From Ulota crispa (taxonomy: Eukaryota; Streptophyta; Bryopsida; Orthotrichales; Orthotrichaceae), in assembly GCA_963920765.1 (NCBI GenBank), contig OY987242.1, positions 8,086,789 through 8,150,788 of the forward strand: DNA of 64,000 bases, written 5' to 3'. The translations under genes and the position numbers were made by a program. This document shows positions 1 to 64,000 of the stretch, piece after piece. The notes below the pieces were generated by a model that worked only from the letters and a program-made list of their open reading frames with translations, was not told where the DNA came from and made no database searches. How positions within the stretch are numbered: position 1 is the stretch's first letter; every line of letters begins with the position of its first letter.

Positions 1-3000
1 TACATATTCCAAACACTTCACATTCCAAGCACGTGGATCTAGCATGGTTTGGCATTTGCATAGTTACATTTATAAAGATTCCAATGCAAATGAACAAGAA
101 CGTGTCATGGATTTTTCTACTAGCACTACAACAACTCATAATCTCATTGAAGATCAACGATGTTTTGTATTGGGTCAAGCTATGAATCTTCATACCATGC
201 TTTGGACTGTTAGCATTTGCCTTGCTATACAACTGCAGTATGACCATTTGTTCACTCGAGAAGCAAAGGAAAATGATCTAGGGACAACAAAAATGCCAAT
301 TGCTATAATTGGAGAGGATTCTGAGCATCATTTTCAATGGCAAGCTTTGGATGAGCTTTAAGCTAAAAAAAACCTTTGCTACTTTTGACTTAAATGGCGA
401 TGCTAGAGGTAGTGATGTTATCCCTCCTTCTTCTGATTAACAACTACAGATTATGTTTGTATCTAGTGGTGGTTTGCTGATGGAAAAGACTACCACGGAG
501 TTTGATGATTGACCTCAGAGTTTAGGTCATCATCTCACAGATATTGATGCAATGGGATCGGCTTAAATTTTCAGTACATTAGATTTGAGATCTAAATACC
601 ATTAGTTGCTACTACGGTTGGAAAATCACGTGAAGACTGCATTTTGGTGAGTAGATTTTGATGGCAGAGATCTACTATATCATTAGAATTTTCTACCCTT
701 TTGATCTTAAAAACGCACCTGCCGAGTTTCAGAAGGTGATAAACCGTGTTTTGACTGGATTGTCATTTGCTCGGTACTACATTAATGATGTTATTTTCTT
801 TAGTAGTTCACCTCAGGAGCATGTGAGACATTTGCAAGCCGTTTTTGAGCAGTTACGTGAGTGAGGGTTGCGCTTGCATCATGGCAAGTGTAAATTCTTC
901 CATGATTGGTTATTGTACTTGAGACACATGATAATTTTAAGAGGACTTGGCGTATAGCAGGCAAACATGTATGCTCTTCAGAAGCTTCCAACACCTTGTA
1001 ATGTTCTAAAGCTGCGTACGTTTCTTGACTTAGCGAATTATTATCTCCATTTTGTCAAGAACTTTAGCTTGATTGCCAAGCCTTTGACTATGCTCACTAG
1101 CAAAGACCAAATTTGAACATGGAGCCGTGAACAGCAGTTGGCTTTTGACACGTTGAAGCAGAAGTTAAGCTTAGCACTTGTACTTTGACATCTTAATGTT
1201 ACGAGGTCTTTTTAATTGCACACGGATTGGAGTGCAGTGGTATTAGGTGCAGTTTTTACTCAAAAAAATGATGCAAGATGGGAATATGTTATTGCATTTG
1301 CTTCAAGGAGTAACAACTTGGCAGAGTTCAAGTATTCATCTTATGAGAGAGAAGCTTTAGCTGCAATATGTGTCATTTCACATTTTTGACTTTACTTGTA
1401 TGGATAGCGGTTCACATTGGTGATAGATCATCAACATTTAAAGTAGTTTATGGAGTCAAATAAACTCATCGACAAGCTTGTTAGATATTTCTACTGCTTC
1501 AAGAGTATGATTTTGAGATTGTTCATCAAGCTAATATCACTAACTTGGATACAGATGGATTTTCTTGCAATCCAAGTCTTTCTGATGAAAATTTGGCTGG
1601 TGCTAGATAGCATGGGAATTGCAACAAGGAAGTAGTTCTAGGCTAGCACGCAGTTGTTAATTTGATTTTGATGTCAAGCTCTGCTATTGAGACGGTTGAT
1701 CTAGGTTTAGATGATGAGTTTGGTAAGTCTCATGGTATTGAAGATGTGTGGGAAGACTTAGTAGTGTTGTACAAACTCTAGCATGGATCCTTTCCTATGG
1801 GTATTTCTATCATGGAGCAAGACAAAATTTACTATCAAATAGTAAGGTTCCGTTGGGATAACGGCTTGTTGATTCAAGTTTGGCCAGATGGAGCTAAGCA
1901 CATAGTTCTTCGATTGGACCAAAGAGCTTTTTTAATACAATAAGTGCATGAGGAGCTTGGTCATTTTGAAGTGCGCAAAACGCATTCTATGTTGCGCAAT
2001 TAGTATTGGTGGATTCACATGTACCAGCAAGTCTCTATCTATATTTTTTGGTGTGAGGTGTGTGATTGAGTGAGATCAAGTTTTAACACCTTTTCACCAC
2101 AATTGAGGCATTTACTAATCATGGGTTTAGATTATTGTTGGTCTTTAAACTTTGCCAAGTCGCTTGTCGTCACCTCACGCAAAACCAAATACGTGTTGGT
2201 AATGGTAGAGCATTTTAGCAAGTAGATTGAGCTTGTTACATTGCCTCAGAACTCTTCGGAGTTGACAGCTATGGCATTTCTTGACCAAATACTGGCACGC
2301 TTTGAAGCACCGGCTGAAGTTTTGACAGATCAAGGACGAGAGTTTCTTAAAGCTTTTGAGACTCTATGCACCAAAGCTTTGATTGATCACCGCACCACCT
2401 CTAAAGATCACCCTAAAGCGGATGGTTTGATTGAACAGGTTGTTCAAACAGTCAATCATAGTTTGCGCAAGTATAGATTATTATGTGAAAACCATCGAGA
2501 TTGGAATTTGATGTTATCATGGATTGCCATGGGTTATTGTTTTAATAGGTAGGCTTCTTTGGCCTCTTACAGCCCTTACTAGTTGCTATATGGACGGGAG
2601 CCTATTTTGCCTAGCTCCGTGCAGGAAAAGCTGGCTTCAGTTATGGACTTGGATACTCAAGATGTTTAGATTTAATGCCTACATAATCAGACTAAATTCT
2701 TTAGGAGGGCCATGCCTATGGCTTTGAAGAACTTATACATAGCCCAACGTCGAGATTCTTTGCGTTACGCGTGCATTCGTAGCGTTGCTTATCAACCTCA
2801 ACTGCAAAGGTTCTCTCAAAGAGATTATGTATATTTGCAGCATGAGGCGCCTACTACATTAAATGTTAGAGCAGGACGTACTATTCTTTGAGTGAAGAAC
2901 GTCTTATCTAGTGGCATTCTCTTGTTGGAAGGTAAAGATGAATGAGAGTGCAAGGAGCATTCTAAAAATTATGCACCTTGTCAGTTGCCCATTCATGGTA

Positions 3001-3250
3001 TCATGCAGCTGGAGTTGGTAGTGGTGCCAGAAAGATTACATTGTTTTGTTTGTGGAGAGAAGAAAGGCGCGGCTACTATGCTTTTGTGTGACCAGTGCCA
3101 ACATGGTTGGCATATGGCATGCTTAATTTGGCCCTTATCGACTTTGCCTCCTGGAGATTGGATTTGTCCTTGTTATAGAAGATCTTCAAACCATACTACA
3201 TCTTTGAAAAAGCGTTGATAATTTCTTGAGGTCAAGTCTCTTATGTTTGA
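1..3250 (+). mobile_element. Fossil Ty3/gypsy retrotransposon (pol part) with PHD finger
   Basis: Conceptual translation shows, in the usual Ty3/gypsy order, reverse transcriptase (about 460-940), RNase H (about 1190-1450), an integrase zinc-binding stretch (about 1930-2080) and the integrase core (about 2130-2560), followed by a PHD-like zinc finger (about 3030-3190, with CDQC and WHMAC). RT-RNaseH-integrase order places it in Ty3/gypsy. It is broken, with well over ten interruptions across pol, so it looks old. The 5' end lies outside the window and neither LTR could be proven. The 3' boundary is uncertain because a DNA-transposon relic follows from about 3640. Confidence 0.85.
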
Positions 3251-3639
3251 GATGACAGCATTGCCACATCTGTTGACTAGGCACCAAATTTGCAATGCAC
3301 AAAATTGGACTAATGGGAGATTAAATAAGAGATAGACACTAAAAACCTACCAAAGGCGGTTAATAATGGGGCTCATCTTTGCACCTGCCCTACACTCTTT
3401 TATACCCTCTTTCATCATGTTCACTTGTCATTGTCGGCCGCCTACTATATCACCTTTGGTGTAGATAGATGTTGAAGACCTTATATTCATTTTAGCATTT
3501 GGATCTAGCTATACTTTTAGTATAATCCTAGCTGACTCATGGATCTCTATTAGCCAGCTAGGAGGGCAATTGATAGCATATTTGTATATATGTTTTTGGG
3601 TTACATTTTTATTTTTATTTGTTGTTAGTGATAATACAA

Positions 3640-4224
3640 AATGTGTTGTGTTTAGCAATCTCTATTTACATGACAAACGATACAAGTTTAAACTAAACAT
3701 GTTAGGAATTACATGGAAAAAGAAAACACAATAATATCACTTATAGTTTGAAAGATTATAATGTTTGAACATGAGGGTGTTAAAACTGCAAAAGTAACTT
3801 GTTGTTTTTATATCCTTATTTCACATGTCAAATCTAAAAAATTGGTTACCAAAAAAATATGAGGTTTAGGGTCATTACATGTTTAACTTTAATCAATTTA
3901 TGGCTTTCAAAATCTACTCCTATATTTTCTTTAAATGGATTTCTAATGTGATTTTTTCTCCAATCTCTAGTGTATTTGAGACTCATTTTCAAGATCTTCC
4001 AATACTAGAAAATTCAAGATTGCAAAAGATACCCTTGTACAAAATCTTGAGTAAAAAAATCAATAATTTTTTTTTACAAAATCAAATTTTTAATGTTGAA
4101 AACAGACATCAAAACCAACTTAAGTAGAAAAAAAAAGTTTGAAAAGAGTGATTTGATAAGTTTTTATTCATCTTCAAAGTTTTGTTGCGACCCAAATCTG
4201 GTTGCTTGGGCATTTAGGAGTTAA
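3640..4224 (+). mobile_element. Relic of TTAA/CCC element, family epsilon
   Basis: This stretch is alignable by eye, in the same orientation, with the interior of the element at 50413-51074 (shared landmarks such as AAAACACAATAATATC and ATGAGGGTGTTAAAAC). Its right end is CATTTAGGAGTTAA, a slightly decayed version of the family end. The left end is lost or diverged. No coding capacity is visible. Confidence 0.7.
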
Positions 4225-4269
4225 ACAGATAATTCTAGAAGAACTGTTTCCAAAATTTTCAGATTTGTT

Positions 4270-6055
4270 GACTTTGGAAATTCTTATTTCTTTGGTGTAT
4301 AGTACCCTTACATAATGATACGTAATCCATGTTTTGGCATTCCAAACAAGTTTGTGTAACAAAAAATTTAAGTGGTATTTCAATGTCATATTGTTGGTAT
4401 CTAATTCTCATGCAATCCTACTCAGCTATATCAAATTTTGGTTACTAAAAACCAAAATCCTACTTTTGGTAATTAGTTTTGTGTCACAATCATGGTTTTA
4501 TAAGAAAGTTGATTAAAACACATTGGTGATGAATTTTTGAGATTTGATTGCATGGGTATGTAGGAAACATCCATACGCACATTTTCTCTTCTAAAAAGAA
4601 CCCTCTTAACCCTTTAGAGACCACCAAACCATATTTTGGTTTGAGAAAGTGATTTTTGGCTTGTAGAGTAAAATTGTTCAATAATTTGGAAACCAGTCTT
4701 GAAGAATGCTTGTGCTCACAAGAATTTTGCATCCAACCTAATAAAAAACAATGAGATCAGGCATGTGAGTTGATAAACAATCATGTTTATACGGCATGGC
4801 CTCAAAGTTTGTATCCATATTTGGTCAAAGATGGATCAAAGCAACAACACAATACATCAAACATCTAAGAAGAATGTCAAATTTCAATTGTGCGGTCCTA
4901 AAAATTTTCAAATTTCTCTATACAGTAGTATTATAATTGTAGTATTTGAAGATCTATTGAAATGGTGTTATCATTTCATATTAAAAATTTGTTGTCTTAC
5001 ATTTAGAGACAATTCTTTATTGTTGTCACCAATTGGATTTTCCATAGTTTTTATCAATTTTCTTGTAAAACTGTTTTTGGATAGCAAATAAAGTGGGATT
5101 TTTGACCCTTTTTTCCACTTAGCTACGCCTTGTGATTGCTATTTTTATCCATTTTGTGTGAAACTAGTCTCATTGGAAAGTTGAGAAACCCTAATTTTTA
5201 GAAATATAAGGCTCTTCTCAAACAAAGCTTGTATGAAGTAGTAAGATCCAAAACCACACAAACACAAAAATTAGAGATATTCCACCTACAACTCATAATA
5301 TTTCACTTCCAATGGTAGATTTAGTTGAAATTTTGATACTTTATAGTAAACAAGATGTTCTTCCCATTTGTACAGTTGGATGATTAAAATCAAGTCCATG
5401 TTGGATTCAACCGCACATCCAAGTTTACTACCCCGGTTTCAAATGGATTTTGTGAAAATGTGTGTGGTCTTTAAAGGGTCAAGTACCAAATTTATGATGA
5501 ACAAAGAGTTCAATGTGGGGTGTGGTAGGACCAAAATTTGTAAAGTAGATATTTTTGTTTTTTTACTCATTTTTGGCTAAGTAAACTTTTTGCCATGTTC
5601 AAAGGTACAAATTTAGTCATAATGTATGAATCAAACAACAAAACTTGATTATCACAAATAAATATCTATTTTACAAAATTTGGTCCTACCACACCCCACA
5701 TTGAACTCTTTGTTGATCATAATTTTGGTACTTAAGAGGGTTCTTTTTAGAAGAGAAGATGTGCGTATGGATGTTTCCTACATACCCATGCAATCAAATC
5801 TCAAAAATTCATCACCAATGTGTTTTAATCAACTTTATTGTAAAACCATGATTTTGACACAAAACTATTTACCAAAAATAGGATTTTGGTTTTTAGTAAC
5901 CAAAATTTGGTATGGCTGATTGGGATTGCATGAGAATTACAAAACCGTAATGCAAGGCCAAAAAATGCAAATTATACTCTAGTTTATGCAAGTTCATTGA
6001 ATGGCAAAACATTGCCAAACGTAAACATACTGAGGGGTACTGTACATTTGTATTA
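4270..6055. repeat. Long inverted repeat (foldback element) split by a TTAA element
   Basis: The left arm (about 4270-4605 plus 5483-5575) is the reverse complement of the right arm (about 5655-6055), roughly 85-90% alike near the centre, with a spacer of about 80 bp around 5610. The left arm is interrupted by the element at 4606-5482, while the right arm keeps the uninterrupted sequence (CTCTTAAGTACC read on the minus strand). The family and the outer ends are not identified. Confidence 0.8.
4606..5482 (-). mobile_element. TTAA/CCC element, family alpha (piggyBac-like MITE), 877 bp
   Basis: The left end is TTAACCCTTTAGAGACCACC; the right end is GGTCTTTAAAGGGTCAA, where the TTAA has decayed to TCAA. 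The whole length matches 59019-59922 in opposite orientation. The paralogous right arm of the surrounding inverted repeat has a single TTAA at 5732-5735 in place of the whole element, so it was inserted at TTAA and duplicated it. There is no transposase reading frame. TTAA duplication with CCC termini is the piggyBac signature; the assignment is by ends only. Confidence 0.85.
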
Positions 6056-6370
6056 TGGCCATCTTGTAGGGTTTGACACAATCCAAACATGGATTCTAAG
6101 TGCTCTGGACATTCAAAATACTCTTATGATAAGTCATCTCAGTGTGTCAAGCAATGATCCTTCAAAGCAATATTCAACCTAAGTTTTGTGAGCAATATCT
6201 TGTATTTCCCATGTTGAATGGTCAAATAATTTTATAGAATCACGCTTGAAGTGCAAAGGCCATGTTTGATATGTATGGATAGAGGACAAGAATTTGAGGA
6301 CTTTTCAAGAATAGATGTTATCTCTAAAAGTGTCAAGGTGCAACAAGAGATGCTCTAAGGGTTGTTTCAC
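6050..6370 (+). repeat. Dispersed repeat, second copy at 39480-40830
   Basis: The sequence parallels the interrupted copy at about 39500-40800: shared order of CTTATGA..., AGTGTGT, CAATGA(C)CCTTCAAA, GCTTGAAGTGCAA and GGCCATGTTTGA. This copy has none of the inserts found in the other one. Element class and ends are unknown. Confidence 0.65.
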
Positions 6371-6639
6371 ACTATGGCCAACATTTCCACCAAACAAATA
6401 GCAAAAATCCAAGAATTTGACCTCTCAATAGAGTCAAAAGTCCCTTGCCTCTCATGACATCAATTTTTCATCCAAAACCATGGCCTCTCAAGAAAAGTTT
6501 GGATCAAGCAATAATGGAGATCCAAACCAAGGTTGAGAGGTCATTAATTTTTTCTAACAAAATAATCAAAAGATAACAAGATCTTGGTTGTTAGATTTGG
6601 AAGGTTTAATAAATATTATGACTTTGGACTTTGGGCTTG

Positions 6640-7285
6640 GTTTTTGGAGGCTTCACACTATGACCATTCAAGTTGAGAGGCCATATTTGAACTTGACCTT
6701 TGGAGGCTTCATGCTAAGGACAACTAAAGATGTCAAAAACAATATTTTATTACCTTGTTTCAAATTAGAGGAAAAATGAGCTCAAGAGAAGGCCCCTATA
6801 CCTTGACAAACCACTTTATTTATTGAGGTAGGAGAAGCATAGGTAAGGTACCTACACAAATGTCTCTACCTTGTGTGAAGTACTCAAATGTACCATGGTA
6901 CACAAAAAAAGGATTGATGATGGAATACAATATAATAACATGATAATGACAAATGCAAGGACCTTTAGTGGGACACAAGAATAAACTAGGATTAGAATTC
7001 CCAATCAAACAAGGACACTCACTAAACAAAAAGCATATGATATTGTAAAAAAAATTACTCTCAGGAAGTACTTGTAAGTGGGTATAGGGTATTAGTCTCT
7101 TTTCATTTGAAAAAGGACATCTCATCTAAATGCTTTTAACCCCTTCAACCACTTCCCATAGGAACCTTTTCTTGAGCTCACTTTTCCTCTAATGTCAACT
7201 CATTTCTTTGACCTTTCTACAAAGTTTGACCACTCAATCCCATGGCCTCTTGAGTTGGTCGCCCATAGTGAGAAGTGACCATGAG
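6640..7285. repeat. Foldback/MITE-like element with long imperfect TIRs
   Basis: An inner inverted pair is strong: ATTAGAGGAAAAATGAGCTC from 6764 and its near-perfect reverse complement ending at 7192, extending about 35 bp. A weaker outer inverted match (CACACTATG...GAGAGGCCAT against its complement near 7250-7285) suggests the element reaches about 6640-7285. No reading frame of note. Superfamily not assigned. Confidence 0.65.
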
Positions 7286-7289
7286 TTCT

Positions 7290-8520
7290 ACAAATGAAAT
7301 GAGCCTTTTAAGTTGAGTATCTTTCTAGTTTGAAAATTTACACACATGAAATGAGTTTTACGACCAAGTTTTACAGCTTTTCCAACTATGAGAGTATGTG
7401 ACATTTGATTACATTATGATGTTCTACATTAGAACGTACACATGGTGAAAATCTCATTTTCTGTTTTTGCTGTAGAACCATTTTACAGTTTTATCAGCAA
7501 CAACAACCATATGTTCTGTTATTGTGAAAAAATAAGTTCATCTAGAAGTCAACTTTTTTCATGTCCAGAAAAATGAAGTAAAACAATATTCACCTGCTTG
7601 TACTTGTATTGCCATAAACTTTGGTTGTTTTTAGTTTTTTTATAGAATACTTTGCCTGTTAGCATATTTACATGAGTGCACTATTATAAATACATTTTAA
7701 ACTTAGGATGTTAGGCTACTTACATCCCACTGTTTATGCTGTGGGAGTTTTATTTTCGAGTCAAGTATTAATTTTCCAATCAAAATTATGAATTGTAGTT
7801 TAATTTGTCTGCTAAACAGCAGCATGTTTGTCCCATGCATCCCTTTGCAAACGCTTTGTGATATCAACAATTTGAATTTTTTACTTTGAAAGTACATGAT
7901 TGTCAACATCAACTTAGTTATTTTTGTTGTTTGTCTCAATTTGTTAACTAGCCACACACAACAAAAAAATCTGCTGCCGAAGCTTTTTGTTCTCATAAAT
8001 TATTGCAAACTTAGAATTCAATGGGATCAATAGGAGTTTATTCCTAAGGATCTTGCTACATGCTAAATTGGACATTAAAAACATCTGTTGTGATGTGGAA
8101 TACATGTAATTTTTAAATAACTTCTTGTTTGAGCACCTGATTATGCAATAAGCAACAAAAAAAACACTCTGCCAAGCACGTGAGGTCCATCTTGAAACAG
8201 ACATGAAATGCCAATCAGTCTAAATCCTCTAATGCGATGTTGCATGCATTTTTGTGCCTCAAGAGCTTTATTCTATGAAAATAGATTGCTAAGGATTGGT
8301 AATAGGCAATTTCAGAGAAGGCTCTTGCTTTCATTTTGAATCAATTTCCTTTTCTTTTTGTCTAATTTATGGAAACTTCATTTTGTTTTTAATTTTTTAT
8401 ATCTCACCTTGACTCGTTTTCTTAACAATTTCTTTGACTCTGAAAACATTAAACTCATTCAAAAAACATATGTGAAAGAGAGTCAAATGGATGGTGATGG
8501 ATGCTTTTACCTTAATATTT
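7290..8520. other. AT-rich spacer, no gene seen
   Basis: The longest open frames are under 100 codons, have no family resemblance and lie in AT-rich sequence. I see no repeat partner within the window, no RNA gene and no regulatory motif that I can support. Confidence 0.6.
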
Positions 8521-8526
8521 TAACAT

Positions 8527-9440
8527 TTAACTCCAAAAGGACCAAGCCCATTTTTTGTAAAAGTCACTGAAACGCTCTCACTTCTAGGGGAATGACTAAA
8601 AAGGTAAATTTTTTTTGAAAATCCAACCACAAGATCTTGCCTAGGATAAAGAGATGTGCTTGCGGGAAAAAAATTAGCTCATTTCAAATGAAAAAGAGTG
8701 AGATATTGACATCCAAACTAAATAAACTTATTTTTCTTTGTTCACGAAATTTTCACAAACTTCTGCCCACTTTTATAGTAAAAAAATTTTCTATGCAAAG
8801 TTGATGAGGTTTAATTCCTCCTTGTAAAAAACCATGTTAGGTGTGTTTGGAAAATTATCAAATGAATAGAAGGAGTACAACATACTATGAAAATTCTTGC
8901 AATGTCAAAAGCTCATGAAATTTGTAAATACACAAAGGCAAATTTGGAAGCATTACTTTACATTTCAAATTTGAAATTATACTAATTCAACAATAAAAAC
9001 CAATGAATCTTAGCTTACTACAACCTAGAAAAAACCAAAAAAATAAATAAAATACACAAATTGTTCAAAAAACAAAACGTCCAAATCCTACAAGGGGCAA
9101 ATGAAATGAAGGGTTAGGTGTTCCCCAAGACAAGGCCCCTTCCACTCTGCTCCCCTTTGTCCAAGTGGCCATACCTTGTGCCTCTAAAGGCCGACCCTCT
9201 TTGAAGTCAACACCTAATTACAAATGAGAGACCCTACCTAAAGTGTCCCTCCTCCTGTGATTTTGATTAATTCTTACATGACTTCTTTCTTGAATGTCCA
9301 AATGAAGAAAAACATAGATTCCATGTAAGTTTTTAAATTCTTCACCTTTCATAAAAGTTCCAAAAAATCTTACAAAATAGTACAACTATAGTTACATGCC
9401 CAAAAACTCCATTTTCCTCCAAAGGGATGGTGCCTAGGAA
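8527..9440 (+). mobile_element. TTAA/CCC element, family beta, copy 1 (decayed)
   Basis: It starts TTAACTCCAAAAGGACCAAG and continues colinear with the copy at 10792 (ATCCAACCA.AAGATCTTGCC, TTAGCTCATTTCAAATG, CCACTTTTATA). Its right end near 9440 is decayed relative to the copy ending 10795. First of three same-orientation copies within 3.2 kb. Confidence 0.75.
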
Positions 9441-9514
9441 AGATGCTTATCAATCCCCAACCCCTCACTTCTGCAATGTATTTCAAAAAAAGACTAGATC
9501 TAGGACACTTACCC

Positions 9515-9705
9515 CCTACCAATGTACGGGGAGAGCCGGAAAACAATAGAAAGTCAGCCAAATGAAATGTAGAAAACACCAATTGGAATTTAAATCAACC
9601 GGCTAAAACCAACTAGATTTTTGGAAATTTTCTAAACATAGTGTAAGTATATAGAGAATAATTGGTGCATCCACTGAAAAAATCGGATGAAAATGAGAAA
9701 TGTAG
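9515..9705 (-). repeat. Dispersed repeat, opposite-orientation copy at 29865-30040
   Basis: Read on the minus strand this contains GGCTGACTTTCTATTGTTTT, a short break, then GGCTCTCCCCGT, preceded by GGTTTTAGCCGG. The same blocks in the same order occur on the plus strand at 29865-30040. The element type is unknown. Confidence 0.6.
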
Positions 9706-9863
9706 GCTTTCCATCGTAGAAGTACAAAATCTCCTTGCACACTACCCCCTACTGCTATGAGAGGTTAAGTGAATGAACGTAAAGTTTGTTTTGTACTCAC
9801 ATGTACAAATTATGTACACTCTAGGAAGCAAATGTGCACCTTTTGTACGTCTTGGAGGAGTCA

Positions 9864-10795
9864 TTAACCCCTAAAGCCATGGGGCCTTTATTTTGTCAAA
9901 AGAGACTCAAAACTGCCATTTCTATTGCAAAGAGTAAAAAAGTTTGAAAATTGGTCTTTTTGCATATCTAACAACAGGATCTTGTACTAGACTTGTATAA
10001 GAATGTGTACACAAAAATCCATAAACTTTGACTACACAAATTGCAAGATATTTGCATTTAAAGTGTAAAAAACAAACATTTTTGCACCTTGCATGATTAG
10101 ATTATTTGATTTCAAACTTTTTAAACTTAAAATTTTTGCACCACAAAGTTTTGAGGTTCATTTTTTTATGATGGAAAATTGAATTGAGAGTCTTTGGAAA
10201 AAAATCAAAACAAAATATTCTTAATTCTTATTCTTTAAAAAAAAACATTAGATAGAAGAGGGTTTGAGATTGATCAAAAACTTAAATTGTTAATAACCTT
10301 GCAATGGAATTGAAACACAATAATAATCCCAATGGTAAGATTGTTCTAGAAAGTAAACTTCACCCTTTCCAATAGTTTCTTTTGGGAAAATGCTAAACTT
10401 CTATTCAAAAATGAAGTTTGTAAGTTATTTTTTCAATAAGATGCTTGAATTGCCCAAAAAACAAAATTATCCATAACATTCTCATAACTAGTCCAAATGG
10501 AATGAATCAAAGCTTCAGATGTAGATAAAACTATAAACTAGGAGAAATCAAATTTTTTTTTAATTTAAGTTTTTGTAAGAAGAAGTTTGCTGCCCAATCT
10601 CCATAAATTTTTGCTTATCTAGGCATACCTTTTGCTTCCAAGCATACATTGGAATAAAAATTGTATTCCCCAAAAGATAATGTGTTTTTCTATTTTCACA
10701 AAAAGCTTCAAAAAATCAAGACCAAAATCAAGACCGTAGGTACTTGCCCAAAATCCCATTTGTCCACGAGGGGACAATAGGGCTATAGGGGTTAA
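9864..10795 (+). mobile_element. TTAA/CCC element, family beta, copy 2, 932 bp
   Basis: It is bounded by TTAACCCCTAAAGCC at 9864 and GGGCTATAGGGGTTAA ending 10795. The interior is colinear with copies 1 and 3. A short hairpin, TTGTCC-N6-GGACAA at 10760-10777, lies just inside the right end. The right TTAA (10792-10795) is also the left TTAA of the next copy. There is no transposase frame. Confidence 0.85.
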
Positions 10796-11715
10796 CCCCT
10801 AAAGGACCAAGCCCTTTTTCCTACGAAAATCACTAAAAACTACCACTTGTAGGAGGTTTAGTAAAAAGGGATTTTATTTTTTGTTTAGGGGAAATCCAAC
10901 CATAGGATCTTGCCCCAAACTAGAAGAGGTGATTGTGGGACAAAATTTAGCTCATTTCAAATGGAAAAATGAGATATTTTCATCTAAAATGTAAAAAAAG
11001 TTTTTTCCCATGTTGCCCAAAAATTTCAAAAGCCTTTGACCACTTTTATAACAAAAAAATTGCTCTACCCAAACTTGTGCATTTTTTTTTCATGTAGGAG
11101 ATCAAATTAGGTATGTGTGGGAGAATTTTCAAATCAATTGGAACTATACAACACATGGGAAAAAATGGTAACTAAAAAGAAGTAGAGAACAAGTCAAAAC
11201 ACTAAATTGTTAAGCATTTAATTATTGAAGTGAAAAATGTAGATCCCAACAATCACAATGTTATGATAAAAAATCTACTTCCATTGGTTTATATTTTTTT
11301 CCAAAATATTGAAAATTGAGTAAAATTAAGAACCTCAAAAGTTTATTTTGGAGTAGAGAACCCATAAATACCCGCAAACAAAAACTCCTTATAACTTTCA
11401 TCTCATTGATTGAAATTGAATGATTCAAAGCTTCTCAATATAAAAATATATAAAGAACCAATTCCAAATTTTAATTTTAAAAAAAGTAAAATTTAAAGAG
11501 GTTTTTGGACTGCCCGGATAGGCAGTCCTCCCCAAATTTTCATAAATTCATGCATAACTTCTTCATTGAATGTCGGAATGAAAAAAATTAGATGCTCACA
11601 TAGATCTTTGAATTCCCCACCTTGAATAAAAGTTTTAGAAAATTACACAAAGTAGTTTTGCCATACTTACATATCCAAAGTCCAACCTCTCCGCGAAGGG
11701 ACAATGGTCCTTTAA
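10792..11715 (+). mobile_element. TTAA/CCC element, family beta, copy 3
   Basis: It starts TTAACCCCTAAAGGACCAAG, sharing the TTAA at 10792-10795 with copy 2 head to tail. It is colinear with copy 1 over more than 700 bp. The right end is shortened to GGTCCTTTAA (11706-11715), where a GGTAG-type element begins at once. Non-autonomous. Confidence 0.8.
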
Positions 11716-12045
11716 TGTAGTCTGCTCATATTCCGCTCATGCTCTAATCCTGCTCACCTCTCTAAATGTACCCTGCTAGTACATCTCTTATTCAAAGCCT
11801 TTTAACAATCTACATGGGATAAACATTTGAGAGGTGGACAATTTTAGAGCACCTATGACCTTTCCACTTCAAAATTTCATAACTAATTCCACAAAGCTCC
11901 ATAAAATATGAAAACACTTGGAATAGATGCCAATTCCTCTTGTTTTTCAAAGAAAATTTACTGAAAATTATCTCAAAACGTTTCACCTCCCCAAAATTCA
12001 GTTTCAGCCCTTACATGAACGGTTTAAGAGCACACTAGGAGTTAA
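11712..12045 (+). mobile_element. GGTAG-type TIR element, copy 1 (about 330 bp)
   Basis: It is flanked by TTAA on both sides (11712 and 12042) with decayed ends TTAATGTAGTCTGCTC and CACTAGGAGTTAA. The interior (ACTTCAAAATTTCATAACTAA, then CACAAAGCTCC) matches the copies at 14256-14584 (same strand) and 30780-31103 (reverse). Confidence 0.75.
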
Positions 12046-14255
12046 GGGGAGGGCAGGAGGCACGTACAAATTCATCCAACATCTCGTCGGTGGCAGTATT
12101 ATTACTTAGATCCCATGCAGTCCACCCACCACTTTTTACACTATCCCTCCTGATGTGGCAGGAAATCAAAGCTGCCATCAAAGTTCATTTATGCTGTAAA
12201 TAAACCTAAGCTGTATAGAAGAATTTTGACACCCATGCCTTGGGTTTCAGTTTTTTAATTTCCAGGCAGTACCATTTGCAATAACTTAGTCAATGAATGA
12301 TGAAGCTACTGTACTTACACCCACGATGCTGGATGAAACATGCCATGTATGGATGACGTACGGTCTATTCACCCATAGTAGCATATACATTCATCTCACG
12401 CGTAGCAATGGCATCTCAACATTCGTAAACATTTTAAGTTATTTCATTAATTTCCAAAAGATAGATAATTTGTCCCTTCTCAAACCCTATGCGAGTCTCA
12501 TTTCAATTGCATATCCCAACTTTGTAAGATTGTAAAGGGATTTAAATCAAGTGAAAAATGCTTTAACGATTAGTTCAAAACGAATGATAGGACTTGGATT
12601 CCTATTTGTACTGAACTCGAACTTTGCGGCAAGTTCTACATTTTATTAAAGGTGTTACTATTTAGGTATTTCAAAATGGATGAAGATGTGAAACATAAGG
12701 AATGCATCCAAAGTGAGTAATGATCCCTTGTATCCATGATCCAAAATGTTGAATGGATTATCTACACTAAATATTGCATTCATGTTACCTTGACAATTAG
12801 GTTGCCTTATCTTGGAAAGTTACCTCATGACTCATAGCTTAGTCACTTGGAGGCGCATGCAACTCTCTAGACACTTAAATTTCACAATAAATACAAACTT
12901 GGACACAACTAATTTGATTTTCAACAACCTCATTGTTGTTGTTAGACCCTTTGAATTTTGTTTATTGCAATAATAATGAGTGAAATTTATGGTAGCATTA
13001 GTTAGTATTTACATACTGTAAAATGTCAAAAAAAAAATTAGTGTGAGGGCAAGCTAAACGCAATATTCCATGTATCAACATAGAAAGGAGATTCATGTGA
13101 CAACTTTTGAGCACGTCCACCCATCAAGAAAAGAATTGGTTATTACAAACTAAGTAGGGAACCACAAAAAAAGATTCAACTGCAAGCTAACATGTGTCAC
13201 TAACTTTGCATTCACTTTATTTGCAATGGGGCATTTAATTATAAATTTGACATATTGTAACCATTCTCTTTTAGATCTTGTTGATTTCTCCTCCCACATG
13301 ATGGCATCCAGTTCTTTTGACAAATTAACCAATGAATTTCAAAAACGTCAGATCAAATTACTACTAAAAAACAAAGTGACTAAAATCCAACAACAATTAC
13401 ATGTTCAAAATGAAATCAATAACTTAAAAACTTTGTTAAAAATCAACCATTAAGTAACTTATGCTAGCAATGCTGATTAGAAAACTTAGCATTAAAGCAC
13501 TTGATTAGATTAATGTAATAAAATGGAGTAATGTATTTGATTTTTGTAAATCTTATTCATGTTTCCTAGCATATATCATGACCACATACTAAATTGATGG
13601 AAGAATCCTTCCACAATTATGAAACCTACACTGAACACAACAATATATATATATTTTTTTCCATGGAATCTTCTCAATTTTTGAAGAAATAGAAGTTTAC
13701 AAACTAGGCTACATTTCCTAGGTCCAACAATAAACGTGACTAATGCAACAATGAACTTGAATTTCATGAGAAGAGTACGAACTACCCCTGAAGTAGAGAA
13801 ATTCTCACTAAGCATTCCCTTGAAAAGTTTTTGCAGTGCTTACCCCTTTATTGCATGCTCTCTCTTGTGATGCATACCGATGGGGCATTTGGGTAGCACA
13901 TGAATTCCATTGGAGTTGTAAATTTTAAGCCAAATACTACTAGCCAACTAGGATTATTTGGGGAATTTTTGACATTTGTCATAAAACAATTTCTTCAAGT
14001 ATTAAATGGTCTTTGTATGAATACAATCAATTAAGGTGAAATTTGATCACTGAGGAGTTGAGGAGTTCTATGTTATATATGGAGAGTATCTAAACATTGC
14101 ATTCATCCAAAGACACTTTCATACATAACATACAACTCCATATTGATCAAAATTCACATTCAATACTTTTGGTAGGCAACATTCTTTAGGGGTTAGCACA
14201 AAGAACAATATTGCTCAAGAAAAAGCCTGCTCCGTGCAAATTCTCCCATTCCATA
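12046..14255. other. AT-rich spacer, no gene supported
   Basis: No open frame exceeds 80 codons. A 75-codon frame at 13226-13453 ends in a Lys/Gln/Asn-rich, possibly helical stretch but has no recognised family and overlaps a frame on the other strand. A possible decayed TTAA/CCC element runs from TTACCCCTTTATTGC (about 13839) to TTTAGGGGTTAG (about 14205), with weak support. Confidence 0.5.
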
Positions 14256-14584
14256 TAAGGTATGAGGCTCATACTCCTCTCAGGCTCTAAAATCATCCAC
14301 CTTTCCAAATGTATTCCGTTTGTACGTGCTATTTTTCATAGCATTCAACAATGAACAAGCATTGTACATTTGAGGAGGTGGACGGTTTTAGAGCCCCATG
14401 CCACTTCAACTTCAAAATTTCATAACTAATGCCACAAAGCTCCAATGAATGTGAAACAACTTGAATTAGATGCCCATTCCTCTTGTCTTTCAAGGAAACT
14501 TTACTAAAAAACATTCTAAGTAACCTCACCTCCCAAAATTCAGCTTTAGCCCTTAGATGGCCGGTTTATGTGCCTCCTACCTTA
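14256..14584 (+). mobile_element. GGTAG-type TIR element, copy 2
   Basis: The ends are TAAGGTATGAGGC and GCCTCCTACCTTA, inverted to each other, and the interior is clearly alignable with 11712-12045. The outer tetranucleotides (ATAA and TTAC) look like decayed TTAA. No coding capacity. Confidence 0.8.
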
Positions 14585-14644
14585 CAAGCCCTTGTGTAAC
14601 TCGAATAGAAAACATTAAAAAAGGGCCGCCATAACTCCCCCAGG

Positions 14645-15493
14645 TTAATCCTTAAAGGTCTACACATCCACTTTTTGGATGCGCCTTGGTCAACCATGAT
14701 TGTAACTTTCAAAATATCAATTTTTGATATGTGGCTCAAACTAATAAAATGAAGCTAGACAAGTTTTCTTTCTATTCCATTTAATTTTTTTGAAAGATGT
14801 CAAAAATTGAAAGAGTTATTTCCATTGAAAGCTCCAAGTGTCAGAATCCAAATAACACAACATGGTGTGTTTTTCACTCATATTTTCTACTCTTTAAATG
14901 AATTTAAAATTTAAACTACAAATCTATGTTTCTCATTCTACCATTCATTTATGGTAAAAATTATAAATTTTTTTTAACATATATTTTGATTGATATTATT
15001 TTATTTCCACATTTAGCTTTAAAAAACCACAATAATTCAAAATTTCCATCAAATTTATCAAAAAAATTAATGTAAATAGAAAATGAATGTGCCTTCCAGC
15101 AAAAATATCAAAATTTTATAAATTAATTAAATATAAGGATAAACTTGGTTTGATAGTCATATTTGACTTGAAATTCTTTGTTGTGGCTGTTTTGGGTGTA
15201 AAAAATAAAATAACTAGTTGAATTTTTTTAACAGTGGTCTTTAATGCTGCTTGTTACATCTTGAAAAAAATTAAAGTAATTTGGATTTTTTTTGCTATTT
15301 TACTTTTTTATGTTCATTTTTGAAAAAGAAATGATATCAATTACAATGAAACAAATTGAAATTTCTTGCAGTGATATATCATTCATAGTTTTAAGCAATA
15401 AAAATGTAAAAGTGTTGTTTGAACACACTTTAAAAAGACAAAATTGAGCTTAGACATGAAGTTTGACCATTGATCAAGTCCTTTAGGGGTTAA
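14645..15493. mobile_element. TTAA/CCC element, 849 bp
   Basis: The left end is TTAATCCTTAAAGGTCT; the right end, read on the minus strand, is TTAACCCCTAAAGGACTTG. The two are a 17-bp inverted pair with few mismatches, flanked by TTAA on both sides. The interior is AT-rich and non-coding and resembles no other copy in the window. Confidence 0.8.
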
Positions 15494-17366
15494 AAGTTAG
15501 TTGGCAAAACCCGCAGTGCAGAATCAACGCTAACGTCACCGCAAATCAGGTCCCAACACCTCAGCATATACGCCACCTCAGCCAAGCCCTCATCGGGACA
15601 TCTCTAGAATCTACCAACCCTGCAGAAAAACCTTCAAACTTTTGTTTACTATATACACTCCGGTGTGGATTGGCGCAGGTGCCCGGCAGCGGTGAATCCG
15701 GCCTGGCGAGCGGGGAATCAAAGGAAATGGTGGATGCCGAAGAGGTTTTGCTAATCCTGCACGAGTGTGCTGCGATGATGGAGCATGGTGAGCGCACCCG
15801 CTTTGGCAACTACGCCATTTGGGCGAGCCCATTCTGCCCTGTTTTTCTCTGCTGTTGCTGTCTGGATGGGAGTGATCATACGGAGGTGAAGTTACCTTGC
15901 TACGTAAGCTTAAGATCAGTTTGGAAACAGCAACGCGCCTGGCTTGACTGACTCTCTTTCTGCGCGTTTCTGACTCGCCGGGGAGCCTGGTAGGTGATGG
16001 ACTGATGGCAAAGCATTTCTCGTGCCCTTTCTTATGATGACATTCTGATTATGGTATCTGGCAGCACTTGCTTTCTAGGTCCATGTGACTATCTCTTGGA
16101 AAACCACCTCCAACAGCCCCTCTGCACACTCTTTATATCACTCCAGTCATTCTGATGGTGTTGTACACGTGATCTGTATTTTTCAAAATATTGCTCGTTG
16201 TTTTCTTTTTTGGGGTTTTTAAATATTTGTTTGTTCCCGGATTATTTTTTGTCGGGACGGGCGGCATACGAGGTTTGTGAGATTGATCTTTACCGAAACA
16301 GGATTTTTGACTCTGTGATCGGGGGGGACGAGGAACGTGAAAGCTCGAGGTTTTGTGTGTGTGTGCAATTGAGGTTGTTCCTGTGAGATCTGCGCGGAGT
16401 TGGAGGATTCGGCCGGGGTTAGGGTTGTGAAGCTGAGAGATTTGAGATTTTTGGGGACAGAAGTTGCGAGGGGGACGAATGGGGGGGGGGGGGGGGGTGG
16501 CAGAGGTTTTGTTATACAGATCTCGTGCATTGCAAGGTTTTGTTTTGTTTGGTTGTGGCGAGGTATTTGACTACTGAAATTGGATTGCAGGTTATCCGGC
16601 GAGAGAGAGAGAGAGACTGGTGTAGTGATTTGAGCTCGAGATCAGTCGTCTTACGGGACGGAAGTTCTTCGCCATCGTCCGAGGAGAAGGTTAGTGGATC
16701 TTAGGGTTAGGATTTGCGTAGGGTGAACCGGAGACAAGACGAGCTACCTTTGACCAAATTTTGGAGATCCACTAAGTATTGGACAACAGTACTTCTCCAA
16801 ATGAGAGTGAGTGACTGCCATTTCTGCGCGCCGAGGTGTATGGTAGTCTTCAAGATCCGAGATTCGTGTTCTTTGCGAAATTACGGAGTGTTGTCAGCGT
16901 TCACTTTTTGAAAACCAGTTGCGCACAGAATGACCGCCTTCACGTCTCGCGACGGCATTCGATGGGGAATCTTAGAGTGATGGAGGGCTTATTAGGCTCC
17001 AATGGCGTTGGTTCCAGGAGTGACCAGCATTGGAAGCGCACTCTCCCTGTGCCTGGTCAAATTCGCCGGAGCCCCGACTAGGAGAGAGCAAGGTTGGATT
17101 AGGGCAAACTGGCAGCAATGACAAGAGCACTAGAAGCCTCTTCTCGTGAGGAGAGATTTCAATGGTGTTTGGAAACCTTTGTCGTCCTAGAAAGCCGGAT
17201 TCGTGTGAAATCCAACAAACTCAAATCAATGAAGGTGTGACAAGCGTGTAGGATACTTTAAAGTGTCAGTTTGGAGAAGGGCATAATCAGGAGGTTCGAG
17301 TATGTAGGACAGGAAATGGTGAGTAGTAGGGTTGGGTGCTGCTTCATGCCGAGCTTGTGAAGAAGC
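15494..17366 (+). promoter_or_regulatory. Upstream region / probable 5' leader of the WD40 gene
   Basis: GC content rises sharply after 15500, unlike the TE desert before it. It holds a run of about 16 G at 16483-16498, a (GA)n tract at about 16598-16615, and TTAGGGTT motifs near 16418 and 16699. Several GT and AG sites suggest leader introns, but I cannot place the transcription start. A frame at 15670-15790 ending just before GTGAGC could be a leader exon of an unrecognised gene; it resembles no family I know. Confidence 0.4.
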
Positions 17367-20300
17367 ATGGACGGTATTGCCAGATCGGAGGATGAATTTC
17401 ACGAGACCTTGGAAGACATCACATCTGCATCGAGCTCCGACGCCGAAGAAGGTGGGCGACGAGGCATGAGAGCACGAGTTGCCCCGGTGACGAGCCATGA
17501 GCGGCCGCCCATCTGGACGGCGTCCTCCTTCCACTCCAAATTCTCGGTGTGGAAGGATGACCCGAGCACTGTCAACGATCGCAGGCAGCGATTCTTCAGG
17601 AACTGGGGGATCAAAAACTTGCGAGAGGAGCCCAGTGTTGGCCCTGCCACGTCCTTGGCAAGCAAAACCTTGTTGGCTGCCGCGAACGTCGAAACCTCGA
17701 ACGGCGTAGCCAATGTGAGTGGAAGCTCTTCCCTCCCTTAGATCTGCAGACTATTCAACTCTGTCTATTCGTCTGCTTTTGCTATGAATGGCGATCATGA
17801 AAATGGGAGAAGCAACGGCAGCAGGTCCTGTCTGTGAATATTTGCCGTTTAGGCTTCTATTCTTTTGCAGTTTTTTACCTTTGAGTTAGGTCATTTCCTG
17901 GCGCATGTGCACACAATCTTGAAGACAAAGATTTGTGCACTTTTCACAAGACTTCTGTCACTAGGGTTGCTGGACTTCTCGCTCCACAGCTCGAATCTGC
18001 CAATTTTGTAAATAGATCTGAAGTCCACGTACTTGTATATTGCTTTGTGCAGGAGATGATGTGTTGCCAAACATGTGAACAGCATCGCAGGTCAAATGGT
18101 GTGACGACATGTACTTGCAAGCATCTACTGGACTTACAAGGAAATTTGACAGCGGAGTTGGAGAAGAAAGCGGATAGCTGCAACACGGTCGAAAACGGTT
18201 GCAAGGCTGTTACTGATTTTGGTCAGTTGGAACGAACTTGCAGCAATAGGTTGGAAGAAACCAGCGGTGCAGTTCTGAGGGAAGGGAAGAGCAAATCAGG
18301 TCCTGTGCTCGGAAGTTTAGGGCTAGTGACGACGCACGGGAGATTTAGGAATTCCGTAAGTAGTACTGACGTTAGTTCTTATCAAGAGATGACGAGCAAA
18401 GTGCTGGCAAGTCCCGAGGGCAGCCTTTCACCTCTATGGACTCCAGAAGCAGGGTACCTGCATCAAGCATCCAGTTCCCAGGAAAAACTATCACAATCTT
18501 TTGATACTGACAACGGCTACGAGACTAGGAGCCAAGATGGGTATAGTGCAGCTGAGGACTTCGTCATGGACGACGAAGTGTTAAAAATTCGAGATTTGGA
18601 CAGTGGGAAGGAGTTTCTAATGAACAGATTCAACACAGATGGCTCATTGAACATGCTGAGGGAGGTTGATACAGGCAGGGAACTGACACTGGCGGAGTTT
18701 GAAAGGGTGGTAGGGCTTTCTCCGATCACGCAGGAGATGAAGAGACGGCAACGAGCTGCAGAGAGTGGGCTCAGCAATACCAGATCTGGGCTTGGGAAAA
18801 CGTCATCGACGAAGAAGAACGCCTGGCTGAAGTACTTTGTTGTGAAGAAGCCGAAGGAGAAGCCTATAACTGGAGGCAGTGCGAGAAGCGATAAACCCTT
18901 GCAAAGTGGTGAAGATACCGATGGTTCTTCGAAGAGAGGAAGACTTTCTCGGGACGGGTCTACGAAAGGGGGTAACTCGAGAGAAGGCTCATTTGCAGGG
19001 CCTGACAGAGAGAACTCGACGAAGGGCGGATCTCCTGCTGATGATACCACTCCTGGCCGGTCTTCGAGGCAGTCAAAGAAGGTGAAAGTAAAAATACGTC
19101 GGAAATCCATGAAGGAGCTGTCTGACTTACACGTTGGGCAGGAGATTCAAGCTCATCAGGGCGCAATTTGGACCATGAAATTCAGTCCTGACGGACGGTA
19201 CCTTGCCAGTGCCGGTCAGGACCGTGTGGTCCGTGTATGGGAGGTCCTTGATCATCCATCCTTTTCGGACCTTGGTATGCGCACTCATTCAATCCAATCC
19301 TCAAATGATATTTTGTGCAATATTTGCGTTTGATTTATGTACAGATTCTCTATTTCAAACGGTGTGAGGAGTTTTGGATTTTTTTTGTAGATTTCTCTGG
19401 TGGGCAGGAGAATGGGAATTCAGCAAATGGGCTACACCTCCAGGGAGATGGTGGATCCGCTAAAGATGGCAACGCAAGAGTCAGTCAACAGGGGATTTTT
19501 AAGTTGGACAAGGAAGGGTCTATCAAGGATAGTATGGATGGAAGCACCGAGGTAGAGAAGGTAGGTAGCACCAGGGGTACTAAGGAAAGGAGTACTAGGG
19601 GTGCGAAGGAAGGAATTGCCAGGAATGGAAAATTGTCTCAAAGCAGGAAATCTAGCCGTCGTGGCAGCAAGGGTCCTTTACCGAAACTTTTCTGGCTCTC
19701 CGAAAAGCCTGTGCACTCGTTTTATGGCCACACAGGAGATGTCCTGGATCTGTCATGGTCGCAAACTAAGGTACTTTCTGATGTACAAAACCCTTGTATT
19801 TTGGCCTCTTTTTGTGAGGATTTCTCTATTTGTACTGTGTTTTTGGAACGTGTAGCGTCTCAGTGCAGTTCCCGTGATTTTTCTGGACTCAGTCAAGCAT
19901 TTCGGACAAGCTGCTTTTGTCTTCATCAATGGACAAAACTGTTCGCTTATGGCACATTTCGGAAGAGGAGTGCTTGCGGGTGTTTTCCCACAAAGATTAT
20001 GGTAACATTTCAGTGTTTCTTCTATTTTGAGACATGTAATTTTCCGCATTAGATTCATGTGGTTTAGAAAGGTCTAAGCATAGACTTCAGGGAGTCTCCC
20101 GTTTGGTTGGTCTTTGCACTTTCTTTCGCTTATTTGAACCGACGACTTCTTAGTGGTCTTTGACATGCACCGGAGTTTTTTGAATCAAGGATTGTTTTTG
20201 GTAAAGTATACCCCATCATCTTTTTGAGTGTCCCCTGCTTTCGGTTTTGCAGTCACTTGTATACAATTCAACCCAGTTGATGATAGTTACTTCTTAAGTG

Positions 20301-22328
20301 GCGCGTTGGATGACAAGCTCCGGATTTGGAATATCGCTGAACACCAAGTTGTTGATTACATCTATCTGCGAGAAATGGTTTCAGCCGTGTCCTACACTCC
20401 AGACGGAGAGGTATTTCTAGAGTTTTTGTTGGTTTTCTTTTTCTTGTCATTTAGAAGATTTTCTGAACTATATGTTGCTGGTTGGATGCTCTTATACAGC
20501 GTTTCTGTTTGGGTTGCAGAAAGCAATTGTTGGTTCGTATAAAGGAACCTGCCGCTTCTACAACACCACAGGTTTGTTTCTTCTCCTTTTAGTGAGTTTT
20601 ACGAAAACTGAGGATGGACATTGTGATGTGGTAGGGGCGTTCTGATATTCTTAAACGCTGAGCAATTTGAGGTAGATTCTTAAAGTCAGGTTTACATTGC
20701 AGAGGCGTTACTTGAACACACAGACTGCCTGCGTCGTTGTATTGCAACAAAGGTGAAGTGAGTACTCATATGGAGATTTTTGTTGCAGGAAACAAATTGC
20801 AGCTCGATGCATCTATTGACGTTCGCACGGACAACAAGAAAGGAAAAGGGAAAAAGATAACTGGACTTCATGTAAGACAACTTGAACTATATTGATATCA
20901 GGTTCACTTGGATATGCCTGGTTGTGCGTTTAGTGTTTAAAATAGCTTTGCTTCAATTGCAGGTGCTGAGCTGTAGGTTAGGGAGTGTAGAATCGAGACA
21001 ATTACATCTGATGTTTCTCTATTCTGCAGTGTATGCCTGGGGATCAGCAGAAGGTCCTCGTAACTTCAAATGACTCTCGAATCCGTGTCTACGATGGCTT
21101 GGAACTCTGTGCCAAATACAAAGGTTCGTTATACTGCATAATGCTCATTCCAGTTCTGCCAGTAAACCGACCTTTCCTTCTTGCTTGCACATGTACGCTT
21201 AATCAACTGCAGCAACTAGCCAGTTGGGAATTCGAGTAATTACAACTTGATGTTGCCTCTACCGCAAGTCAAGCAACTGTTCAAAAATGTACAAAGTTCT
21301 GATGCTGAGACATATGCTAAGAAGCAATGGTAGCATGTTAAAGCTCATCATTCCCAAGAATGAATATCTCATACCTAGCATAATTCTAACATGCATTTAT
21401 AGAAACAGTGGCCTTACAAGATTGTCAAATGGGGGTTTTTGAATTTTCCATCCATGAGGAGAGTACTGAAGATTGTATTAAGGATTACGTAGAGAAATTC
21501 ATATGAAAACTGCAGGTTTGCATCTTATGGTAACTAACTCGATCTTTCTGGTTCGTTGCAGGTCTGAAGAACATCAACAGCCAGATTTCAGCGTCATACA
21601 CTCGGAACGGAGACTACATCATCAGCGCAAGCGAGGATTCACGCGTTCTGGTTTGGAGTGCGGACAACAAGGACCCCTCCTCCACTAAGTCACTGTACCG
21701 GAGAGACAAGCAGCTGGCTTGTGAGGAGTTTCACTGCCGTTTCGTTTCAGTGGCTGTGCCGTGGCCGGAGCCTACGACGGATTCCAGCATCTTACAACCG
21801 GACAGTGGAGCTGCCACAGGGTCAGACAGAATGGACAGTGCTCATGCAGCAAGTGAACCGGATGACCTGGGTGCTTTACTAACCGACGATGACGACGACG
21901 ACATATTCGAGCCCTCCTACGACTATTTAAGCAGTGGGAGGAGAGACCAAGTTGTAGAAGTCGAGGAGGAAGCACTCCCCGAGAACGTGAGCTCGGATGT
22001 ACTGAATTCCGGTGACGCCATGGATTCCTCCCCTCGACTGCAGTCGTGCACAAGCTTCTTCACCGACAGTGGCCCGAAAGGATCTTCCACGTGGCCGGAA
22101 GAACAGCTTCCTGCGTTTGGCAGTCCTTTGGCAGGCTTGATGCGCTCAGCCTCGCTGGGAAGCGATGATGGCAGGCACGGCGCTGTTGTGGAGGAGGCGA
22201 GCAGCAGCCTTGTCAAGTCAGACACCCTTTCAGTGCATTCCCCCCTCTGGGGCTTAGTGATAGTTACCGCAGGGTTAGATGGTGAAATAAGGACGTTCCA
22301 GAATTATGGCCATCCTGTCCGGATTTGA
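17367..22328 (+). CDS. WDR44-like WD40-repeat protein, nine exons
   Basis: Exons by eye: 17367-17714, 18053-19274, 19391-19770, 19911-20001, 20253-20410, 20520-20571, 20789-20871, 21030-21123, 21562-22328. All introns are GT-AG and phases agree, giving about 1064 residues. The start follows an in-frame TGA nine bases upstream. The N-terminus has an acidic start ([11 protein letters not shown]) and a long Ser/Gly/Lys linker. WD repeats begin near residue 480 ([19 protein letters not shown]), then [47 protein letters not shown] and [11 protein letters not shown]. An acidic insert precedes a last repeat ending YGHPVRI. This is the architecture of plant WDR44-like proteins. Human WDR44 is a Rab11 effector on recycling endosomes; the plant role is not known to me. 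A likely AATAAA signal lies at 22600. Confidence 0.9.
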
Positions 22329-23290
22329 GCTTATGGCGCTTGATTCAGCGCTGTACCCTGACGTGAATGTGTTGAAGCATTTTTTGAAAATGTCTTTTTA
22401 CTCTTCCGATCACGAATTGTGATTGTTAATTCTCTTTTGTCCGGCCACGACACTTTTCGTCTTTTCCTCTCCTGTAGCTTAGTAGCTTAGTACTCTACAG
22501 ACCATGAGCATAGAAGTTTGGAGTTTGCGTGAATGCGTTATATCAATTTATGGCAACTCGTACAGGCTCGTAGATGCTTGATCCGGATCCTTGTATTGTA
22601 ATAAAGCACCTGACATCAGACTGTTGTGGAATTGTCTGAACAGGCACCACTGGATACAAAGAGAAAAATAACCTGCTACAGAAGTTTAGTGCTGACCTTT
22701 TTCTTTGAGGTAATGCCGATTCAGTAGGTTGAAGGTATTCAGTTAACGTAGAACTCTTCCATTTGGTGATCTGGTTCAGGAGCTGACATGCGCCCCTTCG
22801 TCTACTTCGCCATATCCTGGTGTTGCTTCCCAACATGCTCAAGCGCCACGCCGCTCTTCGAATCTGAGTGCCACTTTTGAGTTTTCTTTCTGGACATGGG
22901 AATACACGTTTGGGTTACCATGAGTTTAGTTTTAATGCTGGAAAGCCAACGTTTTAATTAGGTGCATATGTCTCAGCTGGTAATAGGTTTGCGAAGTGTG
23001 CTAGAGCTTGGAAGGGAGAGTCGTAAGCCCCGAGCTGATTCAGGGTTGCATGCATTTCTGGAGTTATATATCGTAGATTGAAATGTAGCGTTTGTAGCAG
23101 ATCCAGCCAATCGACTGCTGGACGACTCTCGTAAACTTGAGGTTTGTGGTTCTGGACACGCTCAGCCAAGGATTTTAGAAAAGTGCACAGCTTATTCTGG
23201 CTTCAAAACAAGAAAAATTGAAATGGCACCGAGTGACGAGGAAATTGGCTGTTGTTGAACAAGCTTTTCCTCTTTTAATTGGAGAACAAT
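22329..23290. other. 3' end of WD40 gene and spacer
   Basis: AATAAA at 22600-22605 is a plausible polyadenylation signal about 270 bp past the stop. Open frames here are short and on the wrong strand. The last part should hold the promoter and leader of the DUF674 gene; no motif stands out. Confidence 0.5.
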
Positions 23291-25771
23291 ATGTCGCAGT
23301 TGGGGACGGAGCTCATTCCACATGGTGTTGCGGAGAAGGGGATTCAGATCACGCTCATGTACAGCAAAAGCAGCCAGCAGATCTTGTTCGTGGAAGCTGG
23401 AAAGGACTTCGTGGATCTCGTTGTAGGGTTTCTGACCTTGCCCATTGGCTGCGTCATCAAGCTTCTCTCTGAGAGTAAGCTTTTTCTGTCTCTCATAAAT
23501 TTCTACCAGTTGTAAGTATTCAGTTTGAAGATTTCCATTCGTTCACCTTTTAAATAGTTTTTGTCCAGTACTTGGGAAGTCCTCTAATGACTTGGGTGAT
23601 ACACAATTTGACCCCATCCAAATTCTATGATTCTCACCATTAAAGTTACCGTTTCGATAGTATAAGTCCTTGGTTTTTTAGGGGTTGAGAAGCAGCAATG
23701 TCACAGTGCAGGTTCAGTTTCTTCTTCGGCATTACAAGTGTTGGTGATTATTAGGGACTTCTACTAATAATACGTAGTGTGATTCATTTTCTTTCTGGAT
23801 GTTGTTTTAAATGGCAAGTTGAGAGAGCCAAATTTTGAAGAGCTTTGAAGATGAAATAACGGTGCCGGAGGTTGCGAGTGGGTGCAGATGCAATGGTGAC
23901 TCCAAAGACAGTGGGCGGCATTGCGAACGTGTTCAAGAGCATCCAGAGACTGGAAGCGGAGGAGACGTTGTGTGCGGGCATGAAAATGCTGACGGAGCTG
24001 AAGCCCGTGTATGGGCTGGGGTATCTGGCCACAGAGAGTGAGCTGGGTGACTTGGAGCCCAGCCACTCCCACGCCTACTTCACCTGCGGTGCCAGTGCTC
24101 ACTGCACCTTTGTCTCTCCAAGGTACCGTACTGGCTCTGGGGCCGAAGGGGAGTTAGTAGCTCGATCTTGCATTGACTACAGCTACATCTGCAGCGAATT
24201 TGAAGAAGTTGGAGCAGGTGGATGCTCAATATGCGAGCTAGTATTATAGTTTACAGAGTAGTTAACAGAATAACCTTCCATGTTTACAGAGTAACTTCAT
24301 AAAATTTACTTTGTACACCAAAACTCTGTTTTACGGATTCTACGAATCCTTGTCGGTAGAACAGCTTGTGGCTTTTGGGCTACAGCCAAATGCTGGAACG
24401 TCAATTTGTAATCCGGTGCAGCAGGTATGGAGCCAAGTGCCCACGGCACCACAAAAAGATGACCACGCAGTGCAAGATGATGGATGATGCGGGCGACACA
24501 CCAGCGAGCGGGACACCCACCAGTAACACCAACGGATACGTGAAGAACAGCAGCAAGTATTTTGTGACGGACAATCTCGAGGTTTTTCCTAGCTCCAACT
24601 CCTTAGCTCTGCTGAAAAAGCTCAAGGTGGAAAACATGAGCTCTCTTGACAGTGTTGAGCTTCGTGTTGGTACCGATGAGGTAATGAACATTCTGCTGTA
24701 TCTTTTATGTGCTCTTTTTCACTCTGAATGAGTTGCGTCACGCGGTTTGAATACTCACCCCGCAGTAAAACTGCCTAGTGACAAGATTCTTCACTGATGG
24801 TAATCAACGCCATCTGTTTATAACTCAGAGTACGTGTCAGGATTTTCTTTGCAGGTGTTGAAGTTGCTGAGGGCGTCCCTGACATCCGGAAACGTGCTGA
24901 GTGATGTGTTCAGCAAACCGCTTCGAGAATCGTTTGCAGTACAAGCAAGTCCTCGCTTAGAGATTCTCCCGCACGAGTCATCTGACCAGGTCGGAGAACC
25001 TGCTATTCCTTTGAAGGAGTCCATCGAGATTGCACGCGACTGGGGACGCGGGCTCTACAACGCCTTGCGCGAAGTGCAGGACGCTGCATTCCACAGCAGC
25101 CTCGTCAATTACGTGAGAGAGAGGGAGCAACGAATCAGCTCCGCTCTGAGAGACCTGAATAACACCCCTGCCGCACAGGACCACACCGGCGTTCACAGGT
25201 GAGGCCTTGTAAAGTGACGTAAAGAAAGCACGTCTTCTTTATTTCGTTTAGGCATGTCTAGCAAATCGGTATTTCCTTCCTGAGCTGGTGGTTCCGGAAC
25301 TTGCATTTACGAGCTGCGTTCAAGGGTTCAGTTTTACGGTTTAGGGTTTAGGGTTGCATGGATTCTTCTCTTCCAGTTTGCAAAATTACTGCCTGCCTCT
25401 TCGGTGTATGTATGTGCCAGTTTGGCTCACGTGCTTGTGTGTGTGTGCCTGGCTTGGAACCCAGCGCTGTTTCGAGCAGCAGATCAAGCTCGTGTGGAGC
25501 GAAGCGCATCAGGAAAAGGGCAGACGGAGAGTACGTCATGCCCGCGCCGTGCAAGGAAATGCTCATGCTGGAGAAGCAAGTGGACAAGGTGATGGCCAGG
25601 TTGTGTCACCTTACCTCGGAGCATTCCGAGCTTGACTCTCCTGCTGCTGGTCCTGTGAGGCCCAAATCTGCTGCTGGTCCTGTGAGGCCCAAATCTGCTG
25701 CTGCCAAACCACCTTGGACTATGCTGACAAACTCCCGGATTCGACTTCCGTCCAGAGTTTGGCATCCCTGA
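23291..25771 (+). CDS. DUF674-family protein A, five exons
   Basis: Exons by eye: 23291-23474, 23888-24122, 24425-24680, 24855-25198, 25483-25771, about 435 residues, with all phases consistent. An in-frame TAA 15 bp upstream supports the ATG. DUF674 hallmarks: ILFVEAGKDFVDLVVGFLTL, GCVIKLL, GGIANVFKSI, a KCPRHHKKM cysteine segment, KYFVTDNLEVFPSSNSLALL and VLKLLRASLTSGNVLSDVF. Translation could also stop at 25202 if intron 4 is retained, but CAG/GTGAGG and a CAGCAG acceptor favour splicing. Exon 5 is charged and ends in a Pro/Ala region with an exact 27-bp duplication (25643-25696; AGPVRPKSA twice). DUF674 is a plant family of unknown function. It lies tail to tail with paralogue B. Confidence 0.85.
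25340..25353 (+). repeat. Two plant telomere-type units inside intron 4 of DUF674 A
   Basis: Two perfect TTTAGGG units followed by a partial third. This is a very short interstitial telomere motif inside an intron; such motifs are common and may be incidental. Confidence 0.6.
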
Positions 25772-26875
25772 TCCTGGAATTTTTATTTCTCTCATCAAGG
25801 CTTTGAGAAACACGTCCATACGGTAACACTTTCGAAAGGGCCCCTTTTTCTCCTCTTGACTTCTGACTTGTAGGTACTGGTTGTCCTTTTAAGGGGCAAC
25901 GCCAACCGAGTCCTGCCACCAAGAATGCGTGTCCTTCCTGGGTTGGTTCATGGGGTTTCAGTGAAGATTGTGCACTAGGCATCACAGGGAAACACTACGA
26001 TCTTTTCGGGAACAGAGAACATGACCAGAGAATCTGGGGTACCATGAGATCGCAGCACTTATGAGGTGCCCAAGTTTAAGGATTTGAAAGCAATACGCAA
26101 TTCAGACATAAAGATTCTGCAAGTGGCATTAAAACTTGCCTGTTTCGAATTCTCAGGACAAGTACATTGGAAACTTGTACCATTGCGAGAATAAGTATAC
26201 TAAGGTTTCAACGGCATGTAAATTGCGAAGAAAAAAATATTTCTTCAGGATCACATTGATCACGTTCTTCTCTTACTTATGTGACACGAATCTCATCTGT
26301 TAACCCCTAAATGCCCACGGCACCCAATTTGGGTGTTTCCAACACTGAAATTTGATGCCGTGGGCATTTAGGGGTTAAGTACGATTGTCACAGATTTAGG
26401 TTTTGAAAGGAAAAGGGTAGGATATGTACAGGTACATTGTGGTACAACTAGGTGGACTGGCATTTTTTCAGAACACTTACCATATTGCAAATACTACAAT
26501 TCATGTCAGAATGTCAACCAGAATTTGCAAGATTTTGATAAATGCTCATTAAAACCCATGTACTTGCCTGCCTTGTAAGCACAGACAATTCGTTGGGCAC
26601 ACATCAGGTAGTGCTAATGTAGGTTTCAAAACCAGTACTTTGTATCGGTACTACTGCAATATAAATCTCCATCATCGACCACTTCTGATATTTTCGAGAG
26701 CATAGAAGAGGTCGTAACCTTCAAAGCACATGGTAGGCTGGGGATCAAACGCTCCTCAAACCACAAAAACCAAGCTCTGAGCTTTCACATATGCTTGCTG
26801 AAGTAGTTTACTCAGTGTACATAAATCGCCCTGTCATTCCCGCCTTGCACATTTAGAATCCCAAGTTTCCGTGTT
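25772..26875. other. Spacer between the convergent DUF674 genes
   Basis: No coding frame is supported. It contains the 79-bp TTAA element at 26300-26378. The 3' untranslated ends of both DUF674 genes should lie here; poly(A) signals were not assigned. Confidence 0.5.
26300..26378. mobile_element. Minimal TTAA/CCC element, 79 bp, 23-bp perfect TIR
   Basis: It starts TTAACCCCTAAATGCCC and ends with the exact reverse complement; the perfect inverted match runs 23 bp from each end and leaves only a 33-bp middle. It is flanked by TTAA on both sides. A second, decayed element of this type starts at 47260. With so little interior it could only be moved by a transposase supplied elsewhere. Confidence 0.9.
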
Positions 26876-29231
26876 TTAATCCCGCCCGCCTTTCAATGGA
26901 GTTCCCGTGCGTGAGCATTCGCAGCAAGGTGTTTCAGCACACTGAGGAAAAAAAGCCTCCTTCTCAAAAACTGCACATTCAAGCAGAGTACATCATTGCC
27001 TTGCTGCATAACATTGGCAAATTATAATTCTTCGAGCAAATTGGCAACTATGCAGCAAAATTACTGACTGCAGAAAGGCTCAAGTAGCATAGTACCAACG
27101 GTTTTGACATCCGCACAATACTTGCCGAACACGTCATTTAACACATTTGTAGAAGTAAAGGACGATTTCAACAGCTGTAAGATCTGCAACGAATCGCAAC
27201 GACCAGCATCCACAAACAAGCACCATTGAGTACTTCTCGATCATGAAATACGGTGAAGGTGAAGCAAAGCGGCATAGATATATGCCAGAGTTACGAGTCA
27301 AGTTTGCAGTATATTCCAAAATATAAATTTTAGCTGAGATCATATTAAAGAGGTCTGAGTGTACCTCGGATTTAACAACTGACACCGGCATGGTGTCCAA
27401 GTTGCCAACTCGTTCACATCGAATAATTTTGAGTGTAATGAGAGCCTTGATCGCCTCGGAACTTGCATGAATATCAAGAGTGTTGGTGATCATATACTTG
27501 GTGCCTTCCCTCACATAGCCTTCTCCGATTGGGTTCTGCTTAACCCAACTTCACACGTCCAAGCGTCAAAGCCAGATTTAATTCCACAAGGCCTAAACCC
27601 AACTCGCAGACATGAAGGAAACGTGGGACTTAACCCGAGTGTCGAAATGACCAAGACTTGCTCCCGTCCATAGGAGTTAATACAAATCATTTAGGAAGCT
27701 TCAAGAAAGGTAACAAAAATACCACCAGAAAGAAGAAATCATGCCCATTGTTTTGGAAGTTGCTAGTATTGACCAGTAGCTGCCGCAATTAGTGGATTTT
27801 TGTTATTATTCTTCGGCACTTTGTAGTTAAAATGAATTATATACCATGGAAGGAGCGGGGCTCGTAGGCAATACGGGAAGCTTTAAGCTGAGACCCCTCG
27901 TCGGTAGGCGAACAACCACAGGGTCTGCAGGACCAGCTGCACTTTTAGCAGTAGACGGTCTAACAGTAGACCGCCGACTTTGAGCCCTCGAGGGAATCTT
28001 TTGCTTGACAACGCAACCATCCGAAGCACATGCTCGGCCACGCTGCGGTCGTGAACTGGTGCGACCTGACTCGTGATCATCTGGCTGTTCCTGCCCAAGT
28101 GGAGTTCTGTACATCCGTTAGCTTATGAAACAGTCGCTAATAAGGCTAATAAAACAATGCAACAACCCTGAACATAGCGTTTCTCAACCTAGCACATTCC
28201 ACAAGCACAAGCAAGCTCATAACGAAATCAGTCCAGGCTCTTTGCTCGCAGAAGAATTCATCAATAATGTGTACAACAGTCATCATACACTCTATGCAAA
28301 TATCCACACCAAGCAACTTATTTACTTAACCCCTGAAGGACCAAGATCTCATGGTTGTGAAGTGATCAAGTAGATTGTGACATGTACAAGATGGAGACGA
28401 GATTTTATATCACCAGAATCAGTGAAGAATGTTGCACGTGTCAATCAAAAAATGTGGGCAAAAGTCTTCATGTGACCTAATCAAAACTGCCAAAACAAAG
28501 TTTGAGGAGTTATTTAGGTATGGTAGGCTTTTCCAATTTCACTGCAAGGCCAGGTATGGCGTCAAATCCAGACATACCTGAGAGTTCGCATCACTATGCT
28601 CGTTAGCATCGGCCCCATGTCCACGCTCCACCATCTTCAACGGGACGTTCATTTTCTTTTTGTGTTTCGGGCACTTGGTATTGGGACTTGTGGTGTAGAA
28701 AGTGCAAGCATCTCCACAACTGTAATTATTTGGAAGCTCCGTGCTCACAGTCGACCGGCCAGAGGCAGAGGGCGTGACAGGGAGAGCCAGCAGTTTGCCA
28801 GCTCCAAAGGGAATGACTGGCTTGGGGTCCACCAAGCACTTCTTTTCAGAGCTCATCTCCTTGGAATCCAACCTTACGACACTGCCAAAAATGTTGGAAA
28901 GGGAGCTCATAGAAAAATGGTCACTGGATTCCTTCTTCTCCGTTTTGGGCCTTGGAGTACAGGGTTTACCAGGAAGCGGAGCTACTTTGCATTCTGGTCT
29001 GTGAATCATGGAGGCTTCCTCCAGGAGCTTGATTATGCAACCCATAGGCAGGGTCAGAAACCCTAACAGTGTGTCCACGAAATCTTTCCCTGCCTCCAAA
29101 CACAACACCTGCCTGGTCGCCTTGGAGAAGAGGAGGACAATGGGGATAGTCAAATCCACCTTCCGTGGAGGCAATCCGCAGTTGACACAAAGCTCCTCTT
29201 CCGCATCATCCGGTGGCTTCGAACCCGCCAT
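26876..29231 (-). CDS. DUF674-family protein B, about four exons
   Basis: Exons by eye on the minus strand: 29231-28578, 28090-27845, 27535-27365, 26941-26876, about 378 residues, all phase 0. Exon 1 is secure: CVNCGLPPRKVDLTIPI, QVLCLEAGKDFVDTLLGFLT, GCIIKLLEEAS, a SLSNIFGSV segment and KCPKHKKKM. Exon 3 is also family-typical (GYVREGTKYMITNTLDIHAS). Exon 2 is an Arg/Ser-rich insert not seen in A. The last exon is tentative: a good polypyrimidine-CAG acceptor exists at 26942, but its peptide lacks the LLRASLT segment seen in A, so the C-terminal half may be lost or decayed. Reading on past 27365 to a stop at 27134 is the alternative. Intron 1 holds a TTAA-type end at 28326. Confidence 0.75.
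28326..28360 (+). mobile_element. Single TTAA/CCC-type end in intron 1 of DUF674 B
   Basis: TTAACCCCTGAAGGACCAAG matches the family beta terminus. I could not find the partner end before the exon at 28578, so this is a solo end or a decayed element. Confidence 0.55.
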
Positions 29232-30511
29232 TGCTGCCAAACAATCGCTAGCTAGGATTCACGGACATGAACAACGAATTTTTGCCTCGTGGATCCAGAA
29301 TATTTTCAGCAACCACGATCAGGACAATTGCTAACACAATTCCGGCTATAGACATCTCGATTAAGCCAATTGTGAGAGCCGAGCATACTCCGCACACCAG
29401 AAACGAGATAGCTTGCATAGATAATGACAGAGTTTCTTCAGGTCTGTGAAAAACCTAATACAGATCTCAAACTCCCCAACCTCGAGATTTTACGGGCTTG
29501 CCACTGCCACATATTCGGAATTGGTTGCTATTTTGCACCAAGGTATGGATCTTTCGGTCTCTTAAACTAACGAAGGTGTTGCAATTAACTGCGCTCATAC
29601 CAGTAAAATACATCGCGCGGGAGCGATGATGACACTGCCCCATTAATTGAATGCGAGAGGAAAAAACACGCAACGGTTCCGGACATGCAGCAGATCCTGG
29701 CCTGCATGGTCAGAATTCAAGCTGTCAATGCCCTTCAAGATCTGGCGGATAACTTAGGTGGCTTGTAAATGAGAACGCAAGCGAGGTACAGGCTAAGTTA
29801 GGTCATGTGACCCGAAACAGGGCTGACAAGTGGAAGATGAACTACTCATATTAACAGTGTGCGGGGATTCCATCCGGTTTTTTTAGTACATGCACCGGCT
29901 ATTCCTTTTACACTTAAAACATTTTCAAAAGTTTAGTCGGTTTTTAGCCGATTTATTTAATTTTCAGTCGGTTTTTCCCTCATTTCATTCGGCTGACTTT
30001 CTATTGTTTTTCAGCTCTCCCCGTTCATTGCTTGTACAGTGTCAATCCCGGCACGAGTGCGTGCCAGCGTGCCGGCGCTTGACACGTCGTTAAGCTCAGC
30101 ACGCTTAAATTCCACGCGAATTCGATTCTCTGTGAGCACTATCGCGAGGTCAATTTTGCAGGAGTGTGCGTTGATTAACTGTGCGTGCACTGTTAAATTT
30201 TTTAATCGTGCAGTGCACGATTACGAATTTTTCCCGCTCTGTTAAACCACTTAGTTTGTATTGCGCGAATCCTTGCAGGGCTCAACGGAACTACAGGACT
30301 GCACCAAACTAATGAGGGGGATTGTCGACGGCCAGGAATGGCAACTATGACACAAAACTTCATGCGAATCGTCTCAACTGAATTCCCATGAGTCGTTTAG
30401 TAACCGGATTCCGGCGTCACCCACATAAGGCATGGGAATGTCCGCTGGTTTATTTTTCATCCATGAAACATTTCATATAAAGCTTCCGAGGAATAGGGGG
30501 TGGGTGGTAAA
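29232..30511. other. Spacer with dispersed repeat at 29865-30040
   Basis: Upstream flank of DUF674 B. The block at about 29865-30040 is the plus-strand copy of the repeat at 9515-9705. 30040-30260 is more GC-rich (GTGCGTGCCAGCGTGCCGGC) but shows no family. No gene supported. Confidence 0.5.
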
Positions 30512-30545
30512 GTAGGAGCACCCGTTACCGGTACCAACATTATAT

Positions 30546-30779
30546 TTAACCCTTAAACGACCAAAAGGCTCTTTGTGACTAGTACAATATGGGGTATTCT
30601 TCTTGTATTTAGAATGGATCCACACCTTTATTACATTTGAAACCAACAAAGAAGTTGGAGAATAGATCAATGCAGTTCTAGTGAGTTACTTGAGATCCCA
30701 AATTAAAATTTCTTATCAATAGCAAATGACAATTATACGTCAGTATATATACGGTTCCCTACGGTCGTTTAAGGGTTAA
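30546..30779 (+). mobile_element. TTAA/CCC element, family gamma, copy 1, 234 bp
   Basis: The ends are TTAACCCTTAAACGACC and its exact reverse complement, a 17-bp perfect TIR including TTAA. The interior (ATGGATCCACACCT, TGAGATCCCAAATTAAAATT) matches 55571-55797 in the same orientation and 59935-60167 in reverse. Confidence 0.9.
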
Positions 30780-31103
30780 GGTAGGGGGTTCTAAAACGGA
30801 ACATTTAAGGGTTGAAACTAAATTTTGGGGGGTGAAACTCTTTGAAATATTTATTAGTAAACTTTTCTTGAAAGACAAGAGAAATTGGCATCTAACCCAA
30901 GTTGTTTCATATTTTTTAGAATTTTGTGGAATTAGTTATGAAATTTTAAAGTGGAAAGGTCATAGGTGCTCTAAAGTGGTGCACCTCCTCAAATGTACAT
31001 CACCTGTACATTATTGAAGGGCTATAAAAACAACATGTACAAATTGACTATATTTGAGAAGTGCACTATTTTAGAGCAATGCACCATTTTTGAACCTCCT
31101 AAC
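30780..31103 (-). mobile_element. GGTAG-type TIR element, copy 3
   Basis: It is flanked directly by TTAA on both sides (30776-30779, 31104-31107). The ends are GGTAGGGGGTTCTAAAACGG and an inverted GAACCTCCTAAC. The interior is the reverse complement of 11712-12045 and 14256-14584. Both flanking TTAAs are shared with neighbouring elements. Confidence 0.85.
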
Positions 31104-31493
31104 TTAACCCTTAAACGTCCAGTGGGTGGCCATGGCCTCCCCACACTGTAGCTTCGATAGTGTTTATATTGTACCTTCAACAATGTTTTGATTGATGTGC
31201 ACCAATAGTATTGCTTCTAAAAGTTTCAAAAATCAATAGTGTATGCCGACCTCATGAAAATTGCAATAAGGGTAGCTTGGGACCTAGCATTGTGATTTTG
31301 AATTTTCTCACAATTTGGGTTACCTAAAATATGAGTATATATGATAAGAGTATTATTTACCTTCTATGGTGGATCATGTGTTTACAATCACTTTGGAAAA
31401 AAAAACAAATGAAAAACAACTTTTTTCTGTTGTACATAATGCTTTTTTAGGGCCAGAGGACGAAAAATGTCCTCATGGGTGTTTAGGGGTTAA
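31104..31493 (+). mobile_element. TTAA/CCC element, family delta, copy 1, 390 bp
   Basis: It begins TTAACCCTTAAACGTCC and ends GTGTTTAGGGGTTAA. The interior matches 62185-62553 in reverse orientation (GTGCACCAATAGTATT, CTTGGGACC, GGATCATGTGTTT). Just inside the right end is the hairpin GAGGACG-N5-TGTCCTC at 31456-31474. Confidence 0.9.
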
Positions 31494-31755
31494 TGGCATC
31501 ACTCTCTACACAAGGTAGTTATTCTAAAACTTAAATCTATGTGCACCATAGGTAGTTTATTGGTGTTGACTAAAATGATAAGCTATCTATGGTGTACTTA
31601 GATTTAAGTTCTAAAATGAATAACCTATGTAAAGAGTGACACCATTAGGTACAATTTGATAATGGATACTCCTACCTTACAGTGTGCTGCTAAATCTATC
31701 TTTCCATCCGCTCTTATCTATTTTTCCATGTGCACTTTTCAACTAGAAAAAAAAT

Positions 31756-32076
31756 GGAAAAATTTCTTGGATACTTCCAAAAATTTGCAATGTTTACACA
31801 TGTATCCTTTCTTTTTCAAAATTACACAAACATCCTTGGACCAAAAAATTTAGGCAGTTTATTTGTTCTGCTTGAACTTTCTTCATGACCAATGTTGAAG
31901 AAGGGAATGTAATGAAACAAAAAAGAAGCAAAGTGCACACAAAGAAAAAAGGGAAGTGATATGCACAACAAAACAAACATCTGAAATTTTGGTCCAAAGA
32001 TATTTGTGTAATTTTAAAAAAGCACGGTTGTCTATGTAAATATTGCAAACTTTAGGGGTACCCATGAAATTTTCCC
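31756..32076. mobile_element. Mutator-like foldback MITE, family M1, copy 1
   Basis: Arms start GGAAAAATTTCTTGGATAC and end GGGTACCCATGAAATTTTCC, with long inverted repeats. It matches 49166-49486 and 52101-52399 (CACAAACATCCTTGGACC). The 9-bp flanks here are A-rich and only approximately duplicated. Confidence 0.75.
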
Positions 32077-33728
32077 AAAAAATAAATAATTTATTCACAA
32101 TCCTTGCTTTTGTGTTTTTTTTCTTGTTTTCTCTAAGAAGCGACTTGCACTTTTGCACACCTTGGTGTACAAAACCTTTTTTGGACTTGTCATGAAGAAA
32201 TTCAATTTCCCGTGAGAAAAATTGATGATTTTGCAGTGCCCAATATCTCAAAAATGTCTTGTTTTACTTGACGTTTGAAACCCCCGAATAATAAGAACAA
32301 ACATTTATGCTACAAGAGGTTGTGTCCTTATGACATTGTCGTGCTTTTTGAATAAGGTAAGTACTCAAACTTCCTCAAGGTGGCTTCTTTCATGGCTAAA
32401 CCTCTTCCCTTGCGGTCCTAAGCGAGTAAGAACATGCTAAACTTGTTATTTAATGGAGATCCAAACAAAAATCAATTTGCAATCAACAAAAGTAACAAGC
32501 AAATTTTCTTATGTGATTGCTACAAACATGTCAATTGATATATTTGATCAAGGACTGGTTCTAATATTCTTGAATTTCTATGGCTACTAGTATTGGAAGT
32601 TGAGAAGACTTGGTAAACTAAGTAGAATTAACTCATACTTTGTGATGAGCTGGCGCTTGAGTATTTGATCTCGGTGGTGGCTTTCAATTACTACCTAACC
32701 ATTTGTCTCTTTTATTCATCTGTACCTCTAGTTCCGGCACTTTACATCTTTTAGTTCTGGCATTTTCATGCATGGAAGTGGAAGTTCAATTCTAGTTCCT
32801 CTAGCTGTAGACTGCAGTTTATGCTAATCTTAGCCTCGGCGTATCATACTAAGACCATAGCGCACATGCGTAGCTCTTCATCAAATTCATCTCCATAATT
32901 TATTATCATGTGCTCTCAAAGCTTACTCCCTCACATACTTTGTTGTTTACTCAATAATTGAGTTTTGTACAAAATCACACTCATAACTACAAGCCCAACT
33001 GATACTAAGCAAGTAGGATTCAATCAACATAATTAACTACTATTGATACTTGATCTTGACACAACCACAAGGTAATGCACAATCAAGAGTAAATATCACA
33101 TGCCAAAAGGCTAGGAAAAGAATGCTTCCTCTTTGGGATTAGCCTCTTTATAATTATAACCAAGGTTTAGGTTGGTTGTCTTGCTTGTGACCTAAATCCT
33201 AATTTGTAAGCTACACAAAAATTACTATGTATCTTATTCTTTAGTTGCTATTGAATGGACTAATGTATCACTAAAAATTTAACAAAACTTGTAAATAATA
33301 TAAAAAACATATAGCATTTATAGTGTATCAAGTTAATTTTCTTACAACAATTTGGTTGTAGTATTATTGTACGTAAATTTTAGGTTTTGGCTATAGAAAT
33401 ACAAATTGAACGTAGTGTGCTAAAGTTTATACTTAGATACTTCAAGAGCCTCTCTCCTAGGATTTTATGGTATAGTTTTGATTTGAATGACTCTTCTACC
33501 AATTTAATTTGCTACCTTGACTTTATTCCGTATTTTCTTAGAACATAATTCTCAATAAATGATGTAATTGTAACATTGTTTTATCATTTAAAAATTCAAT
33601 TTAAATAGATACATTTAGAGCTTTAATAATATAAACAATAATTTGGTTTTCTTATAGGGCTTCTTGAATTCTTTACTGACAAAATTATTTTCAGCATCTT
33701 GTAACAAAATAGAATGTGATAGAGAAAG
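32077..33728. other. AT-rich spacer, no gene seen
   Basis: No open frame above 60 codons in the central part, no recognised repeat partner and no RNA gene found. Confidence 0.55.
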
Positions 33729-34963
33729 TTAACCCTCAAGGACCCTGAGGACAAACTGTGTCCTCGACCAATTTTTGAAGTTAAATAAAACCTTACCAAA
33801 TTACTACTCCCTTTGTTTCTGAAAGAAACCCGTATTTGAGAATTTGGGAGGAATTAAGGAATATTAACAACAAATTGTAATTGGAAGTTATTGGATAATA
33901 GGCTTAAACCATTCCAAACCTAATTTTAGTTTTTTCTAGAATTAAAGCTTTTTAAAAAGGAGAGAAAATTAGTACCAAAGTTTTGAAATTTTAAGTGTTT
34001 TGTTTTTGTCACAAATGGTTAGAAAAATGTATGATATGAAGTGTGTCAACGCAATTGTAAGTAAAGAACAAGTTAGCCTAGTTGCCCAAATAGTCCCATC
34101 TATAAAAACCAAATCATTTTATTGATATTATTGATGATTCTAGCTTAATGGTAGGCAAAATTTGCAAACAAAAATCACTAAATCAAGTTTGTAATATTAA
34201 CATTAGCAATCAATGAGCATAAAAAGCCCAAAAAATATTACCAAACATATTAAGTAGTTAATTTCATTTTAGAGATAAGTGTAGGGTATTAAAAAAAAAA
34301 ATCAACTCAAGAGACAAACATGAGTTTCTTGTTGAAACAAAAAAAAGCATGAATTCGGGTTTCTTTCAAAAATAGAGGGAGTATTTTTAGTAGTTTATAT
34401 TTTTGAAAAATCCTTTTTGAAGTTTAGTTTTAGCTTCAACAATCTGATTTTGCAAATGACTGATTATGGTTTTTCTATTCAAGATTTTGTGCACATGTGT
34501 TCATTGCAATCTTGACTTTACGTAATGTTGAGGGCTCTTGGGAATGAGCCTCAAATAGACTAGATGTTTTGAGGAAAAACCACATTAGAAATCCATATAA
34601 AAAAATTGCAGAGTAGATTTTGAGAAGTCATAAATTAATTGAAGTTATGCATGTCAAGCCCTTTAACCTCATATTTTTTTGGTGACCAACTTTTTAAATT
34701 TGGCATGTGAAAAGAAGATTGAAAGATTTCAAATCACTTTCACAATTTGAACACCCTCATGATCAAACTAACTATAATCTTTCAATCTATAAGAGATATT
34801 GTTGAGTTTTCTTTTCTAATGTGATTTCTAGCATGTATAGTTTGATTTTATATGGTTACAATTCAAAAAGAAATGATATAGCTTATCAAAATGTTGGCTT
34901 TTTGTTCAAATTAGAGCAAATTCCTAAAAGCTCATGAAATTCCAAGGGTCCTTTAGGGGTTAA
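33729..34963 (-). mobile_element. TTAA/CCC element, family epsilon, containing a Stowaway MITE
   Basis: It starts TTAACCCTCAAGGACC and ends GGGTCCTTTAGGGGTTAA. Both outer parts are the reverse complement of 50413-51074. The hairpin GAGGACA-N5-TGTCCTC lies at 33747-33765, close to this end. Positions 33807-34381 are a separate MITE inserted later. Without it the element would be about 660 bp, equal to the other copy. Confidence 0.88.
33807..34381. mobile_element. Stowaway-like MITE (Tc1/mariner), 575 bp
   Basis: TIRs are CTCCCTTTGTTTCTGAAAG and its near complement ending ATAGAGGGAG, flanked by TA on both sides. CTCCCT termini with TA duplication define Stowaway. The homologous element at 50413-51074 carries ATTACTATTTTAGGTAG without the insert, giving the empty site. 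No transposase frame. Confidence 0.9.
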
Positions 34964-35055
34964 AGGAATTTCTCAAAAATAATTCCATTGCTTACGGTTT
35001 AATGTGAAAATAGAGGATGTGATCATTTGAGAAGGTGATATTAGAGAAGATAATA

Positions 35056-35231
35056 CAATAGTGCCTCTTTAAGATGAACCTTTATAAGAAAAAATGCTTA
35101 GCGAAGATGAAGAAAATGATTGTCCGTAATAATTGGAGAATTACAAAAAATGTGTTTGATTACAATGGATACTTTCTTTACATGAAATGAATATGCTGTC
35201 GGGATACCTTCATCTTATCGAGGCACTACTG
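35056..35231. mobile_element. Pogo-like MITE, 176 bp
   Basis: TIRs are CAATAGTGCCTCTTTAAG and, read inverted, CAGTAGTGCCTCGATAAG, flanked by TA. CAGT..CCTC.ATAA ends with TA duplication are typical of pogo/Tigger elements. A near-identical 21-bp motif (GAGAAGGTGATA...) occurs on both sides. Confidence 0.75.
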
Positions 35232-35358
35232 TAGTAGAGAAGGTGATACTAGAGAAGGTGGTATAAACGAGGGTAATGGCCAGAGCACGAAAAAGCAGAC
35301 GAAAAAGTAATCTATCTCGGCAGAGATCCTTTCCAGTCAAACGGCGTTTATAACGGAA

Positions 35359-35367
35359 TTAGGGTTT
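35359..35367 (-). promoter_or_regulatory. Telo-box upstream of RPF2
   Basis: TTAGGGTTT is the complement of the plant telo-box AAACCCTAA, 223 bp before the RPF2 start. Telo-boxes are known in promoters of plant ribosomal-protein and ribosome-biogenesis genes, which suits this gene. Confidence 0.6.
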
Positions 35368-35589
35368 GGAGCTCCTTAATCACTAAACCCTTGGCCTTCG
35401 ACCTCTTCGTGTGGACCTGCGTTTGTGTGTCTGGATCACCCCCTCTGTCTCCTTTGCTGTCCTGGGCGGGGATAATGTTATGTTCTGTGAGAGGTTGAAA
35501 AGAGGAGTGCAAGGACAGCTTCTTCTTTTTTTTTTTACGCACGCGCTTGTTTATTTAGAAGTCGGTTGCCTTCGGGCTTTGCAGCAACC

Positions 35590-36591
35590 ATGCTTCGTAT
35601 TGTGAAGCCTAAGAACAAGCGGGCGAAGCGGGAGCTGGAGAAGCGAGCTCCGAAGTTGGAGGAGAATTCGAAGAAGATATTGCTCTTGCACGGGACCAAG
35701 ACGACGGCGAACATCAAGCAAGTGTTATCCGATTTCTACCATCTGCGCAAGGCCGGGGGCAAAGCGATCAAGTACACGAAGAAGAACGATGCGATTCGGC
35801 CTTTCGAGGGCGGCGGTGAAACGTCCTTGGAGTTTCTCTCGCAGAAAACCGACTGCAGCTTGTTCGCATTCGGGTCTCATTCCAAGAAGCGGCCTAACAA
35901 TTTAGTGTTAGGGCGCATGTTCGACCACAAGGTGTTCGATATGATGGAAGTCGGAATCGAGAACTTTAAGTCGATCGAGACGCTCGGAGGAGGTAAGAAA
36001 GCCGCGCCGCAAGCTGGTTCGAAACCGTGCTTCGCTTTCGTAGGTGAAAAGTTTGAATCCGACCCTAAGTTCCGTCATTTCAAGGACCTGATAGTGGATT
36101 TCATGCGCGGGGAGGTTGTGGAGACGATCAATTTGCAAGGGTTGGACAAGGTCTTTATCTGCGTTGCGGTAGGAGAGAAGGTTGTATTCAAGCACTGTGC
36201 TGTTCGGTTTAAGAAGTCCGGGACCAAAGTCCCCCGGGTGGAGCTCATCGAAGCTGGTCCTTGTATGGACATGGTCTTGCGAAGGAACCGCGAGCCAAGC
36301 TCTGATCTGCGCAAGGAAGCCATGCGCCTTGCACCGAAGACTTCGAAGAAAAAGATTAAGAATGTCAGCACCGACTCCTTGGCTGGCAAAGTTGGCCGCA
36401 TGTACGTTCCGTCCCAGGAGGTCGGCGAGATGGCATTGACGAAGATGAAGGGTTTGAAGCGGGAACGCAGAGAAGCGGCCGCTGCCAAAGCTGTGGCGAA
36501 GCAAGACCAGAGCGAAACCGGTGCAGGCGATGTCACTATGGGCGAGGCTGAGGGCTCTCCCAACAAAAAACTAAAGAGGAACGGCGTGTAG
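35590..36591 (+). CDS. RPF2: Ribosome production factor 2 (Brix domain), intronless
   Basis: A single open frame of 333 residues, the usual RPF2 length. The start MLRIVKPKNKRAKRELEKR is the conserved basic N-terminus; the Brix domain follows (KKILLLHGTKTT, FGSHSKKRPNNLVLGRMFD, VFDMMEVGIENF, INLQGLDKVFICVA, VELIEAGPCMDMVLRR). The C-terminus is Lys/Arg-rich and ends KKLKRNGV, a likely nucleolar signal. In yeast, Rpf2 with Rrs1 brings the 5S RNP into the pre-60S particle; the plant homologue is expected to do the same in the nucleolus. No intron interrupts the coding part. The GC content is far above the flanking AT-rich DNA. No sign of decay, and no poly(A) tail or target duplication obvious, so a retrocopy origin is not shown. 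Confidence 0.97.
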   Translation: MLRIVKPKNKRAKRELEKRAPKLEENSKKILLLHGTKTTANIKQVLSDFYHLRKAGGKAIKYTKKNDAIRPFEGGGETSLEFLSQKTDCSLFAFGSHSKKRPNNLVLGRMFDHKVFDMMEVGIENFKSIETLGGGKKAAPQAGSKPCFAFVGEKFESDPKFRHFKDLIVDFMRGEVVETINLQGLDKVFICVAVGEKVVFKHCAVRFKKSGTKVPRVELIEAGPCMDMVLRRNREPSSDLRKEAMRLAPKTSKKKIKNVSTDSLAGKVGRMYVPSQEVGEMALTKMKGLKRERREAAAAKAVAKQDQSETGAGDVTMGEAEGSPNKKLKRNGV

Positions 36592-38621
36592 GCAACAATC
36601 CATGGCAGATTAGAAGTTTTAGGCTTTTAGGTTATAGTCGCAATGAGGGCTCTTTATAGCAACGGCAATGGTTCTGGGGAATCCCTGAGCCCCGTGACGA
36701 TTTTCCACCACGTCCGAGAGTGCTTGGATCTGGTAATCACAATCTCAACCCTAGAGCTATGTATTATGAAACGCAATCACGTAGTGAGTAATGAAAGCAG
36801 AGATGCTGATTTTTTTTGCAGTCAAGTTCCTTCTTTCCAGCATTTGAGACTCCTAAAGCATGCATAAGGTCTCCTGTTTTTCTTGCTCCGATTATTTCAG
36901 CTTGTTACGATTATGGTATGTATTTGAATATTCTATGTCCTACAGGACTTCGTAGGTTATTATCTTATCGAAATTGAAATACATGTATTGTTTCCACAAG
37001 AGGGTGATATCACTCAGGTTTTGTATTATTTAGTTTCGTGATCTGTTGTCTCAAAAGGGACTGGGTTTCTTAGTTCCTTGATGTCAGTTTTTTTTTTGAA
37101 GCGCTCTTTCTGATCAGGTTGGTCATTAAGTAGTGGGTTTTGAAACTGGGGACAATTAAACAGGAGTAAAATTCTATGATTTCTCTTCCATAGCTATTCG
37201 TATGGTAGCTCTTGCATTATCGTAGCAGCTGCATGAATGGTTTTGCTGCTCTGGAATCAGAAATGCATAACAGAACTGCAGCCTTTGTTACGTTAAGTCT
37301 CAGTTCATGTTTGAGACTTTCTCCTTTTCTTTCATTGTATGTTTAATGTGAACTTTGATACAACGTTAGTGATTACAAAGCATGAGTTTGTCAGTGACGC
37401 TGCTGTATTGCATCGAGCAACGTTCCATAGAGTTTGTTGTACCTGGACCGTAGATATTCCATCCAAATTCCATGTCTCATCTGGTTTGTAGGTCCTAGAA
37501 GTAGTGACTTTTATAAGATATTTGTATAGCAGCTTTGTACGGCTGAACAGTAAATTTTTGTATATACAAATTTTAGTTCTTAGCAGAGATCCATATTGTC
37601 CGCATCTAGTTTGTTGAGTGGTTCGAACCCGGATAAATATAGAAACAAATATTACTGTGATGCTCATTTACTCATATTCAGCGTTTTTTTCTGATTTAAT
37701 TTGGGCAATGCAGACAGCGATCTTCGGTAGAGTGAGGAAGCTATTTACATCCATGGACACCGTGGCTGCTATATGCAATGTATTGATGGAAACTCATTTC
37801 TATGTAAAAAATAGTCCACATTCATCCGAAAGAGCAATATTATCTCGAGATTGTGCTGCAATTGAACATCCACTGGAAAAGGAAGAATACATTGCTGTAT
37901 ATCCTTGCAAAAATATTGTATTGCTTTTGAGCGAATAATTGTTTACAAAAGTTTGTGGCTTATATCATTTGAGTGGACATAAACAAACTAGGAAGTTTGA
38001 CACAATGATAAGACAGCTACACCAAACTTAATTTATTGGCTAGATGAAACTTGTTGGCAATAGAAAAAAAAATCAAAATTTTATTAGTAGGCTTCTCGAA
38101 TACTGCATGAAAAACTAAGAATGTGGATTAGGGTTGATTATAAGTGTATCCAAAACCGACCCTTGGTTCTCTAGGTTCTCATATTTTAAAATGTACGGAG
38201 CATAGGTTAAGACAAGTATATGTAGGGTTGGCTTTTTACAAAAATTCACAATCACTTGTAAATTAAATGTATTTTCACTTATATAGGTTCTAAAATTCTG
38301 AGAATTATTAAGTGCATGAGAGATGATCAAATCTTATATATGCCGCCAAGGTAAGGAACCATTTCTTACTAGGTTGAAAGGTGTTGCATTGAAAAAATAA
38401 ATATTATAAAAATATATCACTGGTAAAAGGAGGAAGTATTTAGGTTATGTCAATTGTAAGATGCTTATGCAAAACACTTGTGAGATGTAACACTCACGGT
38501 GATCTATAGTACTAATTGAAAATTTAATACTTTACATTTCAATAATTGTATAATATTCATGAGGTATCCAAAAAAAACACATATTATAGGGCGCGTCCAT
38601 ATGGATTTTGAAATGCAGATG
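36592..38621. other. RPF2 3' region and spacer
   Basis: The first several hundred bases are less AT-rich and probably include the RPF2 3' UTR. A 106-codon frame at 37618-37938 has no recognisable family and no neighbouring exons. GGTTCGAACCC at 37620 resembles a tRNA T-loop but no cloverleaf can be built around it. Confidence 0.5.
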
Positions 38622-38847
38622 AGGGCATCCGTCGTGCATTTGGTATACATGCCCGGCATGCTAAATAGAAAATAAATAATTATATGGAAAAATACGATTT
38701 GATGGGCCTAAAAATATTTGTTGTGAAAACACAAGAAGGTTTTCCATGCCCTTCAAATAAATTCTTTCTCATATTATTGTTCGTTTTTTTGTTACAAGAT
38801 CAATTTAGCATGCTGGGCCTGTATACCAGGTGCACTACAATGCCCTA
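38622..38847. mobile_element. MITE with 44-bp TIRs, 226 bp, unclassified
   Basis: The left arm (38622-38667, AGGGCATCCGTCGTGCA...GGCATGCTAAAT) and the inverted right arm (38803-38847) match over about 44 bp. The target duplication is not clear. AT-rich, non-coding centre. Confidence 0.75.
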
Positions 38848-39547
38848 AATGTCTCCACATTCACACAAATTTTAACAATGGCACGTTTTGAAACACCTCA
38901 AAACCTCAGAACAAACCCATTCCCGCATTGAGGACGAGACATGCGAGGAACTTTCATAACAACTTTCAGTTGAACTTTCTTGTCAAAATGTTGATTTGTA
39001 GAAATCCGGAAATGAGGCCTTTGTGATCTAGTATCAGCAGTCATGAAAGGCAATTACTACTTTATATTAAATTTTCATGTTTTGAACATTGCTATAGCAT
39101 TTGGCTTCAGATAACCAATTTCAAGGGGATGATATAAATTTGTCAAAATTTCCGTTCAAGATTTGTGTCAAAATATTTTGCTGGTGGATGGCATCATCGT
39201 CAAGACATCCTCTTCGTTGAGCACTTTCATGAGGGCATTCGTGATGGGAAACTAAGCTTAGGCTACGGAGCTCCGCGCCAGTTAGAACTCGCCTTAGGCG
39301 AAGTTCAATTTTCAGTTTTTAGTATGTTGAATGGGCTCCCTATTTTACTGTATTGTTATGGTAGGATTCATGAATGTCACTAAAATTTCAAACTCCATCA
39401 ACGTAAGCGACCTTCGGGTCAGTCTAGGGACGCACCTCGTTTATCTGCCCTCAAGGGTTTATTCAGAATTCAGAATGGATAATTAGGGCTTTTCCAGCCT
39501 TGCACTGGCAGGTTTGACGCACTCCAAGCACGTATGAGAAGTGCTTA

Positions 39548-40092
39548 GAGCATCATCAACCTAAAATGGGGAATGAGGTTGTATCGGCGGTTCTCTTAGT
39601 GGGGGCCAGTTACTTGCAAGTCAACAAAGGTGCCTTTAGGGCTCCAACGCAACCACGGCAATGATGAACCAAGAGAGGAGATGGCCCTGTCAAAACAACC
39701 TCTAGGGAGTTGCAACAAGGTAGGAGGATCCCTCCAAACACCATATTAGGTAAATTGGGAAAAGGGTATAATTTGGGACTTTCAAACTCGCTTTCAAAAG
39801 TATGAGGTGATCTCCTCAAACCAAGCTCAACATTTTTTTTGCACACGTGTCCTCACCTGAGAGGAGGGATTTGCGAGGGAAAAATCTTAGTGGCTCAAAT
39901 TGAATCTAATACCTTCAAATCTAACTTTTTGGGTTTAGGGGGGGGGGGGGAAACAAAGTGGGACACCCTTTTTTCCCAATTTGCCTAATATGGTGTTTCC
40001 AATAACAGGAACCACAAACTTACAAGGACAAGGAGAGATGCAAGAGTGGCCAATTCCCCACCGCATTCCCTGAGGATGCGTTGATGATGCTC
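39548..40092. mobile_element. PIF/Harbinger-like (Tourist) MITE, 545 bp
   Basis: TIR GAGCATCATCAAC at both ends, with TTA duplicated on each side (39545-39547 and 40093-40095), as expected for PIF/Harbinger. Inside, about 39733-40002, is a second palindrome (AACACCATATTAGG...inverted) that may be a further nested insert. The paralogous repeat at 6050-6370 lacks all of this. Confidence 0.82.
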
Positions 40093-40301
40093 TTAGGACC
40101 CCTCAAAAATCTCTTATGACCCTCCATCTTAGTGTGTTAAAGCAATGACCCTTCAAAACACTATTCATCCTAAGTTGAGTGAGCTTTATCCTATATTCCA
40201 TTTGGTGAATAGTCAAATGACTATTTATGGGGCATGCTTGAAGTGCAAGGGCCATGTTTGAAGTACATGACTAGAGAGCAAGAATTTTGAGGGGCCTTCA
40301 G

Positions 40302-40749
40302 AATTACATTAGGGGTAGTCACGGCACTTCCGCAGCCAAGTGTGAAGATTGAGAATGTCTACATGCCGAGTTGCTGGTGGCTATCGCAGCGGGCCTTTTC
40401 ATTAGCGTGCTAAACTTCTTAGAGCTCCATTATTCTCCTTTGGAGGTGAAGAATGGAGTGGAGAATGAATTAGCATGTGCACTTCTTACCATGATCTACG
40501 CGTTTTCCCGTTTGTGAATCGATTTTCATGCTAGCTATTTCTGCTCTTCCAATCGTTGACCATGCTACCTTTCTCTAAGTAAACCATTCTTCATTCTCCA
40601 TTCATTCTCCAAAACACACAAATAGGGGTGTCATAGCATCTCCACAAAGAACGAGCTGCTATTGGCTCCTCCTTTCTTTCCACAACTTCTCAATCTCCAT
40701 TCTCTTTTCATTCTCTGAGAAGCTGTGACTACCCTATTGTAATGTAATC
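40302..40749. mobile_element. MITE with AGGGTAGTCAC ends, about 450 bp
   Basis: The left end is AATTACATTAGGGGTAGTCA and the right end, inverted, ATTACATTACAATAGGGTAG. Host-repeat sequence resumes on the right with CTTGAAGTGTCAAG. Superfamily not settled because the exact duplication is unclear. Confidence 0.7.
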
Positions 40750-41236
40750 CCTTGAAGTGTCAAGTTTGAAGTGCAACCCTGGAGAGGCTCTAAGCTGGAT
40801 AATAGGCAGTCGGTTACGACAAAGGAGCTCCACGTCAGGCAGACGGGATTCTCCGCTAGCCACTTGTGCGCTTCTCCATGACGCCGCTTCTCCACAACTG
40901 ATCCCCACTCCCCAGGCGGCCCAAACTAGGTACACATCACCCAGACATGCACGCTCATCACTTTACTCACTTTCTAGCACAGCACTCTTCTACACTCGTC
41001 GTGGTTTGCAAGCATTTCGAATGTCTGTCACTATTACCGTGAAGTTCCATGGGTCCAGCGAAAATTCGTTGGTTTTGCATGAGGAGTAGTCGCTTCGTCT
41101 GAACCTAGTTCGGTAAAAGCTTTATGCTCCGCCGTGAAGGTTTCAGTGATGGATGATCCCTAGCCAGCAAAGATTCCGACTTTTGCTGAATTCGAACCCA
41201 TCATTTCAGCACGAGTTTTTGTAGATTCCGGGCACC

Positions 41237-44200
41237 ATGTCGTCGCCCATGGGCATCCCGACACTGACACACAGCGGCTCGAAATCGAGGCCGCTGGTAT
41301 CGCCGGCGTCGTCCTTTCCAGCGCGAGGGGGGTACTTCCGAACGCACAGCCAGCCCGAGGACCAGCAGCAGCAGGCGTTGCTGCGGTCCTACTCGTCCAA
41401 CCGCAGGGCAGCAGGGCGAGACCTGCCACCAGGGATTCTGCAGGAGGCGCTGTTGCAGCAAGCGAGCCAGCACCGGGAGGACTGGCACCATGCGGACGTC
41501 GATGAGCGGGGCGCCAGCTTCTTGCCGGTGCCGGCGAAGCTCACGGTGTGGCAGGAGCTCCGGCGGCAATGCTGGCTGGCCGGGCCGATGGTGTGCGTGA
41601 ACCTGCTGCAGTACTCGATCACCGTTGTGTCGGTCGCATTCGTGGGCCACCTGGGTGAACTCGAGCTTGCCAGCGCTTCCATCGCCAATTCCCTCGCTGG
41701 CGTCCTCGGCTACTATGTTCTGGTACCGTTCTCACGCCCTCCTGTTGTGCGACATTCCGTCTGATTCCTATTCAATGCTCACATGTGTACAAACCATCCC
41801 ATGTCGCTTGATTTACGTATGTGTCCATTGCAAGTTCTGTGCATTTGTGCGGTTATGGACAAGGTCTGCTTCTCAAGAGCTTGTGAAGATCAGGTGTGTG
41901 TGTACAATGAGTGTATAGTAATTTTTATCTGTCTCGTAAGCCAGCTTGCATAGCGAGAATTCTGCAAAAAATATGCATGATTCTGGTGCTTGAGCTTAGA
42001 TCTCTTCTAAGGCTGCTGTATTGATGATTCAGTCGATTTTGAGAAGGAGAAATACCGGAGTTTCAGTGTTAGGGTTTACTATGTTTCTGAGTGAGGTTCA
42101 ACAAATATTTGGTCCCATTTGAGTTGTGCTATTTTTAAGGATCGATCTAAAACCTAGGTCCTCGTAGGGGTTAGGGTTTATGCGGTGGTTTTGTTGTCGT
42201 GAATTGCAGCTGGGCATGGGGAGTGCACTGGAGACGCTATGCGGGCAAGCGTACGGGGCAGGCGCCCTACACCATCACATGCTGGGAGTATTTCTGCAAA
42301 GAGCGCTGGTGGTGCTCTACGGAGCATGCATACCCATTTCGTTTCTCTTCATCTTCATGGAGGATGTGCTGCTGTTGTTAGGCCAAGATGCTCAAATCTC
42401 CCAGAAAGCGGGCGAGTACGCACTCTGCTTGCTGCCCAGTTTGTACGCGTATGCGCTCCTGCAGCCAGTGGTGAAGTTTCTGCAGACCCAAAGCGTGGTC
42501 CTCCCCATGATGCTCTGCTCCGCTGTGACGTTGCTCTTGCATTTGGGGATTTGTTACACTCTTGTGTACACTCTCGACTTTGGGTACCGCGGCGCTGCCG
42601 TGGCCACCAGCTTGTCGTTTTGGCTGAATGCCATTTTTTTGATCTCCTATGTGAGATTTTCGGGTGTGTGCAATCATACCTGGAAAGGATTTACAATGGA
42701 TGCCTTTGTGGACCTGCGGGAGTTTTTGAGTCTGGCCATCCCATCTTGCATTATGATCTGGTATGTCACTTCACCCGCACATTTCCAAAACTCTGTTGAT
42801 TGATTGATTTCATGTTAGTATTCTATTAAGTAAATGGCGGGGCTAATCTAATGGACTTGATTTCTACAGCCTTGAATACTGGTGCTTTGAGATTCTGATC
42901 ATTTTAGCCGGACTTCTTCCCAACCCGAAACTTGAACTTGCAACTTTGTCTGTCTGGTACTCTTTCCTGCCAAATCTCTCTCTTTCTCTCTCTGTTGAAG
43001 CTTTTTTTTATCGATTTTTTTTTTTGCGACAAACAGACGCAATGCTCTTGCTGGTGATGTAAATCCTTGGTTCTTTAGGAGTTAAGATTGTCTGTACGGG
43101 TTTCGAGAATCCAGTGACGATGGTGATACTGACGTGGGGTATTGTTGCAGTTTGAGCACAACTTCTTTGAATTATATGATTCCTTTTGGTCTGAGCGCTG
43201 CCGCCAGGTTCGTTTCCTTTCCCCTACACATGTGTACTGGATGTGTTGAAGTAACATGCACACAGTTAAAGGTGTTATAGATATTCTGAAGCAGATGTCC
43301 GTTCTTCTGGCATGTACTTGAACGAAAACTTTGGTGATTTTGTGGCTCGATGTGGCTTTTCCCTGTGATGTGATAGTAGAAAAAGTTATTCAAATATTGG
43401 CAGAGACTGTCGTCTTCTCCTATTTCAGTAAGATTTTGAAAGTAGATTGTATTGTAGTAGAAAACTGTGATATAAAAGCAATTGGGTGATCTCTGTGACA
43501 GGAATCTGCCATTAGGCTTTTTGGTTTTCCTTTTGCAAGATGAACTGACTGAATGGAATTTTTGCATTTGCAGCACAAGAGTGGCGAATGAGCTTGGAGC
43601 TGGAGATGCTCCGGCGGCGAAACAAGCTGTGGTGTCAGTGGTGAGCCTGTCTGCCGCTCAAGCTCTGGTGGTGTCGAGCTTGCTGCTGTTGCTCCATAAC
43701 CGATGGGGCTGGCTGTTCAGCGGCGATGCAGAAGTGGTGGAGACGGTGGCGGGCATCATGCCTTTCATTGCCTGCGTGGCTATTCTGGACGGCATCCAGG
43801 GTGTGCTCTCTGGTATGTCACAACTACACCAATTGTTCTATTTATTGTGTGTTTACACTTGAAACCCTTTAATTATTCTGTGAGCACATTGTGTTAGTGT
43901 ATCTACTGACGAATACAATTAAAGAGCTTTGGGTCTCTTGTTGGTCACTTTTCGCTTCAGGAGATCTAGTCATTCTTGCACCACATGATAATTGAAAGCC
44001 AACCGAGGTTAAGAATAGATGAGTTGCTGCTGATAATTGAAGCCAGTATAGGAGACTAAATTAATTTTCCTCAAGGGGTAGTTCCCATTATGTTCACATG
44101 CAAAGTCGCATAGAAATCCCAGAATTTGAGTGGTCAACAGCTAAAAATTGGGACATAACTATTCATGCTATTTCTGAATTAGGTGTCCCAGTTCACTTAG

Positions 44201-46488
44201 AAATGTTTACATTGCAGCAGTTTGTAGAAGTTTTAGTACCAAGAAGAGTCGAGATTTTGACTGGAGAGTTGAGTCAATATAAGCAGAAAATCACTTCAAG
44301 GCCGAATCCCATCAAATAGTTTGCTTAAAATATTTGAGCTCTTTAGTATTTTGTTTTGCCCTTAATGACGCAACAAAGTTGGGATTTCGTGTCGAGATGA
44401 GACCTTGGGATGTGGAACGCCCCTATGTATCCTTTAAGGAGTTGTCTAATTTTGTTTTACCTCTCGCTTGCTCCATCGTGGATACTGAGAAAATGGCTTT
44501 ACTTGGATGAAGGTGTGGCAAGAGGATGTGGGTGGCAAGAACTTGGCGCGGTCATCAATTTGGGCGCTTTTTATGGAGTGGGAGTTCCGATATCAATCCT
44601 CCTCGCCTTTGTGTTTGACTTCGGTGGTCGGGTATGTCACTCTCGAACTCTTTTTGATCTAAATTCGTTCTCTCTTTTCTGTATAAGCACCATACTCCCA
44701 CATCAAAGTGGTGGGAAATGCTATATCGTGAGCAGGGATTTGTGAGTTGTGAGCCGTGAGCCTGGTTTTGTTTGTCAGAATACTAAATTTTACTTATAAC
44801 CGTGCACATAGGGCCCTATAATTGTGCATTTAGAACTTTCATCTCTTGAAAAACTTGCGGTTTCTTAAAATTTTCCATTGATTTGGAGCTCAAAATTGGT
44901 TCCTTCTCACAAAATCTTGGCTCAATGTTTTACTCTCGCAAAATAGTGTCATCTTGTGTTTTAGGGTTTACGCTATCTCCTTAGTGCGCTATAATAATAT
45001 TAGCTCAATATATGATTTAGCTTATAGTAGTACAACCAGTAATTTTCAAAGCTGTGCACAAACCTCAGATCTCAGCTCTCAACTCAGAAGTTTATTGGGC
45101 ATTACTGACGAGTAATGGTCTAGTAAACAATCTCCATAACAATGATTCCAATATTCTAACTAATTATAGAAAGACTTGGTCCCATTGCCACCCAAATTTT
45201 CTCTATGCCTGTCAGGAAATTGTGTGTCAGTAAACTTACATAATTAGTTGATTTGACCCTAGCAATGGACGCACCTTAAGGTAGTATGCTCGAATTGCGA
45301 CCCCTGTCAGGGAAAGCGTCCCGTAGGGTGTCAAGAATGGTAATGTAGTGGTAGTGGTCCTTGAATGGATCTCTTTAATTCATAAATGAAAAGGTGTATT
45401 CTATTGCAAGAGTCAATCATACTCCTTGGTTTCACCTCATCTCTTCATAAGTTGCAGGGGACGGATTATGGGAGACCTAGAGTCATAAATAGGTGTCTAC
45501 TACAGAAATTTTTGAAAATTTATCAACAATTCAATAATGATTTCAAAAATAAATAAATAATTGTGTTACATTTGACATCTATTTCTCTTTATCTTAAAAT
45601 TAGGTCAAAAATCCTCTTGTCTTGAAAAGCCCATGAAAAATCAGACCAGCTCTTACGGGGACGGTTTTAGAGCATACTACCTTACACCTCCCCTCTCAAA
45701 GCTGCAGCGTTGTATACACAGGGTTTCTACCAGCAGGTTTTGCGATTTGTTCCCTTATTCTTCCAAAATCATAATCTTGTTCATGAACATGACCGTAAAC
45801 TTTGGAAATGCTTTGCAGGGACTATTCGTGGGTCTCCTCTGTGGATTGGGCACTCAAACCCTAATCCTCCTGTTTGTTACATCACGTACGGACTGGGAGA
45901 AACAGGTAAGGATCTTTATTTAATTGTTTTTGATTTGGTATGATTCTTCTGCTTCCAATGCTGTCGTGAGGACGTTGTGGTGCTGCTACTGGAATAGCTT
46001 CAATATCTGAAACTAGAGCTAGTCAAGCTAATATTTCTGATATCTCACCTCTGTTTCTGTAGAAAAAACACAGTTATTTAGAAATTTAACTGCACGAGGT
46101 GAATTGGTGAGTATGAAGTAAGAGTTTTTGACAAAGGTTGGCAAATTGCAGGTCCAGAAGGCAACTGCTCGTGTTATGCACAACGAGGAAGATCTACATA
46201 ACAAGGTTTGTCTGCTTCTGTTTTTCTTTTTTTTGCCAAGTTTATTCGTGCACTTGTTTACAAAATCTGGAGCTCGCTTTTTCTGTTTGAGTTTTACTGT
46301 AGATTCTAGCGTCCACTCTCAAGGAAGGAATTGATAGTTTTGTGACTAAAGAGTAACGACCATTGAAAGCTTCATAGGAAGCATTTTTGTTGTCCTTCTC
46401 GTTTTTATGTTTTTAAATATATAAAACATGTCGTTTTAGTGAAGATATTGGACTATGATGCTTTTTGCAGAGCGATGAGTCGAGCTGA
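41237..46488 (+). CDS. MATE / DETOXIFICATION-type efflux transporter, nine exons
   Basis: Exons by eye: 41237-41722, 42210-42760, 42870-42956, 43151-43207, 43574-43812, 44513-44631, 45819-45905, 46152-46205, 46471-46488, 565 residues, all GT-AG with matching phases. Plant MATE landmarks in order: FVGHLGELELASASIANSLA, GMGSALETLCGQAYGAG, PSCIMICLEYW (split by an intron), NYMIPFGLSAAASTRVANEL, LDGIQGVLSGVARGCGWQ, GAVINLGAFYGVGVPISILL, GLGTQTLILL and TDWEKQ. Twelve membrane helices are expected. Plant MATEs export metabolites, organic anions or xenobiotics by cation antiport; the substrate here cannot be told. An unusual N-terminal cytosolic extension of about 105 residues is Ser/Gln-rich. The last exon adds only SDESS. 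Intron 6 contains a GGTAG-type element. Confidence 0.93.
45279..45681 (+). mobile_element. GGTAG-type TIR element inside MATE intron 6
   Basis: The ends are GGTAGTATGCTCGAATTGCG and the inverted GAGCATACTACC; the left flank is TTAA, the right TTAC. It matches, reversed, the interrupted copy at 50050-51104 and preserves the empty site for the element inserted there. CACCT also lies on both outer sides. Non-coding. Confidence 0.85.
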
Positions 46489-47259
46489 ATGGTGGCTTGT
46501 CAGACGCAAAGGCCGGTGACTTACCACCACCAAATTTTGTGAGGAGCACAGGATAGACGACAAGTGGACACTCACGAGAAGAGAGGCAATAGATTTTAGA
46601 GGAAAGAGGTTGTAAGTTGTCACAAATCTTAAATCAAATTGTTGTTTTTGCAGACAATTCTGCTCTTCTTGGCATTATAGTTTGTTTTGTAGGGACTTCA
46701 GTCAAACATTTTCTAGTGAAATAGTATGTAAGCTACACTACTTGACGTTAGTGAATAAAGGGTATTGCTCCTGCAAGAAGCGTAAAGACATCTAGCGTTG
46801 CAATTGTGTGTCAGCTTTTCAGCTGATCGCTTAGGTAAATTCTTAAATCACCTTCTTAAATTTTTCATAACATAATTTATCAAGGCGAAAGGTTCCCATT
46901 CATGAAAAGCCATGCAACATAATTTGGACATTGAATGCTGCAATTTTAACAAATTGATGAGTTGGAGATACAATGGCATCCTGTAGTTCAAGAACACCAA
47001 ATTCTAGCAAAGGAGCAGTTGATACAAATTGCAAATGATCTTCTTTACCAATTGTTTTTTCCAAATTATGAAGCATGTAGCTATATTACAATAAGCTCTA
47101 TTCTTTGCAGCAATGGCTTTTGAGTAACATGTTGCAGGAACTTTTTCACGTGTAACAAAATATGTTTCTTTTTCTTTTAAAGCCAATAATTTGATATCTA
47201 TATTAAGTAATGTGCAAAGCACAAAGTTCTTCATTTTGTTTTGTTTTGAATATTGTAGT
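46489..47259. other. 3' region of MATE gene and spacer
   Basis: Probably 3' UTR followed by AT-rich spacer. The frames present are short and carry no family signal. Confidence 0.5.
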
Positions 47260-47322
47260 TTAACCCCTAAATGCCTAAGGGTACTTTTCTGAGTTTAGGA
47301 AGGCATTTTAGAAGTTTTTGAA
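47260..47322. mobile_element. Decayed minimal TTAA/CCC element
   Basis: TTAACCCCTAAATGCC starts it, as in the 79-bp element at 26300; the far end is decayed (GGAAGGCATTTTAGAAGTT). Confidence 0.6.
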
Positions 47323-47342
47323 TTGGAATTGTGAGATCATTA

Positions 47343-47802
47343 TTAATCCCTAAAGGACCAAAGAGCTCAATATGGCCAAATGTGGTTCTTGGAGGTGTAA
47401 AAGTAGACAAAAAAGGTGTTGCATGCTCAAGTTGTGGTCTACCGCTCAAGTTATGGTCTACCACTCAAGTCTAAATGGAGCTAAAAGTTCAACAAAACTT
47501 TTGGATCGGCTTGTTGTTCCTTGAAGCCTCTAGATTTTGCACCTAAACATTTGGATTTACTATTTTTAATATTAAAGCTATTAATGGGAGTGTATATAAG
47601 CATTGTGCACTGCATTGTGGATGGAGGAATTTTGGATAGGATGGGTTGGAAGCCCACACTTTCATGTACAGGGGAGAAGGTTGGTGATGTGTCACTTTTT
47701 TTTCTCTTGATTGGGCAAGGTTTTTGTAGCTCTAAAGTAGTAAGCTAGCTAGATCCACTTACTTTGAATGACCATAAGTTTTGGAGTTTTTTCTCATTTG
47801 AG

Positions 47803-47834
<32 letters not shown>

Positions 47835-48158
47835 CCATCAAGTATAACTAAATACGGTCTCATGGGATCAACCATTAGGTAATTTTTCTTTTGGAGAAAA
47901 ATCACATCAAAGTCCAAAATCCATATTATGAACTACTACCCAAATTAACAAACATGAGATTTTCAACAGTGGGGATTTTGCAGATTTACTTGGATTTGAA
48001 ATCAAACTAGCCTTAAACTTTTGATTATTAGTTGGGTATAGAATGATTGGTTTGTATTGTGTGAATACTTGTTCAACTTTCTAAAAATTAAGGGAATGTG
48101 CTAGAGGTTCCATATTGGAGGTATGCTAAATTTTCTTAGCAAGACTCTTAGGGGTTAA
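47343..48158. mobile_element. TTAA/CCC element, 816 bp
   Basis: The left end is TTAATCCCTAAAGGACC and the right, inverted, TTAACCCCTAAGAGTC. It contains a pure T run of about 31 at 47804-47834, so length may vary. No other copy in the window; no transposase frame. Confidence 0.75.
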
Positions 48159-48554
48159 ACATTGACAAAAAAACTATAATTGTAAGATCTTGAACTTCAA
48201 GGCTTTCAAATGATGTTGCTAAAAAATTCTAAAAAAACCACGCGCATGTGAAGATATTTGTGAATGAGTACAAAGTTTTCTATTTTTTTTGAAACCACCT
48301 TAAACTTGTTATGCAAATTGACAACTTTTAAGTACAAAATTAAGAAACCACCACTGAGGTGTGTATTTTATAACTACCTTTCGCTAAAGCTAACATTTTG
48401 GAACTAGATAATGCTCAAGAGACGAGAGGCTTGAAAACATTTTTGGGCATAAATGTGAAGCCATTTTGCTCAAGGAAGAACATTGAAATTTATTCTTCTT
48501 TGATTGATCAAAGGGTTTGTATAACGATGCTTGGATAAGGTTATCCCTGTTGGT

Positions 48555-49110
48555 ATAGAAATATTCTTGCAATAAGCAAATTTTTGTGGTAGCAACTCTT
48601 ATCACAACATGTGGCCAATTGAAAAATTAAAATCATGAGTGACTGATTAACTCATAGAAGTCAACAACTTAATTCACAGTAAAGCCTAAAAGGTAGATCA
48701 CATTACACATGTATCTCTCTTTCCTTTGTTGGTTCTTTGTTAAAAGGAAAAACAAGTCATTGGATGGGTCGTTGGAAGTCACACCTTGACACTCTCTCTT
48801 TGCCAATTATAATGAGTAGGTTCATTGGATGGATTCTTTTATTTATATATATATATAAATATATAAATATAAGTTTAAGTAGCCGTTGTACCAACAAAGG
48901 CAACAAGAATATCCATGTAATAAGCAAATTCTACAATAGCAATCCTATCACAAAATGTGGTCAATTTAAACATTCAAACCATGAGTGATTCATTAACTCA
49001 CAAATGCCAACTTGTTTCAAAGTAAAGCTTACTACAAACCACTTTACACATGTACCCCTCTCTTTTCCATGTTGGTCCTCCGCTAAAAGGACAAACAAGT
49101 CATTGAAAGT
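48555..49110 (+). repeat. Direct tandem duplication, period about 350 bp
   Basis: About 48555-48770 and 48905-49105 are parallel: AATAAGCAAATT, TATCACAA.ATGTGG, CATGAGTGA.T.ATTAACTCA, ACACATGTA.C.CTCT and AAAAGGA.AAACAAGTCATTG. Related sequence occurs at about 60890-61470. The type of repeat is unknown. Confidence 0.65.
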
Positions 49111-49165
49111 TAAACCACAACACTCTCACCTACTTGAGCAGCTCAAAAAAATGTATTCTTTTAAA

Positions 49166-49486
49166 GGAAAATTTCATGGATACCCCTTAAGTTTGCAATA
49201 TTTACATAGATATCCTTGTTTTTTCAGAAATTACACAAACATCCTTAGACCAAAAATTTCAAGCATTTGTTTTGTTGGGATTGTACTTCCTTCATGACTA
49301 ATGTTGAAGAAGGGAATGTAATGAAACAAAAAAAGAAGCAACGTGCGCACAAAGGAAGAGAGGAAGTGGCATGCACAACAAAACAAACAAATTTTTAGGT
49401 CTAAGGGTATTTGTGCAATTTCTGAAAAAAGCTGAAGTATCTATGTAAATGTAGCAAACATCAAGGGTATCCATGAAATTTTCCCT
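49166..49486. mobile_element. Mutator-like foldback MITE, family M1, copy 2
   Basis: The arms read GGAAAATTTCATGGATACCC and its inverted partner, flanked by an exact 9-bp duplication TCTTTTAAA (49157-49165 and 49487-49495). A 9-bp AT-rich duplication and G-starting TIRs fit Mutator-like elements. No coding capacity. Confidence 0.85.
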
Positions 49487-49607
49487 TCTTTTAAATATAT
49501 AGATTTTGTATCACAATGAAAGTCAATGCCACAATTCCCTTCCATATTTTTAGGGCATGAAATGTATGATAGTGGTACACAATGTTGGTTTTGTTATGTA
49601 GAGCATA

Positions 49608-50027
49608 CTCCCTTTGTCCCTCTAAATGTCCAAAAAGCTTCTTTGTAAAAGGATTATGTGTGTTTTTAGTCTTTGTGCTAGTGACACATGCATTCTAGAA
49701 TCAATATACCATTTACCAAATATATGCAAAATCTCCAACTTTGATGCTGCTGCTTGGGCACCCAAATACCATGCAAAAAGTACCATGTTTGTGCATGCTG
49801 ACAGCTCCTCATTAATGATGATGTAAAAATTAAGAGCAACAATGGTACCTCATATGGACAAGGCCAAGCTTGCTAGGAGAGGAATGCTCCTAATTGCTTA
49901 ATTTGCCCCATGAGATCATTGAACATGGCAAATGCTTTCTCATTGTTAGAAATCAGTAAATGGAAGCTGCTTTTTAGTGGTACAAGAAATGTGTCTGATT
50001 TGGAGCTTTTTAGAGGGATAGAGGGAG
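49608..50027. mobile_element. Stowaway-like MITE, 420 bp
   Basis: TIRs CTCCCTTTGTCCCTCTAAA and, inverted, CTCCCTCTATCCCTCTAAA, flanked by TA on both sides. Non-coding. Confidence 0.88.
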
Positions 50028-50049
50028 TATATCATTTCTTGCTGGAAAA

Positions 50050-51104
50050 GGTAGTCGCTCTCAAACCGTCACTGTAAGGGCTGTTCTAGATTTTCATGGG
50101 CTTTACAAGACATGAAGTTTTTTTGCCTAATTTTTTGTCAAAGAGAAATGGATGCTAAATGTAACCCAATTCTTTTCATGTTTTTTGAAGCATTATTGAA
50201 TTGTTGATGAATTTTCAAAGTTTTTGTAGTAGACACCTATTTGTGACTCTAGGTCTCCCATAAAGCGTCCCCCTGCAACTTGTAAATAGATCAAGTAAAT
50301 AGAGGAGTATGATTGGCTCTTGCAATAAAATACACCTCTTTTTTAAAAACTAAGAAGAAGGATCCATTCAAGAACCATCTCATATCCAATCTTGAACTAC
50401 CTATGGAACGCTTTAACCCCAGAACGACCCTGGAGATTCTTGAGCTTCTACAAATTTTCTCTAATTTGAACAAAAAGTCAGCATTTTGATACTTTGTATC
50501 AATTCTTTTTGAATTGTAACTGTATAAAATCAAACTAGACATGTTAGAGATCACACTAGAAAAGAAAACACAATAATATCTCTTATGGATTGAAAGATTA
50601 TAATGTTTAATCATGAGGGTGTTAAAACTATGAAAGTGATTTGAAGTCTCTCAATCTTCTTTTCACATGTCAAATTGAAAAAGTTGATCACCAAAAAAAT
50701 ACGAGGTTAAAGGGCCTAATATTTATAACCCCAATCAATTTATGACTTCTCAAAATCTACTCTACAATTTTTTAAAATGAATTTCTAATTTGATTTTTTC
50801 TCAAAGATTTAGTGTACTTGAGGCTCTTTCTCAAGAACCCTCAACACTACATAAAATCAAGATTGCAATGGACACCCGTGTACAAAATCTTGAATAGAAA
50901 AATCATAATCAATCATTTGTAAAATCAGATTGTTGAAATTAAAACTAAACTTCAAAAAGAATCTTTCAAAAAAATAAACTACCTAAAATAGTAATTTGTA
51001 ATTTGATAAAATTTCATTTAACTTCAAAAATCGGTCGAGGACACATTCTGTCCTCAATGTCGTTCTGGGGTTAAACGTGAGGGTCGCAACTAGAGCAGAC
51101 TACC
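50050..51104 (-). mobile_element. GGTAG-type TIR element split by a TTAA/CCC element
   Basis: The left end GGTAGTCGCTCTCAAACCG and right end GAGCAGACTACC are inverted. Left (50050-50412) and right (51075-51104) parts together equal the uninterrupted element at 45279-45681 read in reverse. The intervening 50413-51074 is family epsilon. Confidence 0.85.
50413..51074 (+). mobile_element. TTAA/CCC element, family epsilon, intact-looking ends, 662 bp
   Basis: It starts TTAACCCCAGAACGAC and ends GTCGTTCTGGGGTTAA, a perfect 16-bp TIR including TTAA. It matches 33729-34963 (reverse) and 3640-4224. The hairpin GAGGACA-N5-TGTCCTC lies at 51037-51055. It sits within a GGTAG-type element and ends about 290 bp before the WDR25 start codon. 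Confidence 0.92.
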
Positions 51105-51193
51105 TTAGTGACGAAACCAAACCGTCGTCGTCGTCGCCGTCGCAGTCGTCGCAGCAAATCAGTAGATTACACTTTTCCTTGCCCACAGGAGCT

Positions 51194-51334
51194 ATGGCGA
51201 TGCAATGCCTTCTTCACAACTCAAATCCTTGTTTCGCAACTCCAGCCCCTGCAAACTCCGCAGACGGTGTCGAGGCTTTTCAAGCGGTGTCCACAATCAG
51301 TGTTTCGGAGTGCGCATCCTCATGTCCACGATGA
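51194..51334 (+). other. Possible upstream ORF in the WDR25 leader
   Basis: ATGGCGATGCAATGCC opens a 46-codon frame that closes 31 bp before the WDR25 ATG. Whether it is transcribed in the leader depends on an unknown start site; CTTGCCCACAG just before it could instead be a splice acceptor. A CGTCGT-rich tract lies at 51120-51147. Confidence 0.35.
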
Positions 51335-51365
51335 TGCTAGTGCTTCAATCATCTCCTGCTCCACC

Positions 51366-54300
51366 ATGGATGCTCTCTTCCACGCTTACCCAGACTCCGA
51401 CGATGACGATGACCACCACCACCCCCACCAACACCTGCCGCCCCTCAAGCGCCACAAGCCCCTTCAGCTGCCTGTCACGCCGCTGCTCCCTCCTTCGACA
51501 GGTGCTTTTTCTCCCTCCCTTAATCGTTTGCTTATTCTTCTCGGACCATCAATTTCACCAACCTTTACACATCGCAGTTTTACCAACCTTGCATCGCAGT
51601 TTTACCAACCTTTACGCATCGCAGTTTTACCAACCTTTACGCATCGCAATTTTACCAACCTTTACGCATCGCAATTTCTTCTTCTTCTTCTTCTTGCAGC
51701 AGGGACTTTGGGCAGATATGTGTCGCGAAGAGAACGTGCCGCCATGGCCGCCAATTCCCTCGCAGATCCTCCCGCTCCTCCGCTCCAGCCACGCCCTGGT
51801 ACTCTTTCCATTCCATCATCGTTTTCGTGGGAGTTTTGGATGGGGTGTACATTCGTCTAATCCCATGCCAATGCGCAGAGCGCCCGAGTGTGTTGAACGC
51901 CGAGCTGCCTAGTCACATCCAGAGGAAACTGGATCGCGCCAAGGAAAACGATGTTGGAGCGCGCAATCGGTGTCCTCGGGAAGGACGTCCGTTGAAGCTG
52001 GAGGGCCATAGCAAGGCTGTCGTCGCTGTCCGGTGGTCTCCTACTCACGGTATGCAACGAAACTGTGTATCTTAGACTCTCGGACCTGCTAACGATTTTA
52101 GGGAAGATTTCATGGATAACCCTGAAGTTTTGTAATATTTTCATGGATACCCCTGCTTTTTCAGAAATATCACAAATACCCTTGGGCCAAAAAATTTAGG
52201 CGTTTGTTTTGTTATGCATGTCACTTCCTTCTCACTTTGTGCGCACACTGCTTCTTTCTTGTTATGCGTGCGCTCAAAGGAAGAAGGGAAGTGGCATGCA
52301 CAACAAAAAAAAATGCCTAATTTTTTTGGTCCAAGTGCATTTATGATATTTCTGAAAAAAGCAGGACAAACTTCAGGGGTATCCATGAAATTTTTTCCCA
52401 TGATTTTACCAGGGGTACAGTGTTTGTGTGCATGAGCTTCTGCTACCTTCACTAATTAGGGTTTTGCTTGTGATCGTGAAGAGAGGGCTTGTTCTGCCTA
52501 GCAATGCCAGTGATGACCTTGCAGTGTTCCGCAGGGGCTTTGCTTGCATCCGGTGGAATGGATGCGAAAGCCCACGTTTGGAATGCATGGGAAAGTCCAG
52601 GGAGCCAGATGGTGCAATGCCTCAGCTGCCACACCCAAGCTCTCAAGGATATTCAATGGTCCGGAGATGGCGCTTCAGTCCTCAGCTGCGGATTTGATCA
52701 GACAGCCAGACTCTGCGACGTTGAAACGGGCGCCCAGACACAAGTTAGTTTCTGAATTCTCGGTGAGAGGAACTCTGGAGTTCTCAAGATTAGTCTCGTA
52801 CCAGCCACTTTGATTGCTAATTTTCAATAACGTGGTTTTCAGTGCAAATTGTGTTGCTTCAAGTGCACAACGTTGGTCGATGTTGCTTATGTTACTGTCC
52901 GATATACATAGGTCATAATCATCCAGCAATTTCAATGAAGTCAATTGGGATGGCTCCTCCATTTGCACTGTTGTCCAAAAGATCATTGAATAATAGTTTA
53001 GTTTTACTGGAAATATTTTATGATGGTGTTTGTTTATTTTTGTTCCATGCGTCTCTCATCCCGTGTTTGCATCGCTGCAGGTGTTTTCAGAGAACCAAGT
53101 CATAAACGTGGTCAGGTTCCATCCTTCCGAGCACAGTTTGTTTCTCACAGGGGGCTCGAAGGGGTCTGTGAAGCTCTACGATATTCGATTAGGTAGCTCC
53201 GTGTCGGAGTACTCCAAAGCACTTGGTCAGGTGATGGATGTGGACTTCAGTCCTGATGGAAGCAGGTTCGTCACCACCTCCGACATTGCCAAACGAAATT
53301 CTAGCGACAAGTCCCTCGTGGTGTGGAACTTTGCAACACAGATTCCCCTTTCCAATCAAGTGAGTTTATCATCCGACGTTTCAATTTCTCCTTCGGCTTT
53401 CGCTGGGTAGGAGCTTTCTGCATTGCTCTAGAATCTTGTAATGGTTCATGCCCTTTCCTATCATATCTCTGGTTAGTCCTTTTTCTTAGGGAAAATTACA
53501 AATAGGGGCATGAAATCGAAAAACATTTTAGATAGGGGCACAGTTTTAAATAATTACAAGTAGGGACACAATTTCAAAACAATTTGTAATTTTTTGTAAT
53601 TTTTTTTGGTTTGAACATTGGTTAGTTTAGATACATCACATTAAATGTTAGTTAACTTCCAAAAAGTTTAGAGGTCTCTCCAAAAACTGCCATCCCCTTT
53701 ACACAAATTTCTGTATTCTGGCTTGATTTGGAGAGGCTTTTAAGTTTTTTAAAAGTTAATTAGCATTTAATGCGATGTATCTAAAACAACCAATGTCCAA
53801 ACCAAAAAAAAATTCAAAAAATTACAAATTATTTCGAAATGGTGCCCCTATTTGTAAAACTGCGCCCCTATCTGTAATATTTTTTGTTTTCATGCCCCTA
53901 TTTGTAATTTCCCCTTTTTCTTATTATCGTTATCGTTTCTAGAAGAAGCTAAGCAATGGTGGTAGCATGTTACGGCACATTATTCTCAAAATAAAAATAA
54001 ATCTTCTATGTCTAATAGAATTGTCATATGGGGTTGTAGGAATGGTGGCACTATAGGATTGTCAAGACAGGGTCATATGAAAATTACACGTGTTCATTTG
54101 GATTGAACTTTATGCAATTAGTCGCTTATTCTGGTCATTTGCTGACCTGTTGTAGGTCTACCTGGAGGCGTACACGTGCCCAAGCGTGCGTTTCCACCCC
54201 TCCGAACAATGTTTTATTGCGCAGTCCAATGCAGATTACATCGCAGTGTTCTCGGGGCGCGCCCCCTTCAAGATGAACAAGGTCAAGCGCTTTCAAGGTC

Positions 54301-54527
54301 ACCAAGTTTCCGGATATCGGATCCAGTGCAATTTTAGTCCCGACGGGGAAATTGTGGTGACAGGGTCTGCAGATGGCCACGTGTACTTTTACAATTACCG
54401 TTCTGCCCAACTCCTGAAGAAGCATGCTTCGCACAGTGGGGTCTGCAGTGATGCTGTGTACCACCCGTTTCTCCCTTCAGTTGTTGCCACTTGTGGATGG
54501 GACGGGTGTGTCTCCGTCTTTGAATGA
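51366..54527 (+). CDS. WDR25: WDR25-like WD40-repeat protein, six exons
   Basis: Exons by eye: 51366-51501, 51700-51798, 51879-52049, 52535-52743, 53081-53359, 54156-54527, 421 residues, GT-AG with matching phases. The start CCACCATGG is in good context and the N-terminus MDALFHAYPDSDDDDD is acidic, as in the related CDC40/PRP17 group. The WD domain fills the rest: KLEGHSKAVVAVRWSPTHG, LLASGGMDAKAHVWNAW, DIQWSGDGASVLSCGFDQTA, VVRFHPSEHSLFLTGG, VDFSPDGSRFVTTSD and FQGHQVSGYRIQCNFSPDGE, ending DGCVSVFE. It is closest to WDR25, a poorly studied paralogue of the splicing factor CDC40; function is unproven. Intron 1 has a 25-bp minisatellite, and introns 3 and 5 each hold a Mutator-like MITE. Confidence 0.9.
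51552..51676 (+). repeat. 25-bp minisatellite in WDR25 intron 1
   Basis: About five copies of a 25-bp unit built on TTTTACCAACCTTTACGCAT, running up to the CTT-rich polypyrimidine tract before the acceptor at 51699. Confidence 0.85.
52101..52399. mobile_element. Mutator-like foldback MITE, family M1, copy 3, in WDR25 intron 3
   Basis: Arms GGGAAGATTTCATGGATAAC and inverted partner; flanks ACGATTTTA and ATGATTTTA are a 9-bp duplication with one mismatch. Matches 31756-32076 and 49166-49486. Confidence 0.85.
53489..53914. mobile_element. Mutator-like foldback MITE, family M2, in WDR25 intron 5
   Basis: Long TIRs (over 100 bp, imperfect) beginning GGGAAAATTACAAATAGGGG, flanked by an exact 9-bp duplication TTTTTCTTA (53480-53488 and 53915-53923). 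Different sequence from family M1. Tandem AATAGGGGCA-type blocks occur within each arm. Confidence 0.9.
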
Positions 54528-55343
54528 CGAGGTAGTGGATAAGAGAGATCTTTTGGTACAAAGACCAAAACTTTTTGAAGCCAAAATATCTTCACTATGT
54601 ATAAAATTCTCATGCACTTTCAAAGTGAGATTTCACAGCGGAAGAGTCTGGACCGCTGTAAGTTTCTTACACAACCCCATTTCCATGCAAAGCTCTGTGG
54701 TCATCAACATTTAGCCAAGCTATGCTGACACTGTTGACAAAACCCAACTAACTGGATGAGGACCTGAAAGCTATCTTGAAGCAGATGGATTTCTGCTGGA
54801 AATGGGGGTCAGTATGGGTGACATTACGTTATGAAGAGCAGAACAGTTTTATTGTACTCTTACCTTACTATGGTGTCAATTCCGAAGCAATGATCTTCGA
54901 TGTTGCTAAATTCTGCAAATTTCTACCAGAAATTTTTTACAGTTGCAAAAATTGTGAAAACCGGTGTGAGATTTGAGATCTGAACACGTTTAGCAGTGCT
55001 TTTAGCAATCAAAGCGATTTATGAGTTTCACATTGTAGTTCCAAATTTTCCAATTTACCAAAGAAACCTTCAAATATCGCAATTCGTATTGTGCTTGTTG
55101 ATAGTTTTCCTGTGTCATGCAGTTGTGCTCGGTGCATGATCTCTGCTTCCGTTTGTACATTTCCTCATTGAATGTGCTGTGCCCTTTCTGCAAACTCTAC
55201 TAAATTCTGGGCTATGGTGAATATGGTGTAACATGGTGAACAATAGCTGAGATAGGTGTAGCTTATAGAGCCTTCCCATGCACTGTAATACGATTTTCTA
55301 AAGTTTGTGGTTATTATTGTTTGATGGCAACACATTTCAACCC
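54528..55343. other. WDR25 3' region and spacer
   Basis: Probable 3' UTR followed by spacer. No recognised gene or repeat. Confidence 0.5.
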
Positions 55344-55574
55344 TTAACCCCTGGAGGGCCCTTGGGCTCTGGAGCTACGGCACCAAACACGGTAGCAACC
55401 AATATTCAAAAGTTTGAATAGCTGAAAATTAAGTGTTACAACCATACATATTGAAGGATTGTATGATGGTGGGTGCATAAAAAAATTTGGAAAGCCCTCA
55501 AAGCAGCTCAAATACATTTGTACATACAGCCATACATATGATCGTAAAGGGCTTTTGTGACGTTTAGGGGTTAA
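55344..55574. mobile_element. TTAA/CCC element, 231 bp
   Basis: It begins TTAACCCCTGGAGGGCCC and ends GTGACGTTTAGGGGTTAA. The interior is not shared with other families here. Its right TTAA (55571-55574) doubles as the left TTAA of the next element. Confidence 0.8.
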
Positions 55575-55797
55575 ATGACCAAAAGGCCCTTTGTGACCAA
55601 TACAATACGGGGTATTGATCTTGCATTTGGAATGGATCCACACCTCTATTACATTTGAGATCAACAAAGAAGTGGGAAAATAAATCAATGCTGTTCTAGT
55701 GAGCTACTTGAGATCCCAAATTAAAATTTCTTATTGGTAGCAAATGACAATCATACGTCAGCGTATATACTATGCCCTATGGTTGTTTATGGGTTAA
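55571..55797 (+). mobile_element. TTAA/CCC element, family gamma, copy 2
   Basis: Colinear with 30546-30779 (GACCAAAAGGC, TTTGTGACCA, GGATCCACACCTCTATTACA). The first few bases after TTAA are lost; the right end GTTTATGGGTTAA is slightly decayed. It abuts the preceding element through a shared TTAA. Confidence 0.85.
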
Positions 55798-57446
55798 CTT
55801 TGTATAGAATACATTTTTCATTTTAGAAAAAATAAAATGTTTTTCTATGTATTACTTTTATGTTGCTCATTCTGGTTGCTTTCAATGTGTGTGAATAATT
55901 TACAAATCTTCACAATCCTTTGATCCATTCATTACATGAGATTCTGTAACGTCAAAATTGTAATAATTTTAATTAACAAATGATAGTCAGATTTTTCAAC
56001 GTCATGTCAATGTCTACAAAAAACCACTACTTGTAGAAAGTTAGTTGATGAAAATGATCAAATAAAAAGTTGAATTTTAAGAGCAAAAGATCTAGAATCG
56101 ATGAAGAAATTGGTTTGACCAAAATCAAGTAGTGAGACAAAAAGATACTGGCACCAGCCCTTCATCAAAGTAGGATATTAACTAGTTGCCTCACCTCACC
56201 TAAGTACATATCCTTACTCTTGCCTCACCTCACCTAGCCACAAGAGTCTAGAACGTACAATTGAGAGACAATCGATTCCAAAAACTATGTACTGTACAAT
56301 GGGACAATCATGGAATCAGTTATCAACCCATTGTAAAGCATTATAACATCTTTGCTAGTGCTAAAATAGTGAAACCACCTCTACGATTACGGCGCTTGGG
56401 ATTTCAGTTTCTCTATGGTTTGAGGGTTTTTATCCTCACTAAATCACCAGCTTGCTTCCACCAAGATTACAGGGGAGGGCTATACCAAAGTAAGTTCCTG
56501 CCAAGGATGCAACAAAACAATAAAAACGAACATTTTACACTTTTGGTTTCAAAGTAGTAGTTATGGTTCTTAACGTTGCAAATTTTAATTCTGAAATTTG
56601 AAGGTAGTAAGCCGGTGTCCTAATGATATTGGAGGGAAAAATCTAGAGAAAACTGGAATCAAGAGGATGAAGCCAGTGTCCACTGAAAAACCGGAGCATT
56701 TCTGTACGACGAGGAAAATAACAGGGAGCTTTAAAACATCCGCATTGCGACACGCTATGGGGGCATTGACCTGAGGTCAGGTGTCAAGTGTCTTTGCTTA
56801 GTTCAGCTTCCCGGGTACGGGAGAACCAAAGATACTTGACTACCAGATGAAACCTGACCAACAATTATCTACATTGCCATTGCCATATGCGGCGTAATAT
56901 AAAGAGGTACCATGGCATACCAGTAACATCAAGCATGAGAAGCTTTCAGGCAGGAAATAACTCGTTGAAGTATAGTTTCCACTTCCGCCCCATCCCCAAC
57001 GAACACAGATCGTGGAGATATGGATTCGCCCTTCAAGAATTGACCAATCGTACCGTTGTCTCATTTATACAGCAACTAACATTCAAAAACCCAGAATCTC
57101 GGGATCAAACATAAATAAATGAATGGTGAAACTGCAGACAAAAAAGAAGAAATAAAAACAACTTTACTGGAAATTTTGAAACATATCATCGCCTCATCCT
57201 TACCCGGCACAGGATAACCTACATAAAGATCGAAGTTGCGTATGCCTTGATAAGCGTATTACTCTCCACTACATCAGGCAAAACTCTACCTTTACTCTGA
57301 ATTTTCATCTCGGATGTGCAACAAAAAGAGAGCACTCTTCGCCTTGACAAAATCTTCCTCTGGCCTTGCAAATAGAATTCTGATGCTCATACAAGGCTGT
57401 TGAAGCTCGTGCATGAAAAATATAACAACACCAAACTCTCCAGATC
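55798..57446. other. Spacer and SmB 3' region
   Basis: TTGCCTCACCTCACCTA occurs twice, at about 56178 and 56221. No supported gene. The last few hundred bases are probably the SmB 3' UTR. Confidence 0.5.
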
Positions 57447-58349
57447 TCACTGCGGTGGCTGTTGTTGAGGAGGGGGCATGCCAGGGCGTGGTCCGCCATA
57501 CATGCCAGGGGGAGCACCCGGAGGAAGAGGCATGCCAGGTCTTGGAGGTCCCTGCATGCCCGGAGGCATGCCAGGTCGAGGAGGACCGCCAGGGCCACCC
57601 ATGCCTGGAGGAGGGCCACGCATCATCTGAGGAGGGCCCATGGGTCTCTGCGCGTACATGCCTGGGGGAGGACCCGGAGGAGGTGGCATTGGTCGTCCAC
57701 CAGGCGGACCTTGTCCATAGCCTTGTGGAGGTCCTTGTCCCGGAGGCCCTTGCATCATCTGGCCGGGAGGACGCATGCCTGGAGGTGGTGCACCTGGAGG
57801 GCCTGGCATTGGGCGGGGTGCATACTGCCCTGGAGGAGGTGGTCCAGGGGGTCTTACTCCCGGAATCTGACCGGCAGGCGGGGGCGTGTAGGTCACAGGC
57901 CCGGCTGATACTTGAGGCCGCGGCTGCATCATACCAGGAGCTGGACCGCCAACTCCTCTTGCAGGTCCTGCAAGCCCGGGTTGAGCTTGATTAGGAGGTG
58001 CAGTTGGTATTCCACGCCCTGCAGCTCGTCCTACTCCCGGACCTCCAGCAGCAGCGGCAGCAGCTTTAGCCCTCGATTCGTCCGGTGGTGGAGGCCCCTC
58101 CACAGTCATCGAAATCACTTCCTCCCCACGAAGAAGAAGCAACCCTAAAGTTCTCCTCTCTTCTCTCTCTTCCAGCGTTTTGCCCTTCTTCGGCGGCACA
58201 CGACGCAGCTCCTCGCAGTCGCCAAGCACCAAATTCATGTGACGATCGAATGCCATAAACTTCCCTACCAATAACCTCCCATCTTGTATCGTCACCCGCA
58301 TCCGCCAATTTATGTACTGTAACAACTTGGACGTCTTGGACATCGACAT
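57447..58349 (-). CDS. SMB: Small nuclear ribonucleoprotein-associated protein B (SmB), intronless
   Basis: A single 300-residue frame starting [20 protein letters not shown]. The Sm fold spans about residues 5-85, with Sm1 motif [20 protein letters not shown] and Sm2 motif [20 protein letters not shown]. The conserved [20 protein letters not shown] linker follows, then a Pro/Gly/Met-rich tail of PPGM/PPPG repeats typical of SmB. SmB is one of seven Sm proteins forming the ring on U1, U2, U4 and U5 snRNAs, assembled in the cytoplasm and active in the nucleus. Length is normal for plants. The GC-rich tail creates long antisense frames (up to 193 codons) that are shadows. Two telo-boxes lie just upstream. 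Confidence 0.97.
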
Positions 58350-58426
58350 CTTGTCAGACTTTGCTCAACCACACCTATTTTTCTTCAATATCTTCCCTTC
58401 CTTCCTGCTCCTCCAAAGCGCTACTC

Positions 58427-58476
58427 AAACCCTAATCCTCCCACTGCAAAACCACACATAAACCTTGAAACCCTAA
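58427..58476 (+). promoter_or_regulatory. Two telo-boxes upstream of SmB
   Basis: AAACCCTAA occurs at 58427-58435 and 58468-58476, 78 and 119 bp before the SmB start codon (gene on the minus strand). They may lie in the promoter or 5' leader. The motif is known from promoters of plant genes for translation and RNA machinery. Confidence 0.6.
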
Positions 58477-59018
58477 TAAAGGGTTTTTCTCGTAAACCTA
58501 CAAAGGCCTAATAAATCACGACAGAACGCAATCTATTTTTAAATAATTACTCGCTGTAATGACACACGAAAACAATGCACCACACTCCAAACACTCGAAC
58601 AACCACTATCCCGCACCAAAAACCATGCGGTTTTATTCTAGCGCAAGTCGAACTCAAAACAGACTGAAAACACAACGCAAAAAGCTCATTTGAAAAGAAA
58701 ATGATGCAAGAAGAATAAAGGAACCTGCTGGCTATGGCGGGCAAGTACAGTAGCGTCGATCAAATCGACTGCAACCCCTAGCGCATTGGAGGAACGGGGC
58801 ACAGCCTCACGGAGTCGAAGGGAAGAGTGTGTTGGTCTTTCGCGGGAACAGGCGGCTTTGGAGGCCCACTCGATGAACGGACATGAAATCATCGATTCCG
58901 ATATAGAGCACTTTCATCCGTTTTCGAAGGTTTGTTGTGTTTCAGCGAATTGGAGTTTGGCCAAACGAGATCCAAGTCTGCAGAAGAGCCCTAACTTAGA
59001 GCGCTATGGAAAATATGG
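58477..59018. other. SmB upstream flank
   Basis: Mixed-composition sequence. The short frames on both strands have no family signal. The SmB promoter should be here. Confidence 0.45.
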
Positions 59019-59922
59019 TTAACCCTTTTAAGACCACACACATTTTCACAAAATTCATTAGAAACCAGGGTGGATGTGTGTTTGAATCAATTATGGACCC
59101 AATTTCAATCATCTATCCGTACAAATGAGAAGTAGACCTTATTCACTGTAAAGTATCAAAATCTCAATTAGATCTACCGTTGGAGGTGAAATGCTATAAT
59201 GATTGAGTGAGTGGTATGCAATAATTCTATAGTTTTCATGCTTGTGTGGTTTTGGATCTTACTACTTCATACAAGCTTTGCTTGAGAAGAGCCTTATATT
59301 TCTAAAAAGCTGTCTTTCCCACTTTTCCAATAAGACTAGTTTCACACAAAATGGATAAGAACAGCAATCACAAGGTGTAGCTAAGTGAACAAAAAGGGTC
59401 AAAAATCCCACTTTCTTTGCTACCCAAAAATATTTTTACAAGAAAACTGATAAAATGCTATGGAAAATCCAATTGGTGAAAAGAGTAAAGAATTGGCCTT
59501 AAATGTAGGATGCCAAATTTTTAGGATGAAATGATAGCACCATTTCAATAGATCTTCAAATACTACAATTATACTACTACCATACAGGAAACCAATACAA
59601 GCATATTTCTAAAGCAATCTAAATTTTTTTAGGACGGTATAATTGAAATTTGGCATTCTTCTTGGATGTTTGATGTATTGTGTTGTTTTTGATCCACCTC
59701 TAACTAAACATGAATACGAATTTTGAGGCCACGTCGTATAAACACCATTATTTATGAACTTACATACCCGATTCCATTATTGTTTTTTTGGTTGGATGCA
59801 AAATTCTCATGATCACAAGCGTTCTTCAAGAACAATTTCCAAATTGTTGAGCAATTTTACTCTATATGCCAAAAACCACTCTGTTGAACCAAAACATGGT
59901 TTGGTGGTCTCTAAAGGGTTAA
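59019..59922 (+). mobile_element. TTAA/CCC element, family alpha, full length, 904 bp
   Basis: It starts TTAACCCTTTTAAGACCAC and ends GTGGTCTCTAAAGGGTTAA, both inside perfect TTAAs. Colinear with 4606-5482 reversed (AAATCCCACTTT, AAAATCCAATTGGTGA, GATCTTCAAATACTACAATT). No frame above 80 codons. Confidence 0.9.
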
Positions 59923-59934
59923 TAAAATTTGGTC

Positions 59935-60167
59935 TTAACCCTGAAACGTCCATAGGGCATACTATATATGCTGACATATAATTGTCATTTGCTACCAATA
60001 AGAAATTTTAATTTGCGATCTCAAGGAACTCACTAGAACAGCATTGATTTATTTTCCAACTTCTTTGTTGATTTCAAATGTAGTAGAGGTGTGGATCCAT
60101 TCCAAATACAAAAAAATATCCTGTATTGTATTGGTCAGAGCGGCACGCTCAGATGTTTAGGGATTAA
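59935..60167 (-). mobile_element. TTAA/CCC element, family gamma, copy 3, 233 bp
   Basis: Ends TTAACCCTGAAACGTCC and GATGTTTAGGGATTAA; the interior is the reverse complement of 30546-30779. It lies only 12 bp after the family alpha element. Confidence 0.88.
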
Positions 60168-60512
60168 GAAGAATGGAGTCCATGTTTTGCAAGTACTGCT
60201 TTAGACTTTTGCCTTAGAAAAGGAAATATCATCACATCTTGCAAAACAAAACTCCACCTACTCTCAACATCAAATAGTTTGACACCACTTTTGAAGAAAT
60301 AATCCATTTTTCAAAATTTGCATGCTGTTTGTATTTTGCGGTTAATATGTACCTTTCAAACCATATGTATTTTTTAATCCATATATATTTTGCAATCCAT
60401 ACGTATTTTGCGGGTTTCACGGGTTTTTGAATTTTTTGAGTCTCCAAAATTGTACTGTTGATGTTTTCGTGCAATGAAAGTGAACGTGAGCTTTGATAGA
60501 GTATGGGTAGGG

Positions 60513-60726
60513 TAGGAGCACTCATTACCAACATTGTATCTAATGGCTACCCTATCTAGTAAGTGACGTCAGTTTAGAACTTAAATATAGGTACTCCATA
60601 GTTAGCTTATTGCTATTGACCAAGATGATAAGCTATTTATGAAGTACCTATATTTAAATTCTGGAATGACTACCTTAAATAAAGAGCAACGTCATTAGGT
60701 ACAATGTTGGTAACGGGTGTTCTTAC
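60513..60726. mobile_element. Intact copy of the GTAGGAGCAC-type MITE, 214 bp
   Basis: Left GTAGGAGCACTCATTACCA and inverted right end GTAAGAACACCCGTTACCA; central palindrome around GATAAGCTAT. It is the uninterrupted counterpart of 30512-31675. Confidence 0.8.
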
Positions 60727-60889
60727 TTTATGAGGATTCTTATTGGAAAATATTTGAGTTTAACCAGTTTATTTCCTTCCATTCCAATATTGAACCTGTT
60801 TATCAAGGAACTATCCCCATTATTGTTTTCTCTAGGAAAAGTATAAAAACTGTCCCTCAATTCTTTCAAAGTATCAAATATACACATAC

Positions 60890-61470
60890 AAGTTTAGATA
60901 CCCGTTGTACCAACGGAGGCAACAACTTGATTCAAAGTAAAGTCTTAGTGTAAATTACTGTAGGTTGGGAGCAGATTTGGCAAGTCTCTGCCAAATCAAT
61001 TATTTTTTGAGAAAAACCCAATTAGGCATTTGATTTCATACTTAAATAAGATTAGGCACTTTAAAAAAAACTGTTATTATTTGGCATTAAACCAATTTTT
61101 TAGTAGAGTTAAGCCTTTTTCTAAGCATTTTCCACTTTCTAAAATTAGCCCTTGGTATAAAATTTGCAGTAGATTAAGCCCTCTTAGAATCAACCTTGAC
61201 CGTCCATTGTTAGTAAGCGTAATGACTTTTATAATATTTGACATTTCAATTTTTTGATTTGTTTGACATTGGGCACTTTTGGAAAGTAATTTATAGAATA
61301 ATTAGGCAAAATTTTGAGGAATTATTTATGCCAAATCTGCTATCAACCTACAGTACTTTAGGCATGTACCCTTCTCTCTCCTACTAGTCTTTTGCTAAAA
61401 GGACTTGGTGTAAATAAGTTTATGCATGTACCCCTCTCTAATGTGGTGGTTAATAATAAAGTATGACATA
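60890..61470 (+). repeat. Copy of the 48.5-49.1 kb repeat, split by a TA-flanked MITE
   Basis: CGTTGTACCAAC.AAGGCAACAA-type sequence, TTCAAAGTAAAG and GCATGTACCC parallel 48880-49060, with 60958-61353 inserted. Outer limits uncertain. Confidence 0.6.
60958..61353. mobile_element. TA-flanked MITE, 396 bp
   Basis: TIRs CTGTAGGTTGGGAGCAGA and, inverted, CTGTAGGTTGATAGCAGA extend to about 25 bp. TA lies on each side. The paralogous sequence near 49030 continues without the insert. TA duplication suggests the Tc1/mariner group. Confidence 0.78.
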
Positions 61471-62184
61471 TCATTGGAAATTACACAAAAACACTTTCTT
61501 TTAACCAATTAGATTGAGTCGCTTCACTAGATGTTAACAACTAATCAGTGATATTTGCATCACAACACTCTTGTAGCCAATTAAAATGTGGATGTATTCA
61601 TTTATATATATAAGATATTATCTAAAATATCAAAAACATCCTTGATTTTGTGTTGGAATATTGGTTACACCTCTAGTTATAATTGAAAACATCTAACACC
61701 CTTAGTTTTCTTGTTCCTCTTTATTAAAATTTTTGTAAGTCACATTTGCACCAAAGACATTCATAAAGAAAAGTTGAGAGAAAAGCGTGTTGTTTAGTCA
61801 ATACAATGGCTTTGGCCACAATAAATTTAAATGCAAAAACCCTACATAAAGCATGAAGAGCTTCCCTCCAAGATTTTATCTACATTCAACTTGCATTTAG
61901 TGTTTGTAATTTTCATTATCATCCCTATATTTACAAAAATTTGCACCAAAGAGGTACAAAAAAAGTGACAATATTAGATATTTTCAAATATAGATAGGTA
62001 TATAATTGGTATTCTTACACAAAACCAAGGATAATTTGGTATTTCAAATAATATAGGGATATGTTTGATATTTTGAAAGAATTGAGGGGCTAATTTTGAT
62101 GTTTTTCCTTTTTTTTCTATTTCATATTCATTTGCAGATAAACTCTTTTTTGAAGATTTTAAACTAGTTTGTGTAAGCAAATGT
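61471..62184. other. AT-rich spacer, no gene seen
   Basis: Low-complexity AT-rich DNA with no supported frame or repeat partner. Confidence 0.5.
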
Positions 62185-62553
62185 TTAACCCCTAAACGTT
62201 GAGGAGGACAAAAAATGTCCTTTGGCTCTGAAAAAAAATTCTGTAATTCAAGAAAAAAGTAGTTTTTTAGTTGATTTTTTTTCAAAAGTGACCATAAACA
62301 CATGGTCCATCATGGAAGACAAAATATTACTTCTTGAGATGCATTCAATTTTTTTTGTAACCCAAATTGTGATAAGATTCAGAAACATGGTGTCAGCTCC
62401 CAAGCTACCCTTCTTGCAATTTTCATGAGGGCACCATGCACTATTGACTTTTCCAACTTTTTGAAGTAATACTATTGGTGCCCATGTGCAAAACACTATA
62501 GATTGCTACAAGCAGGGCAAGCCACGGTGATCCATCCATCCTTTAAGGGTTAA
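62185..62553 (-). mobile_element. TTAA/CCC element, family delta, copy 2, 369 bp
   Basis: Begins TTAACCCCTAAACGTTG and ends ATCCTTTAAGGGTTAA. Reverse complement of 31104-31493 throughout. The hairpin AGGACA-N5-TGTCCT is at 62205-62221. Confidence 0.88.
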
Positions 62554-62619
62554 AAACTGCAAACGGTTTTTCTTGAGTTAATGAAGAATTCAGTTTAGGG
62601 TTAATTTAGAAACTTCTCT

Positions 62620-63075
62620 GAGAAAGTTTGACAGACAAAAAGAACATCTGGACGGACAAAAAGAATGTTGGTTCAACGGACGAAAACAACGTTCTGGACG
62701 GACGGAAAGATCGTTGGTTTGATGAGGAAAACAATGTTCTAGACGGACGGAAAGATCGTTGGTTCGATGAGGAAAACAACGTTCTAGACGGATGAAAAGA
62801 ATGTTGGTTCGATGGACGAAAAGAATGTTGGTTCGATGGACGAAAAGAATGTTGGTTCGATGGACGAAAAGAATGTTGGTTTGATGGACGAAAAGAATGT
62901 TGGTTCGATGGACGAAAAGAATGTTGGTTCGATGGACGAAAAGAATGTTGGTTCGATGGACAAAAAGAATGTTGGTTCGATGGACGAAAAGAATGTTGGT
63001 TTGATGGACGAAAAGAACGTTTCAGGACGGACGAAAAGAACGTTTCAGGACGGACAAAAAGAACATTCGGGACGG
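62620..63075 (+). repeat. 24-bp minisatellite with 48-bp variant units
   Basis: From about 62796 to 63018 run nine or so units of 24 bp built on GATGGACGAAAAGAATGTTG. Before them (about 62690-62795) the units alternate in pairs, giving a 48-bp period (GGACGGAAAGATCGTTGG / GATGAGGAAAACAACGTT). Because 24 is a multiple of three, one frame stays open and reads MDEKNVGS repeatedly; this is a by-product of the repeat. Confidence 0.92.
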
Positions 63076-64000
63076 CACGCTTTTCACCTGGAGAGATACT
63101 GCAGCGGCAAAGCTTTATGAAAGCTTCAGTTGGATGCAGGGCTTTTTTTTTTTCATTTTTTAAGAAGTGTGAAGGTGGCTATTTAAAATGTTATAGTGGT
63201 GCTCCAAATTTCAACATTCATCCACATATTGGATAGAAAATATCAGATTAGTACATATTATATGTTTAAAATTTGGTTTTCATCCACAATTTTGACAATT
63301 TCATCCAATTTTTAAAAGAAATTTGAAGACTAGTGGCGAAATCATCCAAGTTTTTTGACATATTTTTTAATGTTTTTTAGCCAGTTTTTTTTTGGGGTGC
63401 AATCTGGCACCAAAAAGCCAAAAAAAAAAGCCCTGGTTGGATGCATCGCATGCGGCAGTGAGCAAGGATGCGCAATCGTTTTCCTTTAAAATAAGGAGCG
63501 ACGACATTTTGGTTTCCGAAGTTCGTGTTCGTGGCGGAAGAGAAGTTGTGATGTGAGGACTCTGGGACGGTGAAGGTCGCGAGGTCCGTGTCGCTCTGGT
63601 AATAATGCAAGTTTTAAAATGATGAGATTTTATTTTATTTTGCTCGTTTTGTGTGCTTATGACGGAGTGTGAAGTTTGATTGCATATGTCGGACTGCTGC
63701 TGGTTCTGAAAACTTCCCTTTCAAGGAAAAAGAGTGCTGCTGGTTCTGACTAGTGCGTAAGCAAAACCCTACTTTTGGAACCTAGATTTATTAGCTCTGG
63801 ACCGCAGGAAACGAGGCTTTGCATCAAGTGAAGAAGAGTTGCTCTGAAAGAATTTAATGTACCTTACACGAAAAGCCAGCTATTCCATTTTTAAGAATAA
63901 AAGTAGGAAGAAAACTATTGTCCATGCGACATTGCTACAAGGACAAGGACATAGCGTTGTGTGCTCATTCGTCGTCGTGTATTTGTAATCGCTTCGTAAG
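63076..64000. other. Right edge of window, possible start of a further gene
   Basis: From about 63440 the composition becomes less AT-rich (GGCGGAAGAGAAGTTGTGATG, GGTGAAGGTCGCGAGG). This resembles the leader sequences of the other genes, with a possible donor at CTCTG/GTAATA near 63598. No coding exon is recognisable before the window ends. Confidence 0.3.

Follow-up and report, generated by a model that had tools for sequence, protein, structure and literature searches.

TTAA-flanked non-autonomous elements in a moss genome share their ends with several piggyBac-superfamily lineages

Elements in the window

The window, a stretch of 64,000 nucleotides from the moss Ulota crispa, contains 18 elements of a TTAA-flanked, CCC-ended assemblage, 14 with both ends recognisable and four further ones recognised by one end or by homology (Table 1), in agreement with what had been claimed in a reading made from the sequence alone. 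The lengths given there (79, about 230, about 380, 660, about 850 and about 900 bp) also agree with the measured classes of 75, 227–230, 365–386, 658, 812–845 and 873–928 bp, one TTAA not being counted; the element at 33729–34963 reaches 1,231 bp because of additional sequence inside. Two points of that reading had to be corrected. Position 3640, taken as a TTAA terminus, is not TTAA, and the families, said to share almost nothing but their ends, in several cases have long subterminal or interior blocks in common. Eroded TTAA termini are found at 5482 (TTGA) and 55337 (TCAA). A comparison with Rfam gave no match.

Table 1. Positions of TTAA-flanked elements and lone ends, numbered from the first letter of the window
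Feature	Positions	Strand	Remarks
650-bp-family element	3673–4224	+	right end TTAACTCCTAAATGCCC, lineage B type; one end recognised
873-bp element	4606–5482		ends TTAACCCTTTAGAGACC / TTGACCCTTTAAAGACC; family of 59019–59922
Lineage A derivative	8527–~9427	-	distal end eroded
928-bp element, lineage A type	9864–10795	-	81–82% over full length to L009 and L016
Lineage A derivative	10792–~11714	-	distal terminus eroded; TTAA 10792–10795 common with element 9864–10795
845-bp element	14645–15493		ends TTAATCCTTAAAGGTCT / TTAACCCCTAAAGGACT; no relative found among sequences compared
75-bp element (79 with both TTAA)	26300–26378		lineage B 5'-end type
Lone end TTAACCCCTGAAGGACC	28326–28342	+	
230-bp element	30546–30779		doubles as empty site for nested insertion at 55344
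386-bp element	31104–31493		subterminal GAGGACA...GTCCTC hairpin
650-bp-family element	33729–34963	-	~577 bp of other sequence added (33805–34381)
Lone end TTAACTCCTAAAGAACC	43069–43085	-	
Lineage B 3'-end fragment	47260–~48359 (47260–47342 + 48159–~48359)	-	broken by nested element
812-bp element	47343–48158		sits at TTAA within lineage B fragment
658-bp element	50413–51074	+	type member of 650-bp family; ends CCCCAGAACGAC
230-bp-family element	55337–55797	+	split by nested element
227-bp element	55344–55574		nested at internal TTAA in terminus of 230-bp element
900-bp element	59019–59922		family of 4606–5482
229-bp element, 230-bp family	59935–60167	-	
365-bp element	62185–62553	-	family of 31104–31493

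The 17-bp end TTAACCCYTAAANGWCC occurs 33 times in the window at up to three mismatches, against 2.2 expected (mean of 2.20 and maximum of 8 in 100 dinucleotide shuffles of the window); the ends at 9864, 10795 and 33729 require four mismatches and hence lie outside the 33. Five of these matches fall outside any recognised element, where about two would be expected by chance: those at 28326 and 43069 start with TTAA, those at 14546, 23672 and 30799 do not. We searched the whole genome with the same 17 bp, as the first reading had proposed, and obtained 12,303 exact matches and none for the reversed control, while a wider end pattern with up to one mismatch detected end-like sites numbering 47,690 across 275 Mb, the reversed control finding 60. 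Where neighbouring ends lie no more than 1.5 kb apart on C1, convergent pairs outnumber divergent ones by 16:1, 21:0 and 22:0 for three end types (81 of 100, 100 and 100 listed places). Long palindromes also occur among the copies, one being at 2530–3255 of L048.

Transposases and their relation to the small elements

A profile search of the genome with PF13843 (piggyBac, DDE_Tnp_1_7) gave at least 120 matches, the best with an E-value of 1.3e-73, among the best 116 of 528 candidates scored. None of these matches lies in the window, so that the absence of a visible transposase, noted from the sequence alone, is true of the window. We inspected 21 copies with wider flanks, a non-random set picked for few stops or full domains, and 12 of them lie in TTAA/CCC-ended elements of 5.0–8.8 kb which belong to six lineages; these are longer, DDE-bearing copies of the sort that the sequence-only reading had proposed to look for. 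Four others have a one-sided candidate end only and five have none, and the absence of ends in these nine copies weighs little because their upstream flanks of 2.5–4.1 kb are shorter than lineage A needs. Copies taken with 1.5-kb flanks (L031–L045) had shown no match to TTAACCCYTAAANGWCC at up to three mismatches and no good TTAA-bounded inverted pair, which seemed to speak against a link; wider flanks gave the reason, since in ten elements 2.0–6.0 kb separate the 5' end from the start of the domain and 1.1–2.5 kb separate the domain from the 3' end.

The homology between C4_11553055 and C9_12442616 begins and ends at their TTAA termini, and that between two lineage C copies is likewise bounded by TTAA termini. 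For lineage C, the genome contains just four exact copies of the end, three of them within the two known elements of that lineage. End pairing is weak in C5_17378513 (11/14 bases) and C5_21018488 (10/14 bases), and TTAA has decayed on one side in two of the 12 two-ended copies (TTCA, TCAA). The structures of piggyBat (9c0f) and of Trichoplusia ni piggyBac (6x67) are matched by open frames from lineages A and B and also by one from L047, a copy that lacks ends. In an alignment of 24 copies judged by eye, 16 have all three acidic residues of the catalytic aspartate triad, and these include each of the 11 two-ended copies in the set; the other eight have lost at least one. The C-terminal cysteine-rich domain PF13842 had no match in the genome, in a search whose controls were equally silent; by eye, a Cys-rich tail follows the domain in C5_10869739 (L034 1207–1674). 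The stop-free copies L046 and L047 were considered as autonomous candidates, and neither is enclosed by a matching end pair. In the 8.4-kb elements we also considered whether the conserved DNA upstream of the transposase might hold another gene; several frames score alike there, and we make no coding claim for it.

Six of the 18 window elements show direct homology to full-length elements. The roughly 900-bp elements of lineage A keep the first ~200 bp and the last ~350–450 bp of an 8.4–8.8-kb element, without its coding region: positions 8527–8969 correspond to the last ~450 bp and 9237–9427 to the first ~200 bp, in the same order, and 10695–10795 aligns to the lineage A 5' end. No counterpart of their central part, a few hundred bp long, was found in the parent elements identified. 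On the lineage B side, 4173–4224 and the 5' end of the transposase-bearing element C4_14102832 share 87% identity. The terminus of the 79-bp element (26300–26336) shows 89% identity to the 5' end of the 5.7-kb element C5_10869739 (5,742 bp), to whose 3' part 47260–47346 and 48167–48359 are 86% and 69% identical. For the remaining 12 elements (those starting at 4606, 14645, 30546, 31104, 33729, 47343, 50413, 55337, 55344, 59019, 59935 and 62185) the link consists of the end motif and TTAA only, and it is from these ends and flanks that we infer that they belong to the same process. The lineage A elements are short, of high copy number, have both parental ends and lack a transposase, as is required of MITEs. 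All 12 two-ended transposase copies contain stops within the domain, and thus only the shared ends point to mobilisation in trans. Taken together, the window very probably holds non-autonomous piggyBac-superfamily elements (MITEs), which several diverged lineages would have mobilised in trans.

Number of lineages and the duplicated target

One or a few transposases had been proposed from the sequence alone to have moved many unrelated interiors. That a single piggyBac transposase, or very few, mobilised all families would fit the terminal ~9 bp (TTAACCCYT), which are nearly invariant among ends, the length classes of 75 and ~648 bp that B- and E-type ends have in common, and a ~650-bp interior which we found with the several end types CAGAACGACC, TAAAGGACC, TAAATGCCC and TCANYGCCC. 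We nevertheless regard it as unlikely: among the 24 transposase copies in our tree there are six lineages on long, well-supported branches, each with its own bases after position 9, the A-type ends form a separate length class of ~920 bp, and a single lineage accounts for both ends of the ~900-bp elements. Elements could possibly be shared across lineages. Since the transposases diverged with little change in the terminal CCC(C/T)T motif, an interior might take the ends of another lineage and be moved by it. Tentatively, and with somewhat more doubt than confidence, several diverged piggyBac lineages may have formed a shared mobilisation pool, in which interiors swapped their terminal ~17 to ~90 bp, passed between transposase lineages and outlived each of them, making piggyBac, and not hAT, Tourist or Stowaway, a major source of MITEs here.

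Kolobok and Sola3 are further superfamilies that duplicate TTAA, and TTAA duplication alone does not tell them from piggyBac. That one of these moved the elements, their likeness to piggyBac being confined to the ends, could draw on the 12 window elements tied by end motif and TTAA, and is very improbable given that the ends, and for six window elements also the subterminal blocks, are those of PF13843-bearing elements whose open frames match piggyBat and piggyBac structures. Terminal inverted repeats starting with CCC(C/T), which piggyBac membership requires, are present as well. The assignment to piggyBac made in the first reading is upheld by the duplicated TTAA and by PF13843 transposases inside TTAA/CCC-ended elements of the same genome; on both points that it had named as possible evidence to the contrary, non-TTAA flanks and a transposase of another superfamily, the outcome favoured piggyBac as far as tested.

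TTAA is the duplicated target of these elements. Its outer base is T in 8,154 of 8,479 ends TAACCCCTAAAGGACC (96.2%). When the 230-bp element split by the 227-bp insertion is rejoined, 204 of 234 columns are identical, free of gaps, to its unsplit relative at 30546–30779, and a 4-bp TTAA duplication accounts exactly for the insertion and for its empty site. The rejoined flanks of the 812-bp element align to C5_10869739 with a single TTAA. An empty site for L025, where the alignment of the left flank spans just 15 bp, has one intact TTAA, and at that for L003 the position is now CCAA. A true duplication of TA, TAA or TTA, with flanking bases borne by Stowaway- or Tourist-like MITEs that mimic TTAA, is hardly credible: all three are contained in TTAA, and plant Tourist MITEs duplicate TAA/TTA according to a passage in PMC10004981, but the TA or TAA/TTA duplication expected of them is not what we observe, the outer T is kept, the nested insertion is exact to 4 bp and piggyBac transposase partners are present.

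For mobilisation by several piggyBac lineages we propose the following history. Acting in trans, their transposases would have bound the short ends, cut at TTAA and inserted the non-coding copies at other places; small copies may have come to exceed large ones in number; the full-length copies would later have decayed through stop mutations, and most movement is therefore probably past.

Relation to known elements

The transposase-bearing elements share with the piggyBac superfamily (6x67, piggyBat 9c0f) the TTAA target, the CCC ends, the PF13843 DDE domain and three aligned acidic residues, and differ in that the host is a land plant and that the two-ended copies inspected all have stops. Their length of 5.0–8.8 kb compares with ~2.5 kb for the piggyBac type element, animal piggyBacs reaching up to 9.5 kb (PMC10813416). 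PiggyBac-derived MITEs are known, with coral and piggyBat work cited in PMC9942856, as short non-coding copies with parental ends, far more numerous than the parent; here, several lineages contribute, about 47,690 end-like sites occur in 275 Mb and several end types are found on one interior. Plant Stowaway (Tc1/mariner) and Tourist (PIF/Harbinger) MITEs are likewise small, high-copy, non-coding and bounded by inverted repeats, whereas ours have TTAA instead of TA or TAA/TTA duplications, CCC ends and a piggyBac partner. BogoMITE of the ciliate Blepharisma (PMC9942856) is a comparable case, in which MITEs number in the thousands and full-length partners in the same genome are few, but Bogo is a Pogo-family transposon and not a piggyBac.

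In a 2025 beetle piggyBac paper (PMC12732532), the superfamily is called only occasional in plant genomes, with red algae named, and a passage of PMC10004981 includes PiggyBac among the MITE superfamilies of angiosperms. In our literature search no title or abstract dealt with a radiation of piggyBac in a moss, a weak result as most subscription papers were outside its reach. One of the two occurrences of 'piggybac' in PMC10619864 is 'piggybacking of hub genes'.

The kind of element is thus known, while its host and number are unexpected, and several lineages take the place of one or few transposases. With two such ends per element and a mean length of ~0.65 kb, the end-like sites would amount to about 5% of the genome. 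Repeat annotation that lacks a plant piggyBac model may class such elements as unknown. With at least 120 transposase matches (among the best 116 of 528 candidates scored), six lineages and this number of end-like sites in a land plant, questions open up about the time of piggyBac's arrival in land plants, the number of lineages active at once, and the ability of MITEs to switch transposases through end exchange.

Termini and target site

The 17-bp end TTAACCCYTAAANGWCC, from which the sequence-only reading had recognized many TTAA-flanked relics, holds up: with up to three mismatches it matches the window 33 times, against 2.2 expected and a maximum of 8 in 100 shuffles of the 64-kb window. 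When ends were paired by script, by eye and through homology, 14 two-ended elements resulted, plus 4 that have either a single end or homology at two ends; five of the 33 matches are unassigned, two of which start with TTAA. The same reading needs correcting on two points: position 3640, where it had the relics start, has no TTAA terminus, and several of the families said to be alike at their ends only have long blocks in common inside them.

The cleanest proof of the TTAA target lies within the window, where 55344-55574 (227 bp) is inserted at the TTAA within the terminus TTAACCC-TTAA-ACGACC of a 230-bp-family element. Without the insert and one TTAA, this host aligns gaplessly to the unsplit copy at 30546-30779, with 204 of 234 columns identical. 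Related empty sites were sought for 111 candidate end pairs, and three further ones stand out: that of window element 47343-48158, a single TTAA in C5_10869739; that of the excerpted locus L025, one TTAA with just 15 bp of left flank aligned and the site mutated in longer matches elsewhere; and that of L003, seen in L015 with TTAA changed to CCAA. Elements 9864-10795 and 10792-11714 have one TTAA in common, which fits insertion of one at the other's flank. A target duplication of TA, TAA or TTA is disfavoured because the commonest end keeps its outermost T in 8,154 of its 8,479 copies.

In the 274.8-Mb genome (157 contigs) the exact end pattern occurs at 6,143 + 6,160 sites and, read backwards, at none; a looser pattern (NGNCC, one mismatch) occurs at 23,834 + 23,856 sites, where the control has 29 + 31. 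With two such ends each and an assumed mean of ~0.65 kb, these elements would account for some 5% of the genome. Among the matches listed on contig C1, neighbouring ends within 1.5 kb were convergent versus divergent at 16:1 for TAAAGGACC (81 of 100 listed places used, minus strand listed to 1.83 Mb), 21:0 for TAAATGCC and 22:0 for TCANYGCC, with two same-strand neighbours over all three end types; the length classes among them were ~920 bp with TAAAGGACC ends, and 75 and ~648 bp with TAAATGCC and with TCANYGCC ends.

The window also holds a 24-bp tandem array (62654-63075, about 16 copies, unit GGACGAAAAGAATGTTGGTTCGAT) and an open frame (28539-29240) matching DUF674, a plant family. Elsewhere, C157 is a 112.5-kb (112,500 bp) plastid contig with psaA and psaB; 46 of 48 PsaA/PsaB matches are fragments on other contigs, suggesting nuclear insertions of plastid DNA. 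The best structure chains for its PsaB, tied at 1,681 bits (next 1,643), are 7ksq, 6l35 and 8htu, which we take to be moss photosystem I (Physcomitrium patens), so that the host is probably a moss itself.

Full-length elements and their transposases

PF13843 matches the genome at least 120 times, with a best E of 1.3e-73; this is a lower bound with 116 of 528 candidates scored, and none of 14 control genomes gives a match. None of the 120 lies in the window, where indeed no transposase had been visible; 10 of the 120 scored matches are stop-free. We examined 21 copies, picked for few stops or full domains, with wider flanks, extended further where a candidate end showed. Both ends were present in 12, all with stops in the domain, which supplies the longer copies with a DDE transposase that had been sought; TTAA duplication and PF13843 inside same-ended elements confirm the piggyBac assignment. 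Terminal pairing is 11/14 bases in C5_17378513 and 10/14 in C5_21018488, whose two-ended status leans on subterminal likeness or a copy with the same end.

Two-ended transposase copies (by contig and position) and ends found on the ~650-bp interior
Feature	Copy or position	Length	End
Lineage A	C4_11553055	8,430 bp
Lineage A	C9_12442616	8,526 bp
Lineage A	C5_24512207	8,825 bp
Lineage B	C5_10869739	5,742 bp
Lineage B	C4_14102832	5,452 bp	right-hand TTAA decayed to TCAA
Lineage C	C1_30795509	5,304 bp
Lineage C	C2_24508776	5,226 bp
Lineage D	C5_21018488	5,506 bp
Lineage E	C3_13132787	5,023 bp
Lineage E	C10_11527521		left-hand TTAA decayed to TTCA
Lineage F	C5_17378513	7,085 bp
Lineage F	C6_14253071
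~650-bp interior	50413		CAGAACGACC
~650-bp interior	34963		TAAAGGACC
~650-bp interior	L030 2433; window 4224		TAAATGCCC
~650-bp interior	L027, L028		TCATTGCCC, TCAACGCCC or TCACTGCCC

A candidate end was one-sided in four copies (C7_11819342 and C2_17809954; weaker in C3_11130069 and C6_8842929), and no end was found around five (C4_3591922, C8_8233119, C1_13741285 and those in L046 and L047). All nine were viewed with 2.5-4.1 kb upstream, short of the 5.5-6.0 kb of lineage A, so their missing ends are a weak negative. Among nine other copies, with 1.5-kb flanks only, an end is visible in one (L036). Stop-free piggyBac domains lacking recognisable TTAA/CCC ends occur at L047 3311-4408 (C2:34594948) and in L052 (C4:3591922-3593028), candidates for domesticated piggyBac-derived plant genes; all three acidic residues are kept in L047, and the third is N in C4_3591922.

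In a tree of 24 domain sequences (stops read as X; 11 two-ended), copies of lineages A to F fall in separate clades with 100/100 support, with one two-ended copy in D; C6_14253071, outside the tree, was assigned to F by its ends. At some of the deeper forks support is 87-93%. The transposases thus diverged while the ends hardly changed in their first 9 bp. Open frames of L034 (lineage B), L088 (lineage A) and the end-less L047 match piggyBat 9c0f, piggyBac 6x67 and PF13843. Aligned by eye, three acidic residues, which we take to be catalytic, coincide in 16 of the 24 copies, including all 11 two-ended ones; eight have lost one or more.

A ~430-bp repeat at window 6764-7195 is also found upstream of the transposase in all three lineage A elements and adjoins L048 2530-3255. 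The latter, an element of 726 bp bounded by CCCCTAAAGGCC ends, is palindromic at 96% and a possible source of hairpin RNA; L021 1501-2248 is a similar fold-back. A ~325-bp repeat (11713-12031, 14256-14585, 30777-31101) is also present within C4_11553055, and its copy at 30777, flanked by two TTAA, may be another element. A ~400-bp palindromic unit recurs inside C5_10869739, C4_14102832 and C5_24512207.

Small elements, their parents and a possible exchange of ends

Of the 18 window elements, six have direct homology to full-length elements. The ~900-bp elements retain both lineage A ends: L027 1501-2425 keeps bases 1-177 of C4_11553055 at 82% and its last ~345 bases at 76%; no match for the intervening ~400 bp turned up in the parents. 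Within the window, homology to the two lineage A ends, in the correct order, is present in 8527-9427 and 10792-11714; 10695-10795 aligns to the 5' end. For lineage B, the 79-bp element 26300-26378 shares a 37-bp stretch of 89% identity with the 5' end, 4173-4224 has 87% identity to the 5' end of the other copy, and 47260-47346 has 86% to the 3' end. The other 12 gave no own-length alignment to the ten full-length elements compared, and are linked to them through end motif and TTAA only. The subterminal GAGGACA...TGTCCTC hairpin of some of these 12 resembles, by eye, lineages C and D; the exact lineage C end occurs four times in the genome, three within its two known copies. Rather than the one or few transposases proposed for all families, we find several lineages with decayed full-length partners.

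The ~650-bp interior typified by 50413-51074 occurs with several end types. The likeness of L028 and 34963 to 50413 starts at base 1, so these differ in terminal bases only; the first 40-54 bp of the L027 and L030 copies, and the last 85-97 bp of the L027 and L028 copies, are unalignable to it. The simplest readings are end recombination or conversion, or convergent mutation.

PMC10004981 lists PiggyBac among angiosperm MITE superfamilies. Compared with animal piggyBacs, for which PMC10813416 gives 1.23-9.51 kb, 8.8 kb is long, though not unheard of. The open-access literature searched yielded no paper on a moss piggyBac radiation. The kind, piggyBac and its MITEs, is already known; the host and the number are unexpected.
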